Positions 1 to 64,000 of a DNA stretch of 64,000 bases are shown here, in pieces. The stretch's first letter is position 1, and each line of letters begins with the position of its first letter. The notes beneath the pieces were generated by a model. It was given only the letters and a program-made list of their open reading frames with translations. It searched no databases and was not told where the DNA came from. This DNA comes from Marmoricola sp. URHB0036 (lineage in GTDB: Bacteria > Actinomycetota > Actinomycetes > Propionibacteriales > Nocardioidaceae). Made by a program: the position numbers and the translations under genes. The DNA lies in the NCBI RefSeq assembly GCF_000426045.1, contig NZ_AUEP01000004.1:62001-126000 (forward strand), in the 5' to 3' direction.

Positions 1-528
1 CAGCCCGTCGAGCTGGGCGGCCTTGTCCGGGTTGTTGCTGAGCAGCTCGATGCGCGGCTCCCCCAACGCCCGCAGCATCTGGGCCGCGGGGGTGTAGTCG
101 CGCGCGTCGGCCGCGCAGCCGAGGGCGAGGTTGGCCTGGTAGGTGTCGAGTCCGTCGTCCTGGAGCAGGTAGGCGTCGAGCTTGCGGTAGAGGCCGATGC
201 CGCGCCCTTCCTGGCGGAGGTAGAGCAGGTAGCCGCCGCTGTCGGTGATCCGCTCGACCGACTCGCGCAGCTGCGGTCCGCAGTCGCAGCGCTGGCTGCC
301 GAAGACGTCGCCGGTCAGGCACTCGCTGTGCAGCCGGACCAGGGGCGGGTCGTCGGCGCGGGAGGCCACCGGGCGCACCCGGTCGCCGAGCCCGAGCGCG
401 AGGTGCTCCCGGCCGTCGACGAGGTCGTGGAAGGTGAAGACACGGGCATCGGCGGCGTACCCGTCGGCGAACTCCAACGGGATGACGAGCTGGGTGCGGA
501 TCGTGGCCGTCGGTGGTCGGGTGCTCAT
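1..528 (-). CDS. ribA: GTP cyclohydrolase II, C-terminus outside window
   Basis: Converts GTP to 2,5-diamino-6-ribosylamino-4(3H)-pyrimidinone 5'-phosphate, formate and pyrophosphate, the first step of riboflavin-type pathways. The first 176 codons are present and the gene runs off the left edge. The zinc cysteines are visible as C70, C81 and C83 (VRLHSEC and RCDCG), followed by the [10 protein letters not shown] active-site segment. Aligned by eye with E. coli RibA, the residue matching Tyr105 is Tyr120 (KLDAY); Streptomyces homologues with Met there make a formylated product instead, so canonical chemistry is expected. ATG at 528 overlaps the upstream stop by 4 bases (ATGA), so it is the last visible gene of the operon that begins at 4550. 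It sits in a pterin/glycosyl cluster, not with ribBH, so it is probably a specialised paralogue. Confidence 0.93.
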
Positions 529-1235
529 GCGCTCTCCTCGGTCAGGTCCAGGCAGAAACGGGACGAGAGCGCATAGCGGAGGAGCACGACGTCCCCGATC
601 GGACGCACCTCCGCGAGCCTCGCCCGGCGGCCGGGGTGGAAGGGGAAGCGGCCGTCGCCCACGAACCGGCTGGCTCGCGAGTCGCCCACGAAGAACGGCG
701 CCACCACCAGCTGCAGCTCGTCGGCCAGGTCGGCGGTGAGGAACTGGGTGTGCACTGTGCCGCCGCCCTCGACCATCAGCCGGCGTACGCCGCGTGTCCG
801 CAGGTCCTCGCTCATCCGGCGTACGTCGACCGGGCGACCGCCGTCGACCACCGTGGCGGCGGCGCCGAGCCGTCGCCTGGTCGACAGCACGGCGTCGCTG
901 GCGCAGTAGACGAGCTTCTCGGAGTCGCCGGTGGCGAAGAAGTCGGCGCACGGGTCGAGGTCGCCCTGCCGGGTGAGCGTGACCTTGACCGGTGAGCGAC
1001 GCAGACCGCGGGCGGCACGCTGCTCGACGCGCGCCGGGTGGCGGACGAGCAGCCGCGGGTTGTCGTGGCGGATGGTCGCCGCACCGACCATGATCGCGTC
1101 GCACCCGGCGCGGATCTCGTCGACCCGGTCGAGATCGGCCTCGTTGGAGAGGATCAACCGCTCGCCGGTGCCGCGGTCGAGGTACCCGTCGATCGAGATG
1201 CCGCAGCTGAGCAAGGTGTAGGGACGTTCAGGCAT
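525..1235 (-). CDS. RibD C-terminal (DHFR-fold) reductase
   Basis: A 236-residue protein made only of the RibD C-terminal reductase domain, the NADPH-dependent 5-amino-6-(5-phosphoribosylamino)uracil reductase fold. Visible motifs are the N-terminal [13 protein letters not shown] strand, [19 protein letters not shown] (substrate and nucleotide site) and [17 protein letters not shown]. No deaminase domain is attached. It overlaps the flippase-like gene upstream by 8 bases and ribA by 4, so it is translationally coupled to both. In context it would reduce the ribosyl moiety of the RibA product to the ribityl form, feeding a product made by the rest of this operon. That substrate is inferred; the fold is clear. 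Confidence 0.85.
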
Positions 1236-2145
1236 GGGCGGGCCTCCGCATCCCCACCAGCAGCACGACGGCGCCGGGCAGGCTGGCCACGAACACCATC
1301 ACGCCGTAGACGACGGCCGTGGCGACTCCTTCCGAAGCACCGAGCCCGGCTGCGGCGAAGGCCCAGGCCGCCACGCCCTCGCGCGGACCCCAGCCGGCCA
1401 CGTTGGCCGGGATGCCCATCGCGACGAGCACGAGCAGCGCGAGCGGCACCAGCTGGAGCGTCGAGCTGGTCGACCCGACGGTGCGGGCCGCGACCAGGAA
1501 GGTGAGGACGTGGCCGAACACGGCGAGCGATGACGCGACCAGGATGACCGGCCACGCACGCCGGGCGAGGAGCCCGGTGCGCAGGTCGGACGCGGCGGTG
1601 CGCACCATCCGGGTCCACCGCGCGGCGCCGTGGTGCATCAGGGCACGACAGCCGAGCACGACCACCACCAGCCCGCCCACGACCAGGGCCCCCACCACCG
1701 GCACCGACGACCTGACCGGCGAGGGCAGCGCGAGCAGCACCAGAACGGTGAGCACGAGCTGGACCAGCTGTCCGGACACGCGGTCCCAGACGACGGCCCG
1801 CGCACCGCGGGGGAGGTCCCCGGCCTCGCGACCGTGACGGACGGCCCGGTGCACGTCACCGAGGACTCCCCCGGGAAGGGTGCTGTTCAGGAACTGCGAG
1901 CGGTAGTAGGACGCCACGGCCTGGCGCATCGGCAGCCCGACCCCCAGCCCCTGGACGACCACGCTCCACCGCCAGGCGCAGCAAACCGTCGTACCCATCG
2001 CGATCACGGTCGCGATGAGCAGGGCGCGTCCGTCGACGGTGCGCACGCCGTCGAGGAACGGTCCGGTGCCGAGGCGCCAGAGGAGTACGCCGATGACGGC
2101 CGCCCCGCCGACGTTGCGCACCCAGGCCCACGTCCGCCGGCTCAT
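1228..2145 (-). CDS. LPG-synthase-type (UPF0104/YbhN) flippase-like membrane protein
   Basis: A 305-residue polytopic protein with about eight hydrophobic segments and the family's central GWGPREGVAAWAF motif near its end, typical of the lysylphosphatidylglycerol synthase transmembrane (PF03706) family. Such domains often sit beside glycosyltransferases and are thought to flip or bind lipid-linked intermediates. The start is ATG at 2145, which overlaps the stop of the glycosyltransferase gene (ATGA); longer reading frames upstream lie inside that gene. It has no soluble aminoacyl-transferase domain, so it is not a real LPG synthase. In this operon it is the most likely export or flipping step for a glycosylated product. 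Function is inferred from family and neighbours. Confidence 0.8.
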   Translation of the reverse strand: MSRRTWAWVRNVGGAAVIGVLLWRLGTGPFLDGVRTVDGRALLIATVIAMGTTVCCAWRWSVVVQGLGVGLPMRQAVASYYRSQFLNSTLPGGVLGDVHRAVRHGREAGDLPRGARAVVWDRVSGQLVQLVLTVLVLLALPSPVRSSVPVVGALVVGGLVVVVLGCRALMHHGAARWTRMVRTAASDLRTGLLARRAWPVILVASSLAVFGHVLTFLVAARTVGSTSSTLQLVPLALLVLVAMGIPANVAGWGPREGVAAWAFAAAGLGASEGVATAVVYGVMVFVASLPGAVVLLVGMRRPAHA

Positions 2146-3170
2146 CGGGACACCTCGTCGAGCACGGTGGCGACCCTGGCCGCGGTGAGCGGCCAGCCGG
2201 TCAGCGTCGTACGACGGGAGCGCGCGGCCAGCCGCAGGTCGTTGCGCAGCCGTTCGTCCTCGAGCCAGCGCCGCAGTGCACCCGCCATCGCGGGCACGTC
2301 CCCGGCCGGGACCAGCAGCCCGGCAGCCGACGAGCCGAGCGCCTCCGGGAGCCCGCCGACCTCGGTTGCGATCACCGGCACCCCGCGCGCCAGCGACTCG
2401 GTGACCACCATTCCCCAGCTCTCGGCCCGGCTCGCGAGGACGAGCGCATCGGCCTGCGCGCAGACCTTGGCGAGCTCCTCGCGCGACACCGCGCCGGCCC
2501 ACGTCACGCGATCGTCGATGCCGTGGGCGACGGCGGCACGTTGCGCGCTCGCGGCCACCCGACGATCCTTGGACAGCGAACCCACGCAGGTGAGCTGCCA
2601 GGACAGGTCGGCCACCTCGGCCAGGGCCGCGAGCAGCACGTCATGGCCCTTGTCGCGAGTGACAGCGGCGACACAGACGAGTCGGGTGCCGGCTTCGCTC
2701 CCAGTCGTCAGGTCGGCGGGGTCCACGCCGGGCGGGGCAGCGTGGACCGACCACGGCCGCAGGCCGTAGTGCCGCAGCACCCATCGCCGGCTCCACCCGC
2801 TGGGGGTCACGACGGCGGTCGTCGCCGCGAGCACCTGGCGCTCCCGGGCGCGGAGGTCGGGGTCGCGCTCGCCGAACGGCATGTGCAGGAGTACGACGAG
2901 CCGGAGCCGGCTCGACTCCCGCAGCATCGCGTGCGGCGCCGCCACCGCGACCAGCCCGTCAACCAGGGCGACCGCCCCGCCGGGCACGTCGGCGAGGACA
3001 CCGGCCAGCGAGTCTCCGGGTTCTCCGGGGACCGTCAGCTCCCGCACCGTCCACCCCGACCGGCTCAGCTCCTCGCACAGGCGGCGGTCGTAGACGTTGC
3101 CGCCGCTCGGGGTGGTCGGGTCGTCGATGTCGTCGGGGACGACGACGTGGACCTCTCGCCGGGTGCTCAC
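2142..3170 (-). CDS. GT4-family glycosyltransferase
   Basis: A 342-residue retaining glycosyltransferase of the GT-B/GT4 type. The N-terminus contains the acceptor-side glycine loop ([12 protein letters not shown]). The donor-binding half carries [15 protein letters not shown] and the family EX7E signature, ESWGMVVTE, followed by [18 protein letters not shown]. The best start is GTG at 3170 because it overlaps the stop of the PTPS-like gene (GTGA) like the other junctions in this operon. The nucleotide-sugar donor and acceptor cannot be read from sequence. Placement between a pterin-type enzyme and a flippase-like protein suggests it glycosylates the operon's heterocyclic or lipid product. 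Confidence 0.85.
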
Positions 3171-3574
3171 GGCTCCCGCTCGTAGCTGGCCCACGCGACG
3201 TGGGACTCGTGCAGGGTGACGGCCACCGCGGTGATCCCGCGGGCCCCCTCGCCGAGGCCGCCTGCGCCGATCCGGTCGCAGAGACGGTCGGCCACGACGC
3301 GGGCGAGCACCTCGGTGGTGGTGTTGGTGCCGGCCAGCGAGGGCTCGTCGTCGAGGTTGCGGTAGGTGAGCTCCCCCAGCACCTCCGCCAGTTGCTCGTT
3401 GGCGCGGCCGATGTCGACGACGATGCCGTCGTCGTCGAGGTCCGGGCGGCGGAAGGTGGCGTCCACCACGAAGGTGGCACCGTGCAGCCGCTGGGCCGGT
3501 CCGAACACGTCACCCCGGAAGCTGTGCGCCACCATCATGTGGTCGCGAACGGTCACGGAGAACACGTCAGGCAC
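3167..3574 (-). CDS. 6-pyruvoyl-tetrahydropterin synthase/QueD homologue with altered active site
   Basis: A 135-residue protein of the T-fold 6-PTPS/6-carboxytetrahydropterin synthase family. His17 (VAHSF) and His31 (RLHG) keep two of the three zinc ligands, but the third ligand of the usual HGH motif is Ala33 and the catalytic cysteine position four residues before His31 is Ala27. The Asp-His pair of the catalytic triad (LDH in QueD) reads LTY. The purine/pterin-anchoring Glu is still present near the C-terminus (TLHES). So it should bind a pterin- or pyrimidine-like ligand but cannot use the canonical mechanism. It starts at GTG 3574, overlapping the dehydrogenase stop by 8 bases. Confidence 0.82.
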
Positions 3575-4550
3575 CTCCGTCGTAGGTGATCGTGTGGCAC
3601 AGGGCGGCGAGCTTGCCCGCGGCGAGCTGCGGCATCACGTCGGGCAGCTCCTCGAACCGGGAGGTGCCCGAGAGCAGCACGTCGTACGCCGGGTCGCGGA
3701 GCAGCTCGAGGGCCAGGGCCATCCGCTGGTCCGTGGTACGCCGGCCGCGGCGAGCTGTCGCCACCGTGCCGACCTGGCTGGAGCGGATCGACAGCCGGTC
3801 GGAGTGGAAGCGGCCGCCGAGGGAGAGGGTCACCTCGGTGTCGCCGTACCAGCTCAGCTCGACGACGGTGCCCTCGGCGACCAGCAGGTCGAGCGCGCGC
3901 TGCAGCCCGGCCGACGTGCCGCTGGTGTGCACGACGAGGTCCTGCCCGGCAGGTGCGTCCTCCGGGAGGGCGAACGCGACGCCGAGAGCGGCCGCGACCC
4001 CGGCCCGGGAGGAGTCGACGTCGACCAGCGTGACGCGGGTGCCCGGGATCCCGGCGAGCAGTCGCGCGACGGCACAGCCGACCATCCCGGCCCCGACGAC
4101 CGCGACCCGGTCGCCGAGCAGCGGACCGGCGTCCCACAGGGCGTTGACGGCGGTCTCGACGGTGCCGGCCAACACGGCGCGCTCGGGCGGCACGTCGTCG
4201 GGGACCACGTGCACGGCGGATGCCGGAACCACGTAGTGCGTCTGGTGGGGGTGCAGGCAGAAGACCGTGCGACCACGGAGCTCGGGGGGACCTTCCTCGA
4301 CCACGCCCACGCTGAGGTAGCCGTACTTCACCGGACCGGGGAACTCGCCCTCCTGGAACGGCGCCCGCATCGTGTCGCGCTGGCTGTCGGGGACACGACC
4401 GTCGAAGACCAGCGCCTCGGTGCCGCGGCTGATGCCCGAGACCAGCGTGCGGACCAGCACCTCGCCGGGGGCAGGGTCCTGCACGACCACGGGGCGGAGC
4501 TCACCCACGCCGGGCTCGCGCACCCAGAAGGCCTGTGCCTCGACCGACAT
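3567..4550 (-). CDS. MDR-family dehydrogenase, BchC-like, without zinc-ligand Cys
   Basis: A 327-residue medium-chain dehydrogenase/reductase. The N-terminal GroES-like half has [14 protein letters not shown] where zinc enzymes have a CGTD cysteine, a pattern shared with bacteriochlorophyllide (BchC-like) dehydrogenases. The Rossmann half starts with [17 protein letters not shown], then an acidic end of the second strand (LVDVDSSRA), so NAD(H) is the likely cofactor. It is the first gene of the operon 4550 to below 1, with every downstream junction overlapping. The divergent 84-bp gap to the CDP-alcohol transferase gene holds a near-palindrome at 4580-4593. The substrate is unknown; oxidation of a hydroxyl on a ring or sugar is plausible. 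Confidence 0.82.
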
Positions 4551-4579
4551 CCGTCTCCACCCATCTCGGCTGACCTTGA

Positions 4580-4593
4580 ACCAGTGCACCGGT
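4580..4593. promoter_or_regulatory. near-palindrome in divergent promoter region
   Basis: ACCAGTGCACCGGT is a 14-bp inverted repeat with one mismatched pair around a perfect GTGCAC core. It lies midway between the divergent starts at 4550 (minus) and 4635 (plus), where a shared operator would be expected. No regulator gene is adjacent, so it is only a candidate. Confidence 0.35.
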
Positions 4594-4634
4594 TTCGCCG
4601 TACCAACTCCTGTACCCACGTGAACGGAGAAGCA

Positions 4635-6839
4635 GTGTCCGCGGTTCAAAGCGATCTGACGAACAGGGTGTTCGCGCGCCTCGGACCGGCCAACGTGGTC
4701 ACGTTCGTCCGCGGTGTCCTGTCTGTCCTCGTCGCCGCGATGGTCGTCGAGTCGTTCTTCCACCCGACGCAGGTCACGCTGCTCGTGCTGATCAGCTCGA
4801 TCGCGCTGTTCCTCGACTGGGTGGACGGCCAGGTGGCCCGTCGTACGCACACCGAGTCGGCGTTCGGGGCGCGCTTCGACATGGAGGTGGACGCCTTCCT
4901 GATCCTCGTGCTCAGCGTGTACGTCGCCCACTCGGCCGGCGCGTGGGTGCTGACGATCGGGCTGGCGCGCTACCTCCTGCTGGCCGCCGAGCAGGTGCTG
5001 CCGTGGCTGGGACGACCGACACCGCCGCGCTACTGGGGCAAGGTCGTCGCCGCCCTCCAGGGCATCGTGCTCACCGTCGCCGCGTCCGGCGTGCTGCCCG
5101 GCCCGGTCACCGGTCTGCTGCTCGTGATCTCGCTGGCACTGCTCGCGGAGTCCTTCGGCCGACAGGTGTGGTGGCTCTGGCGCAGCCGTCACGGCGAGGT
5201 CGTGGCCGCGCGGTTCACCGCACCCCTGACGTTCGGAGCCGTGCTGCTGCTCTGGGTCGGCCTCACCCTCCCCGACCGGGTCGGCGACCTCGGCCCGGTG
5301 GCCTTCGTGCGGTTGCCGCTCGAGGTGCTGGTGCTCGTCGTGCTCGCCGCGCTGCTGCCGACGCGGCTGCGCAACCTCACCGCGGTGGCGGTGGGCGTGG
5401 TGATGGCGCTGGTGGTGATCGCGAAGACCCTCGACATGGGCTTCTACTTCGCGTTGAACCGCTCCTTCGACCCCGTGATCGACTGGACCTACGTCGGATC
5501 GCTGTACGGCCTGCTCCGCGACTCGCTGAGCACCGTCGCATCGATCGCCCTCCTCACAGTGGCGGCCGTGCTGTTCGTCGCCCTCCTCGTGCTGACCCCG
5601 CTCGCCCTGCGGCGGCTGGGATCGATCGTGGCCCGGCACCGCCGGGTGTCGCTGCGCGGTGCTGCCGCCCTGGCGGTCGTCTGGGTCGTCACCGCCGTGA
5701 CCGGGGTGGGCTTCGCCCTGCCTTCCCTGCACCACGCGACGTACGACGGGGTCGCGCCCTTCGCCTCGGCCGGCGCAGCGTCCTACGCCTTCGACGAGGT
5801 GGCGCGGATCCCGGCCGAGCTGAGCGACCAGCGCGAGTTCGCCCGCTCGGCCGCGCAGGACCCGCTGCGCAACGCGCCGGCCGGGCAGCTGCTGACCAGG
5901 CTGCGCGGCAAGGACGTGATCTTCGCCTTCGTCGAGAGCTACGGCCGCTCGGCGGTGCAGGGCTCGTCGTTCGCGCCGGGCATCGACCGGCTGCTCGACC
6001 GGAGCACGCAGGAGCTGGCCGCGGACGGCTTCGGCTCGCGCAGCGCCTTCCTCACCTCCCCCACCTTCGGCGCCATCAGTTGGCTGGCGCACTCCACCTT
6101 CCAGTCCGGACTGTGGGTGAACAGCCAGCAGCGCTACGACGTGCTGATGACCAGCCAGCGGCTCACCCTGAGCAAGCTGTTCGAGCGGGCGGGCTGGCGC
6201 ACCGTGAGTGACGTCCCGGCCAACACCCACGACTGGCCGCAGGGAGCCTTCTACGGCTACGACACGTTCTACGACTCCCGCAACGTCGGCTACCGGGGAC
6301 CGCGCTTCGGGTACCCGACCATGCCCGACCAGTACACCCTCGACGCCTTCCACCGGCTCGAGCTCGCCCCCCAGCACCGGCGACCGGTGATGGCCGAGAT
6401 CGACCTCGTCTCCAGCCATGCGCCGTGGTCGCGTACGCCGCACCTGGTCGACCAGACGAAGGTCGGTGACGGCTCGGTGTTCGACGGGATGCCCGAGCAG
6501 TCGCCGTCGAAGAAGGTCGTCTGGCGCTCGCCCGCGAGTGTCCGGGCGGCGTACGGCCAGTCGATCCAGTACTCGCTGAGCTCGCTGGTCTCCTTCGTGC
6601 AGCACTACGGCAACGACAACACCGTGCTGGTCCTGCTCGGCGACCACCAGCCCGCCAACATCGTCTCGGGACAGGACGCCGACCACGACGTGCCGATCAC
6701 GGTGGTGGCCCGGGACCGCTCCGTCCTCGGGCAGTTCGCCGACTGGGGCTGGCAGCCCGGCATGCGACCGTCACCCGACGCACCGGTCGCGCGGATGGAC
6801 ACCTTCCGCGACCGCTTCCTGACGGCGTTCAGCCAGTGA
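4635..6839 (+). CDS. CDP-alcohol phosphatidyltransferase fused to sulfatase/LtaS-like domain
   Basis: A 734-residue membrane protein joining two enzymes. Residues 1-190 are a CDP-alcohol phosphatidyltransferase with the full signature: D61, D64, G65, A68-R69, G79, D82 and D86. After a further set of membrane helices (about 200-360), residues 425-730 form an alkaline-phosphatase-superfamily sulfatase domain (VIFAFVESYGRSAV, later LVLLGDHQP) resembling lipoteichoic-acid-synthase-type phosphoglycerol transferases. GTG at 4635 is preferred because GGAG sits 5-6 bases upstream; GTG 4620 is possible. The first half should transfer a phosphoalcohol from a CDP-linked donor; the second, facing outward, could transfer or cleave a head group. 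The gene diverges from the pterin-glycosyl operon and may complete its pathway. Confidence 0.85.
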   Translation: MSAVQSDLTNRVFARLGPANVVTFVRGVLSVLVAAMVVESFFHPTQVTLLVLISSIALFLDWVDGQVARRTHTESAFGARFDMEVDAFLILVLSVYVAHSAGAWVLTIGLARYLLLAAEQVLPWLGRPTPPRYWGKVVAALQGIVLTVAASGVLPGPVTGLLLVISLALLAESFGRQVWWLWRSRHGEVVAARFTAPLTFGAVLLLWVGLTLPDRVGDLGPVAFVRLPLEVLVLVVLAALLPTRLRNLTAVAVGVVMALVVIAKTLDMGFYFALNRSFDPVIDWTYVGSLYGLLRDSLSTVASIALLTVAAVLFVALLVLTPLALRRLGSIVARHRRVSLRGAAALAVVWVVTAVTGVGFALPSLHHATYDGVAPFASAGAASYAFDEVARIPAELSDQREFARSAAQDPLRNAPAGQLLTRLRGKDVIFAFVESYGRSAVQGSSFAPGIDRLLDRSTQELAADGFGSRSAFLTSPTFGAISWLAHSTFQSGLWVNSQQRYDVLMTSQRLTLSKLFERAGWRTVSDVPANTHDWPQGAFYGYDTFYDSRNVGYRGPRFGYPTMPDQYTLDAFHRLELAPQHRRPVMAEIDLVSSHAPWSRTPHLVDQTKVGDGSVFDGMPEQSPSKKVVWRSPASVRAAYGQSIQYSLSSLVSFVQHYGNDNTVLVLLGDHQPANIVSGQDADHDVPITVVARDRSVLGQFADWGWQPGMRPSPDAPVARMDTFRDRFLTAFSQ

Positions 6840-6892
6840 GCGGCACACTGAACCTCGAGAGGCCCTTCTCCGTATCACCGGTAGGAGGACGA

Positions 6893-7405
6893 ATGGCCGA
6901 CGACGAGGTCGCGTTGATGCAGCAGCTGCACGACGAGCACGCAGGCGCGCTGTGGGGCTACTGCCTGCGCCTGACCGGCCACGATCGCGCCCGGGCCGAG
7001 GACGTCGTGCAGGAGACGCTGCTCCGGGCCTGGCGCAAGCGCGACATGCTCGACAACCCGCCGCCCGCCATACGCGGCTGGCTGTTCACCGTGGCCCGCA
7101 ACATCGTCATCGACGAGTGGCGCACCAAGCGTGCGCGCAGCGAGGTGACCGTCGCCGATGTCCCCGAGCTCCCCACCCAGGACGACCGCACCGACCAGCT
7201 GCTGCTCTCCTGGGTCGTCGCCGAGGCGATCACCCGGCTCTCGGAGGAGCACCGCGCCGTGCTCCTCGAGTGCTACTACCGCGGCCGCCCGGTCGCCGAG
7301 GCCGCCGAGATCCTCGGCATTCCCGAGGGCACCGTGAAGTCTCGCACCCACTACGCGCTGCGCGCCCTGCGGCTGGCCCTGGAAGAGATGGGGGTCGGAG
7401 CATGA
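6893..7405 (+). CDS. ECF-family RNA polymerase sigma factor
   Basis: A 170-residue sigma-70 family ECF factor. Region 2 (residues about 10-80) includes RAEDVVQETLLRAWRKRDML and GWLFTVARNIVIDEWR. Region 4 (about 105-165) has the helix-turn-helix GRPVAEAAEILGIPEGTVKSR. ATG 6893 is chosen because a strong AGGAGG lies 4 bases upstream; an in-frame extension to 6836 would overlap the preceding gene and lacks a ribosome site. Its last codon overlaps the anti-sigma start (ATGA), the classic co-regulated pair. Genes it controls cannot be read here; such pairs usually activate their own promoter. Confidence 0.95.
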   Translation: MADDEVALMQQLHDEHAGALWGYCLRLTGHDRARAEDVVQETLLRAWRKRDMLDNPPPAIRGWLFTVARNIVIDEWRTKRARSEVTVADVPELPTQDDRTDQLLLSWVVAEAITRLSEEHRAVLLECYYRGRPVAEAAEILGIPEGTVKSRTHYALRALRLALEEMGVGA

Positions 7406-8109
7406 ACTGTGAGTTCGCCGAGCTCGACGGCGCCTACGTCCTCGGATCACTCTCGCCGAGCGAGCGCCAGGCCTACGAGAAGCACCTCGCCACCTGCGAG
7501 TCGTGCTCCCGGTCGGTGCGCGAGCTGGCCGGCCTGCCCGGGCTGCTCGCCCGGGTCGACCCGGTCATCCTCGAGCCGGCACCGGCGATGGAGCCGGTCC
7601 CCGCCACCTTGCTGCCCTCGCTCGTGCGGGAGGTGGGACGGACGCGCCGTCGTCGCCTGCTCGCGACAGTGGGCGTGGGCCTCGCTGCTGCGGTCGCGGT
7701 CGGCACGACCCTGGTCGCCAGCCTCGGTGCCGACGAGCCACCGGTCGCGTCGCCCCCCACGCCCGGCCCCTCGAGCGCGGTCCAACCGGCCAGCCTGTCG
7801 ATGATCCCGGTCGGTGGCGCACCCGTCACGGGCAGCCTCGCCTTCACCCCGGTCGGGTGGGGCACCAAGATCGACCTCACCTGCAGCTACCGACCCGACT
7901 GGGACGCCTACGAGAACCTCCCGAAGACGACCACCTATGCCCTGTTCGTGGTGACCCGCGACGGGAGCATGCAGCAGGTCGGCACCTGGCAGGCCATCGG
8001 CGGGAAGACCATGCACTTCAGCGCCGGCACGGCTGCGCGCCGCAACGACATCTCGGCCGTCGAGGTGCGCACCAAGACCGGACGTCCGGTGCTGCGGCTC
8101 CAGTCCTGA
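7402..8109 (+). CDS. membrane anti-sigma factor with zinc-finger (zf-HC2/ZAS) domain
   Basis: A 235-residue protein. The N-terminal 50 residues are a ZAS domain with the zinc motif HxxxCxxC (KHLATCESC) and an upstream Cys3. A single transmembrane segment follows at about residues 87-108 (LLATVGVGLAAAVAVGTTLV), then an extracytoplasmic domain of about 125 residues resembling the anti-sigma-K (RskA) C-terminal domain. It should hold the ECF sigma factor inactive at the membrane until an outside signal or redox change releases it. It overlaps the sigma gene by 4 bases. The signal is not apparent. Confidence 0.92.
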   Translation: MNCEFAELDGAYVLGSLSPSERQAYEKHLATCESCSRSVRELAGLPGLLARVDPVILEPAPAMEPVPATLLPSLVREVGRTRRRRLLATVGVGLAAAVAVGTTLVASLGADEPPVASPPTPGPSSAVQPASLSMIPVGGAPVTGSLAFTPVGWGTKIDLTCSYRPDWDAYENLPKTTTYALFVVTRDGSMQQVGTWQAIGGKTMHFSAGTAARRNDISAVEVRTKTGRPVLRLQS

Positions 8110-8115
8110 GGGTGG

Positions 8116-8691
8116 CTACATCACGAGGAAGCGCTCGTGCGTCTTGTGGCCCTCGGAGTCGGTGGTGGTGACCCTGCGCGACCCGAAGTCGAGCGACATG
8201 TCCATCACGGTGTCGCCCACCCGTGCCTCCTCGGTTCGCCAGACCTGAGGCTGGCCGACGAGGAACAGGGTGCTGCCCCAGCTCGCGAACTGCTTGCCGA
8301 TGACGACGTCGAGGTCGAAGTTCAGCATGTCGACGTCCTCGAAGAACTTCCCGGGGATCACGTCCGGGTCGATCCGCACGGCATAGCGGCCGTTGGCATC
8401 GGTCTTGACCGGATGGGTGTCCCAGGTGGGGACAACCTGCCCGTTCTTGACGTCCTCCGTGGACACCAGCTCGACGGAGACGCGAGCTCCGCGGACTCGG
8501 TGACCTCCTCGGCGGATGGTGCCGGTCAGAAAGAGGTCGTGGGTCTTCGGCCCCGCGGTCACCACCGGTCGCGACGGCGCAGCCGACGACGCAGCGCCCC
8601 CGGCGGACGCGCAGCCCGCTGCCAGGCACAGCACCGCACTGATGAGCGCCACGGTCCTCGCCGTGCGCAGGTGTCCCCCGAGCATGCGCAC
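8116..8691 (-). CDS. secreted lipoprotein, carboxypeptidase-regulatory-like fold
   Basis: A 191-residue protein beginning with a signal peptide and lipobox (VLCLAAGC, Cys near residue 27), so it is probably lipid-anchored outside the membrane. A low-complexity Ala/Ser linker leads to a beta-rich domain with a transthyretin/CarboxypepD-reg look (GTIRRGGHRVRGARVSVELV, later TDANGRYAVRI). I do not recognise a specific function. It converges with the anti-sigma gene 6 bases away. ATG at 8685 is an equally possible start, since neither has a clear ribosome site. Confidence 0.7.
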   Translation of the reverse strand: MRMLGGHLRTARTVALISAVLCLAAGCASAGGAASSAAPSRPVVTAGPKTHDLFLTGTIRRGGHRVRGARVSVELVSTEDVKNGQVVPTWDTHPVKTDANGRYAVRIDPDVIPGKFFEDVDMLNFDLDVVIGKQFASWGSTLFLVGQPQVWRTEEARVGDTVMDMSLDFGSRRVTTTDSEGHKTHERFLVM

Positions 8692-8708
8692 GAGGAGACC
8701 ACAGTTGT

Positions 8709-8722
8709 CACGATCAATCGTG
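8709..8722. terminator. small inverted repeat between two minus-strand genes
   Basis: CACGATCAATCGTG has 6-bp perfect arms and a 2-base centre. It lies six bases downstream of the amylosucrase-like gene on the minus strand and 18 bases upstream of the lipoprotein start, so it could be either a weak terminator or an operator. No T-run follows. Confidence 0.3.
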
Positions 8723-8727
8723 CTATT

Positions 8728-10590
8728 TCAGGAAACTTGATCAGACCCTGCGGTCAGCCAGAGCACGGCGTACGGCGGCAGGTGGAACGCCTCGGTGTAG
8801 CCGTCGGGTCGCTCTCCGGTGATCCGGTCGACCACCTGGCCGGGATCGAGTCCGACCTCGCGCAACGCCTGGTAGGGCAGCACCCGGTCGGTGTCGGTGA
8901 CGTTGTAGGCGCTGAGCATCGGGCCGAGCGGGTGGCGGCGTACGACGAGGAGCACGCCCGGATCCTGGGGGTCCATGACCTCGGCGGCGACCGACGCGTG
9001 CAGGTGCGGCAGCCGCTTGCGAGCCCGGACGAGCGCGCGCGTCGAGGCCCGGACACCGTGCACGTCATCGGGCGGCGGCCACGGCATCGCCGGGCGGTGG
9101 GCCCAGCGGTTGTCCTCGGCGTGCTCGGGGACCGACTGCCAGTCGGGGTCGTTGAGGAGGCCGAGCTCGTCGCCCATCCAGATCACCGGCAGGCCGCCGA
9201 ACCCCATCACCAGCGCGTGCGCGAGGTGGATGCGTCGTACGGCGAACGGGTCCCCCGCCTCGAGACCGGCCAACGAGGCCAGGCTTCCCGAGATGCGACG
9301 GTCGTGGGTCAACAGGTTCTCCTGGAAGACCAGTCCGCGCGCCCACGATCCGGGGAACTCGCCTGCGTAGAAGTCCGAGAGGAACCTCCGGTGGGCGTAG
9401 CCGCTCACCCCCACGGCGGCCGCGCTGTCGTCGTCGATGGCCCAGCCGATGTCGTCGTGGCAGCGCGCGTAGGTGATCCAGGCCGTGGTGCTCGGCGGGG
9501 TGGCGAGCTGCTGGAGCGAGTACGCCGCCAGCCCGGCGTCGCGACTGGCCAGCATCGACCAGATCTGCACCATCAGGCTGTTGTGGTAGGCCAGGTCGCT
9601 GACCTTGCCGTGGTGCTCGCCCTGCCCGAGGTAGGCCAGCAGGTCCTGCGGGCCGACGATCGCCTCCGCCTTGAACAGCGTCGCCGGAGCCGCTATCCGG
9701 GTGACCGTGCGGAGGGCCTGCGTGAGGGCGTGCACCTCGGGCTGGTTCTGGCAGCTGGTGCCCATCCGCTTCCAGATGAAGGCGATCGCGTCGAGCCGGA
9801 GCACCTCGACGCCGTGGTTGGCGAGGTCGAGGATGATCTCGGCGTACTCGCAGAGCACGTCGGGGTTCGACCAGTCGACGTCCCACTGGTAGTCGTTGAA
9901 CGTCGTCCAGACCCAGCCGTCCAGCTCGTCGTCCCACGTGAAGTTGCCCGGCGCGAAGTCGGGGAACACCTCGGGCAGCGTGCGTTCGTACTCGTCGGGG
10001 ATGCTGCGGTCGTCGTACACGTGGAAGTAGGCGCGGTGGCGCGGGTCGCCCTGCCGTGCCCGCTCGGCCCAGGCGTGCTCGCGGGCGACGTGGTTGAGGA
10101 CCAGGTCGAGGCACAGACTGATGTCGTGCTCACGCAGCACCTCGGTCAGGTGCCGCAGGTCGTCCATGGTGCCGAGGTCGGGCCGCACGCTGTCGTAGTC
10201 CTGGACCGCGTAGCCGCCGTCGTTCGGCGGCTGGCGCGGGGTGAGCAGCGGCATCAGGTGCAGGTAGGTGACGCCGAGGTCGGCGAGGTACGGCACCCGC
10301 TCCGCCACACCGGCCAACGTCTCGCCGAAGCGGTCGGCGTACGCCGCGTAGCCGACCATCTGCTCGCGCTGGAACCAGTCCGGGGCCAGGGACCGCTTCA
10401 GGTCGAGCGCGTGCAGCTCCTCGGGCCGAGCCACGAAGGCCCGAGCCGCGATGTCGACCAGCCGGTCGAGCACGGCCTCGTGGTCGTCGAAGAGCGGCGC
10501 GAGAGCGGCCCCCAGGTCAGGCCGCCACCGCTCCAGCCGGGCCTCGAACAGCTCCCGACGGTGAGCGGGCTGGTCGGCGAGGGTCGACAT
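8728..10590 (-). CDS. amylosucrase-like GH13 alpha-glucosyltransferase
   Basis: A 620-residue (beta/alpha)8 GH13 enzyme close in layout to amylosucrase (GH13_4), with the helical N-terminal domain about residues 1-85 and [18 protein letters not shown]. Catalytic residues are visible: the nucleophile Asp in [11 protein letters not shown], the acid/base Glu in LFKAEAIVG and the transition-state Asp in [10 protein letters not shown], with substrate motifs LDLVLNHVA and LPVIWMGDE. The length matches amylosucrases (about 630). It would transfer glucose from sucrose to glucan or other acceptors, or hydrolyse sucrose. No signal peptide is seen, so it acts in the cytoplasm. No trehalose or glycogen genes flank it. 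Confidence 0.85.
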
Positions 10591-10640
10591 GTGCCCACCC
10601 TGCCAGCCAGCCCGGCTCGTCGTGCTCCACCCGACAGGTG

Positions 10641-11081
10641 TCAGTCGTCGGAACCGTGCCCGCCCGAGCCGTGGTCGTCACCACCGTGGTGGGCGCCGCG
10701 GTGCCTGCCGTGGTCGTCGTTGGCGTCGTGGTTGGGGCCGTCGTCGCTGCCGCGGGCGCGGCGTCCGCCGTGGTCGTCGTTGGCGTCGTGGTTCGGGCCG
10801 TCGTCGCTGCCGCGGGCGCGGCGCTGACCGCGGTCGTCGTTGGCATCGTGGTTCGGGCGATCGTCAGCGCCTCGACCGCCGTGCCGACGGCCGTGGTCGT
10901 CGTTCGCGTCGTGCGTGCGCGTCGCCGACGGCCGTGCGGTCGGCGCGGCCGGGGCGGCGGAGCTGTGCTGGGCCGCCGGGACCGGGACGGACTGGGAGGA
11001 CGACGGGTTGCCGACGAGTCCCGCGACGGCGGGTACGACGGCAACGGCGGCGCCTGCGGCGAACAGCTTGATGAGCTTCAT
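10641..11081 (-). CDS. secreted His/Asp/Arg-rich 20-residue repeat protein
   Basis: A 146-residue protein with a signal peptide ([22 protein letters not shown]), an Ala/Pro/Ser linker, then about four 20-residue repeats with core NHDANDDHG at residues 57-124 and a His/Gly/Asp tail. ATG 11081 is fixed by GGAGG upstream. DxNDD-type acidic repeats mixed with His suggest divalent metal binding outside the cell, but I recognise no family. The repeated DNA makes the opposite strand open as well; those frames are composition artefacts. Repeat count may vary between strains. Confidence 0.65.
10711..10915. repeat. 60-bp tandem repeat, about 3.4 units
   Basis: Units begin at 10711, 10771 and 10831 with an exact 60-base period; a fourth, shortened unit starts at 10894 after a 3-base insertion. 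The first two copies are nearly identical. The period is a multiple of three and encodes the 20-residue repeat of the secreted protein on the minus strand. Confidence 0.85.
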
Positions 11082-11154
11082 GGGATTCCTCCGACGTTGA
11101 TGGGTTGGCCTCTTCTGGCCGTGCACCCACAGTCGCCGTCCCGCGGTTCCATCC

Positions 11155-11170
11155 ACCATCGGGCGATGGT
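11155..11170. terminator. inverted repeat after membrane-protein gene
   Basis: ACCATCGGGCGATGGT has 7-bp perfect arms with GG between. It lies 12 bases downstream of the minus-strand gene that ends at 11182 and could terminate it, although no T-run follows. It is also upstream of the repeat-protein gene, so a regulatory role is possible. Confidence 0.35.
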
Positions 11171-11181
11171 TGTAGTACCTG

Positions 11182-12072
11182 CTAGGCCGCGTCGCGGTCC
11201 TGGTCGGGGATCTCCAGCTTCATGCTGAGGGTCACCGCCTTGACCGAGGACAGACCAGCGGCGTACAGGATGGCGCCGACGGTGAGCAGGACGTAGCCGA
11301 GCACGTCGAACTGCCCGCGCCGGGCATCAAGGAGCAGCCCCCCGAGGCGTGCCACCACGAAGCCGGGCGTCATGGCGACGGCTGCCAGGGCCCAGCCCGT
11401 CACCCACCGCTGCACGGTCTCGACCGGACCGAACCGGTGTCGCGTGAAGCCGATGACCCAGGCCGGCATCACCACGAGGGAGGAGAGCATGATCCCGTAC
11501 ATCGCCCACACGGCTCCGGCGTAGACCCACACCGAGTCCAGGCGCGGGATGAACGCTAACCCGGCGCAGACCCCGCTGCCCACCACCAGCCCGGCCACGA
11601 GCAGGCGCCACCGGTGCGGCCAGGTGTGCTGGATGGCTGGTCGGAGGTGCGGATGCCGCTGCGTGATCGCGAACCCGAACACGCAGTTGCACCACAGCGC
11701 GGCCACGGCCCACACCCACGCGAGGCCCAAGGTCAGCAGCACCTCCTCGGCCGTGACGTGCTGCAGGGGTGGCGCCCGGAGACCCTCGCGGCGCAGGTCC
11801 CACATGGTCACCCACACCCAGGTGGCCGGGACGAGCTCGACCAGCAGCAGTCGCCAGTTGGTGAGCAACAGCTTGATGCCGCGTACGACGAGGACCAGCA
11901 TGCCGGCCACCCAGGCGACGGGGGCGAGGTAGCGCCGTGACGAGCCCAGCCGTTTGGCCGTGGCCTCGATCTGCTCGGGATCGGCGTCGGCGACGGCGCC
12001 GACCGCCTCGACCAGGCGGGCGACACCGCTGCGCACCCGCGCGACCAGCCGGTCGCGGCGCCGCTCCGTCAT
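11182..12072 (-). CDS. multi-spanning membrane protein of unknown function
   Basis: A 296-residue protein with a basic soluble N-terminus (about 45 residues) and six or seven hydrophobic segments, including VAWVAGMLVLVVRGI, LGLAWVWAVAALWCN and YVLLTVGAILYAAGL. I do not recognise the family. No catalytic motif stands out. It is transcribed alone, divergent from the GNAT gene. Confidence 0.7.
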   Translation of the reverse strand: MTERRRDRLVARVRSGVARLVEAVGAVADADPEQIEATAKRLGSSRRYLAPVAWVAGMLVLVVRGIKLLLTNWRLLLVELVPATWVWVTMWDLRREGLRAPPLQHVTAEEVLLTLGLAWVWAVAALWCNCVFGFAITQRHPHLRPAIQHTWPHRWRLLVAGLVVGSGVCAGLAFIPRLDSVWVYAGAVWAMYGIMLSSLVVMPAWVIGFTRHRFGPVETVQRWVTGWALAAVAMTPGFVVARLGGLLLDARRGQFDVLGYVLLTVGAILYAAGLSSVKAVTLSMKLEIPDQDRDAA

Positions 12073-12169
12073 CGCGGCGCGCTTCCGGGGCTCGGCATGC
12101 CGATCACGCTAACGGCGTACGACGCCGCCTGGACTCACACGGAACGGGCGGCGGTGGGACTCTTTCCCG

Positions 12170-12625
12170 ATGGAGGTCAGGAAACCACGCGAGGACGAGA
12201 CCGACGTCGTCCGAGCGATCGTCGAAGAGGCCTATTCGCCCTACATCGCGCGAATCGGCCGTCGTCCCGCTCCCATGGACGACGACTACGCCGCCAGGAT
12301 CCGGGACCGTCGCGTGGACGTCGTCGAGGACGCCGGCGAGCTCGTCGGGCTGGTCGTGCTGGTCGACGAGGGAGACGGCCTGCTCGTGGAGAACCTCGCC
12401 GTCCGGCCCGTCGCCCAGGGCCGGGGAGTGGGCCGCGCCTTGCTCGAGCATGCCGACAGGACCGCCGCACGGCTCGGCCGGGACGAGCTCAGGCTGTACA
12501 CCAACAGCGCCATGACCGAGAACATCGAGCTCTACGCGCGACTCGGCTGGCGCGAGACCGGTCGCCGTACCGAGGGCGGCTTCCAGAGGGTGTTCTTCGC
12601 CAAGCCCACCCCCGCGACGGCCTGA
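12170..12625 (+). CDS. GNAT-family N-acetyltransferase
   Basis: A 151-residue acetyl-CoA-dependent transferase. The coenzyme-binding motif A is clear (VENLAVRPVAQGRGVGRALL, residues about 78-97), and motif B (TNSAMTENIELYARLGWRE) follows. The N-terminal strand and helix (VRKPREDETDVVRAIVEEAY) are typical of single-domain GNATs. The substrate is unknown; small-molecule amines are common for this class. It converges with the VOC gene, with a nested hairpin between the two stop codons. Confidence 0.9.
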   Translation: MEVRKPREDETDVVRAIVEEAYSPYIARIGRRPAPMDDDYAARIRDRRVDVVEDAGELVGLVVLVDEGDGLLVENLAVRPVAQGRGVGRALLEHADRTAARLGRDELRLYTNSAMTENIELYARLGWRETGRRTEGGFQRVFFAKPTPATA

Positions 12626-12658
12626 AACGCGACACGATCGCGGACGACGCCTCAGGCC
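12619..12658. terminator. nested hairpin between convergent genes
   Basis: GGCCTGA (12619-12625) pairs exactly with TCAGGCC (12652-12658) and encloses a second perfect hairpin, CGCGA/TCGCG at 12628-12642. The outer arms contain the stop codons of both convergent genes. This is a good candidate for a bidirectional terminator, though without a T-run. Confidence 0.5.
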
Positions 12659-13035
12659 ACACAGAACTCGTTGCCCTCGGGGTCGAGCATCACGACATGA
12701 CCGAGGTGGTCGTCGTAGAGCTCCTCGCGGACGGCTGCGGCACCTTGCTCGACGAGGTCGATCACCTTGGCCCGGATCAGCAGCTCGCGTTCGGCCATCT
12801 CCCACGGCGGCTCACCGGCCACCCGGAGGTCGATGTGCATCCGGTTCTTGGCGGTCTTGCCCTCGGGCACGCGCAGGAAGCCGATCGCGGGACCGCGCCC
12901 CTCCGGGTCGACGATGGAGGCACCGTCGGGGTCGTCGTACCCGGGCTCGGCGACGTAGCCGAGGGCCTCGGCCCAGAACGCCGCGAGCGCGTGCGGGTCG
13001 GCGGCATCACAGCCGAGCGTCCAGTGCGTGGCCAC
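12652..13035 (-). CDS. VOC-family (glyoxalase/bleomycin-resistance-like) protein
   Basis: A 127-residue protein with two beta-alpha-beta-beta-beta modules of the vicinal-oxygen-chelate fold: DPHALAAFWAEALGY near the start, RMHIDLRV in the middle and LGHVVMLDPEGNEFCVA at the end. His67 region, Glu and similar residues could ligate a metal, but this actinobacterial subgroup (DUF1801/glyoxalase-like) has no known substrate. It stands alone between a terminator-like hairpin and the SDR genes. Confidence 0.85.
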   Translation of the reverse strand: MATHWTLGCDAADPHALAAFWAEALGYVAEPGYDDPDGASIVDPEGRGPAIGFLRVPEGKTAKNRMHIDLRVAGEPPWEMAERELLIRAKVIDLVEQGAAAVREELYDDHLGHVVMLDPEGNEFCVA

Positions 13036-13071
13036 GAGCCCACGCTAGCGGCGTCGAGCCCCGGTCCGCCG

Positions 13072-13824
13072 CTACATGTGCCGCCCGCCGGTGACCTCCA
13101 GCACGGTGCCGGTCATGTAGCTCGACATCTTCGAGGCGAGGAAGGTGACCACCGAGGCGACCTCCGCCGGTTCGCCGAAGCGCTCCATCGGGATCTCCTC
13201 GAGGCGCTTGCGCCAGATGTCCTCGCGCATGCCCTCGGTCATCGGGGTCCGGATCAGGCCAGGCTGCACCGCGTTGACCCGCACCCCGCTCCGGGCCAGC
13301 TCCTTGGCCGAGGCCTTGGTCAGGCCGACGATGCCGGCCTTAGCCGCGCTGTAGTTGGTCTGGCCGATGTTGCCGACCTTGCCCGAGATCGACGACATGT
13401 TCACGATGGCCCCGCTCCCCTGCTCACGCATCACGGCCCCGGCCGCGCGGGTGCCGAGCCACGAGCCGTGGACGTGGGTCAGCAGCACGGCGAGGAAGTC
13501 GTCGGAGGAGAGGTTGCGCATCGTCGCGTCCCGGAGGACGCCGGCGTTGTTGACCCACACGTCGAGCCGGCCGTACGCCGAGACGGCAGCGTCGGCCAGC
13601 GCCTGGACGTCGTCCTCCGACGTGACGTCGCAGCGCACGGCACGGGCGCAGTCGGCTCCTCCGCGCGCGACCAGCTGCTCCGCGGCAGCCGTCGCCGTCT
13701 CGGCGTTGACGTCGCCGAGCACGACGCGTGCTCCTTCGTCGACGAACCTCTCGGCGATGGCCAACCCCAGGCCCTGGGCGCCACCGGTCACGACAGCGAC
13801 CTGTCCCTGCAGCAACAGCTCCAC
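13072..13824 (-). CDS. SDR-family oxidoreductase (FabG-like)
   Basis: A 250-residue classical short-chain dehydrogenase. The cofactor motif is TGGAQGLG (residues 14-21), followed by the NAG motif (VNNAGVLRD) and the catalytic Ser/Tyr/Lys set in [20 protein letters not shown]. An acidic residue after strand 2 (LGDVNAE) points to NAD(H). The start is GTG 13824, fixed by GGAGGAG. It is the last gene of the BVMO operon (18453 to 13072) and would serve as a hydroxyacyl-CoA or alcohol dehydrogenase there. Confidence 0.9.
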
Positions 13825-13842
13825 GTCTCCTCCTCGATGCGG

Positions 13843-14592
13843 CTAGGGCACGAAGCCTGCCGTGCCGGCCCGGGTCATCACGAGCTGTGGCACGACCGTC
13901 CGGGCGCTCAGGTCGACCAGGCCCTCGACCACACGCACCACATCCTCCACCGGGATCATCTGGTCACCGGGGATGCGGTCGCGGATCCACTCCGACATCT
14001 CGGTCTCGACATAGCCGGGCGAGATCGCGGTCCCGGAGACACCGTGTCCTGACTCCTCGGCGTTGAGTGCCGCGACCAACGAGATCAGGGCCGCCTTGCT
14101 CGCCCCGTAGGCCGCGAGCCCCGGCTCGGCGTACACCCCGGCGATGGAGGCGAGGGCCACGACGCGAGCACCGCGAGCGGGATCTCGCTCGGCCGCGACG
14201 CGGAGCATGGGCAGGCACGCCTGGAGCAGCGCGAACGGGGCACGGAGGTTGACGGCCACGGTCTTGTCGAGGCGGTCGAGCCGGTAGTCGCCGATGGTCC
14301 CCGCCGTACCCACGCCGGCATTGAGGACCAGGCAGTCGAGCGAGCCGAACGCGTCGCGGTGCGCGGCCTCGATGCGACCCGGCCACTCGGTGTCGGCCAG
14401 GTCACCGGGGCACTCGAGGACTCGAGGCGCGCCGATCAGGCGCAGCTCGTCCGCTACCGTCTCCAGCCGACTGACGTCACGGGCGGCGATCGAGAGGCCA
14501 TGACCACGGGCCGCCAGCATCCGGGCGATGCCCAGGCCGATGCCGCGGGTCGCACCGGTGACCAGGGCGGAGCGGACGCCCGGTTCAGACAT
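13843..14592 (-). CDS. SDR-family oxidoreductase
   Basis: A 249-residue classical SDR with TGATRGIGLGIA (cofactor loop), LNAGVGTAG, and the catalytic Ser and YGASK set (ALASIAGVYAEPGLAAYGASK, written here in parts: VVALASIAGVY then YGASK). The basic residue pattern after strand 2 (SIAARDVSR) favours NADPH. ATG 14592 overlaps the stop of the kinase-like gene by 8 bases, so it is coupled to it. In the BVMO operon it may reduce or oxidise a ketone or 3-hydroxyacyl intermediate. Confidence 0.88.
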   Translation of the reverse strand: MSEPGVRSALVTGATRGIGLGIARMLAARGHGLSIAARDVSRLETVADELRLIGAPRVLECPGDLADTEWPGRIEAAHRDAFGSLDCLVLNAGVGTAGTIGDYRLDRLDKTVAVNLRAPFALLQACLPMLRVAAERDPARGARVVALASIAGVYAEPGLAAYGASKAALISLVAALNAEESGHGVSGTAISPGYVETEMSEWIRDRIPGDQMIPVEDVVRVVEGLVDLSARTVVPQLVMTRAGTAGFVP

Positions 14593-15607
14593 GGCTGGAG
14601 AGCACCTCCAGGCCGGCCTCCAGGAACGCCGTGATGCTCGCGCGGAGCTCGGCGTCGTCGCTGGGACGGTCGTCGCCGCCGACCCGCTGCCGGTGGGCGA
14701 TGCCTTCGGCGATCGCAGCGAGCTTGTAGTAGGCCAGGCCGAGGTGGAAGACCCAGTCGAGCGCGCTGGTCCCGGTCGCCTCCTCGTAGCGCGACCGCAG
14801 CTCGTCGGCGTCGGCGAGGTTCTCGTCGGTCCATGCCGACTCCAGCCCGAGGACTCCGTCGAGCGCCGGGTGCCGGTACGCCGCCATCACCGCGACGTCC
14901 GCGACTGGGTCGCCCAACGTGGACAGCTCCCAGTCGACGACCGCCAGCACCCGGCCCGGGTCGGCGTGGTCGAGCAGCACGTTGTCGATGCGGTAGTCGC
15001 CGTGCACCAGGGCCACCCCGGTCTGTCGCGGCAGCCGCCCTTCCAGCTGCCGCTGCAGCCGCGCCTCCAGCGGATGGGCCGACCCCATCTCCCGCCACTG
15101 CGCCGACCAGCGGTGCAGCTGGCGTACCGAGTAGCCGTCGCGGCGGGCGAACCCACCCAGCCCCACCCCGTCCACGTCCGTGGAGTGCAGCCGGGCCAGG
15201 GTCTGCACCAGGGCGTCGACGCAGGCGTCCAGCTCGGCGTACGACCAGTCCGCCGTGTCCGCCCGACTGCGGGCCACCCGCCCGTCGACCCAGGCGAACA
15301 CCGCGAGCGGCACCCCCCAGGTGCGGCCGTCGGCGTCGTACGCCACCGGCCGCGCGACCGGCACCGACGACCCCGCGAGGGCCTGGCACACGCGGTACTC
15401 GCGGCCGACGTCGTGCGCCGACGTGGTGCGACCGACCGCGGGCGGACGGCGTACGGCCCAGGCCGAGGAGCCGTCGTCACCGACCCGGTAGGTCAGGTTG
15501 GACCTGCCGCCGGTGACGAGGGTGGCCTCGAGCGGACCGTGCACCTGCTCCCCCGCGGCGACCAGCAGCTCGGCGAGGTCGACCAGCTCACCCTGCGTGA
15601 GCTCCAC
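14585..15607 (-). CDS. APH-fold kinase, ACAD10/LvaA type
   Basis: A 340-residue protein kinase-like phosphotransferase. The nucleotide loop is near residues 30-45, the catalytic HGDYRIDN is at 202-209, and the metal-binding DWELSTLGDP at 225-234. This family is adjacent or fused to acyl-CoA dehydrogenases in ACAD10/11 and in the Pseudomonas levulinate pathway (LvaA), where it phosphorylates the hydroxyl of 4-hydroxyacyl-CoA. Here it directly follows an ACAD gene of the matching type (stop and start 7 bases apart). So phosphorylation of a hydroxyacyl-CoA is a better guess than antibiotic resistance. It starts at GTG 15607. Confidence 0.87.
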   Translation of the reverse strand: MELTQGELVDLAELLVAAGEQVHGPLEATLVTGGRSNLTYRVGDDGSSAWAVRRPPAVGRTTSAHDVGREYRVCQALAGSSVPVARPVAYDADGRTWGVPLAVFAWVDGRVARSRADTADWSYAELDACVDALVQTLARLHSTDVDGVGLGGFARRDGYSVRQLHRWSAQWREMGSAHPLEARLQRQLEGRLPRQTGVALVHGDYRIDNVLLDHADPGRVLAVVDWELSTLGDPVADVAVMAAYRHPALDGVLGLESAWTDENLADADELRSRYEEATGTSALDWVFHLGLAYYKLAAIAEGIAHRQRVGGDDRPSDDAELRASITAFLEAGLEVLSSHV

Positions 15608-15613
15608 TACGGC

Positions 15614-16819
15614 TCACCCACCCATCGGCGCGGCCGCGGCCCGGCGTACGGCGCGCCGCGCGATGGACCACCGGTGCACCTCGGACGGACCGTCGTAGAT
15701 CCGGAACGGGCGCACCTCGCGCAGCAGCCGGGCCACCGGCAGGTCCTCGCTGACCCCGAGACCTCCACACAGCTGGGCCGACCGGTCGACGATGCGCCCG
15801 ATCGCCTCGGCCCCGAAGGTCTTGGCGATCGACGAGGACATCGAGGCACGCTCGCCGCGGTCCAGCTCCCAGCACGCCTGCATCAGCAGGGCCCGGGTGG
15901 CGGCGATGTCGATCTCGTTGTCGGCGACGAGCTGCTGGGCCATGCCGAGGTCGCCGAGGCTGCTGCCGAACGCGCGCCGCGACGCGACGTGCTCCAGTGC
16001 GACCTCGTGGGCTCGTCGGGCCGCACCGAGCCAGCGCATCACGTGGGTCATCCGGGCCGGGCCCAGCCGGACCTGGGCGTAGCGGAAGCCCTCGTCGACC
16101 TCGCCGAGCACACCGTCGTCGGGGACGAAGACCTCCGACAGGGAGACCTCGCAGTGCCCACCGAGCATCGACCGGTCCAGGGTGCGCAGGTGCCGACCCA
16201 CCACGAGACCGGGGCTGTCCGCGGGGACGAGGAACATCGTGGCCCCGCCGGCGTCACCGGGAGCACCGCTCGTCCGGGCCATCACGATCATGAAGCCGGC
16301 CCCGTCGGCACCCGTGATGAACCACTTGTGGCCGCTCACGCTCCAGCCGCCCGGCACGCGTACGGCACTGGTCGTGAGGGCGGCGGGATCGGAGCCCGCC
16401 CCCGGAGCCGGCTCGGTCATCGCGAAGGCCGAGCGCGTCTCGCCCAGGACGAGCGGACGGAGGAACTCCTCCTTCTGCACCTCGGTCGCGACATGGGCCA
16501 GGAGGTGCACGTTGCCCTCGTCCGGCGCCGCGACGTTGATCGCCAGCGGACCGAAGAGCGAGTGGCCGGCCGCCTCGAAGACCGGAGCCCGGTCGACCAT
16601 GCCCAGTCCCTGGCCGCCGTACTCCACGGGAGCGTGCGGCGCGAGCAGACCGGCCGTCCGAGCGGACTGCTGGAGCTCGATGCGGAGGCCCTCGCCACCG
16701 GCGGCGCCGAGGTCACCTCCGAACTCGTCCTCCACCGGCAGGACGACCTCGCGCACCCACGCCGCTGTCCTCTCCGCCAGTGAGACGACCTCGGGTGGGT
16801 GCGCCAGGTCGAAGGTCAC
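15614..16819 (-). CDS. acyl-CoA dehydrogenase, ACAD10/11 type
   Basis: A 401-residue FAD-dependent acyl-CoA dehydrogenase: N-terminal helical domain, FAMTEPAPGAGSDPA and WFITGADGA (flavin and substrate strands), and a C-terminal domain ending RIYDGPSEVH. Where ordinary acyl-CoA dehydrogenases have the catalytic Glu in YEG, this one has Asp376 (YDGPSEVH), the pattern of the ACAD10/11 group. Members of that group remove a phosphate from 4-phosphoacyl-CoA to give an enoyl-CoA in concert with an APH-fold kinase, which is the next gene. The start is GTG 16819, overlapping the BVMO stop (GTGA). Confidence 0.88.
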   Translation of the reverse strand: MTFDLAHPPEVVSLAERTAAWVREVVLPVEDEFGGDLGAAGGEGLRIELQQSARTAGLLAPHAPVEYGGQGLGMVDRAPVFEAAGHSLFGPLAINVAAPDEGNVHLLAHVATEVQKEEFLRPLVLGETRSAFAMTEPAPGAGSDPAALTTSAVRVPGGWSVSGHKWFITGADGAGFMIVMARTSGAPGDAGGATMFLVPADSPGLVVGRHLRTLDRSMLGGHCEVSLSEVFVPDDGVLGEVDEGFRYAQVRLGPARMTHVMRWLGAARRAHEVALEHVASRRAFGSSLGDLGMAQQLVADNEIDIAATRALLMQACWELDRGERASMSSSIAKTFGAEAIGRIVDRSAQLCGGLGVSEDLPVARLLREVRPFRIYDGPSEVHRWSIARRAVRRAAAAPMGG

Positions 16820-18453
16820 GCCGGGACCGGCGAGCCCAGCACGAAGTTCTCCTGGTAGTCGGTGTCCACCTCGTGCTGCATCTTGTCCATGTACGCCGCC
16901 GAGCCGCCCATGAAGAACATGTTGATGATCGGCTTGCCCGGGATGTTCGATCCGTTGATCCACGAGTTGGTGACGGCGAACAGGGTGCCGGCAGCCTGCT
17001 CGTCGCTCTCCGCGATCCAGGCCTCCTCGGCCTCGGCGCCGGCCTCGATCGAGCCGAGGTCGTGGTCGCGGACGTACTGGATCGTGCCCGCCACCCAGTC
17101 GACCTGGGCCTCGTGCAGCGGCGGCTGGTTCGTGAACGGACCCATCGGGCCGTAGATCATGTACAGGTTCGGGAACCCGTGCGACATCAGGCCGAGGTGC
17201 GTGCGGGGCCGGTGCTTCCACGCGTCGTGAAGGCTGACGCCGTTGCGACCCGTGTGCTGGATCTTCAGCTGGTTGCCCGAGACGGCGTCGAACCCGGTAG
17301 CCAGCACGATCACGTCGAGCTCGTACTCGTGCCCGTCCTCGGTGCGGATGCCGTTCTCGGTGAACTCGACGATCGGGTTGTGCTGCACGTCGACCAGCTG
17401 CACGTTGTCCTGGTTGTAGACCTCGTAGTAGCCGTCGCAGCACAGCGGCCGCTTGGCGTACAGGTCGCTCGGGATGAGCAGGTTGGCCGTCACCGGGTCC
17501 TTGACCGTCTCGCGGATCTTGCGGGCGATGACCTCGGTGGCCGCAGCGTTGGCGATCCGGCTGGTGGCCACGTCGTTGAACGCCGCGAACATGTACTGGA
17601 AGCCGCCGCCCTGCTCGTACTGCTTTTCGAAGGCCGCGATCCGCTCCTCCTCCGACACCGACTCGGCGGCGACGTCGCTCTCCTCGAACCCGAAGGCGGT
17701 GACCGAGTAGAGGACGTCGTGCCAGTAGCCCTCGTAGTCCTGCTCGATCCGCTCGAGGAGACCGGGCGAGATCGGCCGGTGCTTGGCCGGGACCACCCAC
17801 TGGGGCGTGCGCTGGAAGACGGTCATCTCCCCGACCCGGGGGGCGATCTCGCCGATGACCTGGGTGCCGCTGGAGCCGGTGCCGATCACGCCGACCCGCT
17901 TGCCCGCCAGGTCCACGTCCTCGTGCGGCCACCGGGCGGTGTGGTAGATCTCGCCCTTGAACTTCTCCTGGCCGGCGAAGTGGGGCACCTTGGTCGCCGA
18001 GAGCAGCCCGACCGCCTCGACGACGAACTGCGCGGCGTACTTCTCCCCGTCGGCGTCGACGATCCACCGGCTGTTCGGCTCGTCCCAGGTGACGCTCTGC
18101 ACGCGGGTGTTGAACCTGATGCTGCGGCGCAGGTCGTAGCGGTCGGCCACGTGCTGGAGGTAGGCGCGGATCTCGTGCTGGCGTGGGTAGCGCTCGCTCC
18201 ACTTCCACTCGTGGAAGAGGTCCTTGTCGAAGGAGTAGCAGTAGGCGTTCACCTCGGTGTCGGAGCGGGCTCCCGGGTACTGGTTCCAGAACCACGTGCC
18301 CCCCACGTCGGCAGCGTCGTCGAAGGCCTGGACGTCGAGTCCGAGCTCGTTGCGCAGCTTGTGGATGCTGTACAGACCGGCGAAGCCGGACCCGATCACG
18401 ACGGCATCCACCTCGGTCATCGGGCCGGAGTCCGCATTCACCACGTCGTTCAT
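16816..18453 (-). CDS. Baeyer-Villiger monooxygenase (type I, FAD/NADPH)
   Basis: A 545-residue flavoprotein. Two Rossmann motifs are present (GSGFAG at 21-26 and GTGSSG at 191-196) with the BVMO fingerprint between them: FKGEIYHTARWP, F165 to P176. The second family motif GGTWFWNQYPGARSD is at 51-65. It inserts oxygen next to a ketone to give an ester or lactone. The start is ATG 18453, with AGAAGGGA upstream; in-frame upstream codons lack a ribosome site. It is the first gene of a five-gene operon and is divergent from its likely activator. Two copies of the shared operator lie 80-117 bases upstream. Length and motifs resemble cyclohexanone/acetone-type enzymes, but the substrate is not readable. 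Confidence 0.93.
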   Translation of the reverse strand: MNDVVNADSGPMTEVDAVVIGSGFAGLYSIHKLRNELGLDVQAFDDAADVGGTWFWNQYPGARSDTEVNAYCYSFDKDLFHEWKWSERYPRQHEIRAYLQHVADRYDLRRSIRFNTRVQSVTWDEPNSRWIVDADGEKYAAQFVVEAVGLLSATKVPHFAGQEKFKGEIYHTARWPHEDVDLAGKRVGVIGTGSSGTQVIGEIAPRVGEMTVFQRTPQWVVPAKHRPISPGLLERIEQDYEGYWHDVLYSVTAFGFEESDVAAESVSEEERIAAFEKQYEQGGGFQYMFAAFNDVATSRIANAAATEVIARKIRETVKDPVTANLLIPSDLYAKRPLCCDGYYEVYNQDNVQLVDVQHNPIVEFTENGIRTEDGHEYELDVIVLATGFDAVSGNQLKIQHTGRNGVSLHDAWKHRPRTHLGLMSHGFPNLYMIYGPMGPFTNQPPLHEAQVDWVAGTIQYVRDHDLGSIEAGAEAEEAWIAESDEQAAGTLFAVTNSWINGSNIPGKPIINMFFMGGSAAYMDKMQHEVDTDYQENFVLGSPVPA

Positions 18454-18533
18454 GCTGGTTGTCCCTTCTGGTCTGGCGACTTCCCGGTGACCGGGAGCGG
18501 TGCCCATCCTCAGGAGCAGGGCCAGCGGCTCGT

Positions 18534-18550
18534 TGTCCCATTTCGGGACG
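18534..18550. promoter_or_regulatory. regulon operator site 1 (BVMO promoter)
   Basis: TGTCCCATTTCGGGACG, a 17-bp inverted repeat matching TGTNNCANNNTGNNACA with two mismatches. It contains a perfect GTCCC/GGGAC pair. It is 80 bases upstream of the BVMO start. Confidence 0.6.
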
Positions 18551-18554
18551 CGCG

Positions 18555-18570
18555 TGTCACCCGTGGGACA
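18555..18570. promoter_or_regulatory. regulon operator site 2 (BVMO promoter, 16-bp variant)
   Basis: TGTCACCCGTGGGACA, the same half-sites with a 2-base spacer. Its centre is about 20 bp (two helical turns) from that of site 1, which would place both dimers on one face of the DNA. Confidence 0.5.
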
Positions 18571-18624
18571 GGTGAACTGCCCTCGTCGGTCCCGCCGGGA
18601 TCGACACATCGGCGCGCGACCGAC

Positions 18625-18641
18625 TGTGTCAATCTGGAACA
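18625..18641. promoter_or_regulatory. regulon operator site 3 (activator gene)
   Basis: TGTGTCAATCTGGAACA, an exact match to TGTNNCANNNTGNNACA. It lies 74 bases upstream of the activator's ATG at 18716, suggesting autoregulation. Confidence 0.6.
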
Positions 18642-18715
18642 GTGGACGGGCGCTGCTACCAGCCCTGGGGTGTAATGACCATCACACCTCGGGGGGATAC
18701 GAAGGAGCCGTGCCC

Positions 18716-20521
18716 ATGCCGATGAGGAGCGTCAACGCTGTCGACGCCGCGCGCGAGTACCTGCTGAGCGAAGGTGACCTGCCCGATCACCTCGCCCGTT
18801 CCGTGCGGCCCGATGTCCTCAAGTCCTGGCGTCGCTCGCTGCTCAGCGGCGCCCAGCTGGCGAGTCCCACCCTCGTGTTCAAGGGTGAGCACCACGCCCG
18901 CGCCGCCCTGCGCATCGCCGCCGACCCCGTGCTGAGCCATCTCGCCGACCAGCTCTCCGGGCTCAGCGCCGGCGTCCTGCTGGCCGACCGCGACGCCACG
19001 CTCGTCCACCGGTGGGTCCCAGACCCGGTGATGAACCGGATGTTCGACCGGATCCACGCCGAGACCGGGTTCGACAACAGCGAGGAGTCGATCGGCACCA
19101 ACGGGCTGGGGAGCGTGATCGAGCAGGACGGCCCGATCCAGATCTCCGGTCCCGAGCACCTCGCTGATGCGTTGCGCCCGTTCACCTGCGTCGGCGTACC
19201 CGTCCACCACCCGATCACCCGCCGGCTCGAGGGCGTCATCACGTTGTCGTGCCAGGCCATGTCGGGCAACCCGCTGCTGACCCCGCTGATGACGGCCACC
19301 GCCCAGGAGGTCGAGTCGCGCCTGCTCGCGCAGGCCTCGACCAACGAGCGTCAGCTGCTCGACGAGTACCTCGTGGCCATCGGTTCCCGCCGCGCCCCCG
19401 TGGCCGCGATCGGCCAGGACATCTGCATCGCCGGCCCCAAGGTCACCGAGCTCCTCGAGGGCGTGGACCGGGCGGCGCTGTGGGAGTACGTGCGGGCTGT
19501 GGCGCTGGGCACCAAGACGGCCGAGGACCAGTACGGCCTGAGCGCCGGACGGCTGAGCATCGGGCGCTGCAAGCCGGTCGAGCGGGACGGATTCGTGATC
19601 GGGGCACTGGTCGAGTTCGCCGTCGACCGGACCACACCCGACGAGCCGGTGCACCACCAGGCCCACCTGCCCAAGCCGACGGTCACGCTGCCGGGCAAGA
19701 GTGCGGCCCTGGCCCGGGTCATCGCGCAAAGCACCCGCTTCGCCACCAAGGGCGTGCCGATCCTGATCGAGGGCGAGCCCGGCGTCGGCAAGTTCGCGCT
19801 GGCCCGAGCCGTCCTCGCTTCTGTCGGGGTCGACCAGGAGAAGGTGGCCGTGCTCGACGCGGCGGCCCTGTGGTCCGACGAGACCACGCCGTTCGTGGCC
19901 GTGCTCCGGCGCGAGCTCGAGCTCCAGCCGGATGCCCTGCTCCTGCGCCACCTCGACGCGCTCACGCCGGAGGCGGCCAGCGCCGCAGCCGCGCTCCTCG
20001 ACCGGCTCGACGAGAACACGCCGCGCATCGTGGCCACCCTGACGACCGCCGACAGCCCGGCCCCCGGTCTGCGGCGGCTGATCGACACCGTCGGGGTCGG
20101 TCGGGTCAGCCTGCCGCCGCTGCGCGACCGCCGCGACGACATCGGTCCCACCGCGATCGCCCTGCTCAACAAGCACCGGGGCAACCGGCAGGCCTACTTC
20201 TCGTCGGCAGCGCTGCGCTGCCTGATGCGGGCGCCGTGGCCCGGCAACCTGCGCCAGATGGAGGCCACCATCCGCGGCCTGCTGTCCACTGCGATCGGCC
20301 CGGAGATCGGTCCCGACGCGCTGCCGGCCGAGCTGCAGGGCAACACCCGCAAGCGCGACCTGAGTGCGATCGAGGAGCTCGAGCTCGGGGCGATCCTCGA
20401 GGCGCTGCGTCGTCACGACGGCAACAAGGTGGCGGCCGCGCAGTCGATCGGTATCTCGCGCTCGACCTTGTACCGGAAGCTGCAGGCCTACCACATCGAC
20501 CCGGACAAGCAGTACTTCTAG
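18716..20521 (+). CDS. AcoR/MimR-like transcriptional activator (GAF, AAA+, Fis HTH)
   Basis: A 601-residue regulator. An N-terminal GAF-like sensor (about 60-200, including GFDNSEESIGTNGLG and FTCVGVPVHHPITRRLEGV) is followed by an AAA+ domain with Walker A GEPGVGK near residue 353 and a weak Walker B (DALLLRHLDAL), then a C-terminal Fis-type helix-turn-helix (AAQSIGISRSTLYRKL). The layout is that of sigma-54 activators, but the GAFTGA loop is absent, as in actinobacterial MimR-type regulators that work without sigma-54. ATG 18716 has AAGGAG 8 bases upstream; GTG 18710 is too close to it. It probably senses the island's substrate and activates the units carrying the 17-bp operator. Confidence 0.9.
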   Translation: MPMRSVNAVDAAREYLLSEGDLPDHLARSVRPDVLKSWRRSLLSGAQLASPTLVFKGEHHARAALRIAADPVLSHLADQLSGLSAGVLLADRDATLVHRWVPDPVMNRMFDRIHAETGFDNSEESIGTNGLGSVIEQDGPIQISGPEHLADALRPFTCVGVPVHHPITRRLEGVITLSCQAMSGNPLLTPLMTATAQEVESRLLAQASTNERQLLDEYLVAIGSRRAPVAAIGQDICIAGPKVTELLEGVDRAALWEYVRAVALGTKTAEDQYGLSAGRLSIGRCKPVERDGFVIGALVEFAVDRTTPDEPVHHQAHLPKPTVTLPGKSAALARVIAQSTRFATKGVPILIEGEPGVGKFALARAVLASVGVDQEKVAVLDAAALWSDETTPFVAVLRRELELQPDALLLRHLDALTPEAASAAAALLDRLDENTPRIVATLTTADSPAPGLRRLIDTVGVGRVSLPPLRDRRDDIGPTAIALLNKHRGNRQAYFSSAALRCLMRAPWPGNLRQMEATIRGLLSTAIGPEIGPDALPAELQGNTRKRDLSAIEELELGAILEALRRHDGNKVAAAQSIGISRSTLYRKLQAYHIDPDKQYF

Positions 20522-20555
20522 CCCCTCCGGTCGCTGCGTCCGCGGCCCGTCCCGC

Positions 20556-20572
20556 TGTCACAATGTGGCACA
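20556..20572. promoter_or_regulatory. regulon operator site 4 (transketolase operon)
   Basis: TGTCACAATGTGGCACA, an exact match to TGTNNCANNNTGNNACA, 34 bases upstream of the start at 20607. It is further framed by GTCCCGC (20549-20555) and GCGGGAC (20574-20580), giving a 32-bp dyad that could also form a hairpin after the activator gene. Confidence 0.6.
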
Positions 20573-20606
20573 CGCGGGACGGGTCGTTGCTTGCCAGCCT
20601 TGGCCC

Positions 20607-21452
20607 ATGCCGACCACCGACCGCGAGCCGCCGAACATCGACGAGCTCCGCGACCGTGCGTACCAGCTGCGCCGGATGATGATGACCATGACCCGGGGCA
20701 AGGGCGAGGGCTACATCGCCCAAGGCCTCGGGATCGCCGACTGCCTGGCCGCCCTCTACTTCCACGAGCTGCGCCACGACCCCGAGCGGCCCGACTGGCC
20801 CGAGCGGGACCGCTTCCTGCTCTCGACCGGGCACTACTCGATCGCGATGTACGCCGTGCTGGCAGCGGCCGGCTACATCGAGGAGGACGAGCTCCCGACG
20901 TACGGGCTCAACGGCTCACGCCTGCCGATGAGCACGTTCGACGACACGGTCGGGGTCGAGATCGTCGGCGGGTCGCTGGGCCACGGGCTCGGCCAGGCGG
21001 TCGGGATGTCGCTGGGGCTGCGGCTCGACGACTCCCCTGGCCGCGTGTACGTCGAGATCTCCGACGGCGAGCTGGACGAGGGATCCACCTGGGAGGCGGC
21101 GATGGCCGGCGCCACCTTCGGGTGCGACAACCTGGTCGTGCTCATCGACTGCAACGGCATCCAGGCCGACGGACCAGTGACGGTGGCGATCGAGCCGGTC
21201 GCGGACAAGTTCACGGCGTTCGGCTGGAGCACCACCGAGATCGACGGCAACGACATGTCCGCCCTGGTGGAGGCCCTGGAGAAGTCGCGGGTCTCCGACG
21301 GCAAGCCGAAGGCCATCGTGATGCGGACGACGCCGGGGTCGGGGGTGCCGACGATCGTCGACCGACCGCGTGCCCACTTCGTGCGGGTCACCGACGACGA
21401 GTGGGCCGGGCTGGTCCAGGAGCTGGAGGACAACCGTGACGTCCACGCGTGA
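20607..21452 (+). CDS. transketolase-like enzyme, N-terminal (TPP-binding) subunit
   Basis: A 281-residue homologue of the first half of transketolase. The thiamine-diphosphate motif is visible as ISDGELDEGSTWEAA followed by LVVLIDCNGIQADG, and the pyrophosphate-side residues GGSLGHGLGQAVG come before it. It needs the separate C-terminal subunit encoded next, as in split actinobacterial transketolases and apiose-type enzymes. It would transfer a two-carbon ketol unit or act on a related alpha-hydroxyketone. The operator at 20556 places it in the BVMO regulon, so it is unlikely to be the housekeeping pentose-phosphate enzyme. Confidence 0.88.
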   Translation: MPTTDREPPNIDELRDRAYQLRRMMMTMTRGKGEGYIAQGLGIADCLAALYFHELRHDPERPDWPERDRFLLSTGHYSIAMYAVLAAAGYIEEDELPTYGLNGSRLPMSTFDDTVGVEIVGGSLGHGLGQAVGMSLGLRLDDSPGRVYVEISDGELDEGSTWEAAMAGATFGCDNLVVLIDCNGIQADGPVTVAIEPVADKFTAFGWSTTEIDGNDMSALVEALEKSRVSDGKPKAIVMRTTPGSGVPTIVDRPRAHFVRVTDDEWAGLVQELEDNRDVHA

Positions 21453-22431
21453 CACCGCACCCCGGGGCCACACCCGGGGGATGGGCGAGCTCATCGACAT
21501 CGCCGACAAGACGACCGTGCTGGCGCCGTTCGGCGAGACCCTCGCCCAGCTGGGCAGGGAGCGCCCCGAGATCGTCGCGCTGACGGCCGACATGGGTCGC
21601 TACAGCGACATCCTGCCCTTCCGCGACGCCCACCCCGACCGGTTCTTCAACGTCGGCATGGCCGAGCAGAGCCTCGTGATGACGGCGGCCGGACTGGCCA
21701 AGACCGGCAAGATCGCCTACTGCACGACGTACTCCGTCTTCGTCACGCGGCGCGCCTACGACTTCGTGGCCATCGCCGGAGCGCACTCGAAGGCCGAGGT
21801 GAAGATCTTCGCCGGCATGCCGGGGCTGACCAACGGGTACGGCGCCACCCACCAGGCGACCGAGGACCTGAACATGATGCGCGGGATCGCCGACCTCACC
21901 ATCATCGACCCGTGCGACGCGACCGAGCTCACCCAGGTGGTGCGCGCAGTGGCCGACATCCCGGGGACGGTCTACGTGCGGCTGCTGCGCGGCAAGGTGC
22001 CGGTCGAGCTCGGCGAGGACTACCGCTTCGTGCCGGGCAAGGCGGCGCTGCTGCGGGAAGGTTCGGGCGACGTGGGAGTGATCTCGACCGGCTACATGAC
22101 GGCGCGGTCCCTCGACGCGGCCAAGGCCGCCGACAACCGAGGCGTGCAGGCGAGCGTCCTGCACGTGCCGACGATCAAGCCCTTCGACACCGCCGCGGTG
22201 GTGGAGTTCGCGCGCCGGCACGACCGGCTGGTCGTCGCCGAGAACCACAAGACGACCGGTGGCCTGGCCAGCCTGGTGACCGAGGCGCTCTACCAGGGCG
22301 GGATCCTGCGACCTCTCCGCCGGGTCGGCCTGGCCGACAGCTTCTTCGAGTGCGGTTCGCAGGAGTACCTCGAGGCGAAGTACGGCGTCGACCTGCCGGC
22401 CGTGACCCGCGCGATCCTCGGAGAGGTGTGA
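21436..22431 (+). CDS. transketolase-like enzyme, C-terminal subunit
   Basis: A 331-residue homologue of the pyrimidine-binding and C-terminal domains of transketolase/DXPS. The catalytic Glu that activates thiamine lies in FFNVGMAEQSLVMTAAGLA, and the C-terminal domain follows from about residue 190. The start chosen is GTG 21436 because GGAGGA is 5 bases upstream and overlaps the previous gene by 17 bases; ATG 21481 is an alternative without a good ribosome site. It forms a heteromer with the preceding subunit. Confidence 0.88.
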   Translation: MTSTRDTAPRGHTRGMGELIDIADKTTVLAPFGETLAQLGRERPEIVALTADMGRYSDILPFRDAHPDRFFNVGMAEQSLVMTAAGLAKTGKIAYCTTYSVFVTRRAYDFVAIAGAHSKAEVKIFAGMPGLTNGYGATHQATEDLNMMRGIADLTIIDPCDATELTQVVRAVADIPGTVYVRLLRGKVPVELGEDYRFVPGKAALLREGSGDVGVISTGYMTARSLDAAKAADNRGVQASVLHVPTIKPFDTAAVVEFARRHDRLVVAENHKTTGGLASLVTEALYQGGILRPLRRVGLADSFFECGSQEYLEAKYGVDLPAVTRAILGEV

Positions 22432-23567
22432 ACCCGCTCCGCATCTTCGCGGCACCGTCCCGCTACGTGCAGGGGCCGGGCGCCCTCGAGGCGCTGGGTT
22501 CGCTCCTGGCCGAGCACGGCACCCGCCCGGTGGTGATCGGCGATGCCTTCGTGCTGGACCTGCTCGGTGAGCGGGTGGGCTCGTTGCTCGTGGAGGCAGG
22601 TCTCTCGGCGACGTACCGCGTGCTGGAGGGCGAGATCACTGCTGCAGCGGCCGACGCGCTCGCGGCTCCGGGCGCCGACGTGGACACCGGGGACGTCGAC
22701 GTGGTGGTCGGCCTCGGCGGCGGCAAGAGCCTCGACGCGGCCAAGGCGGTCGCCCTACGGCTCGACCGGCCGGTGGTCACGGTGCCGACGATCGCGTCCA
22801 ACGACAGCCCGACCAGTGCCGCCGTCGCGATGTACGACGACGGACACGTCATGGTCGGCGTGGACCGGCTCCGGACCAACCCGGCGGCCGTCGTCGTCGA
22901 CACCGAGCTCGTCGTCGCCGCACCGACGGCGTTCCTGAGGGCAGGTGTCGGGGACGCGATCGCCAAGCGCTACGAGGCCGCCGGCTGCTTCGCCGGCACC
23001 GGGGTCACGCCCCTCGGCACCCGGCCGCTCCTCACCGGCGTCGCCATCGCCGACGCCTGCTACGCGACCATCCGGGCCCACGCCGTAGGTGGCCTGCAGG
23101 CCTGTGAGCAGGGGCGCGTGACGCCCGACCTCGAGGCGCTGGTGGAGGCCGTGGTGCTGATGAGCGGTCTCGGCTTCGAGAACGGCGGGTTGTCGCTCGC
23201 GCACTCGCTGACGCGCGGCCTGATGCCCGCTCGCGGTGCCGCGCGGGCGATGCACGGCGAGCACGTCGCCTGGGCGCTGCTAGTGCAGCGCGAGGCCGAG
23301 GGGGCGGCCGAGGAGGAGCTGATCGACCTGACATCGTTCCTGCGCGAGATCGGCCTGCCCATCAGCCTGGAGGAGCTGGGCATGCCTGCGGCGACCGAGG
23401 CCGAGGTGGACGAGATCGCCCGGCTGACGATGACGGCGCCGCACCTCGGCAACCTGGCGCGGTCGATCTCGCAGACCGAAATCGTCGCCGCCATCGGACG
23501 GGTCGAGCGCCGTGCGGACGCTCAGGTCGTGGCCAGCACCACGGCGTCGACCGCGACGGCACCCTGA
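22428..23567 (+). CDS. GldA-like iron/zinc polyol dehydrogenase
   Basis: A 379-residue NAD-dependent dehydrogenase of the glycerol-dehydrogenase family. The nucleotide loop is VVGLGGGKSLDAAKAVA, and the metal ligands are the Asp in AGVGDAIAKRYEA, His in SLAHSLTRG and His in MHGEHVAWAL. It starts at GTG 22428, overlapping the transketolase stop by 4 bases. Glycerol, dihydroxyacetone or another vicinal diol is the likely substrate type, which fits a partner transketolase that makes or uses alpha-hydroxyketones. Its 3' end overlaps the convergent acyl-CoA synthetase gene by 46 bases. Confidence 0.87.
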   Translation: MNPLRIFAAPSRYVQGPGALEALGSLLAEHGTRPVVIGDAFVLDLLGERVGSLLVEAGLSATYRVLEGEITAAAADALAAPGADVDTGDVDVVVGLGGGKSLDAAKAVALRLDRPVVTVPTIASNDSPTSAAVAMYDDGHVMVGVDRLRTNPAAVVVDTELVVAAPTAFLRAGVGDAIAKRYEAAGCFAGTGVTPLGTRPLLTGVAIADACYATIRAHAVGGLQACEQGRVTPDLEALVEAVVLMSGLGFENGGLSLAHSLTRGLMPARGAARAMHGEHVAWALLVQREAEGAAEEELIDLTSFLREIGLPISLEELGMPAATEAEVDEIARLTMTAPHLGNLARSISQTEIVAAIGRVERRADAQVVASTTASTATAP

Positions 23568-25603
23568 CCGGCTTCCAGCAGCAGCACCGGGTTGGCGTCG
23601 AAGCCGACGACGGTCTCCGAGGCCGCCATCGCCTCGGATGCGCGGACGACGGCCTTGACCCAGGCGTCCACGTCAGCCGGTGGAGCACCCCGGACACCGC
23701 CGAGCACGGGGGCGATGCGCAGCGACTGGATCGCCTCGTGGACCTCGTCGGCCGTGCACGGCGCCAGCAGCACCGCGGTGTCCGGCAGCGCCTCGACGTA
23801 CAACCCGCCGGCACCGACGAGCACCACCGGACCGAACACCGGGTCGATGCTGGCCCCGATGACGACCTCGTGCAGGCCGCGCAGCATCGGCGCGACCAGG
23901 AAGCCGTCCAGGACCACCCCGTGCAGCGCCGCCGCGACCGCGATCCGGTGTGCCGCGGCCAGCGCCTCCTCGGCAGAGGCACACCCGAGCTCGACGAGGC
24001 CGAGGTCTGACTTGTGGCTGACCGCGTCGGTGCTGCCCTTGACCACCACCCGATCCACCGCGAGTCGGGTGAAGGCGTCCGCCACGTCCTCCGGGAAGGA
24101 GACGATCTCGCGCGGCACCGTCGGGACACCCATCTCCGCCAGCCGCGCCAGGCTCTCCGCCTCGTTGAGCCGGCCTGGAGCGCCGCTGGGGCCGGCTGTG
24201 AGCGCAGGACGCGGCAACGAGTCCGCCCGGGCCATCCGTCGTCGATGGGCGAGGTACTGCGCCAGGGCAGCGACGGCCGAGGACTCCTCCTCGAAGACGG
24301 GCAGACCGGCGTCCACGAAGGGTGCGGCGACGTTGGGTTGCGGGACGGCCAGCACGAGCGGCGTACCCGAGGCGGCGAACTCGGCCGCGTCCCGGGCGAA
24401 CCGCTCGACGTCGTACCCACGACCCGCGACCGGGATGCCCAGCAGACAGGCGTCGACGCCGGGATCGGCACCGAGCACCGGCAGGACCTTGCCGAACAGC
24501 CCACTGTCGGTGAGCAGCGCCGCGGTCACGTCGACGGGGTTGGTGGTCGACGCGAAGTCGGGCAACACCTCCTTGAGGCGCGCGTCCGTCGTCGGCAGCA
24601 GCGATGCCAGCGGCAGGCCGGCGTCCTCGGCCGCGTCGGCGGCCAGCACGCACACGGCACCGGAGTTGCTGACCACCGCGAGGTTCGAGCCGGTCGGCTG
24701 CCAGTCCTGGAGGTAGAGCTCGGTGGCCGCGACCAGCTCGCGCACGCTGTGCACCTGCCAGATGCCGACGCGCTCGAGGAAGGCATCGAGCACCCGCCGC
24801 TCCGTGGCCAGCGCACCCGTGTGCGACGCAGCGGCCCTGCTGCCGCTGCTGCTGCGACCTCCGACCAGCGCGACCACCGGCACGTCGTTGCGCCGTGAGA
24901 GCTCACCGATCCGCACCAAGGACTCGGGATCGTTGACGCTCTCGAGGTAGAGCATCAGGAGCCGCAGCTCGGGGTCCTCCAGTGCCGCGGCAGCCAGCTC
25001 GGCGGCGCTGACGTCGGCGTCGTTGCCGGTCCCGTGCGCGTAGCGCACCCCGATCCCCCGACGCCTGAGGATGCCGTAGGGCACCGAGGCCAGGGCACCG
25101 CTCTGGCTGATGATGGCGACCGGGCCGTCCGCCGGTGGCTCCTCGGTGAACAGCGTCGAGAAGCCGAGGACCGCGCCGGAGTGGAAGCTGGCCAGTCCCT
25201 GGGAGTTGGGGCCGACGATGCGCAGGCCGGCGTCGCGCGCGTGGGCGAGCATCTCCGCCTGGAGGGCAGCGCCTTCGGGTCGACCGGTCTCCGTGAAGCC
25301 CGAGGACATGACCACGGCGCCCTTGACCCCCATCCGTGCTGCCGTCGCGACTGCCTCCACCGCAGCAGCACCGGGTACGGCGATCAGCGCGATGTCCGGC
25401 ACCGTCGGGACCTCGGTCAGGCTGGGGTACGACTGCATGCCCTGGACGGTGTCGCGCCTCGGGTTGACCGGGTACACGCGTCCGGCGTACCCGAACTCGC
25501 GCATGTACCGCAGCGGGCGACCGCCGATCTTCTCGGTGTCGTCGGAGGCTCCCACCACCGCGACCGATGCGGGTCGGTGGAAGACGTCGAGCGGATGGAC
25601 CAT
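23522..25603 (-). CDS. ADP-forming acetate/acyl-CoA ligase, single chain
   Basis: A 693-residue enzyme of the acyl-CoA synthetase (NDP-forming) family: CoA-binding Rossmann domain (1-130, VAVVGASDDTEKIGG), ligase-CoA domains carrying the phosphorylated His in ASHTGALA, and a C-terminal ATP-grasp domain from about residue 475 (VVKGSTDAVSHKSDLGLV). It interconverts acyl-CoA, ADP and phosphate with acid, ATP and CoA. It is the last gene of the operon that starts at 31221. The alpha and beta parts are fused in one chain, as is usual in actinobacteria. The acyl substrate is unknown. Confidence 0.88.
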   Translation of the reverse strand: MVHPLDVFHRPASVAVVGASDDTEKIGGRPLRYMREFGYAGRVYPVNPRRDTVQGMQSYPSLTEVPTVPDIALIAVPGAAAVEAVATAARMGVKGAVVMSSGFTETGRPEGAALQAEMLAHARDAGLRIVGPNSQGLASFHSGAVLGFSTLFTEEPPADGPVAIISQSGALASVPYGILRRRGIGVRYAHGTGNDADVSAAELAAAALEDPELRLLMLYLESVNDPESLVRIGELSRRNDVPVVALVGGRSSSGSRAAASHTGALATERRVLDAFLERVGIWQVHSVRELVAATELYLQDWQPTGSNLAVVSNSGAVCVLAADAAEDAGLPLASLLPTTDARLKEVLPDFASTTNPVDVTAALLTDSGLFGKVLPVLGADPGVDACLLGIPVAGRGYDVERFARDAAEFAASGTPLVLAVPQPNVAAPFVDAGLPVFEEESSAVAALAQYLAHRRRMARADSLPRPALTAGPSGAPGRLNEAESLARLAEMGVPTVPREIVSFPEDVADAFTRLAVDRVVVKGSTDAVSHKSDLGLVELGCASAEEALAAAHRIAVAAALHGVVLDGFLVAPMLRGLHEVVIGASIDPVFGPVVLVGAGGLYVEALPDTAVLLAPCTADEVHEAIQSLRIAPVLGGVRGAPPADVDAWVKAVVRASEAMAASETVVGFDANPVLLLEAGQGAVAVDAVVLATT

Positions 25604-25608
25604 CAGGA

Positions 25609-25977
25609 TCAGGCCTTCCTCGAGAAGACGGGGACGAGACCGCGTCCGGCTCCGGAGGGCTCGAACGCGACGCCCACGCCGTCACCCGGACGCAGCTCGC
25701 GTTCGGCGGTGCGGCCCATCACGACCGGCCCCTCGTCCAGCTCGACCAGCACCAGGCCGGCGGGGTCGCCGCCGTCGACGGTGACGTGCACCCAGGTGAC
25801 GGCCACGCAGGTGCCGGTACCGACGGCGACACGCGGAGTCCGACCGCGGGCTCCGCAGCGCGAGCAGTGCTCGGCGGGCAGGTACGACGTGTTGCTGCAC
25901 TCGTCGCAGACCGCCAGCACGAAGCGTGGTCCTCCGCGCGTCCAGTCGGTGGCCACGTCGACCGGCAGCCCGTTCAC
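25609..25977 (-). CDS. DUF35 zinc-ribbon/OB-fold protein
   Basis: A 122-residue protein with an N-terminal rubredoxin-like zinc ribbon (CDEC near 24-27, CSRC near 38-41) and a C-terminal OB fold (VTVDGGDPAGLVLVELDEG). Such DUF35 proteins bind thiolase-fold partners and, with the steroid aldolase Ltp2, form an active complex. It starts at GTG 25977 and overlaps the thiolase-fold gene by 4 bases (GTGA), supporting a physical pair. Confidence 0.9.
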   Translation of the reverse strand: MNGLPVDVATDWTRGGPRFVLAVCDECSNTSYLPAEHCSRCGARGRTPRVAVGTGTCVAVTWVHVTVDGGDPAGLVLVELDEGPVVMGRTAERELRPGDGVGVAFEPSGAGRGLVPVFSRKA

Positions 25978-27113
25978 GCGGTTCCCCGCACCAGCACGAC
26001 ACCGACATGGGCGGACAGCACTCCACCGTCGGCGTGGACGTAGCCGACCCGGCAGTGGTCGACCTGCCCGGCCCCGCGCTCACCGCGCAGCTGGGTGACG
26101 ACCTCGGCGAGGTGAGCCATCCCGCCGGCTACCCCCGAGTGGCCGTAGGAGAGCAGGCCGCCATGGGTGTTCATCGGGTAGCGGCCGTCGCTGGCGAAGG
26201 CGCCGGCACGGGCGTAGGACCCCGCCCGTCCCGGAGGGACCAGCCCGAGCTCCTCGACGAGCATCGCAACCGTGATCGAGAAGCTGTCGTAGATGCCGAA
26301 CACGTGGACGTCGCTCGTGTCCAGGTCGGCTTCCTCGAACGCGCGCGCCGCGGCCACCGCTGCTCCGGTGTTGCCCGGCTCCATGGCGGTGAGGTGCTGG
26401 TGCCGGTGGGCCTGGCCGGTGCCGGCGATGCGCACGGCCCGGTCGGACGTCGCCCGCGCCGAGACGACGAACGCCGCGCCTCCGTCGGAGACCGGGCAGC
26501 AGTCGAGCAGCCGTAGCGGCTCGGCCACCGGTCGCGAGGTGCGTACGTCGAGGACGGTGATCGGCTTCTGGAACTGGGCCCCGACCTTCCGGCCGGCGTG
26601 CTCCCGCATCTGCACCGGCAGTGGGGCGAGCGCGTCCTCGGCCAGCCCGTAGCTCCAGAGGTAGCGGGACGCCAGCAGCGCGTAGTAGCCCGGCACCGTG
26701 CCGCCGAGGGGGACCTCGTAGGCGGGATGACCCACCTGGGCGAGCACCTTGGTGGACGTGGCCCGGGTCTGTCCGCTCGCGCGGTCCTCACCCGCCACGA
26801 CGAGCACGTGCCGCGCCTTCCCGGACTCGATCAGCGCCCGCGCCTGGTCGACCATGGCCAGACCGGTCGCGCCGCCGACGCTGGTGCCGAAGGCGACGGC
26901 CGGACGGATGCCGAAGCGCTCGGCGAACAGGTTGGCCGGCATCAGGTGGCCGGCCACGGTCGAGTATCCCGTGATCACGGCATCCACCTCGCCGACCTCC
27001 AGGTCGGCGTCGTCGACGGCCAGATGGGCCGCCGCGCACTGCCAGTCGAGCGAGTCCCGACCGGGGAGGCGACCGAACGGCGTGAGCCCCACCCCGGTGA
27101 CGAACGCGCTCAC
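25974..27113 (-). CDS. thiolase-fold lipid-transfer-type protein lacking catalytic Cys
   Basis: A 379-residue thiolase-superfamily protein of the SCP-x/Ltp branch. The nucleophile-Cys region reads FGTSVGGATG (about residues 75-84) with no cysteine, and the second Cys of the usual CxGG motif is replaced (VHADGG). The GHSG segment with the catalytic-site His is kept (LLSYGHSG). So ordinary thiolysis is unlikely. With its DUF35 partner it resembles the Ltp2-type retro-aldolases of steroid side-chain breakdown. It starts at GTG 27113, overlapping the CoA-ligase stop. Confidence 0.85.
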   Translation of the reverse strand: MSAFVTGVGLTPFGRLPGRDSLDWQCAAAHLAVDDADLEVGEVDAVITGYSTVAGHLMPANLFAERFGIRPAVAFGTSVGGATGLAMVDQARALIESGKARHVLVVAGEDRASGQTRATSTKVLAQVGHPAYEVPLGGTVPGYYALLASRYLWSYGLAEDALAPLPVQMREHAGRKVGAQFQKPITVLDVRTSRPVAEPLRLLDCCPVSDGGAAFVVSARATSDRAVRIAGTGQAHRHQHLTAMEPGNTGAAVAAARAFEEADLDTSDVHVFGIYDSFSITVAMLVEELGLVPPGRAGSYARAGAFASDGRYPMNTHGGLLSYGHSGVAGGMAHLAEVVTQLRGERGAGQVDHCRVGYVHADGGVLSAHVGVVLVRGTA

Positions 27114-28660
27114 CGGGCGGGGACCTCGGTGGCGCGGAGGACCTGCTTCTGGATCTTGCCGGTCGAGGTCTTCGGCAGCTCGGAGAAGACCACCCTCCTC
27201 GGCACCTTGAAGCCGGCCAGCGTCGTGCGCACGTGCGCCACCACCTCGTCGGCCGTCAGCACGGCGCCGTTCCGCACGGTCACGAACGCGACCGGCACCT
27301 CACCCCACTTGTCGTCGGGCATGCCGACCACGGCTGACTCGACCACGGCCGGGTGGCTGTCGATGGCTCGCTCGATCTCCACCGAGGCCACGTTCTCGCC
27401 ACCGGTGATGATGATGTCCTTGGCCCGGTCACGGATCTCGACGTAGCCGTCCGGGGCGTGCACGGCCAGGTCACCGGTCCGGAACCAGCCCTCGAGGTCG
27501 ACCTGCGCCGTCGCCTCGTCGTCGCGGTAGTAGCCGAGCATCACGTCGTTGCCGCGCGCCACGATCTCGCCGATGGTCTCGCCGTCGCGGGGGACGTCGG
27601 CCCCGGCCTCGTCGACGACGCGCAACGGCTCGGCGATCACGTTGCCGACGCCCTGGCGGGCGCGCAGCTGCGACTTCGCCTGATCGTCGAGCTCGTCCCA
27701 CTGCCGTTGCCACTCGTTGATCGCGATCGGTCCGAAGGTCTCGGTCAGGCCGTACAGGTGGGTGACGTCGAAGCCGAGCGAGTCCATCCTGACCAGCAGG
27801 CTCGGGGACGGCGGGGAGCCACCCGTGGTCACCGCCACGCGGGGCTCGGGCGGCGGCCCCTTGGCGCCGTCGGACTCGGCGATCATGGTCAGCACGGTCG
27901 GTGCCGCGCTCAGGTGGGTGATCCCCTCCTCGCGGATCAGCTGCCAGATGTGGTCGGGATCGATCGCCCGCAGGGCGACGTGCACGGCGCCGATGCCGCT
28001 GAGGGCCCAGGTGAGGCACCAGCCGTTGCAGTGGAACATCGGCACCGTCCACAGGTAGCGCGACCGCGAGTCCATGCCGAGGTGCACGAGCAGGCTGAGG
28101 CTCTGCAGGTAGGCGCCGCGATGGTGGATCATCACGCCCTTGGGCCGACCGGTCGTGCCGCTGGTGTAGTTGATCCCGAGCAGGCTGCGCTCGTCGGTGC
28201 ACGGCACCGGCTGCGGGTCGGCGCTCCGCACGCCCGACTCGTACGCCGACCCGGGGCCGGACTCGAGCAGGTGCACGCCGGTGCGGAGCGCGACCAGCTC
28301 CGCCTGCTCCAGCAGCTCGGGTGTCACCACCAGCAGGCTGGCACCGGAGTGCTCGACCACGTGCACCATCTCGTCCACCGACAGGCGGATGTTCAGCGGC
28401 ACCAGCACCGCACCCCTCATCGGCACCGCGTTGTGCATCTCGAGCATCACGTGGCTGTTCACGCAGAGCACAGCCACCCGGTCACCCGGCTCGATGCCGA
28501 GGTCGGCCAGCACCCCCGTCAGCGCCAGTGCGCGCTCGTGCAGGTCGCGGTAGCCGATCCGGAGATCACCGTCGACCACGGCCATCTGGTCGCCGTACAC
28601 CTCGGCGGCGCGGCGCAGGAAGTCGGTCGGGGTCAGCTCCCGGAAGGTGAAGGCCGCCAC
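27110..28660 (-). CDS. AMP-forming acyl-CoA synthetase
   Basis: A 516-residue ANL-superfamily ligase. The P-loop-like motif is YTSGTTGRPKGVMIHH, the core motif LYGLTETFG, the hinge WFRTGDLAV, and the catalytic Lys in PKTSTGKIQKQ near the C-terminus. It activates a carboxylic acid to acyl-AMP and then acyl-CoA. The start is a GTG at 28660. In this operon it should activate the hydroxy- or dicarboxylic acid formed after lactone opening and oxidation. Chain-length preference cannot be inferred. Confidence 0.9.
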   Translation of the reverse strand: MAAFTFRELTPTDFLRRAAEVYGDQMAVVDGDLRIGYRDLHERALALTGVLADLGIEPGDRVAVLCVNSHVMLEMHNAVPMRGAVLVPLNIRLSVDEMVHVVEHSGASLLVVTPELLEQAELVALRTGVHLLESGPGSAYESGVRSADPQPVPCTDERSLLGINYTSGTTGRPKGVMIHHRGAYLQSLSLLVHLGMDSRSRYLWTVPMFHCNGWCLTWALSGIGAVHVALRAIDPDHIWQLIREEGITHLSAAPTVLTMIAESDGAKGPPPEPRVAVTTGGSPPSPSLLVRMDSLGFDVTHLYGLTETFGPIAINEWQRQWDELDDQAKSQLRARQGVGNVIAEPLRVVDEAGADVPRDGETIGEIVARGNDVMLGYYRDDEATAQVDLEGWFRTGDLAVHAPDGYVEIRDRAKDIIITGGENVASVEIERAIDSHPAVVESAVVGMPDDKWGEVPVAFVTVRNGAVLTADEVVAHVRTTLAGFKVPRRVVFSELPKTSTGKIQKQVLRATEVPAR

Positions 28661-28670
28661 CGAACGTTCC

Positions 28671-30107
28671 TCAGAGCCCCGCCACCGAGACGTACTTCAC
28701 CTCGAGGTACTCCTCGATCCCCAGCGGCCCACCCTCGCGCCCGATGCCCGACTCCTTGACCCCGCCGAACGGCGCCTGCACCGCGGAGATGCTGGCGTCG
28801 TTGACCCCGACGGTGCCGTAGTCGAGGCGTTCGGCCACCCGGATGGCCCGGTTCAGGTCGGCGGTGAAGAAGTACGCCGCCAGGCCGTAGTCGGAGTCGT
28901 TGGCCCGTCGTACGACCTCGTCCTCGTCGGCGAAGGTGAAGATCGGCGCGACCGGGCCGAACGTCTCCTCCTGCGCCAGCTGCATGGACTCGTCGGCCCC
29001 GATGATGATGGTCGGTTCGAAGAAGGCGTTGCCGGCCGCGGCCCGGTGACCGCCCACCAGGACCTTGCCACCCTTGGCGATCGCGTCCTCGACGTGTCGC
29101 TCGACCTTCTCCAGGGCCGCCTCCTCGATCAGCGGCCCCACGTCGCTGGCCTCGTCCAGGCCGTGTCCGACGGTGAGCTGCTGGAACTCCTCGGTCAGGC
29201 GCCGGGTGAACTCCTCGGCGACGTCCTCGTGGATGAACAGCCGGTTGGCCGAGACGCAGGTCTGGCCCATGTTGCGCAGCTTGGTCGACATCGCCTCGCG
29301 CACCACGTGGTCCATGTCGGCGTCGGGGAAGACGATGAACGGTGCGTGACCACCCAGCTCGAGCGAGACCTTCTTGACGGTGTCGGCCGCGCCCCGCATC
29401 AGGATCTTGCCGACCTCGGTCGATCCGGTGAACGAGATCATCCGGACCCGCGCGTCCTCCATGAAGGTCTGGCTGACCGGCACCGGGTCCAGCGAGGGGG
29501 CCACCTGGAGAACGCCGGCCGGCAGCCCGGCATCGGAGAAGACCCGGGCGATCTCGAGTGCGGACAGCGGTGTCTGCTCCGGCGGCTTGACGATCATCGT
29601 GCAACCGGCGGCGAGGGCGGCACCGAGCTTGCGCAGGATCTGCAGGCTCGGGAAGTTCCACGGCGTGATGCAGGCGGTGACGCCGAGCGGCTGCTTGAGG
29701 GCGAGGATGCGCTTCGAGGTCGTCGTCGCCGGGATGGTCATGCCGTAGACCCGGCGGGCCTCCTCGGCGAACCAGTCGATGAAGCCGATGCCGTAGCGCA
29801 GCTCGCCGATCGACTGCTCCAGCGGCTTGCCCTGCTCGCGGGTCAGCAGGGTGGCGAGGTCGTGGATCCGCTCCTCGAACAGGCCGACGGCACGCTTCAT
29901 GATCGCGGCCCGTTCCAGGGCCGGCAGTGCTCCCCAGGCCTCCTGGGCAGCGGCGGCACCGTCGATCATCCGGCGTACGTCGACCGCCCCGGCGTCGGCG
30001 ACGGCAGCGACGACCTCGCCGGTGGCCGGGTCGGTGACGTCGAAGGTCCCGCCGCTCTCGGCGTCGACCCACTCACCGTCGATGAACAGCTGTGTCGGGA
30101 AGTCCAT
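28671..30107 (-). CDS. NAD(P)-dependent aldehyde dehydrogenase (GabD-like)
   Basis: A 478-residue aldehyde dehydrogenase closest in pattern to succinate-semialdehyde dehydrogenases. The catalytic Glu is in LELGGHAP and the nucleophile Cys in MGQTCVSANR; cofactor-side motifs are ITPWNFPS and SFTGSTEVG. It would oxidise an aldehyde or semialdehyde acid. It is the second gene after the alcohol dehydrogenase, a natural pair for turning a terminal hydroxy acid into a dicarboxylic acid. Confidence 0.92.
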   Translation of the reverse strand: MDFPTQLFIDGEWVDAESGGTFDVTDPATGEVVAAVADAGAVDVRRMIDGAAAAQEAWGALPALERAAIMKRAVGLFEERIHDLATLLTREQGKPLEQSIGELRYGIGFIDWFAEEARRVYGMTIPATTTSKRILALKQPLGVTACITPWNFPSLQILRKLGAALAAGCTMIVKPPEQTPLSALEIARVFSDAGLPAGVLQVAPSLDPVPVSQTFMEDARVRMISFTGSTEVGKILMRGAADTVKKVSLELGGHAPFIVFPDADMDHVVREAMSTKLRNMGQTCVSANRLFIHEDVAEEFTRRLTEEFQQLTVGHGLDEASDVGPLIEEAALEKVERHVEDAIAKGGKVLVGGHRAAAGNAFFEPTIIIGADESMQLAQEETFGPVAPIFTFADEDEVVRRANDSDYGLAAYFFTADLNRAIRVAERLDYGTVGVNDASISAVQAPFGGVKESGIGREGGPLGIEEYLEVKYVSVAGL

Positions 30108-30135
30108 GGTTCCTCCGTGGTCGTGGGTGGCTGGC

Positions 30136-31221
30136 TCAGGGGACGATCGCGGCGCGGGCGACCGAGCGGGACTCGCCGTCGCGCAACGCGTCGAGGGCCT
30201 GGTCGAGGGAGTAGGTCACGCCGGCCAGCTCGCCGAACGGGTGCAGGCCGGCGCGGCGGCTGAGGAACTGCACGGCCCGGTGCAGGTACCACGGGTCGTA
30301 GCGCAGCACCCCCCGGATGGTGAGCGACTTGCGGGTGACGAGTCCCGGGACGAAGGAGATCTCCGCCTCGCCGTTGAGGTTGCCGACCGAGGCGATGCGC
30401 CCGCCGACCCGGGCGATCTCGATGGCCTCGGAGAAGGCGGCCGGGTGCCCGGTCACCTCGAGGACCAGGTCGGCCCCGACGCCGCCGGTCAGGTCGCGCA
30501 CGGCCTGTGCCCGGTCGGCCGGGGTCGCGTGGTCGGTCAGGTCGATCACGTCGTCGGCCCCGAACTCGCGGGCCAGGTCGAGCCGGTCCTTGACGCCGTC
30601 GACGACGACCACGTGGGCACCGCGCTCACGACCGACCGCGGCGGCGTACAGCCCCAGGCCGCCTGCCCCCTGCACGACCAGCGTCTCGCCCGCCTCCAGC
30701 CCGGCCTTGTCGAGCACGAAGATCATCTGCGCCAGGCCACAGTTGGCACCGGCCACCGAGGCGTCGTCGACCCCGTCGGGCACCCGGTAGAAGTGCTGGC
30801 CCGGCTGGACGTAGTAGTGGGTCGCGTAGCCGGCGCTGAAGTGCGGCGCCAGCTCGGGGTTGCGGCTCCACGCCGCCAGGCTGTTGACGCAGGAGCTGAA
30901 CTCCGAGCGCAGGCAGGCCGCACAGTGGTGGCACTGCAGGAAGTAGACCGGTACGACGCGGTCGCCGACCGCCACCGGTTCGCCGGCGTAGTCCGTGGTC
31001 ACGCCCTCGCCGAGAGCGGCGATCTCGCCGACGAACTCGTGGCCGAGGCCGGCCTCCCGCAGCGAGGGACTCTCGTAGTGGAACTGGTGGATGTCGGAGC
31101 CGCAGACGTTGGCCCGCCGCACGCGGAGCACGACGGCGCCCGGCTCGGGGTCCGGGACCTCGAACGACTTCAGCTGGACCTGTTCGGGCCCGGTGAGGGC
31201 GACGATGCTGCCGGTCGTCAT
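30136..31221 (-). CDS. zinc-dependent alcohol dehydrogenase (MDR)
   Basis: A 361-residue MDR enzyme. The catalytic zinc site is visible as VCGSDIHQFHY and GHEF, and the structural zinc site as CHHCAACLRSEFSSC. The Rossmann loop is VVQGAGGLGLYAAAVG. ATG 31221 is supported by GAAGGA upstream; ATG 31272 lacks a ribosome site. It heads the operon to 23522 and lies about 78 bases from the nearest operator copy. It probably oxidises a hydroxy acid or alcohol made by the BVMO and lactonase steps. Confidence 0.9.
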   Translation of the reverse strand: MTTGSIVALTGPEQVQLKSFEVPDPEPGAVVLRVRRANVCGSDIHQFHYESPSLREAGLGHEFVGEIAALGEGVTTDYAGEPVAVGDRVVPVYFLQCHHCAACLRSEFSSCVNSLAAWSRNPELAPHFSAGYATHYYVQPGQHFYRVPDGVDDASVAGANCGLAQMIFVLDKAGLEAGETLVVQGAGGLGLYAAAVGRERGAHVVVVDGVKDRLDLAREFGADDVIDLTDHATPADRAQAVRDLTGGVGADLVLEVTGHPAAFSEAIEIARVGGRIASVGNLNGEAEISFVPGLVTRKSLTIRGVLRYDPWYLHRAVQFLSRRAGLHPFGELAGVTYSLDQALDALRDGESRSVARAAIVP

Positions 31222-31298
31222 CGAGATGTCCTTCGCGTCGACGGTGAGGCGGCTCGATCGAGCCGTGCTCATCAAAGGCCGCGTGGACCGTCGTGACG

Positions 31299-31315
31299 TG
31301 TACGAGATTGCGACA
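31299..31315. promoter_or_regulatory. regulon operator site 5 (ADH operon)
   Basis: TGTACGAGATTGCGACA matches TGTNNCANNNTGNNACA with one mismatch and lies 77 bases upstream of the ADH start. Confidence 0.55.
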
Positions 31316-31346
31316 GTGTGCCGCCGCACGACCCGTTGTCCGGTCG

Positions 31347-31363
31347 TGTCGCAAAGTGGGACG
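31347..31363. promoter_or_regulatory. regulon operator site 6 (lactonase operon)
   Basis: TGTCGCAAAGTGGGACG matches the shared dyad with one mismatch. It lies 76 bases upstream of the metallo-beta-lactamase start and 48 bases from site 5 centre to centre, so each divergent unit has its own copy. Confidence 0.58.
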
Positions 31364-31439
31364 ACGCCCGACCGTCCGCGCGCACCAACCTGTGGGCACC
31401 CGACTCACCCGGCTGCACGCACGGAAGGACGCACGCGCC

Positions 31440-32228
31440 ATGTCCCTGGGATTCGCACGGCGGATGTGGGCACTGGACTGCCCCTCGCTCACGGTGGACG
31501 CCACCACGCTGATGTACGGCCTGAGCGGGATGCTCACCATCCCGATGCCGTCCTTCCTGATCGAGCACCCCAAAGGGCTCGTGCTCTTCGACACCGGCAT
31601 CGCTCCCGAGGCGATCGACGACCCGGTCGCCCTCTACGGCCAGGAGCTCGCGGACGGCCTCGGCATCACCGGCGGCGAGGACCAGAAGCTCGACCGCCAG
31701 ATCGAGGCCCTCGGCTACAAGCTCGAGGACGTCACCCACGTGATCACCTCGCACCTGCACTTCGACCACTCCGGGGCACTGCACCAGTTCCCCGACGCCA
31801 AGCACTACGTCGGTGCCGGCGAGCTGCCGTTCGCGCACTGGCCGGCCCCGATCGGCGCCTTCTGCTACATGCCGGACCAGCTGGCCCGGATCCGGAACTT
31901 CGACTGGCACGAGGTGCCGGGCATCGACGTCGACCTGTTCGGTGACGGCAGCCTGGTCATCCTCTACATGCCCGGCCACACCCCCGGCGAGCTGAGCCTG
32001 AAGGTGCGGCTGGCGTCGCGCACGTTCATCCTCACCGGCGATGCCGTACACCTGCGGGCGGCGCTCGAGCAGGAGTACCACTTCCCGATCGACTGGGACA
32101 CCCGCGAGGCCCTGGTGAGCCTGCGGCGGATCAAGCGCCTGCAGGAGAGCGAGGACGCGTCGGTCTGGATCACCCACGACCCCGACGACTGGGCCGAGTA
32201 CAAGCACGCTCCGGCCTGCTTCGAGTGA
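31440..32228 (+). CDS. metallo-beta-lactamase-fold hydrolase, AHL-lactonase-like
   Basis: A 262-residue MBL-fold protein with the dinuclear metal motif HxHxDH (SHLHFDHSG), the later His in MPGHTPGELS, and Asp in LTGDAVHL. The layout (PSFLIEHPKGLVLFDTG, no signal peptide) matches N-acyl-homoserine-lactonase-type enzymes. Such folds open lactones or esters. Beside a BVMO regulon its likely role is hydrolysing the BVMO product rather than quorum signals. ATG 31440 has GGAAGGA upstream. Confidence 0.87.
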   Translation: MSLGFARRMWALDCPSLTVDATTLMYGLSGMLTIPMPSFLIEHPKGLVLFDTGIAPEAIDDPVALYGQELADGLGITGGEDQKLDRQIEALGYKLEDVTHVITSHLHFDHSGALHQFPDAKHYVGAGELPFAHWPAPIGAFCYMPDQLARIRNFDWHEVPGIDVDLFGDGSLVILYMPGHTPGELSLKVRLASRTFILTGDAVHLRAALEQEYHFPIDWDTREALVSLRRIKRLQESEDASVWITHDPDDWAEYKHAPACFE

Positions 32229-32235
32229 TCCGCTG

Positions 32236-32640
32236 ATGTCGGTCCTCGTCGACTACCGCTGCACCGCGTGCGGCGTACGTGCCGAGCACTGGGAGCCCAG
32301 CCCGCCCCCGTCGACCCGCAGCTGCGCGTCGTGCGGGGCCGAGGCCCGCCGCCTCTTCGCGGCGATCGGGCTCTCCAGCGGCTCGCCCACCGACACCCGC
32401 GGCGCGGCAGCCCCGGCAGCCGCGCCGCGGGAGCCAGCCCGGCGCGAGCCGACGCTGTGCCAGCAGTACCCCCAGATCCCCGGCCTGTGCCACATGACGC
32501 CGAGCGCACAGCGCCGGTGGGTGGCGACCTACACCCGCGACACCCGCTCCCAGGAACGCGAGCTCGAGCGCCAGGAGACGGCCGCTCGCGAGAAGGCGCC
32601 GGTCATGACCGACGCGATCCAGCACACCCACCAGCCCTGA
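32236..32640 (+). CDS. FmdB-type zinc-ribbon protein
   Basis: A 134-residue protein with an N-terminal zinc ribbon (CTACG and CASCG, residues about 9-36) of the FmdB/putative regulatory family, then a Pro/Ala-rich linker and a charged helical C-terminus. It follows the lactonase-like gene by 8 bases and ends 4 bases from the convergent SDR gene. Function of this family is unproven; a metal- or redox-linked regulatory or chaperone role is only a guess. Confidence 0.75.
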   Translation: MSVLVDYRCTACGVRAEHWEPSPPPSTRSCASCGAEARRLFAAIGLSSGSPTDTRGAAAPAAAPREPARREPTLCQQYPQIPGLCHMTPSAQRRWVATYTRDTRSQERELERQETAAREKAPVMTDAIQHTHQP

Positions 32641-32644
32641 CGGG

Positions 32645-33439
32645 TCAGCGGATCGTCCAGCCACCGTCCGCGACGAAGCAGGCGCCGTGGCAGAAGCTCG
32701 CGGCGTCGCTGGCCAGGAACAACGCCAGCTCGGCCAGCTCCTCGGGCTGGGCGTGGCGTCCTGCAGGGACGCTGCGCACCGACTCCATCACGGCGGCGTC
32801 GCCCTCGTCGAAGAGCGCCCGTGTCATGCCGGTCTCCACGGCGCCGGGGCAGATCGCGTTGACCCGCACCCCGAGCTGTCCGTAGTCGAAGGCGAGCTGG
32901 CGGGTCAGGCCGATGACGCCGTGCTTGGAGGCCGTGTACGCCGTGCCGCCCCCACCAGCAACGATCCCGGCGATGGAGGCGGTGTTCACGATGGCCCCGC
33001 CGCCGTCCTCCAGGAGTGCCGGCATCAGCGACCGGGTGACCAGGTAGGGACCGGTGAGGTTGACGCCGATGATCTTGGTCCAGAGCGCCTCGTCGGTCTC
33101 CAGGATCGGTGCGTAGTCGTCGAGGATGCCGGCGTTGTTCATCAGCAGGTCGATGCCACCGAGCAGCTCGACGCTCCTGGTCGCCGCGGCGGCCACGGAT
33201 GCGGGGTCGGCGACGTCCACCTCGACGGCGTACGCCGTGCCACCCTCGGCCTCGACCTCCTTGGCCACTGCCTCGACCGCCTCGAGGTTCCGGTCCCAGA
33301 GCACGAGGGTCGCGCCGGCACCGGAGAAGCGGAGTGCGGATGCCCGGCCGATGCCGGAGCCTCCTCCGGTCACGACGCCGCGCCTGCCGTGCAGGACGGG
33401 GTCGGTGGTGCCGACCGAGAACGGGCTGGAGGTGGTCAT
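32645..33439 (-). CDS. SDR-family oxidoreductase
   Basis: A 264-residue classical SDR: GGGSGIGRASALRF cofactor loop, NNAGILDDYAPI, and the catalytic set in NTASIAGIVAGG followed by YTASK. WDRN after strand 2 suggests NAD(H). ATG 33439 overlaps the ABC gene's stop by 4 bases, so it is the last gene of the ABC operon that begins at 38514. It would act on a ketone or alcohol form of the imported compound. Confidence 0.9.
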   Translation of the reverse strand: MTTSSPFSVGTTDPVLHGRRGVVTGGGSGIGRASALRFSGAGATLVLWDRNLEAVEAVAKEVEAEGGTAYAVEVDVADPASVAAAATRSVELLGGIDLLMNNAGILDDYAPILETDEALWTKIIGVNLTGPYLVTRSLMPALLEDGGGAIVNTASIAGIVAGGGGTAYTASKHGVIGLTRQLAFDYGQLGVRVNAICPGAVETGMTRALFDEGDAAVMESVRSVPAGRHAQPEELAELALFLASDAASFCHGACFVADGGWTIR

Positions 33440-36048
33440 GCGAGCTCCTTCCGAGCACTCAGGATCCTGCGCAGGCGGCGCAGGCTGTCGGCCGAGCTGA
33501 CCAGCGCGAGGAGGGTCAGTCCGCCCGTGAAGATGTAGCTGGCACCGTCGGTCAGGCCGAGCACCGAGACCAGGCTCTGCGCGACCACCAGGATGAAGGC
33601 GCCGATGGTCGCGCCGACCAGCGAGCCGTGCCCGCCGGACAGCGCCGCGCCACCGAGCACCGGGGCAGCGATCGCCAGCAGTGTGAAGGAGTTACCGGCG
33701 TTGGGATCGCCGATGCCCACCTGCGCGGCCAGGATCATGCCCGCCACACCGGCCAGGATGCTGCAGACCAGGTAGCAGCAGGCACGGACCGTCGTGGTCG
33801 GGATGCCGAGTCGTCGGGCGAAGACACCGTTGAGGCCGACGGCCCGGACGCGCAGGCCGAAGCCGGTACGGCGCAGGAACCCGTCGATCACCACCAGTAC
33901 GGCGACGAGCACGATGAGCGAGTACGGAACGGGGCCGAGCCGCGACATCATCATCTTCATCAGCTCGGGCGAGATGACCCCCGCCGCGGTGGGCCGCAGC
34001 ATCAGCGCGACGCCGGACGCGATCCCGAGTGTCGCGATGGTCGCGATCACGGGCGAGAGCCCGATGCGTTCGACCAGCAGTGCGTTGACCAGACCGACGG
34101 CTCCGCCCACCACGAGGGCCACCATGAGTGACTTGAGCAGCACCGAGGTGGCGTTGCCGTCCTGCACCCAGGACGAGGCGACGACGACGGTCAGCGTCAT
34201 CGTGGCGCCGACGGAGACGTCGATGCCGCCGACGAGCAGCACGAAGAACTGGGCGGCCGCGACCGCGACGAGCGGCAACGCCAGCAGCATCACGTTGAAG
34301 ATGCTCAGCTCGGTCAGGAAGGTCGGGTTGCGCGACTGGGTGAACGCCCCGAGCAGCACCATCAGCGCGACGAGCGCGACCAGACGCAGCCCGTCGGCCG
34401 AGACCTTGGTGCGCCACCCGGTACGCCGCTTCGCGCGGGGCTGGGCCGGACTCTCCGCGGGGGTCGCGTCGGGCGCGGCCGCGTCCTCGTCGACGGCGAC
34501 CGCGTTCGGGTCGATGGCGAGCTCGTGCTCGACGGCGAAGGCCGCGACGATCGACTCCTCGGTCGCCCCCTGCCCGGGCATCGAGGAGGTGACCTTGCCG
34601 CGCGACATCACCAGGATGCGGTCGCACAGGCCGGCCAGCTCGGAGGCGTCAGAGCTGACCACGACCACACAGCTGCCGTGGTCGGCGATCTCGCGGAGGA
34701 AGCGGTAGATGTCCATCCGCGAGCGCACGTCGACGCCCTGCGTGGGCTCGTCGATCAGCACCACGCGGGGCGACATCGCCAGCACCTTGCTCAGGGCCAC
34801 CTTCTGCTGGTTGCCACCCGACAGCTCGGCCGGGCTCTGGGACGGGCTGCCGATCCGGATCCGGTACCGCTCGATGGCGTCGTGCACGAACCTCCGCTCG
34901 CGCCGGGTGCGTACGACGCCACGGTCGGACAGCTCGTCGAGGACGCCGAGACCGAGGTTGTCGGTGATGGTGAGGCCCGCGAACAGCGACTCCCCACGTC
35001 GGTCGGAGCTGAGGTAGACGACTCCGTGCTCGATCGCCTCCGGATAGGTGCGGATCGTCGTGTCGCCGGCAGTCACGGTGCCGTCGACCTCGCCGTACCT
35101 CGCCAGACCGCGCAGCATCGGGACCTGCCCGTTGCCGTCGGCCCCGGCGACACCCACGATCTCGCCGGCGCGCAGCTCGAGGTCGACGGGACCGAACCCG
35201 ACACCCCGGAGCTCCTTGCACGCGAGCAGCAACGCCGCCTCGGGCCCGGCGGGTGCCCGATCGGGGAACTCCAGGTCGACGCGGGTGCCGGCCATCAGCT
35301 CGACGAGCCGCTGGGGGTTGACGTCGCCGATCTCGTGGGTGCCCTGGTGGCGTCCGTCGCGCAGCACCGTGACCCGGTCGGCGACCCGCATCACCTCGGA
35401 GAGCCGGTGGGTCACGAAGAGCACGGCGGCACCAGCGGCGGCGGCGTCCCGCATCAGGCCGAGCACGACGTCGACGCCCGCGGAGTCCAGCGCCGAGGTG
35501 GCCTCGTCGAGGATCAGGATGCGGGGCTTGCTCGCGACGGCTCGCACGATCTCGACCAGCTGCCGGTCGCCCGCCGGCAGCTCCGACGCTGGGAGGTGTG
35601 GGTCGATGTCGAACCCGTGCTGGAGCAGGAGCTCCTCGGCCCACGAGGTCACCCGCGAGTACGACGGCCGGCTCTCCGGGGGCGTGCCGAGGTAGAGGTT
35701 GCGGGCCACCGAGAGCTCGGGGACCAGCGAACCGTCCTGGAAGACGGTGACCGCACCGAGTCGCTGGGCCCGGCGTGGGTGGTGTCGCGACACGTCGGTG
35801 TCACCGATGCGCACCGTCCCGCTGTCGCGCTGCACCGTGCCAGCCACGACGCCGACGAGCGTGGACTTGCCCGAGCCGTTCTCGCCCACCAGCGCGTGGA
35901 TCTCGCCCGCCTCCAGCGTCAGCCCGACGTCGTCGAGGGCCTGCACCGCGGCGTACCGCTTGGACAGGCCGCTCGCGTCGAGCACCCGGCTGGTCGGTCG
36001 CGGCGATCCGGCCACCAGCGGCGGTGAGGTGGAGATGGTGTTGGACAC
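33436..36048 (-). CDS. fused ribose-type ABC ATPase and permease (RbsA-RbsC in one chain)
   Basis: An 870-residue fusion. Residues 20-510 hold two ATP-binding domains as in RbsA/MglA: first Walker A GENGSGKST and Walker B ILILDEATSAL, then a second domain with a degenerate A loop (GADGNGQVPML), signature LSGGNQQKVAL and VVLIDEPTQGVDV. A charged linker (about 510-545) joins a 320-residue RbsC-type permease with the family motif LLVGGIDVSVGATM. These are normally separate proteins. With the upstream permease and binding protein it makes a CUT2-class importer. It overlaps the SDR gene (ATGA). Confidence 0.9.
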   Translation of the reverse strand: MSNTISTSPPLVAGSPRPTSRVLDASGLSKRYAAVQALDDVGLTLEAGEIHALVGENGSGKSTLVGVVAGTVQRDSGTVRIGDTDVSRHHPRRAQRLGAVTVFQDGSLVPELSVARNLYLGTPPESRPSYSRVTSWAEELLLQHGFDIDPHLPASELPAGDRQLVEIVRAVASKPRILILDEATSALDSAGVDVVLGLMRDAAAAGAAVLFVTHRLSEVMRVADRVTVLRDGRHQGTHEIGDVNPQRLVELMAGTRVDLEFPDRAPAGPEAALLLACKELRGVGFGPVDLELRAGEIVGVAGADGNGQVPMLRGLARYGEVDGTVTAGDTTIRTYPEAIEHGVVYLSSDRRGESLFAGLTITDNLGLGVLDELSDRGVVRTRRERRFVHDAIERYRIRIGSPSQSPAELSGGNQQKVALSKVLAMSPRVVLIDEPTQGVDVRSRMDIYRFLREIADHGSCVVVVSSDASELAGLCDRILVMSRGKVTSSMPGQGATEESIVAAFAVEHELAIDPNAVAVDEDAAAPDATPAESPAQPRAKRRTGWRTKVSADGLRLVALVALMVLLGAFTQSRNPTFLTELSIFNVMLLALPLVAVAAAQFFVLLVGGIDVSVGATMTLTVVVASSWVQDGNATSVLLKSLMVALVVGGAVGLVNALLVERIGLSPVIATIATLGIASGVALMLRPTAAGVISPELMKMMMSRLGPVPYSLIVLVAVLVVIDGFLRRTGFGLRVRAVGLNGVFARRLGIPTTTVRACCYLVCSILAGVAGMILAAQVGIGDPNAGNSFTLLAIAAPVLGGAALSGGHGSLVGATIGAFILVVAQSLVSVLGLTDGASYIFTGGLTLLALVSSADSLRRLRRILSARKELA

Positions 36049-36147
36049 GGTGGGTTCGCTCTCTGTCTCGCCCGGTCGAATGAAGGCGGGTGCGGCAAGT
36101 CCGCAGCCGGGACGGGACGCGGTGGTCGCGTCCCGTCCCGGCCCCGG

Positions 36148-37431
36148 TCACTGCAACATGCGGCTGATCAGCGCGTCGGGCACGAGCACGCTCGGACCCG
36201 GGTAGTCGTCGGGACGCTTCGGGTCGTAGACGCCCTTGACGGCCTTGACGAACGGCTGCGGCATGATCATCTGGTTCTCGACCTTCTTGCCGGCCAGCAG
36301 GTCCATCACCGCGGTGACGGCTGCTCGTCCCTGCCAGTTCAGGCCGTTGGTGAAGTAGAGCTCGAACGCCTTGTCGGTGCCCTGGCGCTGCTGCCACTCC
36401 TTGAAGAGCCCGTTGTTCGAGGTCCACGTGACCAGTGCCGGGGTGACCTTGCCGGCCTTCTCGTACGCCGAGATGATCTGCGGCATCGGGTCGGCGTAGT
36501 CGTAGAAGATCCCCTTGGCGTCGTCGCCCGAGCTGACCAGGGCGGAGGCGGCCTGGTAGACGCCGGCCGGCGTCCAGTTCGTGTCGAGCTTCTTGCCGAC
36601 GGTGATCCCACTGCCCTTGATCTTGTCCTCGAAGCACTTGTTCCAGGCCTGACCCTGCGGGTTGCCCGGCGTGCCGTTGAAGATCGCGACGTCACCGCTG
36701 AGCTTCAGGTCGTTCGTGGCCACGTCGGCCATGTCCTCGCCGGTCGCACAGGTGTCGCCGTGCACCTGGGCCGCGACCGCGGACTCGGGTGCGTCCGGCA
36801 CGGGCCCGACGTACGACGCGATCTTGGCGCCCTGCTGCGACGCGGCCGTGAAGGCCGGCAGTGCCGCGGGACCGAAGTCGTCGTAGGTCACGATCGCCTT
36901 GGCGCCCTGGGCTGCCAGGCTGCGGACGTTGGACTGGAACGTCGCCAGGTCTCCCTGTGCGTCGGTCGACAGGATCTTGCCGACCTCGGGGTAGGTGAGG
37001 GCCTGGAGGATGATCTCCATCTTGGAGAACTTCCGCCACTGGTTCTGGCCGAAGCCGTCGGCGATGCCGAGCGTCACCTTGCCGTTGCCCACGGTGCACG
37101 ACGCCCCCTTCCAGCACTCGAAGGCCTTGTCGAGCTTCGCCTGCGGCAGCGTCAGGGTCGCCCGGGCAAAGGCGTCCTGGACGGTGTCGGGCAGGCTGTC
37201 TAGCTTGACGTCGGCCTGGAAGGCCTTGTTGACGGTCTCCTGGACGGCGGCGGGGTCGACATCGATCTTGCTGCCGGCACTCCCCTTCGCGTCGGACGAG
37301 GACCCACTCGACCCACCATCGGACGAACCGCAGGCCGCCGTGAAGGCGAGGGCCGCGGCAACCACGACGGTGGTCGCGGTCGAGCGAGCGCGGGTGCTTC
37401 TTCCACCCTGGCGGCGCACACTGATTCGCAT
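36148..37431 (-). CDS. CUT2-type substrate-binding lipoprotein
   Basis: A 427-residue periplasmic-binding-protein-like lipoprotein. The signal and lipobox end at a Cys near residue 34 (AFTAACGSS), followed by a Ser/Gly linker. The mature part has two lobes of the peripla_BP_4 type (VTLGIADGFGQNQWRKF early, ATNDLKLSGDVAIF later). It is longer than ordinary ribose-binding proteins because of an extra N-terminal helical stretch of about 60 residues with two Cys (ECWKGASC). The ligand cannot be read. Confidence 0.87.
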   Translation of the reverse strand: MRISVRRQGGRSTRARSTATTVVVAAALAFTAACGSSDGGSSGSSSDAKGSAGSKIDVDPAAVQETVNKAFQADVKLDSLPDTVQDAFARATLTLPQAKLDKAFECWKGASCTVGNGKVTLGIADGFGQNQWRKFSKMEIILQALTYPEVGKILSTDAQGDLATFQSNVRSLAAQGAKAIVTYDDFGPAALPAFTAASQQGAKIASYVGPVPDAPESAVAAQVHGDTCATGEDMADVATNDLKLSGDVAIFNGTPGNPQGQAWNKCFEDKIKGSGITVGKKLDTNWTPAGVYQAASALVSSGDDAKGIFYDYADPMPQIISAYEKAGKVTPALVTWTSNNGLFKEWQQRQGTDKAFELYFTNGLNWQGRAAVTAVMDLLAGKKVENQMIMPQPFVKAVKGVYDPKRPDDYPGPSVLVPDALISRMLQ

Positions 37432-37434
37432 GGA

Positions 37435-38514
37435 CTACTCCTGACTCTTCTTGTTGCTGGTCACGCCCGGGGTGGACGGACCGCCCGGTGGCTCGTCCGG
37501 CGTACGACGCACGGTGAGCCAGCGGACGTTCTTGGTGGTCGCGACGGCCGCGAGGCCGACGCTGAGGACGAGGCCCTCGACGACCAGGGAGACGCCGGAG
37601 GAGAAGCCGCGGACGCGGAAGATCTGCTCCAGCACGACGATGAACGTGGCCCCGAGGATGGTGGCCGCGACCCGCACCCGGCCGCCTGCGATGGAGGCAC
37701 CACCGAGCACGACCGCGACCACCGAGGTCAGCAGGTACGGCGAGCCGAGGGTGAGGTCCGGCGTGGTGATCTGCCCGGCCAGGAACACACCACCGATGCC
37801 GACCAGCACGGTGGCCGTCACCCAGGCGGTGATGCGCTGCCGCGTGGCCGCGAGACCGCTGTGCTCGGCGGCCGCACGTCCCACGCTGCTGGCCGAGAGC
37901 CGGCGACCCGAGGTGTGGAACTTCAGCCACAGGGCCAGGACCACGGCGACGAGTACGGCGATGACCAGGATGATGCTGATCGCACCGATGCTCGACCGGG
38001 CGATCTCGGAGAGCTTGTCGGGGACCCGCGTGATCGCCAACGTCTGGCCGCGGTACATGCGCGTCGCGCCGGCGATCAGCTGGCCGGTGGCGAGCGTGAC
38101 CACCAGCGCGTTGAGGCGCAGCACCTCGACCAGGAAGCCGTTGACGAGGCCGATCACGATCGTCGCCACCAGACACATCACCAGTGCCTTGACCAGCGCG
38201 TCGTTCGAGCCGGCCGCGCTCTTCAGGATGATGACGCCGACCAGCGTGATGGTCGACGGGATGCTGAGGTCGATGCCACCCGTGCCGATCACGAAGGCCT
38301 GGCCCAGGGCAACGAGTGCCATCACCCCGATGACCGGGGTGAGGGTGGCCAGGTTGACGCGGCTGAACAGGTTCACGTCCAGGAAGACCAGCGAGACGAG
38401 GACCAGCCCGATGTTGGCGAGCAGGATGCCCTGTCCGGGCAGCACGAACGCGGGCCGACGCGGCTGCTGGGAGCGCGTCGGACGCTCCGCCGTCGGTGCG
38501 GTGCTACCGGCCAT
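37435..38514 (-). CDS. CUT2-type ABC permease
   Basis: A 359-residue RbsC-like membrane protein with about ten helices and the family signatures FVIGTGGIDLSIPS and VVLGGASIAGGRVR. It is the first gene of the operon 38514 to 32645. The second permease is fused to the ATPase downstream, so the channel would be a heterodimer of unlike permeases. An operator copy lies 96 bases upstream. Confidence 0.9.
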   Translation of the reverse strand: MAGSTAPTAERPTRSQQPRRPAFVLPGQGILLANIGLVLVSLVFLDVNLFSRVNLATLTPVIGVMALVALGQAFVIGTGGIDLSIPSTITLVGVIILKSAAGSNDALVKALVMCLVATIVIGLVNGFLVEVLRLNALVVTLATGQLIAGATRMYRGQTLAITRVPDKLSEIARSSIGAISIILVIAVLVAVVLALWLKFHTSGRRLSASSVGRAAAEHSGLAATRQRITAWVTATVLVGIGGVFLAGQITTPDLTLGSPYLLTSVVAVVLGGASIAGGRVRVAATILGATFIVVLEQIFRVRGFSSGVSLVVEGLVLSVGLAAVATTKNVRWLTVRRTPDEPPGGPSTPGVTSNKKSQE

Positions 38515-38610
38515 CGGACTCCTCCGCGTGTCGATCCCTCAGGTCGCAGGACGTGACGCACGCCACGCTGCTGATGCCGTGAAAGGTAGGAAGAGGGCCC
38601 CGGTGGGCGC

Positions 38611-38627
38611 CGTACCAATATGAGACA
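38611..38627. promoter_or_regulatory. regulon operator site 7 (ABC operon)
   Basis: CGTACCAATATGAGACA matches TGTNNCANNNTGNNACA with one mismatch, 96 bases upstream of the permease start. An 11-bp palindrome, CTGTGACACAG, lies just beyond it at 38633-38643. Confidence 0.5.
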
Positions 38628-38653
38628 TGGTTCTGTGACACAGGCCCGGCTAC

Positions 38654-39520
38654 CTAGGCGCCGAGGACGTGGTCGCGCAGCTTCGCCAGCCGGTCCAGCT
38701 CGACCAGCATCAGGTCCGGGGTGTCCCCCATCAGCGCCATGTTCACGTGGGAGACGCCGTTGCGCTGGTAGGCCTCGAGCATGGCCTCGTCGGCCGCGCC
38801 GGGAGCGGCTCCGACGGGCACCGAGTCGGGGTCCCGACCCGCTTCCTCGACCAGCTGGCGGAAGACCGGGATCGACTTCTCCAGCGTGGGATCCGCGAGC
38901 GGTGGCGTCGGGTACCAGACGTCGGCCCAGGCGGCCGCGTGCTTCATCGTCAACGGCCCGCTCCCACCGAGGTAGACCGGCGGGTGCGGCTGCTGGACCG
39001 GCTTGGGCCAGATCCAGCTCGGCTGCAACGAGACGAACTCACCGTCGAACTGCGCGACGTCGTTGCCCCAGATCTGGCGCATCATCTGCACCTGCTCGCG
39101 CACCCGGCGGTGCCGGGTCCTGAAGTCGATGTCACCGTGCGTCTCGAACTCGTCGGCGTTCCAGCCGAAGCCGACACCGAAGGCGAACCGGCCGCCGGAG
39201 AGTCGGTCGACCGACGCCACCAGCTTCGCGGTGTGCACGGTGTCGCGCAGCGCGAGCAGGCAGATGCCGGTGCCCACCTGGAGCGTGGTGGTGGCAGCCG
39301 CCGCGAAGCTGCAGCTGATGAACGGGTCGTAGGTCCGCTTGTAGAAGTCGGGCAGCACACCCCCGCCGTACGACTCGGGGTAGTCGGTCTCCCGGGAGAC
39401 CGGTATGTGCGAGTGCTCCGGGAAGAACATGCTGGCGAAGCCGCGGTCCTCGATCTCGCGGGCCAGCGGCCCGGGGTCGAGGTCGAGGTCGGTGCTGAAG
39501 ACGTAGACGCCCACCTTCAT
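38654..39520 (-). CDS. LLM-class (F420/FMN) oxidoreductase
   Basis: A 288-residue luciferase-like monooxygenase-family protein of the F420-dependent subgroup common in mycobacteria and Nocardioides. Typical segments are VGTGICLLALRDTVHTAKLVA (given in two parts, VGTGICLLAL and HTAKLVASVDRLSGGRF), FGVGFGWNADEF and VYLGGSGPL. It would use reduced F420 or FMN to oxidise or reduce a carbonyl or C-C double bond. The start is ATG 39520 with GAGGAG upstream. An operator copy sits 77 bases upstream, inside the end of the neighbouring SDR gene. Confidence 0.88.
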   Translation of the reverse strand: MKVGVYVFSTDLDLDPGPLAREIEDRGFASMFFPEHSHIPVSRETDYPESYGGGVLPDFYKRTYDPFISCSFAAAATTTLQVGTGICLLALRDTVHTAKLVASVDRLSGGRFAFGVGFGWNADEFETHGDIDFRTRHRRVREQVQMMRQIWGNDVAQFDGEFVSLQPSWIWPKPVQQPHPPVYLGGSGPLTMKHAAAWADVWYPTPPLADPTLEKSIPVFRQLVEEAGRDPDSVPVGAAPGAADEAMLEAYQRNGVSHVNMALMGDTPDLMLVELDRLAKLRDHVLGA

Positions 39521-39584
39521 GGGGACTCCTCGGGCGAGGGCGCCGTTCCATCGGGGCGCCGGGGCCTGAACGTAGGCAGGCGCC

Positions 39585-40364
39585 TCAGCGTGCGGCTGTG
39601 TCAGTTCGCGACAGGTCCTGGAAGGTCCCGTCGACGGTGATGCCGCCGTCCACCTCGAGCACGACGCCGTTCACGAAGGACGCGTCCGGCCCCGTCAGGA
39701 ACGAGATGGCGGCCGCGATCTCCTCGGACCGGCCGAACCGCCCCAGGGGTGTACGACGCAGCAGGATCTCGCGGTCGAGCGCACCGGTGTCGAAACCGGA
39801 CAGCATCATCGGGGTCTCGATGTAGCCCGGCGCCACGGCGTTGACCCGGATGCCGTCCCGGCCCCACTCCGCGGCCAGGGTGCGGGTCAGTCCGACGATC
39901 CCGGTCTTGGCCGTGGAGTACGACAACCGCTGCGGCAGCCCGAAGGTCGACCCCACCGACGCGAGGTTCACGATCGCCGCGCTGTCCGACCGCACCAGCA
40001 GGGGGTACGCCGCCCGGCTGCACCGCATCGTGCCGCCGAGGTTGACGGCCATCTCGAAGTCCCACCGGAGGGAGTCGATGTCCTGGGCCGGCGTACGGGA
40101 GATGACGCCGGCGTTGTTGACCAGCACGTCGAGGTGGCCGAGTGAGCGCAGGCACTCGTCCACCGACGCGTCGTCGGTGACGTCGAGGACCGCCTCGGCG
40201 ACGTCGAGCCCGGCACCCACGAGCTCGGCGACGCTCGCCTCGAGCAGGCCGCGGTTCACGTCGGTGAGGACGACGCGCAGGCCGTCCTCGGCCAGTCGTC
40301 GGGCCGTGGCCAGCCCGAGGCCCTGCGCCGCGCCGGTCACCAGGGCCACCCGTGGATCGGTCAT
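39585..40364 (-). CDS. SDR-family oxidoreductase
   Basis: A 259-residue classical SDR with TGAAQGLGLATARRL, NNAGVISRTP and the catalytic Ser plus YSTAK (NLASVGSTFGLPQRLSYSTA). VLTDVNRG after strand 2 suggests NAD(H). It follows an operator copy by 34 bases and precedes the LLM gene, whose own operator lies within its last codons. It is the outermost member of the regulon seen here. Confidence 0.9.
   Translation of the reverse strand: MTDPRVALVTGAAQGLGLATARRLAEDGLRVVLTDVNRGLLEASVAELVGAGLDVAEAVLDVTDDASVDECLRSLGHLDVLVNNAGVISRTPAQDIDSLRWDFEMAVNLGGTMRCSRAAYPLLVRSDSAAIVNLASVGSTFGLPQRLSYSTAKTGIVGLTRTLAAEWGRDGIRVNAVAPGYIETPMMLSGFDTGALDREILLRRTPLGRFGRSEEIAAAISFLTGPDASFVNGVVLEVDGGITVDGTFQDLSRTDTAAR
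39597..39613. promoter_or_regulatory. regulon operator site 8 (LLM gene)
   Basis: TGTGTCAGTTCGCGACA matches the shared dyad with one mismatch, 77 bases upstream of the LLM start. It overlaps the last codons of the SDR gene, so coding sequence is constrained to carry it. Confidence 0.5.
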
Positions 40365-40397
40365 GCCCAGACGCTAGGCCGGCGTACGCCCCGGCGA

Positions 40398-40414
40398 TGT
40401 CCCACAACGCAACA
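40398..40414. promoter_or_regulatory. regulon operator site 9 (SDR gene)
   Basis: TGTCCCACAACGCAACA matches TGTNNCANNNTGNNACA with one mismatch, 34 bases upstream of the SDR start at 40364. Confidence 0.55.
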
Positions 40415-40427
40415 CCGTGTGGCCGGC

Positions 40428-41301
40428 TCAGACGTAGTAGCGCGCCACGTCCTCGAGCAGGCCCGGTCCGGTCGGCTTCCACCCGAGCAGCTCCTGGGTG
40501 ATCGTGCTGGAGGCCGGGGCATCCGCGCCGAGGAACCCGCCCAGCCAGCCGAAGTGCTCGGCCGCCTCGGCTTCGGGGATCGAGACCACCGGCAGGTCGA
40601 GGTGTGCACCGATCACGCCGGCGACGTCGCGCACGGCGATGCCCTCCTCCCCCACCGCGTGCAGCACCGATCCAGCGGGGCTCCACCCCCAGCCGGAAGA
40701 CCGCGGCCGCGTCGTCCCGGTGCACGGCGTTCCAGCGGTTCTGCCCGTCGCCGATGTAGCCGGACACGCCCTTGTCACGGGCGATCTGGACCAGCACGGC
40801 GATGAAGCCGTGGTCGCCCTGACCGTGCACGGTCGGGGACAGCCTCACCACCAGGGGGCGTACGCCGCGATCGGCCAGCGCCAGCGTGGCCGACGCGTTC
40901 GCCACGCGCGGGTGCACGGCCGCAGGCTCGTCGAGCTCGGTGCCGACCCGGCCCGGCGCGAGCCCGAGGGTCCCGGACGCGATCGCCATGGGCTTGCCGG
41001 TGCCCTCCAACGCGGCGCCCATCGCCTCGATGGCGGCCAGGTCGGTCCGGGCGGCGTCCTCCATCTGGCTGAAGTCGTGGACGTAGGCGAGGTGGATGAC
41101 CCCGTCGGCCTTCTCGGCACCTGCGCGCAGGCTGTCGAGATCGCCGAGGTCGCCGCGATGCACCTCCGCTCCCGCCCCGACCAGCGCCTCGGCCGAGGCG
41201 TCGGAGCGAGCCAGTCCGACCACCGTGTGGCCGGCCCGTTGCAGCTCGGGCACGACGGCGGAACCGATGAAACCGGATGCTCCGGTGACGAACAGACGCA
41301 T
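40428..41301 (-). pseudogene. NAD-dependent epimerase/dehydratase, frameshifted
   Basis: An extended-SDR (NAD-epimerase) gene starting at ATG 41301 after AGGAGG: VTGASGFIGSAVV and GLARSDASAEAL cofactor segments, then reads to HRDDAAAVFRLGVEP. At the GGGG run 40677-40680 the frame breaks. Removing one G restores SVLHAVGEEGIAVRDVAG and continues to the stop at 40428 as a 290-residue protein typical of the family. So the copy here is either a real frameshift or a sequencing error in a short homopolymer. It diverges from a TetR gene that probably regulates it. Confidence 0.82.
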
Positions 41302-41330
41302 GTCAGGACCTCCTGGATGGATGACGGGAC

Positions 41331-41382
41331 CGATGTCAGTCACTGTCATGGACAGTAGCACCCGATGTCAGAGACTGTCATC
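41331..41382. promoter_or_regulatory. TetR operator region
   Basis: Two direct copies of CGATGTCAG..ACTGTCAT lie at 41331-41349 and 41363-41381. Inside them ACTGTC-ATG-GACAGT (41342-41356) is a perfect inverted repeat. The region sits between the divergent starts at 41301 and 41399. A TAGGAT -10-like hexamer (41386-41391) is 7 bases before the TetR ATG, so the TetR mRNA may be leaderless. Confidence 0.6.
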
Positions 41383-41398
41383 AACTAGGATCACGGGC

Positions 41399-41962
41399 AT
41401 GAGCCGCTGGGAGCCGAACGCACCCGCCCGGCTGGCGCAGGCCGCGATGGAGCTGTTCGCCGAGGCGGGCTACGAGGAGACCACCGTCGCCCGCATCGCC
41501 GAACGGGCCGGCCTCACCGAGCGCACCTTCTTCCGGCACTTCGCCGACAAGCGCGAGGTGCTGTTCGCCGGCTCCTCGGAGCTGGAGGCCCTCTTCGTCG
41601 ACACCGTGGCCGCCGCACCGGAGTCGGCCGGCCCGATGCAGGCAGTCGCGGCTGCTCTCGAGCAGGCCTCCGGCTGGTTCGTCGACCGGCGCACCTTCGC
41701 CCGGGCCCGGCAGGCCGTGATCAGCTCGCATTCCGCACTGACCGAGCGGGAGCTGACCAAGATGGCTCGCCTCGCCACCGCCCTGGCCCGGGCCCTGCGC
41801 GAACGCGGAGTCGAGGAACCCGCCGCCAGCCTCACCGCCGAGGCCGGCGTCGCGGTGTTCCGCGTCGCGTTCGAGCGCTGGACAGCGCCGCGGGAGAAGC
41901 GCCCGCTCGGCGAGATCATCACCGAGGCCCTGGGCGAGCTCCGGACGATCACCTCGGAGTGA
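41399..41962 (+). CDS. TetR-family transcriptional regulator
   Basis: A 187-residue repressor-type protein. The N-terminal helix-turn-helix is clear (LFAEAGYEETTVARIAERAG then TERTFFRHFADKREVLF, residues about 19-55). The ligand-binding domain is typical in size but not assignable. It is divergent from the epimerase gene, with an inverted repeat between them, so it most likely controls that gene and itself. The 3' end is 4 bases from the convergent end of lutC. Confidence 0.92.
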   Translation: MSRWEPNAPARLAQAAMELFAEAGYEETTVARIAERAGLTERTFFRHFADKREVLFAGSSELEALFVDTVAAAPESAGPMQAVAAALEQASGWFVDRRTFARARQAVISSHSALTERELTKMARLATALARALRERGVEEPAASLTAEAGVAVFRVAFERWTAPREKRPLGEIITEALGELRTITSE

Positions 41963-41966
41963 GCGC

Positions 41967-42542
41967 TCAGTCCTCGACCAGCAGCACGTGCAGGTTGCGG
42001 GGGCCGTGGACACCTTCGACCCGGTCCAGCTCGATGTCGCTGGTGGCCGACGGGCCGCTGATCCAGGTGAGCGGTCGCGCGTGGTCGAGCAGGGCGAGGG
42101 CATCCTGCACGTCGGCGACCACCTGGTCGGCGCGGACGATGCAGACGTGCCGGTCGGGCACCAACGTGAGCGCACGGCGTCCCTGGCCGGGTCCGTGGTC
42201 GAGCACGATGGTGCCGGTCTCGGCGATCCCGACTCGGGCCTCGGTGACGACCGTGTCGATCCGGTCGAGCTCGGCGGCAGTCAGCTGGTCGTCGTCGATC
42301 GCGTCCGCGACCTCGACGCCGAGTCCCGCCGGTACGACGACCCGCCCCTCGACGGCGGCCGCCACGCGCTCGGGCAGCTGGTCCGTCGTACACCTCTCCA
42401 CGACGGCGCGGTAGTCGGCCACCCGGTCGGCGAAGAGGTCCACCGACACGGGACCGGAGTCGGCAAGCGCAGGTCGCGTCGGCGCCTCCACTCCGGCGGT
42501 GGCCTCGCGCACCCGGCGCAGGATCTCCTCGCGTGCACTCAT
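41967..42542 (-). CDS. lutC: LutC-type lactate utilisation protein (LUD domain)
   Basis: A 191-residue LUD-domain protein, one of three parts of the LutABC L-lactate oxidising complex. Recognisable segments are TDQLPERVAAAVEG, VGIAETGTIVLDHG and TLVPDRHVCIV. The start is ATG 42542, overlapping the lutB stop (ATGA); the six-codon extension upstream would add to that overlap. It is the last gene of the rhamnose operon, where it helps convert the L-lactate formed from lactaldehyde to pyruvate. Confidence 0.9.
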   Translation of the reverse strand: MSAREEILRRVREATAGVEAPTRPALADSGPVSVDLFADRVADYRAVVERCTTDQLPERVAAAVEGRVVVPAGLGVEVADAIDDDQLTAAELDRIDTVVTEARVGIAETGTIVLDHGPGQGRRALTLVPDRHVCIVRADQVVADVQDALALLDHARPLTWISGPSATSDIELDRVEGVHGPRNLHVLLVED

Positions 42543-43972
42543 CGCTGGGTCCGCTTCCACCAGGAGCGGAACGACTCGCGCGCCGGCACCGGCAGGTCGC
42601 GCGCCCCCGTCCAGGCCGACCCTCCCGGTGGTCTGCTCTCCCGGTTCAGCATCCTTCCGGCGAGCCCGGCGACTTTCTCGCCGAGGGCCAGGCGCCGAGC
42701 GGATCCGAAGGCGGCTCCGGTCGCCTTCATCGCCAGCGACTCGGCCTTGGGACGACGGTCACCGCGGTGGGCGTCGACCACCTGGGCACGCAGGTCGACC
42801 AGCACCTCGGGGATGTCGATGCGCACCGGGCACACCTCGAAGCAGGCGCCGCACAACGAGGAGGCGTAGGGCAGGGAGTCGGTCTGCGGGTCCGACCCGA
42901 CCCCGTGCAGAAGCGGGTTCAGGATCGCGCCGATCGGCCCCGGGTAGACCGAGCCGTAGGCGTGGCCGCCGACGCGCTCGTAGACCGGGCACACGTTCAG
43001 GCAGGCCGAGCAGCGGATGCAGCGCAGCGCCTGTCGACCGACCTCGTCGGCGAGGGCGTTGGTGCGCCCGTTGTCGAGGAGTACGACGTGGATCTCCTGC
43101 GGCCCGTCGCCGGGGGTCACCCCGGTCCACATCGAGGTGTACGGGTTCATCCGCTCGCCGGTCGAGGAGCGCGGCAGCAGCCGGAGGAACACGTCCAGGT
43201 CCTGCCAGGTCGGGAGCACCTTCTCGATGCCGACGACCGAGACCAGCACCTCGGGGAGCGTCAGGCACATCCGGCCGTTGCCCTCGGACTCCACCACCAC
43301 GAGCGTCCCGGTCTCCGCGACGGCGAAGTTGGCTCCGGAGACCGCGACCTTGGCGCGCAGGAACTTCTCGCGCAGGTGCAGCCGGGCCGCCCCGGCCAGC
43401 TCGGCCGGATCGTCGGTGAGGTCGTCCGGCGCGGGCCTGCCGGCGGCCGCCATGTGCTCACGGAAGATCTGCCGGATCTCTGCGCGGTTGCGGTGGATGG
43501 CCGGGACCAGGATGTGGCTGGGCAGGTCGTCGCCCAGCTGCACGATCAGCTCGGCCAGGTCGGTCTCCCACGCGGCGATGCCCTCCGCGGCCAGGGCCTC
43601 GTTGAGCCCGATCTCCTGGGTGACCATCGACTTGACCTTGACCACCTCGTCGGCGTCATGGGCCTTGGCGATGTCGGCCACGATCCGGTTGGCCTCGGCC
43701 GCGTCCCTGGCCCAGTGCACCGTGCCTCCGGCTGCCGTGATCGCAGCCTCGAGCTGGACGAGGTGATGTTCGAGGTCGGCGAGGGTGGCGTCCTTGATCG
43801 CGGCGCCGGCGACGCGCAGGTCCTCCCAGTCCGCCACCTCGGCCACGACCCGGGCTCGCTTGTCGCGGATGGTGGTGGTCGCGTGCGCGAGGTTGTGGCG
43901 CAGCTGGGTGTCGGCGAGAGCGGTCCGGGCCGCTTCGGGGAAGGCCGGCATCCCGACGAAGGTCGCGGTCAC
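42539..43972 (-). CDS. lutB: LutB-type iron-sulfur protein
   Basis: A 477-residue protein with an N-terminal LUD domain (about 60-290) and two 4Fe-4S motifs: CIRCSACLNVCP and CGACFEVCPVRIDIP. The length matches LutB. It carries electrons in the LutABC lactate dehydrogenase complex. It overlaps both lutA and lutC by 4 bases, so the three are translationally coupled. Confidence 0.93.
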   Translation of the reverse strand: MTATFVGMPAFPEAARTALADTQLRHNLAHATTTIRDKRARVVAEVADWEDLRVAGAAIKDATLADLEHHLVQLEAAITAAGGTVHWARDAAEANRIVADIAKAHDADEVVKVKSMVTQEIGLNEALAAEGIAAWETDLAELIVQLGDDLPSHILVPAIHRNRAEIRQIFREHMAAAGRPAPDDLTDDPAELAGAARLHLREKFLRAKVAVSGANFAVAETGTLVVVESEGNGRMCLTLPEVLVSVVGIEKVLPTWQDLDVFLRLLPRSSTGERMNPYTSMWTGVTPGDGPQEIHVVLLDNGRTNALADEVGRQALRCIRCSACLNVCPVYERVGGHAYGSVYPGPIGAILNPLLHGVGSDPQTDSLPYASSLCGACFEVCPVRIDIPEVLVDLRAQVVDAHRGDRRPKAESLAMKATGAAFGSARRLALGEKVAGLAGRMLNRESRPPGGSAWTGARDLPVPARESFRSWWKRTQR

Positions 43973-44694
43973 GTCATCGCCAACACTTCAGCCAGGTGCA
44001 TCGTGCGTACGCCGGCCCGCTGCCGGGTGAGCAGCCCGCTCAGGTGCATCAGGCAGGAGTTGTCGCCGGCGACGAGCACCTCGGCCCCGGTCTCACGCAC
44101 GTGCCGCACCTTGTCGGAGCCCATCGCGATCGAGGTGTCGGCGTTCTTGACCGCGAAGGTGCCGCCGAACCCGCAGCACTGGTCGGCGCCCGGCAGGTCG
44201 ACGAGCGTGAGCCCGTGCACGGCTTCGAGCAGCCGGCGTGGTCGATCGCCGACCCCGAGGGCGCGCAGCGAGTGGCAGGTCGGGTGGTAGGTGACGGTGT
44301 GCGGGAACGAAGCACCCACGTCGGTCACCCCGAGCACGTCGACCAGGAACTCCGAGAGCTCGAAGACCCTCGGCTCGAGGCTGGCGACCCGCTCCTGCAG
44401 TCGCGTGTCCCCCGCCCGCTTGGCGACGATGCGCTGCTGGTGACGAGCCGAGCCGGCGCACGATCCTGAGGGAGTCACGACGGCGTCGTACGACTCGAAG
44501 GCGTCCACGAAGCTGCGCACCGCCGGCACCGCTTCGTCGAGGTAACCGGTGTTGACCATCGGCTGCCCGCAGCAGGTCTGGCCCTCGGGGAACTCGACCT
44601 CGACGCCGAGCCGCCGCAGCAGCGTCACGACCGCCTTGCCGGTGTCGGGGAACAGGGCATCGTTGAGGCAGGTCACCTGCAGGGCTACGCGCAC
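43969..44694 (-). CDS. lutA: LutA-type Cys-rich Fe-S oxidoreductase
   Basis: A 241-residue protein with two CCG domains (heterodisulfide-reductase/GlpC type): CLNDALFPDTG, QTCCGQPMVNTGY, then CHSLRALG and QCCGFGGTFAVKN. It is the catalytic or electron-carrying partner of lutB and lutC. The gene begins 5 bases after rhaB ends. Its presence in the operon completes rhamnose use, since lactaldehyde oxidation yields L-lactate. Confidence 0.92.
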   Translation of the reverse strand: MRVALQVTCLNDALFPDTGKAVVTLLRRLGVEVEFPEGQTCCGQPMVNTGYLDEAVPAVRSFVDAFESYDAVVTPSGSCAGSARHQQRIVAKRAGDTRLQERVASLEPRVFELSEFLVDVLGVTDVGASFPHTVTYHPTCHSLRALGVGDRPRRLLEAVHGLTLVDLPGADQCCGFGGTFAVKNADTSIAMGSDKVRHVRETGAEVLVAGDNSCLMHLSGLLTRQRAGVRTMHLAEVLAMT

Positions 44695-44698
44695 GCGA

Positions 44699-46141
44699 TC
44701 AGCCCAGCCGTTTCTCTGCGGCGTCCCAGTCCCCCGAGACGCTGTGGGGTTCGTAGGTGCGCAATCGCTGAGTACGTCTCACCAGCGCGCGCATGGAGGA
44801 CAGGTCGGGCAGTGGTTCTCCGAGCGACCGGGCCTGCACGAGCACGTTGCCCAGGGCCGCCGCCTCGATTGGTCCCGCGACGACCGGAAGGCCGCACGCG
44901 TCTGCCGTGAGCTGGCAGAGCAGCTCGTTCTGCGAGCCACCTCCGACGACGTGCACGACCTCGAGACGCACACCCGCGATGCTAGACGCACTCCGGATCG
45001 TGCGCCGATAGGCCAGCGCCAGGCTGTCCAGCACCATCCGGACCATGCCCACCTCCGTGGACGGCACGGGCTCCCGCGCCGCCTCGGCCAGCGCACGCAG
45101 CCGGGCTGGCATGTCGCCCGGTGGGAGCAGGCTCGGGTCGTCGACGTCCACCACACTGCGGAGATCAGGCTCGGCGTGGGCCCAGGCCAGCAGGTCGGGC
45201 AGGTCGGCACGCCACTCGCGCACGCACTCCGAGAGCACCCAGAGTCCCATCACGTTCTTCAGGAGCCGGACGGTGCCGTCGACGCCGGCCTCGTTGGTGA
45301 AGTCCGCGCGCCGTGCCTCCTCGGTCAAGATCGGCTGCGGCAGCTCGAGGCCGACGAGGGACCAGGTGCCCGAGGAGATGTACGCCGCCGCCGACCCACC
45401 CATCGGCACACCCACCACCGCGGACGCCGTGTCGTGCGAGCCCACCGCGATCACGGGCGTCTCCTCCGGCAGGCCGACCTGCGCGGCCACCTCGGGCAGC
45501 AGTGTGCCGACCGTCTCGCCGGCATCGACCAGCTCGGGCAGCAGGTCCGTGCGCAGCCCGAGACGCTCGAGCAGCGGCACCGCCCATTCGCGGGTGGTGG
45601 CGTCGAGGAACTGAGTGGTCGAGGCGTTGGTGCGTTCGGCGACACGCCGACCGGTGAGCCAGTAGGAGATGAGGTCGGGTAGCAGCAGAAGGGTCGTGGC
45701 GTCGGCGTACTCCTCGGAGTCCTTGGCGGCCACGAGCTGGTAGAGCGTGTTGAACGGCAGCTGCTGGATCCCGGTGACGTCGTACAGCAGCGACTCGCCG
45801 AGCTCGGCCACGACCCTCTCCCGGACGCCGTCGGTGCGCCCGTCACGGTGGGAGTACGGCGCGCCGAGCAGCCTCCCGTCGGCGTCGAGGAGGCCATAGT
45901 CGATGGCCCACGAGTCGACACCGATGCCGTCGACCGGACCGCTCTCGGCCGCCACTCGGAGCCCGACCAGCAGCTCCGAACGGATGCGCTCGACGTCCCA
46001 GCGCAACGAGCCGTCCTCGTGACGCACGCCCCCGTTGGGAAACCGGTGCACCTCGTCGAGGCGCAGCGCGTCGGCTCCGACCTCGGCCACCATCACGCGT
46101 CCCGAGGTGGCGCCGAGATCGAAGGCGACGCAACGTCTCAC
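44699..46141 (-). CDS. rhaB: rhamnulokinase
   Basis: A 480-residue FGGY-family sugar kinase. FDLGATSGRVMVAEVG is the first ATP-phosphate segment, GIGVDSWAIDYGLLD binds sugar with the catalytic Asp, and ISSGTWSLVGLELP plus HVVGGGSQNELLCQL complete the ATP site. The pattern VDSWAIDYGLLD is specific for rhamnulokinases. It phosphorylates L-rhamnulose at position 1. The start is GTG 46141. Confidence 0.94.
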   Translation of the reverse strand: MRRCVAFDLGATSGRVMVAEVGADALRLDEVHRFPNGGVRHEDGSLRWDVERIRSELLVGLRVAAESGPVDGIGVDSWAIDYGLLDADGRLLGAPYSHRDGRTDGVRERVVAELGESLLYDVTGIQQLPFNTLYQLVAAKDSEEYADATTLLLLPDLISYWLTGRRVAERTNASTTQFLDATTREWAVPLLERLGLRTDLLPELVDAGETVGTLLPEVAAQVGLPEETPVIAVGSHDTASAVVGVPMGGSAAAYISSGTWSLVGLELPQPILTEEARRADFTNEAGVDGTVRLLKNVMGLWVLSECVREWRADLPDLLAWAHAEPDLRSVVDVDDPSLLPPGDMPARLRALAEAAREPVPSTEVGMVRMVLDSLALAYRRTIRSASSIAGVRLEVVHVVGGGSQNELLCQLTADACGLPVVAGPIEAAALGNVLVQARSLGEPLPDLSSMRALVRRTQRLRTYEPHSVSGDWDAAEKRLG

Positions 46142-46154
46142 GGCAGTCGAGGCT

Positions 46155-48212
46155 TCATCGCAGGAAGGCAGCCGCGACGCCCGCGTCCACCGGCACGTGC
46201 AGTCCGGTGGTGTGGGTCATGTTCGGGCCGCACAGCACGAAGACGGCGTTGGCGCAGTGCTCCGGCAGCACCTCGCGCTTGAGCAGCGTCCGCTGGGCGT
46301 AGAACTTGCCGAGGTCCTTCTCCTCGACGCCGTAGACCTCAGCGCGCTTCGCTCCCCAACCGCCGGCGAAGATCCCGGAGCCCTGGACGACGCCGTCGGG
46401 ATTCACGCCATTGACCTTGATGCCGTACTCGCCGAGCTCGGCGGCGAGGAGCCGCACCTGGTGGGCCTGGTCGGCCTTCACCGCGGAGTAGGCGATGTTG
46501 TTGGGCCCTGCGAACACCGAGTTCTTCGAGGAGATGTAGACGATGTCACCGCCGAGCTCCTGCTCGATCAGCACCTTGGCGGCCGCCCGCGAGACGAGGA
46601 ACGATCCCTTGGCCATCACGTCGTGCTGGACGTCCCAGTCCTGCACAGTGGTCTCGAGCAGCGGCTTGGAGAGGCTGAGCCCGGCGTTGTTGACCACGAG
46701 GTCGAGCCCACCGAAGGCGAGCACGGCCGCGTCGACCATCGCGTGCACGGCGTCTTCGTCGCTGACGTCGACCCGAACGCCCACGGCCACATCCGTGTTG
46801 CCGATGGCGGACGCCGCGTCCTGCGCCTTGGTCAGGTCGAGGTCGGCGACCACCACGCAGGCACCTTCGGCCGCGAGCTTCTCGGCGATGGCCTTGCCGA
46901 TGCCACTGGCCGCGCCGGTGACCAGCGCGATGCGCGTGGCGAGGGGCTTCGGCGCCGGCATCCGCTGGAGCTTGGCCTCTTCCAGCGCCCAGTACTCGAT
47001 GCGGAACTTCTCCGCCTCGTCGATGGGTGCGTACGTCGAGACACCCTCGGCGCCTCGCATCACGTTGATCGCGTTGACGTAGAACTCACCGGCCACACGG
47101 GCGGTCTGCTTGTCCTTGCCGAAGCTGAACATGCCGACGCCAGGCACGAGCACGATCAGCGGGTCGGCGCCACGGATGGCCGGGGAGTCCTGCGTCGCGT
47201 TGCGGTCGTAGTAGGCCTGGTAGTCCTCGCGGTAGGGCTCGTGCAGCTCCTTGAGCCGCGTCGCCATCTCCTCGGCGGAGGCGGTGCCGGGCAGGTCGAG
47301 CACCAACGGCTTGACCTTGGTGCGCAGGAAGTGGTCGGGGCAGCTGGTGCCCAGCTCGGCAAGCCGCGGGTGCTCCGCGGAGGAGAGGAAGTCGAGCACC
47401 GCGTCGGTGTCGGTGAAGTGACCGACCATCGGCCGGTCCTTCGAGGCGATGGCGCGCACCGCCGGCGCGATGGCCGCCGCCTTGGCGCGACGTTCGTCGG
47501 CCGGCAGGGCGGCGTACCCATCGAGGGCGGGACCGAAGGGCTCTGCCTTGCTGTTGGCCTCGATGTACTCCGCGGCGGTGTCGATGATCTTGAGCGAGTT
47601 GGCCTCGCACTCCTCGCTGGTACCGCCCCACGCCGTGATGCCGTGGCCGCCGAGGATGCACCCGATCGCCTGTGGGTTCTGCGCCTTGATCTCGGCGATG
47701 TCGAGGCCGAGCTGGAAGCCGGGACGCCGCCACGGCACCCAGACGACGGCGTCACCGAAGATCTTGCGGGTCAGCTCCTCGCCGTCAGCCGCGGTTGCGA
47801 TGGCGATGCCTGAGTCGGGGTGCAGGTGGTCGACGTGCGCCGAGTCGACGAGTCCGTGCATCGCTGTGTCGATCGACGGCGCCGCACCGCCCTTGCCGTG
47901 CAGGCAGTAGTCGAAGGCGGCGACCATCTCGTCCTCGCGCTCCACGCCCGGGTAGACGTCCACGAGCGCGCGCAGCCGGTCGAGCCGCAGGGCCGCGAGG
48001 CCGGCGGGCTTCAGCGTGCCGAGGTCGCCTCCGGAACCCTTGACCCAGACCAGCTCGACGTCCTCGTTCGTCACGGGGTCGGTCTCGACGCCCTTGGCGG
48101 AGGTGTTGCCGCCGGCGTAGTTGGTGTTCTTCGGGTTCGCGCCGAGCCGGTTGGAGCGCTCCACCAGAGCGGCAACGGTCCCATTCAAAGGTCGGTCAGC
48201 GATGTCGGTCAC
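46155..48212 (-). CDS. rhaEW: bifunctional rhamnulose-1-phosphate aldolase/lactaldehyde dehydrogenase
   Basis: A 685-residue fusion. Residues 1-400 are a class II aldolase (RhaD-like) domain with metal histidines in HVDHLHPDSG and the ILGGHGITAWGG segment. Residues 425-685 are an SDR dehydrogenase: TGAASGIGKAIAEKL, NNAGLSLS, and catalytic Ser/YSAVK. The first half cleaves L-rhamnulose-1-phosphate to DHAP and L-lactaldehyde; the second oxidises the lactaldehyde to L-lactate. The start is GTG 48212, one base after the rhaI stop; upstream in-frame sequence lies inside rhaI. The same fusion is known in B. subtilis and other Gram-positives. Confidence 0.9.
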   Translation of the reverse strand: MTDIADRPLNGTVAALVERSNRLGANPKNTNYAGGNTSAKGVETDPVTNEDVELVWVKGSGGDLGTLKPAGLAALRLDRLRALVDVYPGVEREDEMVAAFDYCLHGKGGAAPSIDTAMHGLVDSAHVDHLHPDSGIAIATAADGEELTRKIFGDAVVWVPWRRPGFQLGLDIAEIKAQNPQAIGCILGGHGITAWGGTSEECEANSLKIIDTAAEYIEANSKAEPFGPALDGYAALPADERRAKAAAIAPAVRAIASKDRPMVGHFTDTDAVLDFLSSAEHPRLAELGTSCPDHFLRTKVKPLVLDLPGTASAEEMATRLKELHEPYREDYQAYYDRNATQDSPAIRGADPLIVLVPGVGMFSFGKDKQTARVAGEFYVNAINVMRGAEGVSTYAPIDEAEKFRIEYWALEEAKLQRMPAPKPLATRIALVTGAASGIGKAIAEKLAAEGACVVVADLDLTKAQDAASAIGNTDVAVGVRVDVSDEDAVHAMVDAAVLAFGGLDLVVNNAGLSLSKPLLETTVQDWDVQHDVMAKGSFLVSRAAAKVLIEQELGGDIVYISSKNSVFAGPNNIAYSAVKADQAHQVRLLAAELGEYGIKVNGVNPDGVVQGSGIFAGGWGAKRAEVYGVEEKDLGKFYAQRTLLKREVLPEHCANAVFVLCGPNMTHTTGLHVPVDAGVAAAFLR

Positions 48213-48213
48213 G

Positions 48214-49377
48214 TCAGTTCCATCCTGCCTGGGCCCCGCCCACGCGGTCGGCCTCGATCTGTTCCTGGTACCCGCTCGCGAGATAGGCCCGCATCGGGTC
48301 GGCCGGCAGCCCGCGCTCCTCGCGCCATGCGGCCAGGTCACGGCGTACGTCGGTGTAGAAGGCGTCCATGAAGATCTCGTTGGCGAGCAGCACATCGCCA
48401 TCGGCCTGCGCGGCGGCGAGCGCCTCCTTGTCCAGCAGCAGGGCCCGCGCGGTCATCTCCTGCACGTTGAGCACCGAGCGGATCTGTCCGGGGATCTTCG
48501 CCTCGATGTTGTGGCACTGATCGAGCATCAGCGCGACGTCGGATCCGGCGCCGAAGCCGCCGCCCCGGATCACCTCGACCATGATGCGGAACAGCTGGAA
48601 GGGGTCGGCCGCCCCGACGATCAGGTCGTCGTCAGCGTAGAACCGGCTGTTGAAGTCGAACGAGCCGAGCTTCCCGAGCCGCAGCAGCTGCGCGACGATG
48701 AACTCGATGTTGGTGCCCGGCGCGTGGTGCCCGGTGTCGAGGCAGACCACGGCCCGCTCCCCCAGCGCGCTGACCTGGGCGTACGACGAACCCCAGTCCG
48801 GCACGTCGGTGTGGTAGAACGCCGGCTCGAAGAACTTGTACTCCAGCACCAGCCGCTGACCCTCACCGATCTGGGAGTAGATCTCGGCCAGGCTCTCGGC
48901 CAGCCAGTCCTGGCGTGACCGAATGTCGCCTTGCCCGGGGTAGTTGGTGCCGTCGGCCAGCCAGATCTTCAGGTCGCGCGACCCCGTCTGGTTCATGATC
49001 TCGATGCAGTCCAGGTTGTGCTGGATCGCCTTGGCCCGCACCTCGCGGTCGTGATGAGCGAGGCTGCCGAGCTTGTAGTCGTCGTCCTGGAAGGTGTTGG
49101 AGTTGATCGTCCCGAGGCGGACGCCGAGGTCCTCGGCGTACGCCGCGAGCTTGCCGTAGTCGTCGACGAGGTCCCACGGGATGTGCAGCGCCACGCTCGG
49201 AGCCAGCCCGGTGAACGTGTGCACCTGAGCGGCGTCCGCGATCTTCTCCTCCACACTGCGGGGGGTTCCGGCCGAGCCGAACACCTTGAACCGGGTGCCG
49301 GAGTTGCCGTAGGCCCACGACGGAACCTCGATCGCGAGCTCGGCGAGCCGGTCGGTGATGTCGGTGAAGCTGGTCAT
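48214..49377 (-). CDS. rhaI: L-rhamnose isomerase, RhaI (Pseudomonas/Rhizobium) type
   Basis: A 387-residue TIM-barrel aldose-ketose isomerase. Metal- and substrate-binding stretches are visible: LVLEYKFFEP (Glu), VVCLDTGHHAPG (Asp and His), LMLDQCHNIEAK and FDFNSRFYADDD. The pattern matches the RhaI family rather than enteric RhaA. It converts L-rhamnose to L-rhamnulose. It overlaps rhaM by 4 bases. Confidence 0.93.
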   Translation of the reverse strand: MTSFTDITDRLAELAIEVPSWAYGNSGTRFKVFGSAGTPRSVEEKIADAAQVHTFTGLAPSVALHIPWDLVDDYGKLAAYAEDLGVRLGTINSNTFQDDDYKLGSLAHHDREVRAKAIQHNLDCIEIMNQTGSRDLKIWLADGTNYPGQGDIRSRQDWLAESLAEIYSQIGEGQRLVLEYKFFEPAFYHTDVPDWGSSYAQVSALGERAVVCLDTGHHAPGTNIEFIVAQLLRLGKLGSFDFNSRFYADDDLIVGAADPFQLFRIMVEVIRGGGFGAGSDVALMLDQCHNIEAKIPGQIRSVLNVQEMTARALLLDKEALAAAQADGDVLLANEIFMDAFYTDVRRDLAAWREERGLPADPMRAYLASGYQEQIEADRVGGAQAGWN

Positions 49378-49724
49378 GAGTCCTGTCCTTCTGGGTCTAG
49401 CTGGTCCTCGAGGTGGAAGATCTCCGCGAGCTGCGTGAAGCCGGTGTCGGGGCGTGCCTCGCCGAGGTCGGCGAAGAACTCAGCCATCTCCGCCTGCCAG
49501 CGGGCGTTGACGTCCGTCTCGTCCATCCCGGCGAGGGCCGCCTGCAGATCGGGAGTCTCGAAGTATCCGACCAGCAGGCCGTCCTCACGCAGGAACAGCG
49601 AGTAGTTGTGCCAGCCGGTCGACGACAGTGCACGGAGCATCTCCGGCCACACGGCCCGGTGGCGGCGGGTGTACTCCTCGAGGCGCTCTGGCCTCACCTG
49701 GAGCTGGAAGCACACCCGTTGCAT
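49374..49724 (-). CDS. rhaM: L-rhamnose mutarotase
   Basis: A 116-residue dimeric alpha-beta-barrel enzyme that interconverts alpha and beta L-rhamnose. The family motifs are visible: EEYTRRHRAVWPEML with the catalytic His, GWHNYSLFL and VGYFETPD. It is slightly longer than the usual 104 residues because of a C-terminal tail. ATG 49724 is chosen; GTG 49730 would add two residues. Confidence 0.92.
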   Translation of the reverse strand: MQRVCFQLQVRPERLEEYTRRHRAVWPEMLRALSSTGWHNYSLFLREDGLLVGYFETPDLQAALAGMDETDVNARWQAEMAEFFADLGEARPDTGFTQLAEIFHLEDQLDPEGQDS

Positions 49725-49755
49725 GGTCACCGGCACTGTCGCCGACCTCAGGCGA

Positions 49756-50787
49756 TCAGTAGTTGAACTTGTCGATGTTGCTGGCGTTGAACTTGAAGGG
49801 GTCTCCGAGCACGACCACCTTGTCCGCACCGACGGTGAAGTCACCGAGCTTGCCAGCCTTGAACTTGTCACCCTCGTCGCCCTTGATGTCGCCGCTGACC
49901 AGGGCGTGCGCGGCGTAGGCCGCGAGGTAGCCCAGGTCCTCGGGGTTCCAGAGCGCGAACTCCTTGACGGTGCCGTCCTTGACGTACTTGCGCATCAGGT
50001 TCGGCGTGCCGAGGCCGGTGAGCATGACCTTGCCCTTGGAGGACGAGGTCGACAGGTAACGGGCAGCAGCGGCGATGCCGACCGTGGTGGGCGAGATGAT
50101 GCCCTTCAGGTTCGGGTGCTTCTGCAACAGCGCCGCGGTCTTGTCGAAGGACTTCTGGTCGTCGTCGTCGCCGTAGACGGTCTCGACGAGCTTGATCTTC
50201 GGGTGGTTCGCGAGCTCCTTCTTCATCACGTCGATCCACGCGTTCTGGTTGGTCGCGTTGGCGCTCGCCGAGAGGATCGCGACCTCCCCTGCGTCACCGA
50301 TCTGGTCGGCGATCATGTCCACCTGGGTCTTACCGATGCCCTCGGTGTTGGACGGACTGACGAAGATGTCGCGGCAGCTCGGGTCGGTGTCGGAGTCGAA
50401 GGTGACGACCTTGGTGCCGGCGTCCTTGGCCTGGTTCAGCGAGTCGCAGAGTGCCTTGGGGTCGTTGGCGGAGACCACGATCGCATTGGTGTGCTTCTGC
50501 GCCTCGGTGTCGATGTACTGCGCCTGGGCGTCCGGGCTGGCGTCCTGCGGACCGACCTGGGAGTACGTTCCGCCGAACTCCCCGACCGCCTTCTTGCCAG
50601 CCGCGTCGCTGCTGTCGAAGTAGGGGTTGCCGAGGTTCTTCGGGATGAACGTGATCGTCTGCGCCTTGGACCCGCTGCTGCTGCTGTCGTTACTGTCGCC
50701 CGATCCCTTGCCACAGCCGCTGACGGCCAGCGCCAGCGAAAGGGCAACGGCAGCGACGCCGGTGATCCTCTTCGTGCTGCTCAACAT
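49756..50787 (-). CDS. rhaS: rhamnose ABC importer, substrate-binding lipoprotein
   Basis: A 343-residue CUT2-type periplasmic binding protein. Signal and lipobox (LALAVSGCG, Cys near 25) anchor it; the mature lobes start at ITFIPKNLGNPYFDSSD and include VVSANDPKALCDSL and VTFDSDTDPSCRDIF, the pattern of rhamnose-binding RhaS proteins. The start is ATG 50787, with AGAGG upstream. It delivers L-rhamnose to the permeases encoded just upstream in the same operon. Confidence 0.9.
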   Translation of the reverse strand: MLSSTKRITGVAAVALSLALAVSGCGKGSGDSNDSSSSGSKAQTITFIPKNLGNPYFDSSDAAGKKAVGEFGGTYSQVGPQDASPDAQAQYIDTEAQKHTNAIVVSANDPKALCDSLNQAKDAGTKVVTFDSDTDPSCRDIFVSPSNTEGIGKTQVDMIADQIGDAGEVAILSASANATNQNAWIDVMKKELANHPKIKLVETVYGDDDDQKSFDKTAALLQKHPNLKGIISPTTVGIAAAARYLSTSSSKGKVMLTGLGTPNLMRKYVKDGTVKEFALWNPEDLGYLAAYAAHALVSGDIKGDEGDKFKAGKLGDFTVGADKVVVLGDPFKFNASNIDKFNY

Positions 50788-50792
50788 GTGTG

Positions 50793-51854
50793 CTACCTCT
50801 TCTGGTTTCCAACGCCGGCTGGCGTGAGCTGGGGATCGGACGAGGCCGCCCGGTCCCGGTTGTGGCGCCTGGCAGCGGCGTCGGAGACCCACGCCAGGAC
50901 ACTGGTGGACATCACCGAGGCGACGAGCAGCAGCCCGATGATGATGTTGATGACGTTGACCGTGACGCCCTGCAACCGCAGGGCACTCGACAGCACCCCG
51001 ATCAGGAGCACCCCGGCGATCACGCCGATGACCTTGCCGCGGCCGCCGAAGATCGAGACGCCGCCGAGGAGGACCGCGGCGATCACCTGGAGCTCGAGGC
51101 CGGTGGCGTTGTCGCCGCGGGAGCTGGTGAAGCGCAGCGTGAAGTAGATCCCGGCGAGCGCCGAGACCACGCCCGAGAACAGGAACAGCACGAACTTGCT
51201 GCGCGCGACGGGTACGCCGGTGAAGTGCGCCGCCTCGATGTTCAGGCCGATGTCGTAGACACCCCGACCGAACGAGGAGAAGTGCAGCAGCCAGGTGAAC
51301 ACGACCGCGAGCACGGCGAAGACGACCACGATCAGCGGGATGCCGGTGCCACCGACCGTCTGCCGGGCCAGGTCGCTCCACCGGTTCGGGAAGTCGGTGA
51401 CCGCCTTGGTGCCGAGCACACCGACCGCGATGCCGCGGAAGAGCGCGAGGGTGCCGATGGTGACCGCGAGCGACGGCAGCCCGACGTACGCCACGAGGAA
51501 GCCGTTCAGCGCACCACAGGCCAGACCGACGACGAGTGCAGCGATCGCCGCGACCGGCACCGAGGTGCCGTGGTCGACGAGGGTGCCCAGCGTGACGCTG
51601 CTGAGTCCCACGACGCTGGCGACGGAGAGGTCGATCTCCCCCGTCACGATGATCAGGGTCATCGGCAACGCGATCAACAGGATCGGAGCGATGTCGAGGA
51701 ACAGGAACGTCATCGTCAGCTGCGTGGCGAAGAACGAGACGAAGTTGATCGCCCACACCAGCACGAGCACGAGCAGCGCAATCACGGCGGCCTCGCGGGA
51801 GACCAGCAGCCGCCGCCACAGGGGCTGCGCGTGGAAGGGGTAGGTCCGGCTCAT
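50793..51854 (-). CDS. rhaQ: rhamnose ABC importer, permease 2
   Basis: A 353-residue RbsC-like permease with about ten helices and the segments IIVTGEIDLSVASV and LLGGVSIFGGRGK. It pairs with the other permease as a heterodimer. The assignment of P versus Q names is by gene order only. It overlaps the upstream permease by 4 bases. Confidence 0.88.
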   Translation of the reverse strand: MSRTYPFHAQPLWRRLLVSREAAVIALLVLVLVWAINFVSFFATQLTMTFLFLDIAPILLIALPMTLIIVTGEIDLSVASVVGLSSVTLGTLVDHGTSVPVAAIAALVVGLACGALNGFLVAYVGLPSLAVTIGTLALFRGIAVGVLGTKAVTDFPNRWSDLARQTVGGTGIPLIVVVFAVLAVVFTWLLHFSSFGRGVYDIGLNIEAAHFTGVPVARSKFVLFLFSGVVSALAGIYFTLRFTSSRGDNATGLELQVIAAVLLGGVSIFGGRGKVIGVIAGVLLIGVLSSALRLQGVTVNVINIIIGLLLVASVMSTSVLAWVSDAAARRHNRDRAASSDPQLTPAGVGNQKR

Positions 51855-52921
51855 GAGTCCCTCGCCTCGATCAGTTGCCGTTCGCGTCGCAGGCTGAGCA
51901 GCCGGTCCAGCGCGATCGCGCTGAGGATCAGCGCGCCGACCAGGGCCTGCTGCCAGAAGTCGGGGATGCCGAGGATCGGCAGCACCCGGTTGATGGTGAC
52001 CAGCAGGATGGCGCCGATCGCGGCGCCCCAGACGGTGCCGCTGCCGCCGAAGATCGCGACGCCACCGACCACGACAGCAGCGACTGCCTGGAGCTCGATG
52101 CCGGAGCCCGCGCTGGAGCTGACGCTGCCGTAGCGGGCGGCGAAGACAACTCCGGCGAGACCCGCCAGCGCGCCGCTGAGCACGAATGCGGCGATCACCC
52201 GGCGACGCACGTTGAGTCCGTAGAGGACCGCGGCGTCGGGGTCCGAGCCGATCGCGTAGAGCTCACGACCACCGCGGGCGGTGTACAGGTAGTAGCCGAC
52301 CACGACCACGACCAGCATCGCGAGGATGAAGAGGACCGGGATGGTCAGGATCGTCTTGGTGCCGAGGTTGCCGAAGGCGTCAGGCATGTCGGAGGGGTTG
52401 ATGCGGTTGCTCCCCGCCCAGCTGAGCACGATGCCCCGATAGATGTAGAGCGTGCCCAGGGTGATCACCAGAGCCGGCACCTTGCCGAAGCCGACCAGGA
52501 GTCCGTTGACCAGGCCGAGAACCGCCCCGGCCAGCACGCCGACCAGGATCACCGCGACGATGGGGAGTCCGGTGTCGATGAACAGCCGGCCGGTGAGGTA
52601 CGCCGTCAGCCCCAGCACCGAGCCGACGGAGAGGTCGACGTTGCGGGTGATGATCACGACGCACTGACCGGCCGCGAGGAGCAGCAGCACCGACGGTGTG
52701 AGCAGCAGGTCACGCCAGCTGTTGGCGCTGAACAGGAAGTTGGGGCTCTTGATCGTCGCCACGGCGATGATCAGGAGGAGCACCGCGAGGATCGAGGCCT
52801 CACGGGACCGGACCACGGTCTCGAAGGCGCGGCGGCCCGGGGAGAGCTCGCTGGGGGCGACGAGCTCGGCGTGGGCGTGCTCGGTCTCCGGCTGCTGGTC
52901 CTGCTTGGCGGTGTCGATCAT
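51851..52921 (-). CDS. rhaP: rhamnose ABC importer, permease 1
   Basis: A 356-residue RbsC-like permease with the signatures VIITRNVDLSVGSVLG and VVVGGVAIFGGSG. The N-terminal 35 residues are soluble and acidic. It overlaps the ATPase stop by 4 bases (ATGA) and the next permease by 4, so the importer genes are translationally coupled. Confidence 0.88.
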   Translation of the reverse strand: MIDTAKQDQQPETEHAHAELVAPSELSPGRRAFETVVRSREASILAVLLLIIAVATIKSPNFLFSANSWRDLLLTPSVLLLLAAGQCVVIITRNVDLSVGSVLGLTAYLTGRLFIDTGLPIVAVILVGVLAGAVLGLVNGLLVGFGKVPALVITLGTLYIYRGIVLSWAGSNRINPSDMPDAFGNLGTKTILTIPVLFILAMLVVVVVGYYLYTARGGRELYAIGSDPDAAVLYGLNVRRRVIAAFVLSGALAGLAGVVFAARYGSVSSSAGSGIELQAVAAVVVGGVAIFGGSGTVWGAAIGAILLVTINRVLPILGIPDFWQQALVGALILSAIALDRLLSLRRERQLIEARDS

Positions 52922-54435
52922 GCGCGCACCTCCCTGGTCCGGGTGGCTGCGAGCATCACGTTCTCCGGGGTGGCGTCGTCACGGTCGATGTCGGCGGTCA
53001 GGCGGCCCTCGGAGACGACGAGGATCCGGTCGGCCATGCCGAGGACCTCGGGCAGCTCGGAGGAGATCATCAGGATCGCCATCCCCTGGCCGGCGAGCTC
53101 GGAGAGCAACCGGTGCACCTCGGCCTTGGTGCCGACGTCGATGCCCCGGGTGGGCTCGTCGATGACCAGGAGTCGGGGCTCGGTGGCGAGCCACTTGGCG
53201 ATGACGACCTTCTGCTGGTTGCCGCCGCTCATCGTGGTGGCATTCATGTCGAGCGCGTTGGTCTTCACCTCGAGGCGGGAGGCCCAGGGTGCCGAGGCCT
53301 CGTTCTCCGCGCGTTGGGTGAGGACGCCGAACCGGGACAACCGGCCGCGGATCACCCCCGCCACGTTGCGCGAGACCGACGCATCGATCACGAGTCCCTG
53401 CTTGCGGCGGTCCTCGGGGATGAACGCCATCCCGGCCCTGATCGCCGCCCGTGGGTTGCGAGGTGGCACCGCCTTGCCGAGCAGGTGCACCGAGCCGGTG
53501 TCGTAGCCGTCGACCCCGAACACGGCGCGAGCGATCTCGCTGCGGCCGGCACCGACCAGACCGGCGAGGCTGACGATCTCGCCGGCGCGAACGTCGAAGG
53601 ACACGTCGTGGAAGACGCCGGTGGAGCCGAGGTTGCGCACCTCCAGCACGGGGCCGCCGACGGTGGCGGGGGTCTTCGGGAACAGGTCGCCGACCTCGCG
53701 GCCGACCATCAGCGCGACCAGCTTGTCGACGTCGGTGTCCGCGACCCGGAGGGTGTCGACGTAGGAACCGTCGCGCATCACGGTGACCGTGTCGCACAGC
53801 TCGAAGACCTCGTCGAAGCGGTGCGAGATGAACACCAGCGCGCGGCCCTCGTCACGCAGCCGCCGCGCAACGGTGAAGAGCCGCTCGACCTCGACGCCGC
53901 TGAGCGCCGCGGTCGGCTCGTCCATGATCAGGACACGGGCGTCGAGCGAGATGGCCTTGGCGATCTCGATGATCTGCTGGTCGGCGATGGACAGGCCCAG
54001 CGCCTGGCGCCGCGGGTCGATGTGCACGCCCAGACCAGCGAACAGGCTGGCCGCCTCGGCGTACATCGCAGAGCGGTTGATCCGCCGCCCGGAGCCGAGG
54101 ATCTGGCGGCCCATGAAGATGTTCTCGGTGACCGACAGGTCGGGGAACAGCGTCGGCTCCTGGTAGATCACCGCGACGCCGGCTGCCTTGGACTCGGCGG
54201 TCGAGGAGAAGTCCACGCTGCTGCCGTCGAGCAGGAACTCGCCGCCGTCGCGCCGGTAGACCCCCGCCACCACCTTGACCAGTGTCGACTTGCCGGCACC
54301 GTTCTCGCCCACCAGCGCGTGGATGGAGCCCGGCTCGACTCGCAGCGACCCCGAGCGGAGCGCCTGGACAGCGCCGAACGACTTGACCACACCGCGCAGC
54401 TCCAGCGAGGCGGGACGCGTCGGGTTCTCGGTCAT
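52918..54435 (-). CDS. rhaT: rhamnose ABC importer, ATP-binding protein
   Basis: A 505-residue tandem ATPase of the RbsA/MglA class. Domain 1: Walker A GENGAGKST, signature region LSIADQQIIEIAKA, Walker B VLIMDEPTAAL. Domain 2: degenerate A loop VGAGRSEIARA, signature MSGGNQQKVVIAK, Walker B LLVIDEPTRGIDV. It energises rhamnose import. ATG 54435 is the first start downstream of the promoter and operator; a longer frame to 54531 would run through both. It is the first gene of the 12.5-kb operon ending at 41967. Confidence 0.92.
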   Translation of the reverse strand: MTENPTRPASLELRGVVKSFGAVQALRSGSLRVEPGSIHALVGENGAGKSTLVKVVAGVYRRDGGEFLLDGSSVDFSSTAESKAAGVAVIYQEPTLFPDLSVTENIFMGRQILGSGRRINRSAMYAEAASLFAGLGVHIDPRRQALGLSIADQQIIEIAKAISLDARVLIMDEPTAALSGVEVERLFTVARRLRDEGRALVFISHRFDEVFELCDTVTVMRDGSYVDTLRVADTDVDKLVALMVGREVGDLFPKTPATVGGPVLEVRNLGSTGVFHDVSFDVRAGEIVSLAGLVGAGRSEIARAVFGVDGYDTGSVHLLGKAVPPRNPRAAIRAGMAFIPEDRRKQGLVIDASVSRNVAGVIRGRLSRFGVLTQRAENEASAPWASRLEVKTNALDMNATTMSGGNQQKVVIAKWLATEPRLLVIDEPTRGIDVGTKAEVHRLLSELAGQGMAILMISSELPEVLGMADRILVVSEGRLTADIDRDDATPENVMLAATRTREVRA

Positions 54436-54456
54436 TCGGAAGGGTCCATCCGTTGA

Positions 54457-54470
54457 TTGAAAGGTTTCAA
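54457..54470. promoter_or_regulatory. LacI-type operator O1 (rha operon)
   Basis: TTGAAAGGTTTCAA has perfect 6-bp arms around GG. It lies just downstream of the predicted rha operon start site, between promoter and rhaT, where a bound repressor would block transcription. Confidence 0.75.
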
Positions 54471-54482
54471 AATCTGGGTGTG

Positions 54483-54512
54483 ACGGTAGGTGACCGCCGT
54501 CACAGGTGTCAA
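54483..54512 (-). promoter_or_regulatory. rha operon promoter
   Basis: Read on the minus strand, -35 TTGACA (54512-54507) is perfect and is followed after 18 bases by -10 TACCGT (54488-54483). Transcription would start near 54476, just before O1. Confidence 0.65.
54489..54504. promoter_or_regulatory. CRP/GlxR-like site in rha promoter
   Basis: On the minus strand TGTGACGGCGGTCACC fits TGTGA-N6-TCACA with one mismatch; the GTGAC/GTCAC arms are perfect. It fills the space between -35 and -10. Global cAMP-receptor-type control is plausible, although the position would suit repression rather than classic activation. Confidence 0.45.
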
Positions 54513-54568
54513 GGACCGTTACCCAATCCACACGGAAACCGTCGATCGGTAGGCTGACCCGCTAGCAT

Positions 54569-54582
54569 TTGCGACGTTTCAA
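54569..54582. promoter_or_regulatory. LacI-type operator O2 (repressor gene)
   Basis: TTGCGACGTTTCAA is an imperfect version of O1 with the CG centre usual for LacI sites. It follows directly after a TAGCAT -10-like hexamer (54563-54568), so the repressor probably controls its own gene. Confidence 0.55.
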
Positions 54583-54622
54583 GGCGAGCCCGGTCCGGGC
54601 CGCCACGACCGGAAGGTGAGCG

Positions 54623-55663
54623 ATGGTCACGGCCTCCTCCGGATCGGGCCGCTCCCCCTCGGTCAAGGACGTCGCGGCCGCCGCAGGGGTGTCCCTCGGC
54701 ACGGTCTCCAACGTGCTGAACCGACCCGCCGTGGTCAGCGCCGCGACCCGCGAGCGGGTCGAGCGGGCCATGGCTGATCTCGGTTTCGTGCGGAACGAGT
54801 TCGCCCGTCAGCTCCGGATGGGTACCAGCCGCACGCTGGCCTACGTGATGCTCGATGCCACCAACCCGTTCTTCACCGACGTCGCCCAGGGCATCGAGCT
54901 GGCGGCCGAGGGCGCAGACATGTCGGTCGTCATCTGCAACAGCAACAACCGTGCGGTCCGCGAGCAGGCCCACCTCGCGCAGCTGATGGAGCAACGGGTG
55001 CTGGGCATCCTGCTCACGCCCACAGACCCGCAGGCTCCGTGGATCGACTCCGTCGCCGAGCGCGGGGTGCCGCTGGTGATCGTCGACCGCACCCGCGACG
55101 ACGACCGGTTCTGCTCGGTGGCGGTCGACGACGTGCTCGGCGGGCGTCTGGCCATCGAGCACCTTGTCGACCAGGGCCACACACGGGTGGCCTTCATCGG
55201 CGGGCCGAAGTCGCTTGGACAGGTCAGGGACCGCTACGCCGGCGCCCAGCGCGCCTGGAGCGAAGCCGGACTTCCACCCGAGGACCTGGTCGAGCTGCCC
55301 ACGGCCGCCCTCACCGTCGCTGAGGGTCGGGGCGCCGGCGAGCGACTCGCCGGCCTCTCCGCCGCGCGACGTCCGACCGCGGCGTTCTGCGCCAACGACA
55401 TCACGGCCCTGGGCCTTCTCCAGGCGGCCATCGGCACAGGCTGGCGGGTGCCCGGCGACCTCGCCATCGTGGGGTACGACGACATCGAGTTCGCCTCGGC
55501 CGCAGCAGTGCCGCTCACCTCGGTCCGGCAGCCCCGCGAGGAGCTCGGCCGCACCGCCGCTCAGCTGCTGCTCGCCGAGACGGCGGACGAGCAGCACCTC
55601 CACCAGCAGGTGGTGTTCAAGCCCGAGCTCGTTGCCCGGGCGTCGTCACTGTCGACGGGCTGA
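54623..55663 (+). CDS. LacI-family repressor of the rhamnose operon
   Basis: A 346-residue LacI/GalR regulator. The helix-turn-helix and hinge are clear (VKDVAAAAGVSLGTVSNVLN, residues 14-33), followed by a periplasmic-binding-like effector domain from about residue 68 (LAYVMLDATNPFF). ATG 54623 has GGAAGGTGAG upstream. It is divergent from the rhaT-led operon and flanked by O1 and O2, so L-rhamnose or a derivative is the probable inducer. It was not given a symbol because RhaR usually names an AraC-type protein. Confidence 0.92.
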   Translation: MVTASSGSGRSPSVKDVAAAAGVSLGTVSNVLNRPAVVSAATRERVERAMADLGFVRNEFARQLRMGTSRTLAYVMLDATNPFFTDVAQGIELAAEGADMSVVICNSNNRAVREQAHLAQLMEQRVLGILLTPTDPQAPWIDSVAERGVPLVIVDRTRDDDRFCSVAVDDVLGGRLAIEHLVDQGHTRVAFIGGPKSLGQVRDRYAGAQRAWSEAGLPPEDLVELPTAALTVAEGRGAGERLAGLSAARRPTAAFCANDITALGLLQAAIGTGWRVPGDLAIVGYDDIEFASAAAVPLTSVRQPREELGRTAAQLLLAETADEQHLHQQVVFKPELVARASSLSTG

Positions 55664-55685
55664 CCGACTCCGAGTCGCGTGGAGC

Positions 55686-55699
55686 GTCCGCATGCGGAC
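55686..55699. terminator. palindrome between convergent genes
   Basis: GTCCGCATGCGGAC is a perfect 14-bp palindrome in the 41-bp gap between the LacI-type gene and the convergent DHFR-like gene. A second short dyad, GACTC/GAGTC (55666-55676), precedes it. Together they may serve as a weak bidirectional terminator. Confidence 0.35.
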
Positions 55700-55704
55700 C
55701 TGGG

Positions 55705-56277
55705 TCAGTGACGTGCGCGGTAGTGCAGCAGCAGGCAGCCGCCAGAGCGTTGTGCATCGAGGAGCTCGAAGCGCTGGAGGTCCATGTCCTCACCGAAGAG
55801 GCGGTTGCCCCGCCCAGCCAGGCTCGGGGCGACGACGAGGCGCAGCTGATCGACCAGCCCGTCGGCCAGGAGGCTGCGCGCCAGAGTGAGGCTGCCGTGG
55901 ATCCCGATGTCGCCCCCCGCCTGTCGCTTGAGGTCGGAGACGTACGCCGCTGCCGCTACGTCGACGTGCAGGGTGTTCGACCAGGCGGACGTCGGCGGCG
56001 TGGCCGAGAACAGGTACTTCGTCGTGGAGTTGATGAAGTCCGCGAAGGGCTGCATGTCTGACGACGGCCAGTGACCGACCCACTTCTCATACGTACGCCG
56101 CCCGAGCAGCACGGCGTCCTGGGTGTCGATGACCTCGCCGAGAAAGTCCATGAGCCGTTCGTCCGCATCCCCGAACCACTCCCCTTCCCCAGGGTCGTCT
56201 GCGTACCCGTCGAGCGACATCAGCTCGTAGAGCACCACGTTGCGAGTGGCAGCGGCGTCGGGATCCATGTGGTTCAT
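55705..56277 (-). CDS. DHFR-fold (RibD C-terminal-like) reductase
   Basis: A 190-residue protein of the dihydrofolate-reductase/RibD-C superfamily: VLYELMSLDGYADDPGEGEW, then AVLLGRRTYEKWVGHW, IGIHGSLTLARSLL and a C-terminal LVVAPSLAGRGNRLF. It is the YyaP/YwjB-like group that many actinobacteria carry in several copies, with no proven substrate. It is not close to the one at 525-1235 beyond the shared fold. ATG 56265 is an alternative start. Confidence 0.85.
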   Translation of the reverse strand: MNHMDPDAAATRNVVLYELMSLDGYADDPGEGEWFGDADERLMDFLGEVIDTQDAVLLGRRTYEKWVGHWPSSDMQPFADFINSTTKYLFSATPPTSAWSNTLHVDVAAAAYVSDLKRQAGGDIGIHGSLTLARSLLADGLVDQLRLVVAPSLAGRGNRLFGEDMDLQRFELLDAQRSGGCLLLHYRARH

Positions 56278-56406
56278 GGCTCAAGGCAACAGCCGGACAC
56301 ACCGGCACCGCATCGCCCGTGAGTGGTCTTCGTGACGCCGATCGTCGGATGACGGGTCCGCCGAAAGGAGGACGCCACCGCCGGATCCACGACCCCCGCC
56401 ACGCCG

Positions 56407-57006
56407 TCACCAGAGGAACGGGACCAGCCGAGCTCGGCCGGCACAGAAGTCGCGGTAGCGGTCTCCGAGGGCGGCGGTGAGCGCACGCTCCTCGACCCTG
56501 ATCCGGAGGACGAGCGCCGTCAGCACGATCAACAACGAACCTGCGGCGCTCAACCAGTTCTCGTAGACCAGGCCGCACCCGAGGAGTGCGAGCAGCAGGC
56601 CCGTGTAGCTCGGGTGTCGCAGGACTCGGTACGGTCCGCTGTCGACGACCGGCTGGTCCTCGGTCGTCCGGAGTACGACGGTGAAGTACTTCCCCAGGGT
56701 CACGAAGGACCACCAACGCAGGAGCAGGCCCAACCAGCCGACCAGCACACCGATCGAGAAGACCAGGACACCGCCCGGGATCGTGGCGTTCGGTGCAATG
56801 GCACGACCGATGGGGATGAACAGGATCCCGGCGAAGAACACGGCGCGGAACAGTGCCTCAGCGACCAGGTCGGTCCGCGACCCGCCACGACGTACGCGCA
56901 GCGCCTGGAAGAGCTCACCGGCGATGAACGCCCCGACACTGAGAGCGAAGACGAGTCGTGCAGCGTCGGACCGCTGCACGAAGGGCTCGAGCTCAGCAGG
57001 GATCAT
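56407..57006 (-). CDS. ICMT/PEMT-like membrane methyltransferase
   Basis: A 199-residue protein with four or five membrane helices and the C-terminal cofactor motif of isoprenylcysteine/phosphatidylethanolamine methyltransferases: DSGPYRVLRHPSYTGLLLAL, then VEERALTAALGDRYRDF. ATG 57006 has AGGAG 5 bases upstream; two GTG codons before it lack one. It would use S-adenosylmethionine on a lipid or small-molecule substrate at the membrane. Its target is unknown. Confidence 0.85.
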   Translation of the reverse strand: MIPAELEPFVQRSDAARLVFALSVGAFIAGELFQALRVRRGGSRTDLVAEALFRAVFFAGILFIPIGRAIAPNATIPGGVLVFSIGVLVGWLGLLLRWWSFVTLGKYFTVVLRTTEDQPVVDSGPYRVLRHPSYTGLLLALLGCGLVYENWLSAAGSLLIVLTALVLRIRVEERALTAALGDRYRDFCAGRARLVPFLW

Positions 57007-57027
57007 CACCACTCCTAGGTCTGGTCG

Positions 57028-58119
57028 CTACACAGCGCCCAGCGCCGCCATCGCGATCTGCATCCCGCGGTCGTCCTCCGCCGGTTCGCGCATCTGGTTG
57101 GTCGCGTAGGCGACGACCAGCTGCTGGGTCGGGTCGATCATCACCAACGCACCGCCCCAGCCTCCCCAGCCGTAGACACCGCCGAGCCGGCCGTAGCCCA
57201 ACCCCCAGCTGACCGACATCCCGAGGACCCGGTCCTCGCCGGAGAACTGCTCGGCCCAGGCCAGCTCGCAGGTCTCCGGGCCCAGCAGCCGTATGCCGCC
57301 GACCGTCCCGCCGCACGCCATCACCGACTGCACGAGGGCGACCGAGCGCGCGTTGCCGAAACCACTCGCGGCGGGGATCTCGGAGCGTCGCCAGTCGGTG
57401 CTGTTGGCGGCGCGGACCGACATCGGGGTCGCCTTGGTGGCCGGAGCTCCCGGGACCGACGAACCAGCGACGTAGTCCTCGTCGCGACCCGTGGGTGGAA
57501 CCGTCGCGGCAACGCGGTGGTCGTGCTCGGCCGGCAGCCCGATCCAGAAGTCCGCGCCGAGTGGCGCCGCGACCTCGGCGGCGAAGAACTCGCCGATGCT
57601 GCGGTCGGTGATCCGGCGTACCAGCTCGCCGACCAGAAATCCCTGGGTGAGCGAGTGGTAGCCGACCGCGGTGCCCGGCTCCCACTGCGGAGCACTGGCC
57701 GCGAGCAGCCCGGTCGCGGTGGTCCAGTCGTAGAGGTCAGCCACCGGGGCCTCCCAGTCGGGCAGTCCCGCGGTGTGTGCCAGCACGTGCCGGACGAGCA
57801 CCCCCGACTTGCCTTCGACAGCGAACTCCGGCCAGTACCCGGCCACCGGGGCATCAGGGTCCAACAGCCCGCGGTCCACGAGGATCAGCGCGCACAGTGC
57901 GGTCATCGTCTTGGTCACCGAGAAGACGTTGACGATCGTGTCGCGCTCCCAGCTCCCGTTGTTGCGCGCGTCCGCCTGTCCGCCCCACACGTCGACCACC
58001 GGCTCGCCGCCGACGAAGACTGCCGCAGACCCACCCGCATCGCCCGCGTCGAGCGCGTCGCGCAGCGCCTCTGCCACCGCCGCGAACCGCTCGTCGTACG
58101 CACCCCGCAGCTCGGCCAC
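57028..58119 (-). CDS. serine hydrolase of the beta-lactamase/esterase (class C-like) family
   Basis: A 363-residue protein with the SxxK motif (VFSVTKTMTAL, Ser near 68), a YHS in the YxN position (AVGYHSLTQGF) and GWGGWGG near the C-terminus in the KTG region. No signal peptide is visible, so it is a cytoplasmic EstB-like esterase rather than a secreted beta-lactamase. The start is GTG 58119. It stands between the methyltransferase and SCO6745-family genes, 22 and 55 bases away. Confidence 0.87.
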   Translation of the reverse strand: MAELRGAYDERFAAVAEALRDALDAGDAGGSAAVFVGGEPVVDVWGGQADARNNGSWERDTIVNVFSVTKTMTALCALILVDRGLLDPDAPVAGYWPEFAVEGKSGVLVRHVLAHTAGLPDWEAPVADLYDWTTATGLLAASAPQWEPGTAVGYHSLTQGFLVGELVRRITDRSIGEFFAAEVAAPLGADFWIGLPAEHDHRVAATVPPTGRDEDYVAGSSVPGAPATKATPMSVRAANSTDWRRSEIPAASGFGNARSVALVQSVMACGGTVGGIRLLGPETCELAWAEQFSGEDRVLGMSVSWGLGYGRLGGVYGWGGWGGALVMIDPTQQLVVAYATNQMREPAEDDRGMQIAMAALGAV

Positions 58120-58174
58120 CTGGCCATTGAGTCAGCGTCAGGGTGCCCCCGCAACTGGTTTGGGCCGTTCGGCC

Positions 58175-58996
58175 TCAGTCCTGCGCAGCAAGCAGCCTCT
58201 GCGCAAGGGGTTCGAGGGCAGTGATGAGCTCGTCGACCTCGCCCGGCTCGAGGATCTCGTACGGCGCGACGGCGAGCTCGTCGGTCAGCGCCTCGACCCG
58301 CACATTGGTCTGCCGACCGGCAGGGGTGAACGTCGACTCGTCCTCGACCAGCCTCCGATCCTTCATCCCGTCGATCAGGTCGGCCAGCAGGGCGGGCGGA
58401 AGGTGGTGGATCCGACCGAACGCGGTCGCCGGCATCCCGAGGTCGAGGGCGAGCAGCACATGGGCCTGGAGTCCCCCGATGCCCTCGACCATCAGGGCGG
58501 CGATGTGCCCGTCGCCGCGGTGCTCGCGCAGCAGCGAGGCGGCGTGGAAAAGGCGGGCCACCGGCTCCTCCGGCAGCGGGAGCGCCCGCAGCGCGGCGTA
58601 CATGGGGCGGCCCTCGAGCGGGGCACTCGTCGCTGCCCGGGTGAGCAGCTCGACGGCCCGGGTGAAGTCAGGCGTGTCGACGAGGTCGCCGAGGATCCGG
58701 CGCAGCGCGGTGACGCACCCCTCCTGACGGGCGGCGATGGCCGCCTCCGGCGTGGTGGTGCTCCAGACCTTGGGGATGTGCCTGGCCACCTCACCAGGGG
58801 CGAAGTTGTAGAAGAGCGCATGCACGACCTCGGCAGGCGCCGAGCTGCCGAGCGGGGCGGCCCGGCCGGCGAAGTAGGTGTCCCAGTAGTTGGTGAACCC
58901 CAGGGCGAACATCGTCTCGTTGGGTTCGTCGGCCGAGTACGGAATGGCGCCGATCGGCTCGACGAGGTCGAACATCTTGCGAGCCAGTGCGCTCAT
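58175..58996 (-). CDS. SCO6745-family winged-helix protein
   Basis: A 273-residue protein of the actinobacterial SCO6745 family: an N-terminal half with PIGAIPYSADEPNETMFALG and a C-terminal half with LIDGMKDRRLVEDESTFTPAGRQ, the recognition-like end of a MarR-type winged helix. Members are annotated as HTH or MarR-like proteins of unknown function. It is divergent from the GH9 gene, so it is a candidate regulator of it, but that is only positional. Confidence 0.8.
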   Translation of the reverse strand: MSALARKMFDLVEPIGAIPYSADEPNETMFALGFTNYWDTYFAGRAAPLGSSAPAEVVHALFYNFAPGEVARHIPKVWSTTTPEAAIAARQEGCVTALRRILGDLVDTPDFTRAVELLTRAATSAPLEGRPMYAALRALPLPEEPVARLFHAASLLREHRGDGHIAALMVEGIGGLQAHVLLALDLGMPATAFGRIHHLPPALLADLIDGMKDRRLVEDESTFTPAGRQTNVRVEALTDELAVAPYEILEPGEVDELITALEPLAQRLLAAQD

Positions 58997-59124
58997 GGTG
59001 TGCTCCTTGGAGTTCGCGATCGGGTTCGCCGTATCGACCCCTGCGGGGCGGCGAAGTCATCGCATCGCCACGATTGTGCCGGGACCACCCTCTTGCGCTC
59101 GGCTGTTGACGTGAGGAATATTCA

Positions 59125-59141
59125 TTAGGAAGGTTTCCTAA
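59125..59141. promoter_or_regulatory. TTAGGAA-N3-TTCCTAA palindrome before GH9 gene
   Basis: TTAGGAAGGTTTCCTAA has perfect 7-bp arms and a 3-base centre, just 17 bases before the GH9 start codon. It is A/T-rich against a very GC-rich background. An operator or a site within the leader is likely; the binding protein is unknown. Confidence 0.65.
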
Positions 59142-59157
59142 CGAATGGGGGTGCCCG

Positions 59158-61089
59158 ATGGCACGTCTGCCACTGCTCGTCGCCGGCGTCGTCCTCACGA
59201 GTGGTTCTCTCATGTGGTCCACTGCCCTCTCGTCGTACGCCGCGTCGACCGCAGGCCCGGTGTCGGGAGTGGTCCGGATCAACCAGCAGGGCTACCTGCC
59301 GGGTGAGACCAAGCTGGCCCGACTGATGACCACCCGACCCGTCGACGGAGAACGGTTCCGTGTCGTGGACGCCCAGGGCCGCACCCGGCTCCGCGGCACC
59401 GTGCCGACCCGGTCCGTCGCACGGTGGAACGCCCACTACCCCGCGGTCTACCGGCTCGGCTTCGACCGGCTGAGGACGCCCGGGCGCTACCGGATCGTGG
59501 TGGCCGGCGCCGTGCAGACCGCATCACCGTGGTTCCGCGTGCTGTCCCCCGGTGGGCTGTTCGGCACCTGGCTGCGCGACGGCGTGCTCTTCGACCAGGT
59601 GCAGCGCGACGGCCAGCAGGTCGTCCCCGGAGCGTTGCACCGCAAGCCGTCCCACCTGCTCGACCACCGTGCCTACGTCTACAGGTGGCCGCGGATGGAG
59701 CCGGGCGGCGACCTGATCCTCGACGCCGACCTGACCAGGACGGGCGGTCCCGTCGACGTGGCGGGCGGCTGGTTCGACGCGGGTGACTACCTGAAGTTCA
59801 CCCACTCCTCGGCCTACAACGACGTGCTGCTGTTCACCAGCGCCCGCCAGCTCGGGCGGCGTGCCCCCCGGGCGCTGGTGGCCGAGGCGCGCCACGGGCT
59901 GGCCTGGCTCTCCAAGATGTGGGACCCGACGACCCGCACGCTGCACATCCAGGTCGGCATCGGCTCCGGGAACGAGCAGGGAACCTTCCTCGGCGACCAC
60001 GACGGCTGGCGGTTGCCGGAGGCCGACGACCATGACACGGCAGTGGAGGACCGCTACGTGTCCCACCGGCCGGTGTTCGACGCTGCCCCGGCCGGCCAGC
60101 CGATCAGCCCGAACCTGGTGGGCCGGGTCGCCGCGTCGTACGCCCTCGCCGCCCAGCTCGACGCACGCACGCACCGCTCGCGAGCCCTGGCCGAGCTGCA
60201 CCAGGCGACCCTGCTCTACTCCCGCGCCGACACCGCGAGTCCGCCCCGTCCGCTCGTCACGGCGCTGCCGCACGACTTCTATCCCGAGGACACCTGGCGT
60301 GACGACATGGAGCTCGGTGCGGCCGAGATCGCGCTGGCCAGGCAGGGCCTGCACCTGCGTAGCGCCGGCTTCGTTGCCAAGGCGGCGCACTGGGCGCACG
60401 CCTACCTCGCGCGGGAGGCGGGCGACACGCTCAACCTCTACGACACCAGCGCGCTCGCGCACACCGCGCTGGCGCAGGCCATGGGGCACCGGCGGCACCT
60501 CGCCGTCACCCGGGCCGACCTGGTGCACGACCTCGGCGCCCAGATCCGCCGCGGCGTGCGGCACGCGGCCGATGACCCGTTCGCTGCCGGCGTCGCGTAC
60601 GACGACTTCGACGTCAACTCCCACACGTTCGGCCTGATCGCGAGCGTCGGGCTCTACGACCAGCTCACGCACACCCGGCGGTACCAGTCGTTCGCGACCT
60701 CGCAGCGCACCTGGCTCCTCGGCGGCAACCCCTGGGGGGTCGGCGCCATGGTCGGGGTCGGCACGCGCTTCCCGCGCTGCATGCAGCACCAGGTCGCGAA
60801 CCTGTCGGGCAGCCAGGACGGGACCGCGCCGTTGGACGTCGGCGCCGTGGTCAACGGTCCCAACGGCGCCGACAACTTCGAGGACGGCCTCGGCGACTTC
60901 CAGGACGGCATGGTGCACTGCTCCGCTGGTGCCTCGACACTGCCCCGCTTCGACGCACGCGGCAGCCGGTACGTCGACGACGTCCGCTCCTGGCAGACCG
61001 ACGAGCCCGCGCTGGACATGACGGGGGCCGCGATCATCGCGGCCGCGACCCAGCTGCACCTCCACCGGCATGCGTCGCTGGGTCGGTGA
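59158..61089 (+). CDS. secreted glycoside hydrolase family 9 enzyme
   Basis: A 643-residue secreted protein. A signal peptide (about 1-30, ending ALSSYAAS) leads to an N-terminal cellulase Ig-like domain (about 38-130, VRINQQGYLPGETKLARL) and then a GH9 catalytic (alpha/alpha)6 domain. The catalytic Asp pair region GGWFDAGDYLKF is intact; near the C-terminus the acid Glu lies in DEPALDMTG, where most GH9 enzymes read NEVALxxNA. So cellulase-type or exo-glucosaminidase-type action is possible. The convergent MFS gene is separated by a strong hairpin. Confidence 0.88.
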   Translation: MARLPLLVAGVVLTSGSLMWSTALSSYAASTAGPVSGVVRINQQGYLPGETKLARLMTTRPVDGERFRVVDAQGRTRLRGTVPTRSVARWNAHYPAVYRLGFDRLRTPGRYRIVVAGAVQTASPWFRVLSPGGLFGTWLRDGVLFDQVQRDGQQVVPGALHRKPSHLLDHRAYVYRWPRMEPGGDLILDADLTRTGGPVDVAGGWFDAGDYLKFTHSSAYNDVLLFTSARQLGRRAPRALVAEARHGLAWLSKMWDPTTRTLHIQVGIGSGNEQGTFLGDHDGWRLPEADDHDTAVEDRYVSHRPVFDAAPAGQPISPNLVGRVAASYALAAQLDARTHRSRALAELHQATLLYSRADTASPPRPLVTALPHDFYPEDTWRDDMELGAAEIALARQGLHLRSAGFVAKAAHWAHAYLAREAGDTLNLYDTSALAHTALAQAMGHRRHLAVTRADLVHDLGAQIRRGVRHAADDPFAAGVAYDDFDVNSHTFGLIASVGLYDQLTHTRRYQSFATSQRTWLLGGNPWGVGAMVGVGTRFPRCMQHQVANLSGSQDGTAPLDVGAVVNGPNGADNFEDGLGDFQDGMVHCSAGASTLPRFDARGSRYVDDVRSWQTDEPALDMTGAAIIAAATQLHLHRHASLGR

Positions 61090-61096
61090 GGACACG

Positions 61097-61130
61097 CGTA
61101 CGCCCGCGCCGGTTGGGGCGCGGGCGTACG
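61097..61130. terminator. strong hairpin between convergent genes
   Basis: CGTACGCCCGCGCC (61097-61110) pairs perfectly with GGCGCGGGCGTACG (61117-61130), leaving a 6-base loop. A 14-bp GC stem between two convergent genes should terminate in both directions, despite lacking T-runs. Confidence 0.8.
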
Positions 61131-61140
61131 ACGGGACCGG

Positions 61141-62613
61141 TCAGGCCGCGAGGATCGGCTCCTCGACGAGCGTGGGGACGGGCTCGCCGTCCAGCTCGTC
61201 GCGACGGACCAGCGTCAACGCGGCGACCAGCCCGAAGGCCGCGAAGATCGCGCCGACCAGGAACGCCGAGCTGAACCCGTCGACCAACGCCGAGGGCAGG
61301 GCCACTCCGGTGACGACCGAGTCCTTGGTCTGCGACGTGGCGATGGTGGAGAGCGCCGCGATCCCGAGCGCGCCGCCGATCTGCTGCGAGGTGTTGATCA
61401 GGCCCGAGGCCAACCCGGCCTCGGCCGGCTGGATGCCGGCGAGCGCCGCGATCGAGATCGGCACGAAGGAGAACCCGATGCCGACGCCGATGATCAGGAA
61501 GCCGGGCAGCAGGTCGGCGACGTAGCTGCCGTCGACCGAGACCTGCGTGAAGTACAGGAGACCTGCGGTCAGCATCGCCATCCCGACCACCAGCACCGGC
61601 TTGACGCCGACACGGGTGACGAGCTGGCCGGCGACCGCGGACCACACGATGGCCGTGCCGGCGACCGCGAGGTAGGCGACGCCCGTCTTCATCGGGGAGT
61701 AGCCGAGCACCTGCTGCATGTAGAGCGTCAGCATCAGGAACATCGAGAACAGCGCCGTACCCATGATGAATCCGGCGACGTTGGCGCCGCTCACCGTGCG
61801 CGTCCGCAGGATGCCGAAGCGCATCAGCGGCTCGTCGTGCCGCAGCTCCCAGCCGACGAAGGCGAGGAGCAGCACCACCGAGGCCGCGATCACGCCGAGC
61901 GTCTCGACCGAGAGCCAGCCGTGCCGTCCGGCCTGCGTGATCGCGTAGACCAGCGAGGAGAGGCCAGCGGTGACCAGGACGGCGCCGGGGAGGTCGAACT
62001 TCTCCGTCGCGGCGTCACGACTCTCCTTGAGCAGGAACGGTGCGAGCACGAACCCGACCATGCCGACCGGCACGTTGACGAAGAAGATCCACTCCCAGCT
62101 GAGGGCGTCGGTGAGCACCCCGCCGAGGAGAACGCCGGCCACGGCTCCGAACCCGCCGACGGCACCCCAGGCGCCGAGGGCGATGTTGCGCTCGCGACCC
62201 TCGGTGAACGTCGTGGACAGGATCGACAGGGCAGCGGGGGTGATGATCGCCGCGCCGAGGCCCTGGAGCACCCGGGCACTGATCAGCGAGGCCTCGGACC
62301 AGGCGAGGCCGGCCAGCAGCGAGGCCACGGTGAAGACGACGACGCCGACGAGGAAGAGCCGGCGTCGGCCCAGCATGTCGGCGGCCCGCCCACCGAGCAG
62401 CAGGAAGCCGCCGAAGACGAGGGCGTAGGCGCTGATCACCCATTGCAGGTCGGCCTGCGAGAAGCCGAGGTCGCTCTTGATGGAGGGCAGAGCGACATTC
62501 ACGATCGCGATGTCGAGGACGACCATGAACTGGACGACGCACAACAGCGCGAGGGCCAGCCACTTGCCGCGGTTCGAGGACACCGCTTCAGTTGCTTGCT
62601 TTTGTGAAGTCAT
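61141..62613 (-). CDS. MFS drug:H+ antiporter, DHA2 (14-TM) family
   Basis: A 490-residue transporter with 14 predicted helices and the DHA2 signatures: motif D1/A region LDIAIVNVALPSIKSDLG, GGRAADMLGRRRLFLVG (motif A), and LQGLGAAIITPAALSIL (motif B). It is of the EmrB/QacA group that exports drugs or toxic metabolites. ATG 62613 lies 7 bases after a -10-like hexamer, so the mRNA may be leaderless. The divergent HxlR-type gene is the probable regulator. Confidence 0.92.
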   Translation of the reverse strand: MTSQKQATEAVSSNRGKWLALALLCVVQFMVVLDIAIVNVALPSIKSDLGFSQADLQWVISAYALVFGGFLLLGGRAADMLGRRRLFLVGVVVFTVASLLAGLAWSEASLISARVLQGLGAAIITPAALSILSTTFTEGRERNIALGAWGAVGGFGAVAGVLLGGVLTDALSWEWIFFVNVPVGMVGFVLAPFLLKESRDAATEKFDLPGAVLVTAGLSSLVYAITQAGRHGWLSVETLGVIAASVVLLLAFVGWELRHDEPLMRFGILRTRTVSGANVAGFIMGTALFSMFLMLTLYMQQVLGYSPMKTGVAYLAVAGTAIVWSAVAGQLVTRVGVKPVLVVGMAMLTAGLLYFTQVSVDGSYVADLLPGFLIIGVGIGFSFVPISIAALAGIQPAEAGLASGLINTSQQIGGALGIAALSTIATSQTKDSVVTGVALPSALVDGFSSAFLVGAIFAAFGLVAALTLVRRDELDGEPVPTLVEEPILAA

Positions 62614-62620
62614 GTTTTCG

Positions 62621-62650
62621 ACCGTAACAGCGTCTACTTTAATTTTGCAA
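62621..62650 (-). promoter_or_regulatory. promoter of MFS gene, probable leaderless mRNA
   Basis: Read on the minus strand, TTGCAA (62650-62645) and TACGGT (62626-62621) are 18 bases apart. The -10 ends 7 bases before the ATG at 62613, so transcription would begin at or near the start codon. No ribosome site is present. Confidence 0.6.
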
Positions 62651-62661
62651 GCACTTAGTGC
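62651..62661. promoter_or_regulatory. candidate HxlR operator
   Basis: GCACTTAGTGC is a perfect palindrome around a central T. It touches the -35 of the MFS promoter and overlaps the -35 area of the HxlR-type gene, where TATTCT (62680-62685) ends 6 bases before the ATG. One bound dimer could repress both directions. Confidence 0.6.
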
Positions 62662-62691
62662 AGATTCAGAACCGAGTGGTATTCTTCCGGC

Positions 62692-63315
62692 ATGGCGAAG
62701 CGCTACGAGCAGTACTGTCCGATGGCTCATGCCCTCGACCTGGTCGGCGATCGCTGGACCCTGCTGGTGATCCGCGACCTGATGCACGGGCCCAAGCGCT
62801 ACACCGACCTCGTCGAGCGCCTCCCCGGCATCGGCACCAACATCCTGGCCACGCGACTGCGCGACCTCGAGGGCCACGGCATCCTCGTCCGCCGCACCCT
62901 CCCGCCCCCGGCAGCCTCGAAGGTCTACGAGCTGACCGACTACGGCCGCGAGCTGCGCCCGGCCATGCGTGAGCTGGCCCTGTGGGGTGCCCGCTCCCTG
63001 GGCCCGCCGGCCGAGGAGGGCGAGCTGTTCGAGGGCTGGCTGGCGAACGCGATGGACGTCGTGATCGCGCGCCTCGCGCCCCCCGGCCGCTTCGAGTTCC
63101 GGGCCGGCGACGAGATCGCCTCGCTCGTCGACGGGGAGGTCGTGGACGGACCGATCGAGGATGCCGACGTACGCGTGGCCGGTGACCCCGACGGCATCTA
63201 CGCGCTGTTCGTGGACAGGTGCTTCGACCTCGTGTCCGTCGAGGGCGACCAGAAGCTGCTGGAGGAGCTGCTCGAGGTGGCTCCCGCGCGCACCGAGGTG
63301 CCGGTCTCCGCCTAG
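62692..63315 (+). CDS. HxlR-type winged-helix regulator with C-terminal SCP2-like domain
   Basis: A 207-residue regulator. Residues 1-105 are an HxlR winged helix (YCPMAHALDLVGDRWTLLVI, then LPGIGTNILATRLRDLEGHG). The C-terminal hundred residues resemble an SCP2/sterol-carrier-like fold (FEFRAGDEIASLVDGEVVDG), an extra ligand-binding module seen in some actinobacterial HxlR proteins. So a lipophilic inducer is plausible. No ribosome site precedes ATG 62692, consistent with a leaderless transcript. It ends overlapping the convergent response-regulator gene by 4 bases. Confidence 0.88.
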   Translation: MAKRYEQYCPMAHALDLVGDRWTLLVIRDLMHGPKRYTDLVERLPGIGTNILATRLRDLEGHGILVRRTLPPPAASKVYELTDYGRELRPAMRELALWGARSLGPPAEEGELFEGWLANAMDVVIARLAPPGRFEFRAGDEIASLVDGEVVDGPIEDADVRVAGDPDGIYALFVDRCFDLVSVEGDQKLLEELLEVAPARTEVPVSA

Positions 63316-63767
63316 TGTTCGGGCGCCTGCCGACCGGCTTCGCGGGCCTTGCGTGCTGCTCGTTCGGCCATCGCCCCGCCGATGATGACGCGCAGCTGCT
63401 CCGGCAGGGCCTGGATGCGACCGTCCTTGTGGATGTAGCCGTTGGCTCCCAACGACATCGCCTTCTGCGGCATGCCGGTCGCGTCGCCGAGCGCGGAGAG
63501 CATCACCACGATCGCGTCCGGACACTCCTGACGGATCAGCGGGAGCGCGGACAACCCGTCCATGACCGGCATCAGGATGTCGAGCAGCACGAGGTCGGGC
63601 TGGGCGGCCCGGACCGCGGCCACTCCCTGCTCGCCGTCAGCGGCAGTGCCCACGACGTGGAACTGCCCACTGCGCTCGAGGGCACCCTGGACGAGGAACA
63701 GCAGGTCCTCGCTGTCGTCGATCGCGACAACGCTGACGGGTTCGGGAGGCGTCGAGGTGGTGGGCAT
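63312..63767 (-). CDS. single-domain response regulator (receiver only)
   Basis: A 151-residue protein comprising one receiver domain: acidic pair in VVAIDDSED, phosphoacceptor Asp in LVLLDILMPVMDG, conserved Ser in VVMLSALGD and Lys in GYIHKDG. A short charged tail with several Arg follows; no output domain is present. It must act by protein contact or as a phosphate shuttle. No histidine kinase gene lies in the window. Confidence 0.88.
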   Translation of the reverse strand: MPTTSTPPEPVSVVAIDDSEDLLFLVQGALERSGQFHVVGTAADGEQGVAAVRAAQPDLVLLDILMPVMDGLSALPLIRQECPDAIVVMLSALGDATGMPQKAMSLGANGYIHKDGRIQALPEQLRVIIGGAMAERAARKAREAGRQAPEH

Positions 63768-63819
63768 GAGAGTGAGCGTTCAACTGGTCTGCACCCACGT
63801 TAACGCCTAGCCTCGACTC

Positions 63820-64000
63820 ATGCCGACGATCGAGCTGACGGCCGAGAACTTCGACGCGAGCGTGCAGGACAACGAGATCCTGTTCGTCGACTTCTGGGCC
63901 AGCTGGTGCGGACCGTGTCGCGCCTTCGCGCCGACCTACGAGGCGGCGTCCGAGGCCAACCCCGACCTGACGTTCGGGTCGGTCAACACCGAGGAGCAGC
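63820..64000 (+). CDS. trxA: thioredoxin, C-terminus outside window
   Basis: The first 60 codons of a thioredoxin. FVDFWASWCGPCRAFAP contains the redox-active WCGPC at about residues 29-33. ATG 63820 begins MPTIELTAENF, the usual thioredoxin N-terminus, and the gene runs off the right edge. It is a cytoplasmic disulfide reductase or a thioredoxin-like chaperone; full length is needed to decide. Confidence 0.92.
   Translation, partial: MPTIELTAENFDASVQDNEILFVDFWASWCGPCRAFAPTYEAASEANPDLTFGSVNTEEQ

Follow-up and report, generated by a model that had tools for sequence, protein, structure and literature searches.

We consider it probable that a 17-bp dyad with a consensus of approximately TGTCNCANNNTGNGACA is the operator of the regulator encoded at 18716, and that this regulator most likely activates a catabolic island of 23 genes in eight transcription units. 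The dyad was studied in a 64,000-nucleotide stretch of DNA from Marmoricola sp. URHB0036 (hereafter the window; C3:62001-126000 of a 4.83-Mb genome in 22 contigs). A preliminary description of this DNA had proposed one regulon under the central regulator, and this is still the best reading given the placement of the sites, the matrix scan, the sole HTH_8 match of the genome and the sites linked to homologues of the regulator. The regulon was drawn too small, as the unit headed by the Baeyer-Villiger monooxygenase (BVMO) gene continues through acyl-CoA dehydrogenase (ACAD), APH kinase and SDR genes to about 13072. The label of an undescribed BVMO regulon holds insofar as we found no description of the operator or of the gene set in the open-licence literature searched, and is too narrow for 23 genes.

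As far as units can be defined in the block, all eight 17-bp sites, each a predicted operator, are located at the starts of transcription units. Exact copies lie in the promoter of the regulator (18625..18641) and of the transketolase-GldA unit, named here for its first gene, TKN (20556..20572). Single-mismatch copies precede the zinc alcohol dehydrogenase (Zn-ADH) unit (31299..31315), the metallo-beta-lactamase-fold (MBL) lactonase unit (31347..31363), the ABC-transporter unit (38611..38627), the LLM gene (39597..39613) and an SDR gene (40398..40414), and the BVMO promoter carries a copy with two mismatches (18534..18550); these positions and mismatch counts agree with those first listed. The LLM site overlaps the final codons of the upstream SDR gene, within that gene's 3' end and not in an intergenic gap. 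The ninth site proposed at the outset, a 16-bp variant at 18555..18570 that reads TGTCACCCGTGGGACA, is probably no separate operator, as its spacing is not kept in relatives. Two further matches in the window had not been listed before, at 59415 (two mismatches) and at 8418 (one mismatch); the latter lies inside an open reading frame (8116-8691) and was rejected as a regulon member.

The regulator (18716..20521, plus strand) combines an AAA-like region with a C-terminal HTH_8 domain (50.1 bits against a cut-off of 22), and no other protein in the genome matches HTH_8. Its Walker A motif is kept (GEPGVGK), whereas the Walker B region, expected to follow hhhhDE, is degenerate and reads LLLRHLD with loss of the acid; no match to the GAFTGA loop was found in the protein and none was seen in the aligned regions of its homologues. 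A search of the genome for sigma-54 (PF04552) returned no match, using a model that responds in 4 of 14 known genomes as a control. Because the GAFTGA loop, the Walker B acid and a genomic sigma-54 match are all missing, the protein does not qualify as a sigma-54 activator, even though its architecture is derived from sigma-54 enhancer-binding proteins. Its best curated NCBIfam match is DhaR, at 128.9 bits against a 551-bit cut-off, and neither an AcoR nor a MimR model appears among the 24 families listed for it, making the original "AcoR/MimR-like" a loose label. No GAF domain figures among the 14 families that the window protein matches at E<=1, and one of three family members scanned matches the domain (E 6.1e-4). 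Structure prediction with three sequences gave a pLDDT of 41.7, too low to use.

The regulator therefore probably works at ordinary promoters, in the manner of enteric TyrR. The consulted sections of PMC6375630 describe TyrR as an AAA+/HTH regulator that lacks the sigma-54 loop, is tied to sigma-70 and recognizes the dyad TGTAACG-N4-CTTTACA. The window regulator resembles TyrR in its missing sigma-54 loop and its TGT...ACA dyad but differs in half-site, pathway and family score (39.6 against 576 bits), and we take the enteric protein as the nearest working model. AcoR/DhaR-type enhancer-binding proteins share the C-terminal HTH_8 and the AAA lid, whereas the window regulator differs from them in lacking GAFTGA, the Walker B acid and a genomic sigma-54 match.

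We then consider the direction of control, for which activation is our best estimate. The regulator's best named match, at 73% identity, is in Nocardioides sp. URHA0032 (G218), and the distance from site to start codon can be compared between the two genomes: 80 bp in the window and 89 bp in G218 for the BVMO gene, 74 and 80 for the regulator, 76 and 67 for the MBL lactonase, 76 and 75 for the LLM gene, 96 and 92 for the ABC permease, 34 and 34 for TKN, and 33 and 35 for the SDR gene. For Zn-ADH the distance differs between the two genomes (77 bp against about 34 in G218) and is thus not conserved. In the window, 31299 lies 26 bp from the longest Zn-ADH start; the in-frame ATG at 31221, 77 bp away, is the favored start because alignments of orthologues begin at residues 15-16. 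The preliminary description had five sites at 74-80 bases, four of which measure 80, 74, 76 and 76 bp and the fifth of which, 31299, is plausible with the start at 31221; of the two placed at 34 bases, TKN measures exactly that and SDR 33. At 33-35 and 74-80 bp, the gaps form two classes about four helical turns apart, and one possible explanation is that the former belongs to leaderless and the latter to leadered transcripts. A -10-like TGTAAT box, read by eye without a mapped start, lies 30 bases downstream of the regulator-promoter site; it is TGTAAC in a second relative (G251) and is not aligned in G218.

These distances bear on whether the regulator binds the dyads mainly as a repressor released by its ligand, which we regard as unlikely. 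The TKN and SDR sites, 33-34 bp from the start codon, would suit repression too, since a dimer bound there could block RNA polymerase; most sites, however, lie 74-96 bp upstream, and the predicted TGTAAT box would put the regulator-promoter site near -50. Under the favored reading of activation, a dimer of the regulator would bind the dyad through its Fis-type HTH, its N-terminal part would sense a substrate or intermediate of the pathway, and it would activate sigma-70-type promoters, its own included, from sites just upstream of or over the -35. That the central regulator carries its own copy of the site was correctly observed at the start, and the exact site at 18625 has counterparts in both relatives.

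The association between dyad and regulator extends to homologous proteins. A dyad with at most one mismatch lies within 300 bp upstream at 9 of 21 homologue loci, compared with 0.12 expected in resampled sequence. The homologues at these loci are 30-73% identical; homologues occur in 44 plasmid records, of which ten homologue loci were retrieved. Leaving out four tandem copies, contributed by two genomes, gives 7 of 17; among the full 21, the other 12 loci show no dyad at this threshold in the 300 bp upstream, and two of these 12 are second tandem copies. A second G218 homologue (32% identical), standing outside the 21-locus count, is flanked by an exact site at C2:104372 and two one-mismatch sites, and C2:104372 is the sole exact G218 site outside the island.

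This recurrence at unrelated loci argues against the dyads being the operator of some other regulator, for instance of TetR type, with the 18716 gene simply one of its targets, a reading we consider very unlikely. In its favor, a TetR-like gene lies at 41399, and the third exact copy of the dyad in the genome, at C5:178844, abuts a TetR gene. Since its 17-mer also turns up in G013 and G251, similar dyads can belong to other regulators too; we rejected this copy as a member of the regulon, and it probably belongs to the adjoining TetR regulator. Its matrix score of 13.6 is below those of all eight sites.

Returning to the 18716 regulator as owner of the sites, we compared their number and placement with expectation. 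At up to one mismatch the window holds 8 matches against 0.78 expected, a number reached in 0 of 100 shuffles; at up to two it holds 10 against 11.4, and 68 of 100 shuffles reach 10. With no excess over shuffled sequence at the looser threshold, the support for 18534 is its conservation. Two of the three exact copies in the whole genome are in the window. Across the 4.83 Mb, matches with at most one mismatch occupy 17 distinct places plus one overlapping register, compared with 11 places for a reversed control pattern, and the 21.9-kb block holds 7 of the 17 against about 0.05 expected (P ~1e-13, Poisson, for a block picked post hoc). In G218 the same threshold gives 19 places (6 in the island, 3 by the second regulator and 10 elsewhere) against 8 for the control, and in G251 it gives 10 (3 in the island, 2 overlapping registers of the TetR-type 17-mer and 5 elsewhere) against 4. 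G299 has six exact matches, five of which are one repeated 17-mer.

We also scanned with a symmetric matrix whose 16 training sites all come from outside the window; they are a part of the outside sites then known, selected for likeness to the consensus. The matrix ranks the eight 17-bp sites 1 to 8 in the window with scores from 21.5 to 16.46, followed by 8418 at 16.45 and a fall to 10.6, while the top background score was 12.51 among 399,680 positions (400 kb of the same genome). Window site 18534 is itself the reverse complement of one training site, the BVMO site common to G218 and G251, so its score is not independent. At a score of at least 16, 8 of 9 window matches are at promoters, and the matrix thus does not hit random positions in the manner that the preliminary description had named as its refutation. 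The other scored places above 16, 8418 and C2:253872 (22.0), both lie inside open reading frames; the latter falls in that of a substrate-binding protein and was rejected as a promoter site.

Conservation in relatives follows the promoters one by one. The gene order TKN-TKC-GldA, regulators and divergent BVMO is kept in G218 and G251, with two tandem regulators in each and two additional genes between transketolase and regulators in G251. The BVMO-side site is identical at 17 of 17 positions across the three genomes and belongs to a run of 19 invariant bp bordered by diverging sequence, and the TKN site is aligned in both relatives, with two mismatches in G251. The island is split in G218 into two parts about 26 kb apart on the same contig, and in G251 the second part is on another contig. 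For the G218 SDR (71% identical), LLM (83%) and ABC permease (63%) genes, a corresponding site was located in every case, at 10319 (two mismatches), 11117 and 12085 (offset 110000), and the divergent lactonase/Zn-ADH promoter carries paired sites there as in the window, at 19923 and 19961 (same offset). All eight window sites therefore have counterparts at orthologous G218 promoters despite the split of the cluster. The two G251 contigs examined include five of the island promoters, all five of which carry a site, and one of the lactonase/Zn-ADH pair there is identical to 31347 at 17 of 17 positions.

Most of the island also occurs, rearranged, on a 215-kb plasmid of Cnuibacter physcomitrellae (Microbacteriaceae), with identities of 67% for BVMO, 65% for TKN, 67% for TKC, 64% for the lactonase, 63% for Zn-ADH, 62% for the aldehyde dehydrogenase, 69% for LLM, 44-54% for the ABC genes and 34% for the regulator; ACAD, APH and the AMP-forming ligase have no match in this stretch. 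One-mismatch sites lie in its divergent lactonase/Zn-ADH and thiolase/BVMO promoters and a two-mismatch site in the divergent permease/regulator promoter. The raw count, made without shuffle comparison, is four sites with at most two mismatches in 37 kb, and the inner 9.8 kb holds one site with at most one mismatch against 0.02 expected. That the dyads are chance or compositional palindromes, as the two-mismatch total in the window, no higher than the shuffled expectation, would allow, has in our estimate practically no weight, given the one-mismatch counts, the genome clustering and the matrix scan, and the promoter-by-promoter conservation in our view already refutes it.

The genes under the predicted operators point to a catabolic function. 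The BVMO (16816..18453, minus strand) has the fingerprint of a type I enzyme, with GxGxx(G/A) at 21 and 191 and FxGxxxHxxxWP at 165, and 7 of its best 9 matches among solved structures are named cyclohexanone monooxygenase. It is followed on the same strand by the ACAD (15614..16819, exact start not set), which has ACAD10/11-LvaC-type residues, the APH-type kinase (14585..15607) and two SDR genes (13843-14592 and 13072-13824), the last of which is 73-75% identical in G218 and G251. Kinase and dehydrogenase match the two halves of ACAD11; aligned to ACAD11 chains, they keep the kinase Asp, the catalytic Asp and the Arg/His/Arg helix (VHGDYRIDN, YDGPSEVH and RLGPARMTHVMR), with residues matched to the published numbering by our own count and a one-residue offset. 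Because these key residues are shared with ACAD11, the pathway likely includes a 4-hydroxyacyl-CoA intermediate. The pair also follows the BVMO in G251 (79% and 57%), and no match to it was seen after the BVMO in G218.

Beyond the regulator, the plus strand encodes the split transketolase, with N-terminal subunit TKN (20607..21452) and C-terminal subunit TKC (21481..22431, start approximate), and a GldA-like iron alcohol dehydrogenase (22428..23567; 325.6 bits against the 336-bit glycerol dehydrogenase cut-off). On the minus strand are an ADP-forming acyl-CoA ligase (23522..25603), a protein without NCBIfam match that we take to be DUF35-like together with a thiolase (25609..27113; L061 counterparts annotated OB-fold and thiolase), an AMP-forming acyl-CoA ligase (27110..28660), a succinate-semialdehyde-type aldehyde dehydrogenase (28671..30107; 607 bits against a cut-off of 646) and Zn-ADH (30136..31221, likely start 31221). 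The plus-strand MBL lactonase (31440..32228) has HLHFDH at 105 for HxHxDH and resembles acyl-homoserine and 4-pyridoxo-lactonases. Co-linear with it is a small zinc-ribbon protein (32236..32640), presumably FmdB-like, which has no NCBIfam match and is 45-58% identical in Cnuibacter, G218 and G251. The remaining minus-strand genes encode an SDR, an ABC ATPase-permease fusion, a sugar-type substrate-binding protein and a permease (32645..38514), an F420-type LLM oxidoreductase (38654..39520) and a further SDR oxidoreductase (39585..40364).

The sites with their placement and conservation, the gene content and the single HTH_8 match are observed; binding, activation, ligand, substrate and the order of the pathway are inferred. 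The island would import and oxidize a polar ketone or lactone-yielding compound: the BVMO would make a lactone, the MBL enzyme would open it, Zn-ADH and the aldehyde dehydrogenase would then oxidize the product, and the ligases would form CoA esters. The APH kinase and ACAD pair would remove a 4-hydroxyl group, chain shortening would fall to SDR and thiolase, and a ketol fragment would be handled by transketolase and the GldA-like enzyme together. A route from acetone via methyl acetate, with the transketolase fixing formaldehyde, was rejected since, by annotation, no esterase or methanol dehydrogenase was recognized among the 23 genes.

Known systems resemble the island in part. Chn-type cyclohexanol clusters encode a BVMO, a lactone hydrolase and alcohol and aldehyde dehydrogenases, and the island follows the same logic but differs by its MBL-fold lactonase, CoA ligases, transketolase and sugar-type ABC importer. 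The lva genes are under a sigma-54-type regulator. The Pseudomonas Lva pathway and mammalian ACAD10/11 share with the window a kinase, an atypical acyl-CoA dehydrogenase and the key residues, whereas the window pair adjoins BVMO, lactonase, split transketolase and GldA-like genes. MimR is a Fis-family regulator of actinomycete mim monooxygenase clusters; the prm-mim clusters likewise place an actinobacterial Fis-family regulator gene beside a monooxygenase cluster but encode di-iron monooxygenases instead of a BVMO, and the likeness to MimR is one of description. In Rhodococcus BCP1, the consulted sections of PMC4428276 report that the -35 boxes of the prm and smo promoters are covered by conserved palindromes, that of prm near a Fis-family regulator gene, and these may be the same kind of site as our dyad.

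We are evenly divided on the broader proposal that the dyad serves a whole family of actinobacterial regulators, GAFTGA-less and sigma-54-independent derivatives of enhancer-binding proteins, as their operator, here controlling an undescribed mobile Baeyer-Villiger/lactone/ACAD10/11-type/transketolase pathway; if true, the regulons of such regulators could be read from sequence. The dyad provides a candidate operator for actinobacterial regulators beside monooxygenase and degradation genes, ties the 23 genes into one predicted pathway, and would be usable for finding further regulons and building inducible sensors. ACAD10/11-type chemistry, which the consulted part of PMC12440821 presents as recently demonstrated in mammals, would gain another natural setting in this pathway.

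Parts of the gene set also occur far from the window. At E<=1e-85 the window's own copy was the only split transketolase found among 396 genomes of the phylum. A Variovorax replicon carries TKN (60%), TKC (55%) and GldA (41%) with no match to ACAD or APH at 1e-15. A marine Paracoccaceae plasmid has, within one 33-kb stretch, TKN (71%), TKC (77%), GldA (56%), thiolase (56%), AMP-forming ligase (47%), ACAD (40%) and APH (34%), and the BVMO has no match on it at 1e-15. The plasmid's core without a BVMO match suggests an older set of genes to which the BVMO was a later addition.

Both close relatives, Nocardioides sp. URHA0032 and G251, carry the regulator predicted to bind the dyad as a tandem pair (L027 6889-10483 and L029 9703-13341), whereas the window holds one copy. 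In neither relative does the second tandem copy have a site of its own, at one mismatch or fewer within 300 bp upstream. Nocardioides sp. URHA0032 also encodes a further homologue of the same kind (L103 4598-6253, minus strand; 32% identical), and three dyads surround this gene.

Elsewhere in the strain's own genome, the highest matrix score among the places scored (22.0) belongs to a dyad at C2:253872 (L004 1501), but this dyad falls within an ORF that encodes a further ABC substrate-binding lipoprotein. A different match, TGTTACAGTGTGACACA at C5:178844 (L003 1501), lies immediately ahead of a TetR gene; because the same 17-mer recurs in two other genomes, G013 and G251, this sequence probably represents a TetR operator that has been conserved. 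The searched genome G299 contains TGTAACAGCGTGTTACA five times, on its contigs C11, C16 and C17 and in both orientations, and this separate repeated dyad matches the pattern as well.

On the Paracoccaceae plasmid pLA6_001 (L063 744-24000), a transketolase-GldA-ACAD-APH-thiolase core is adjoined by kinase and sugar transport genes, a neighborhood that hints at a sugar-like substrate. At the edge of the catabolic island, an NAD-dependent epimerase-like ORF (window 40428-41300, minus strand) is not open throughout in the frame given, reflecting either a sequence error or a disrupted gene.
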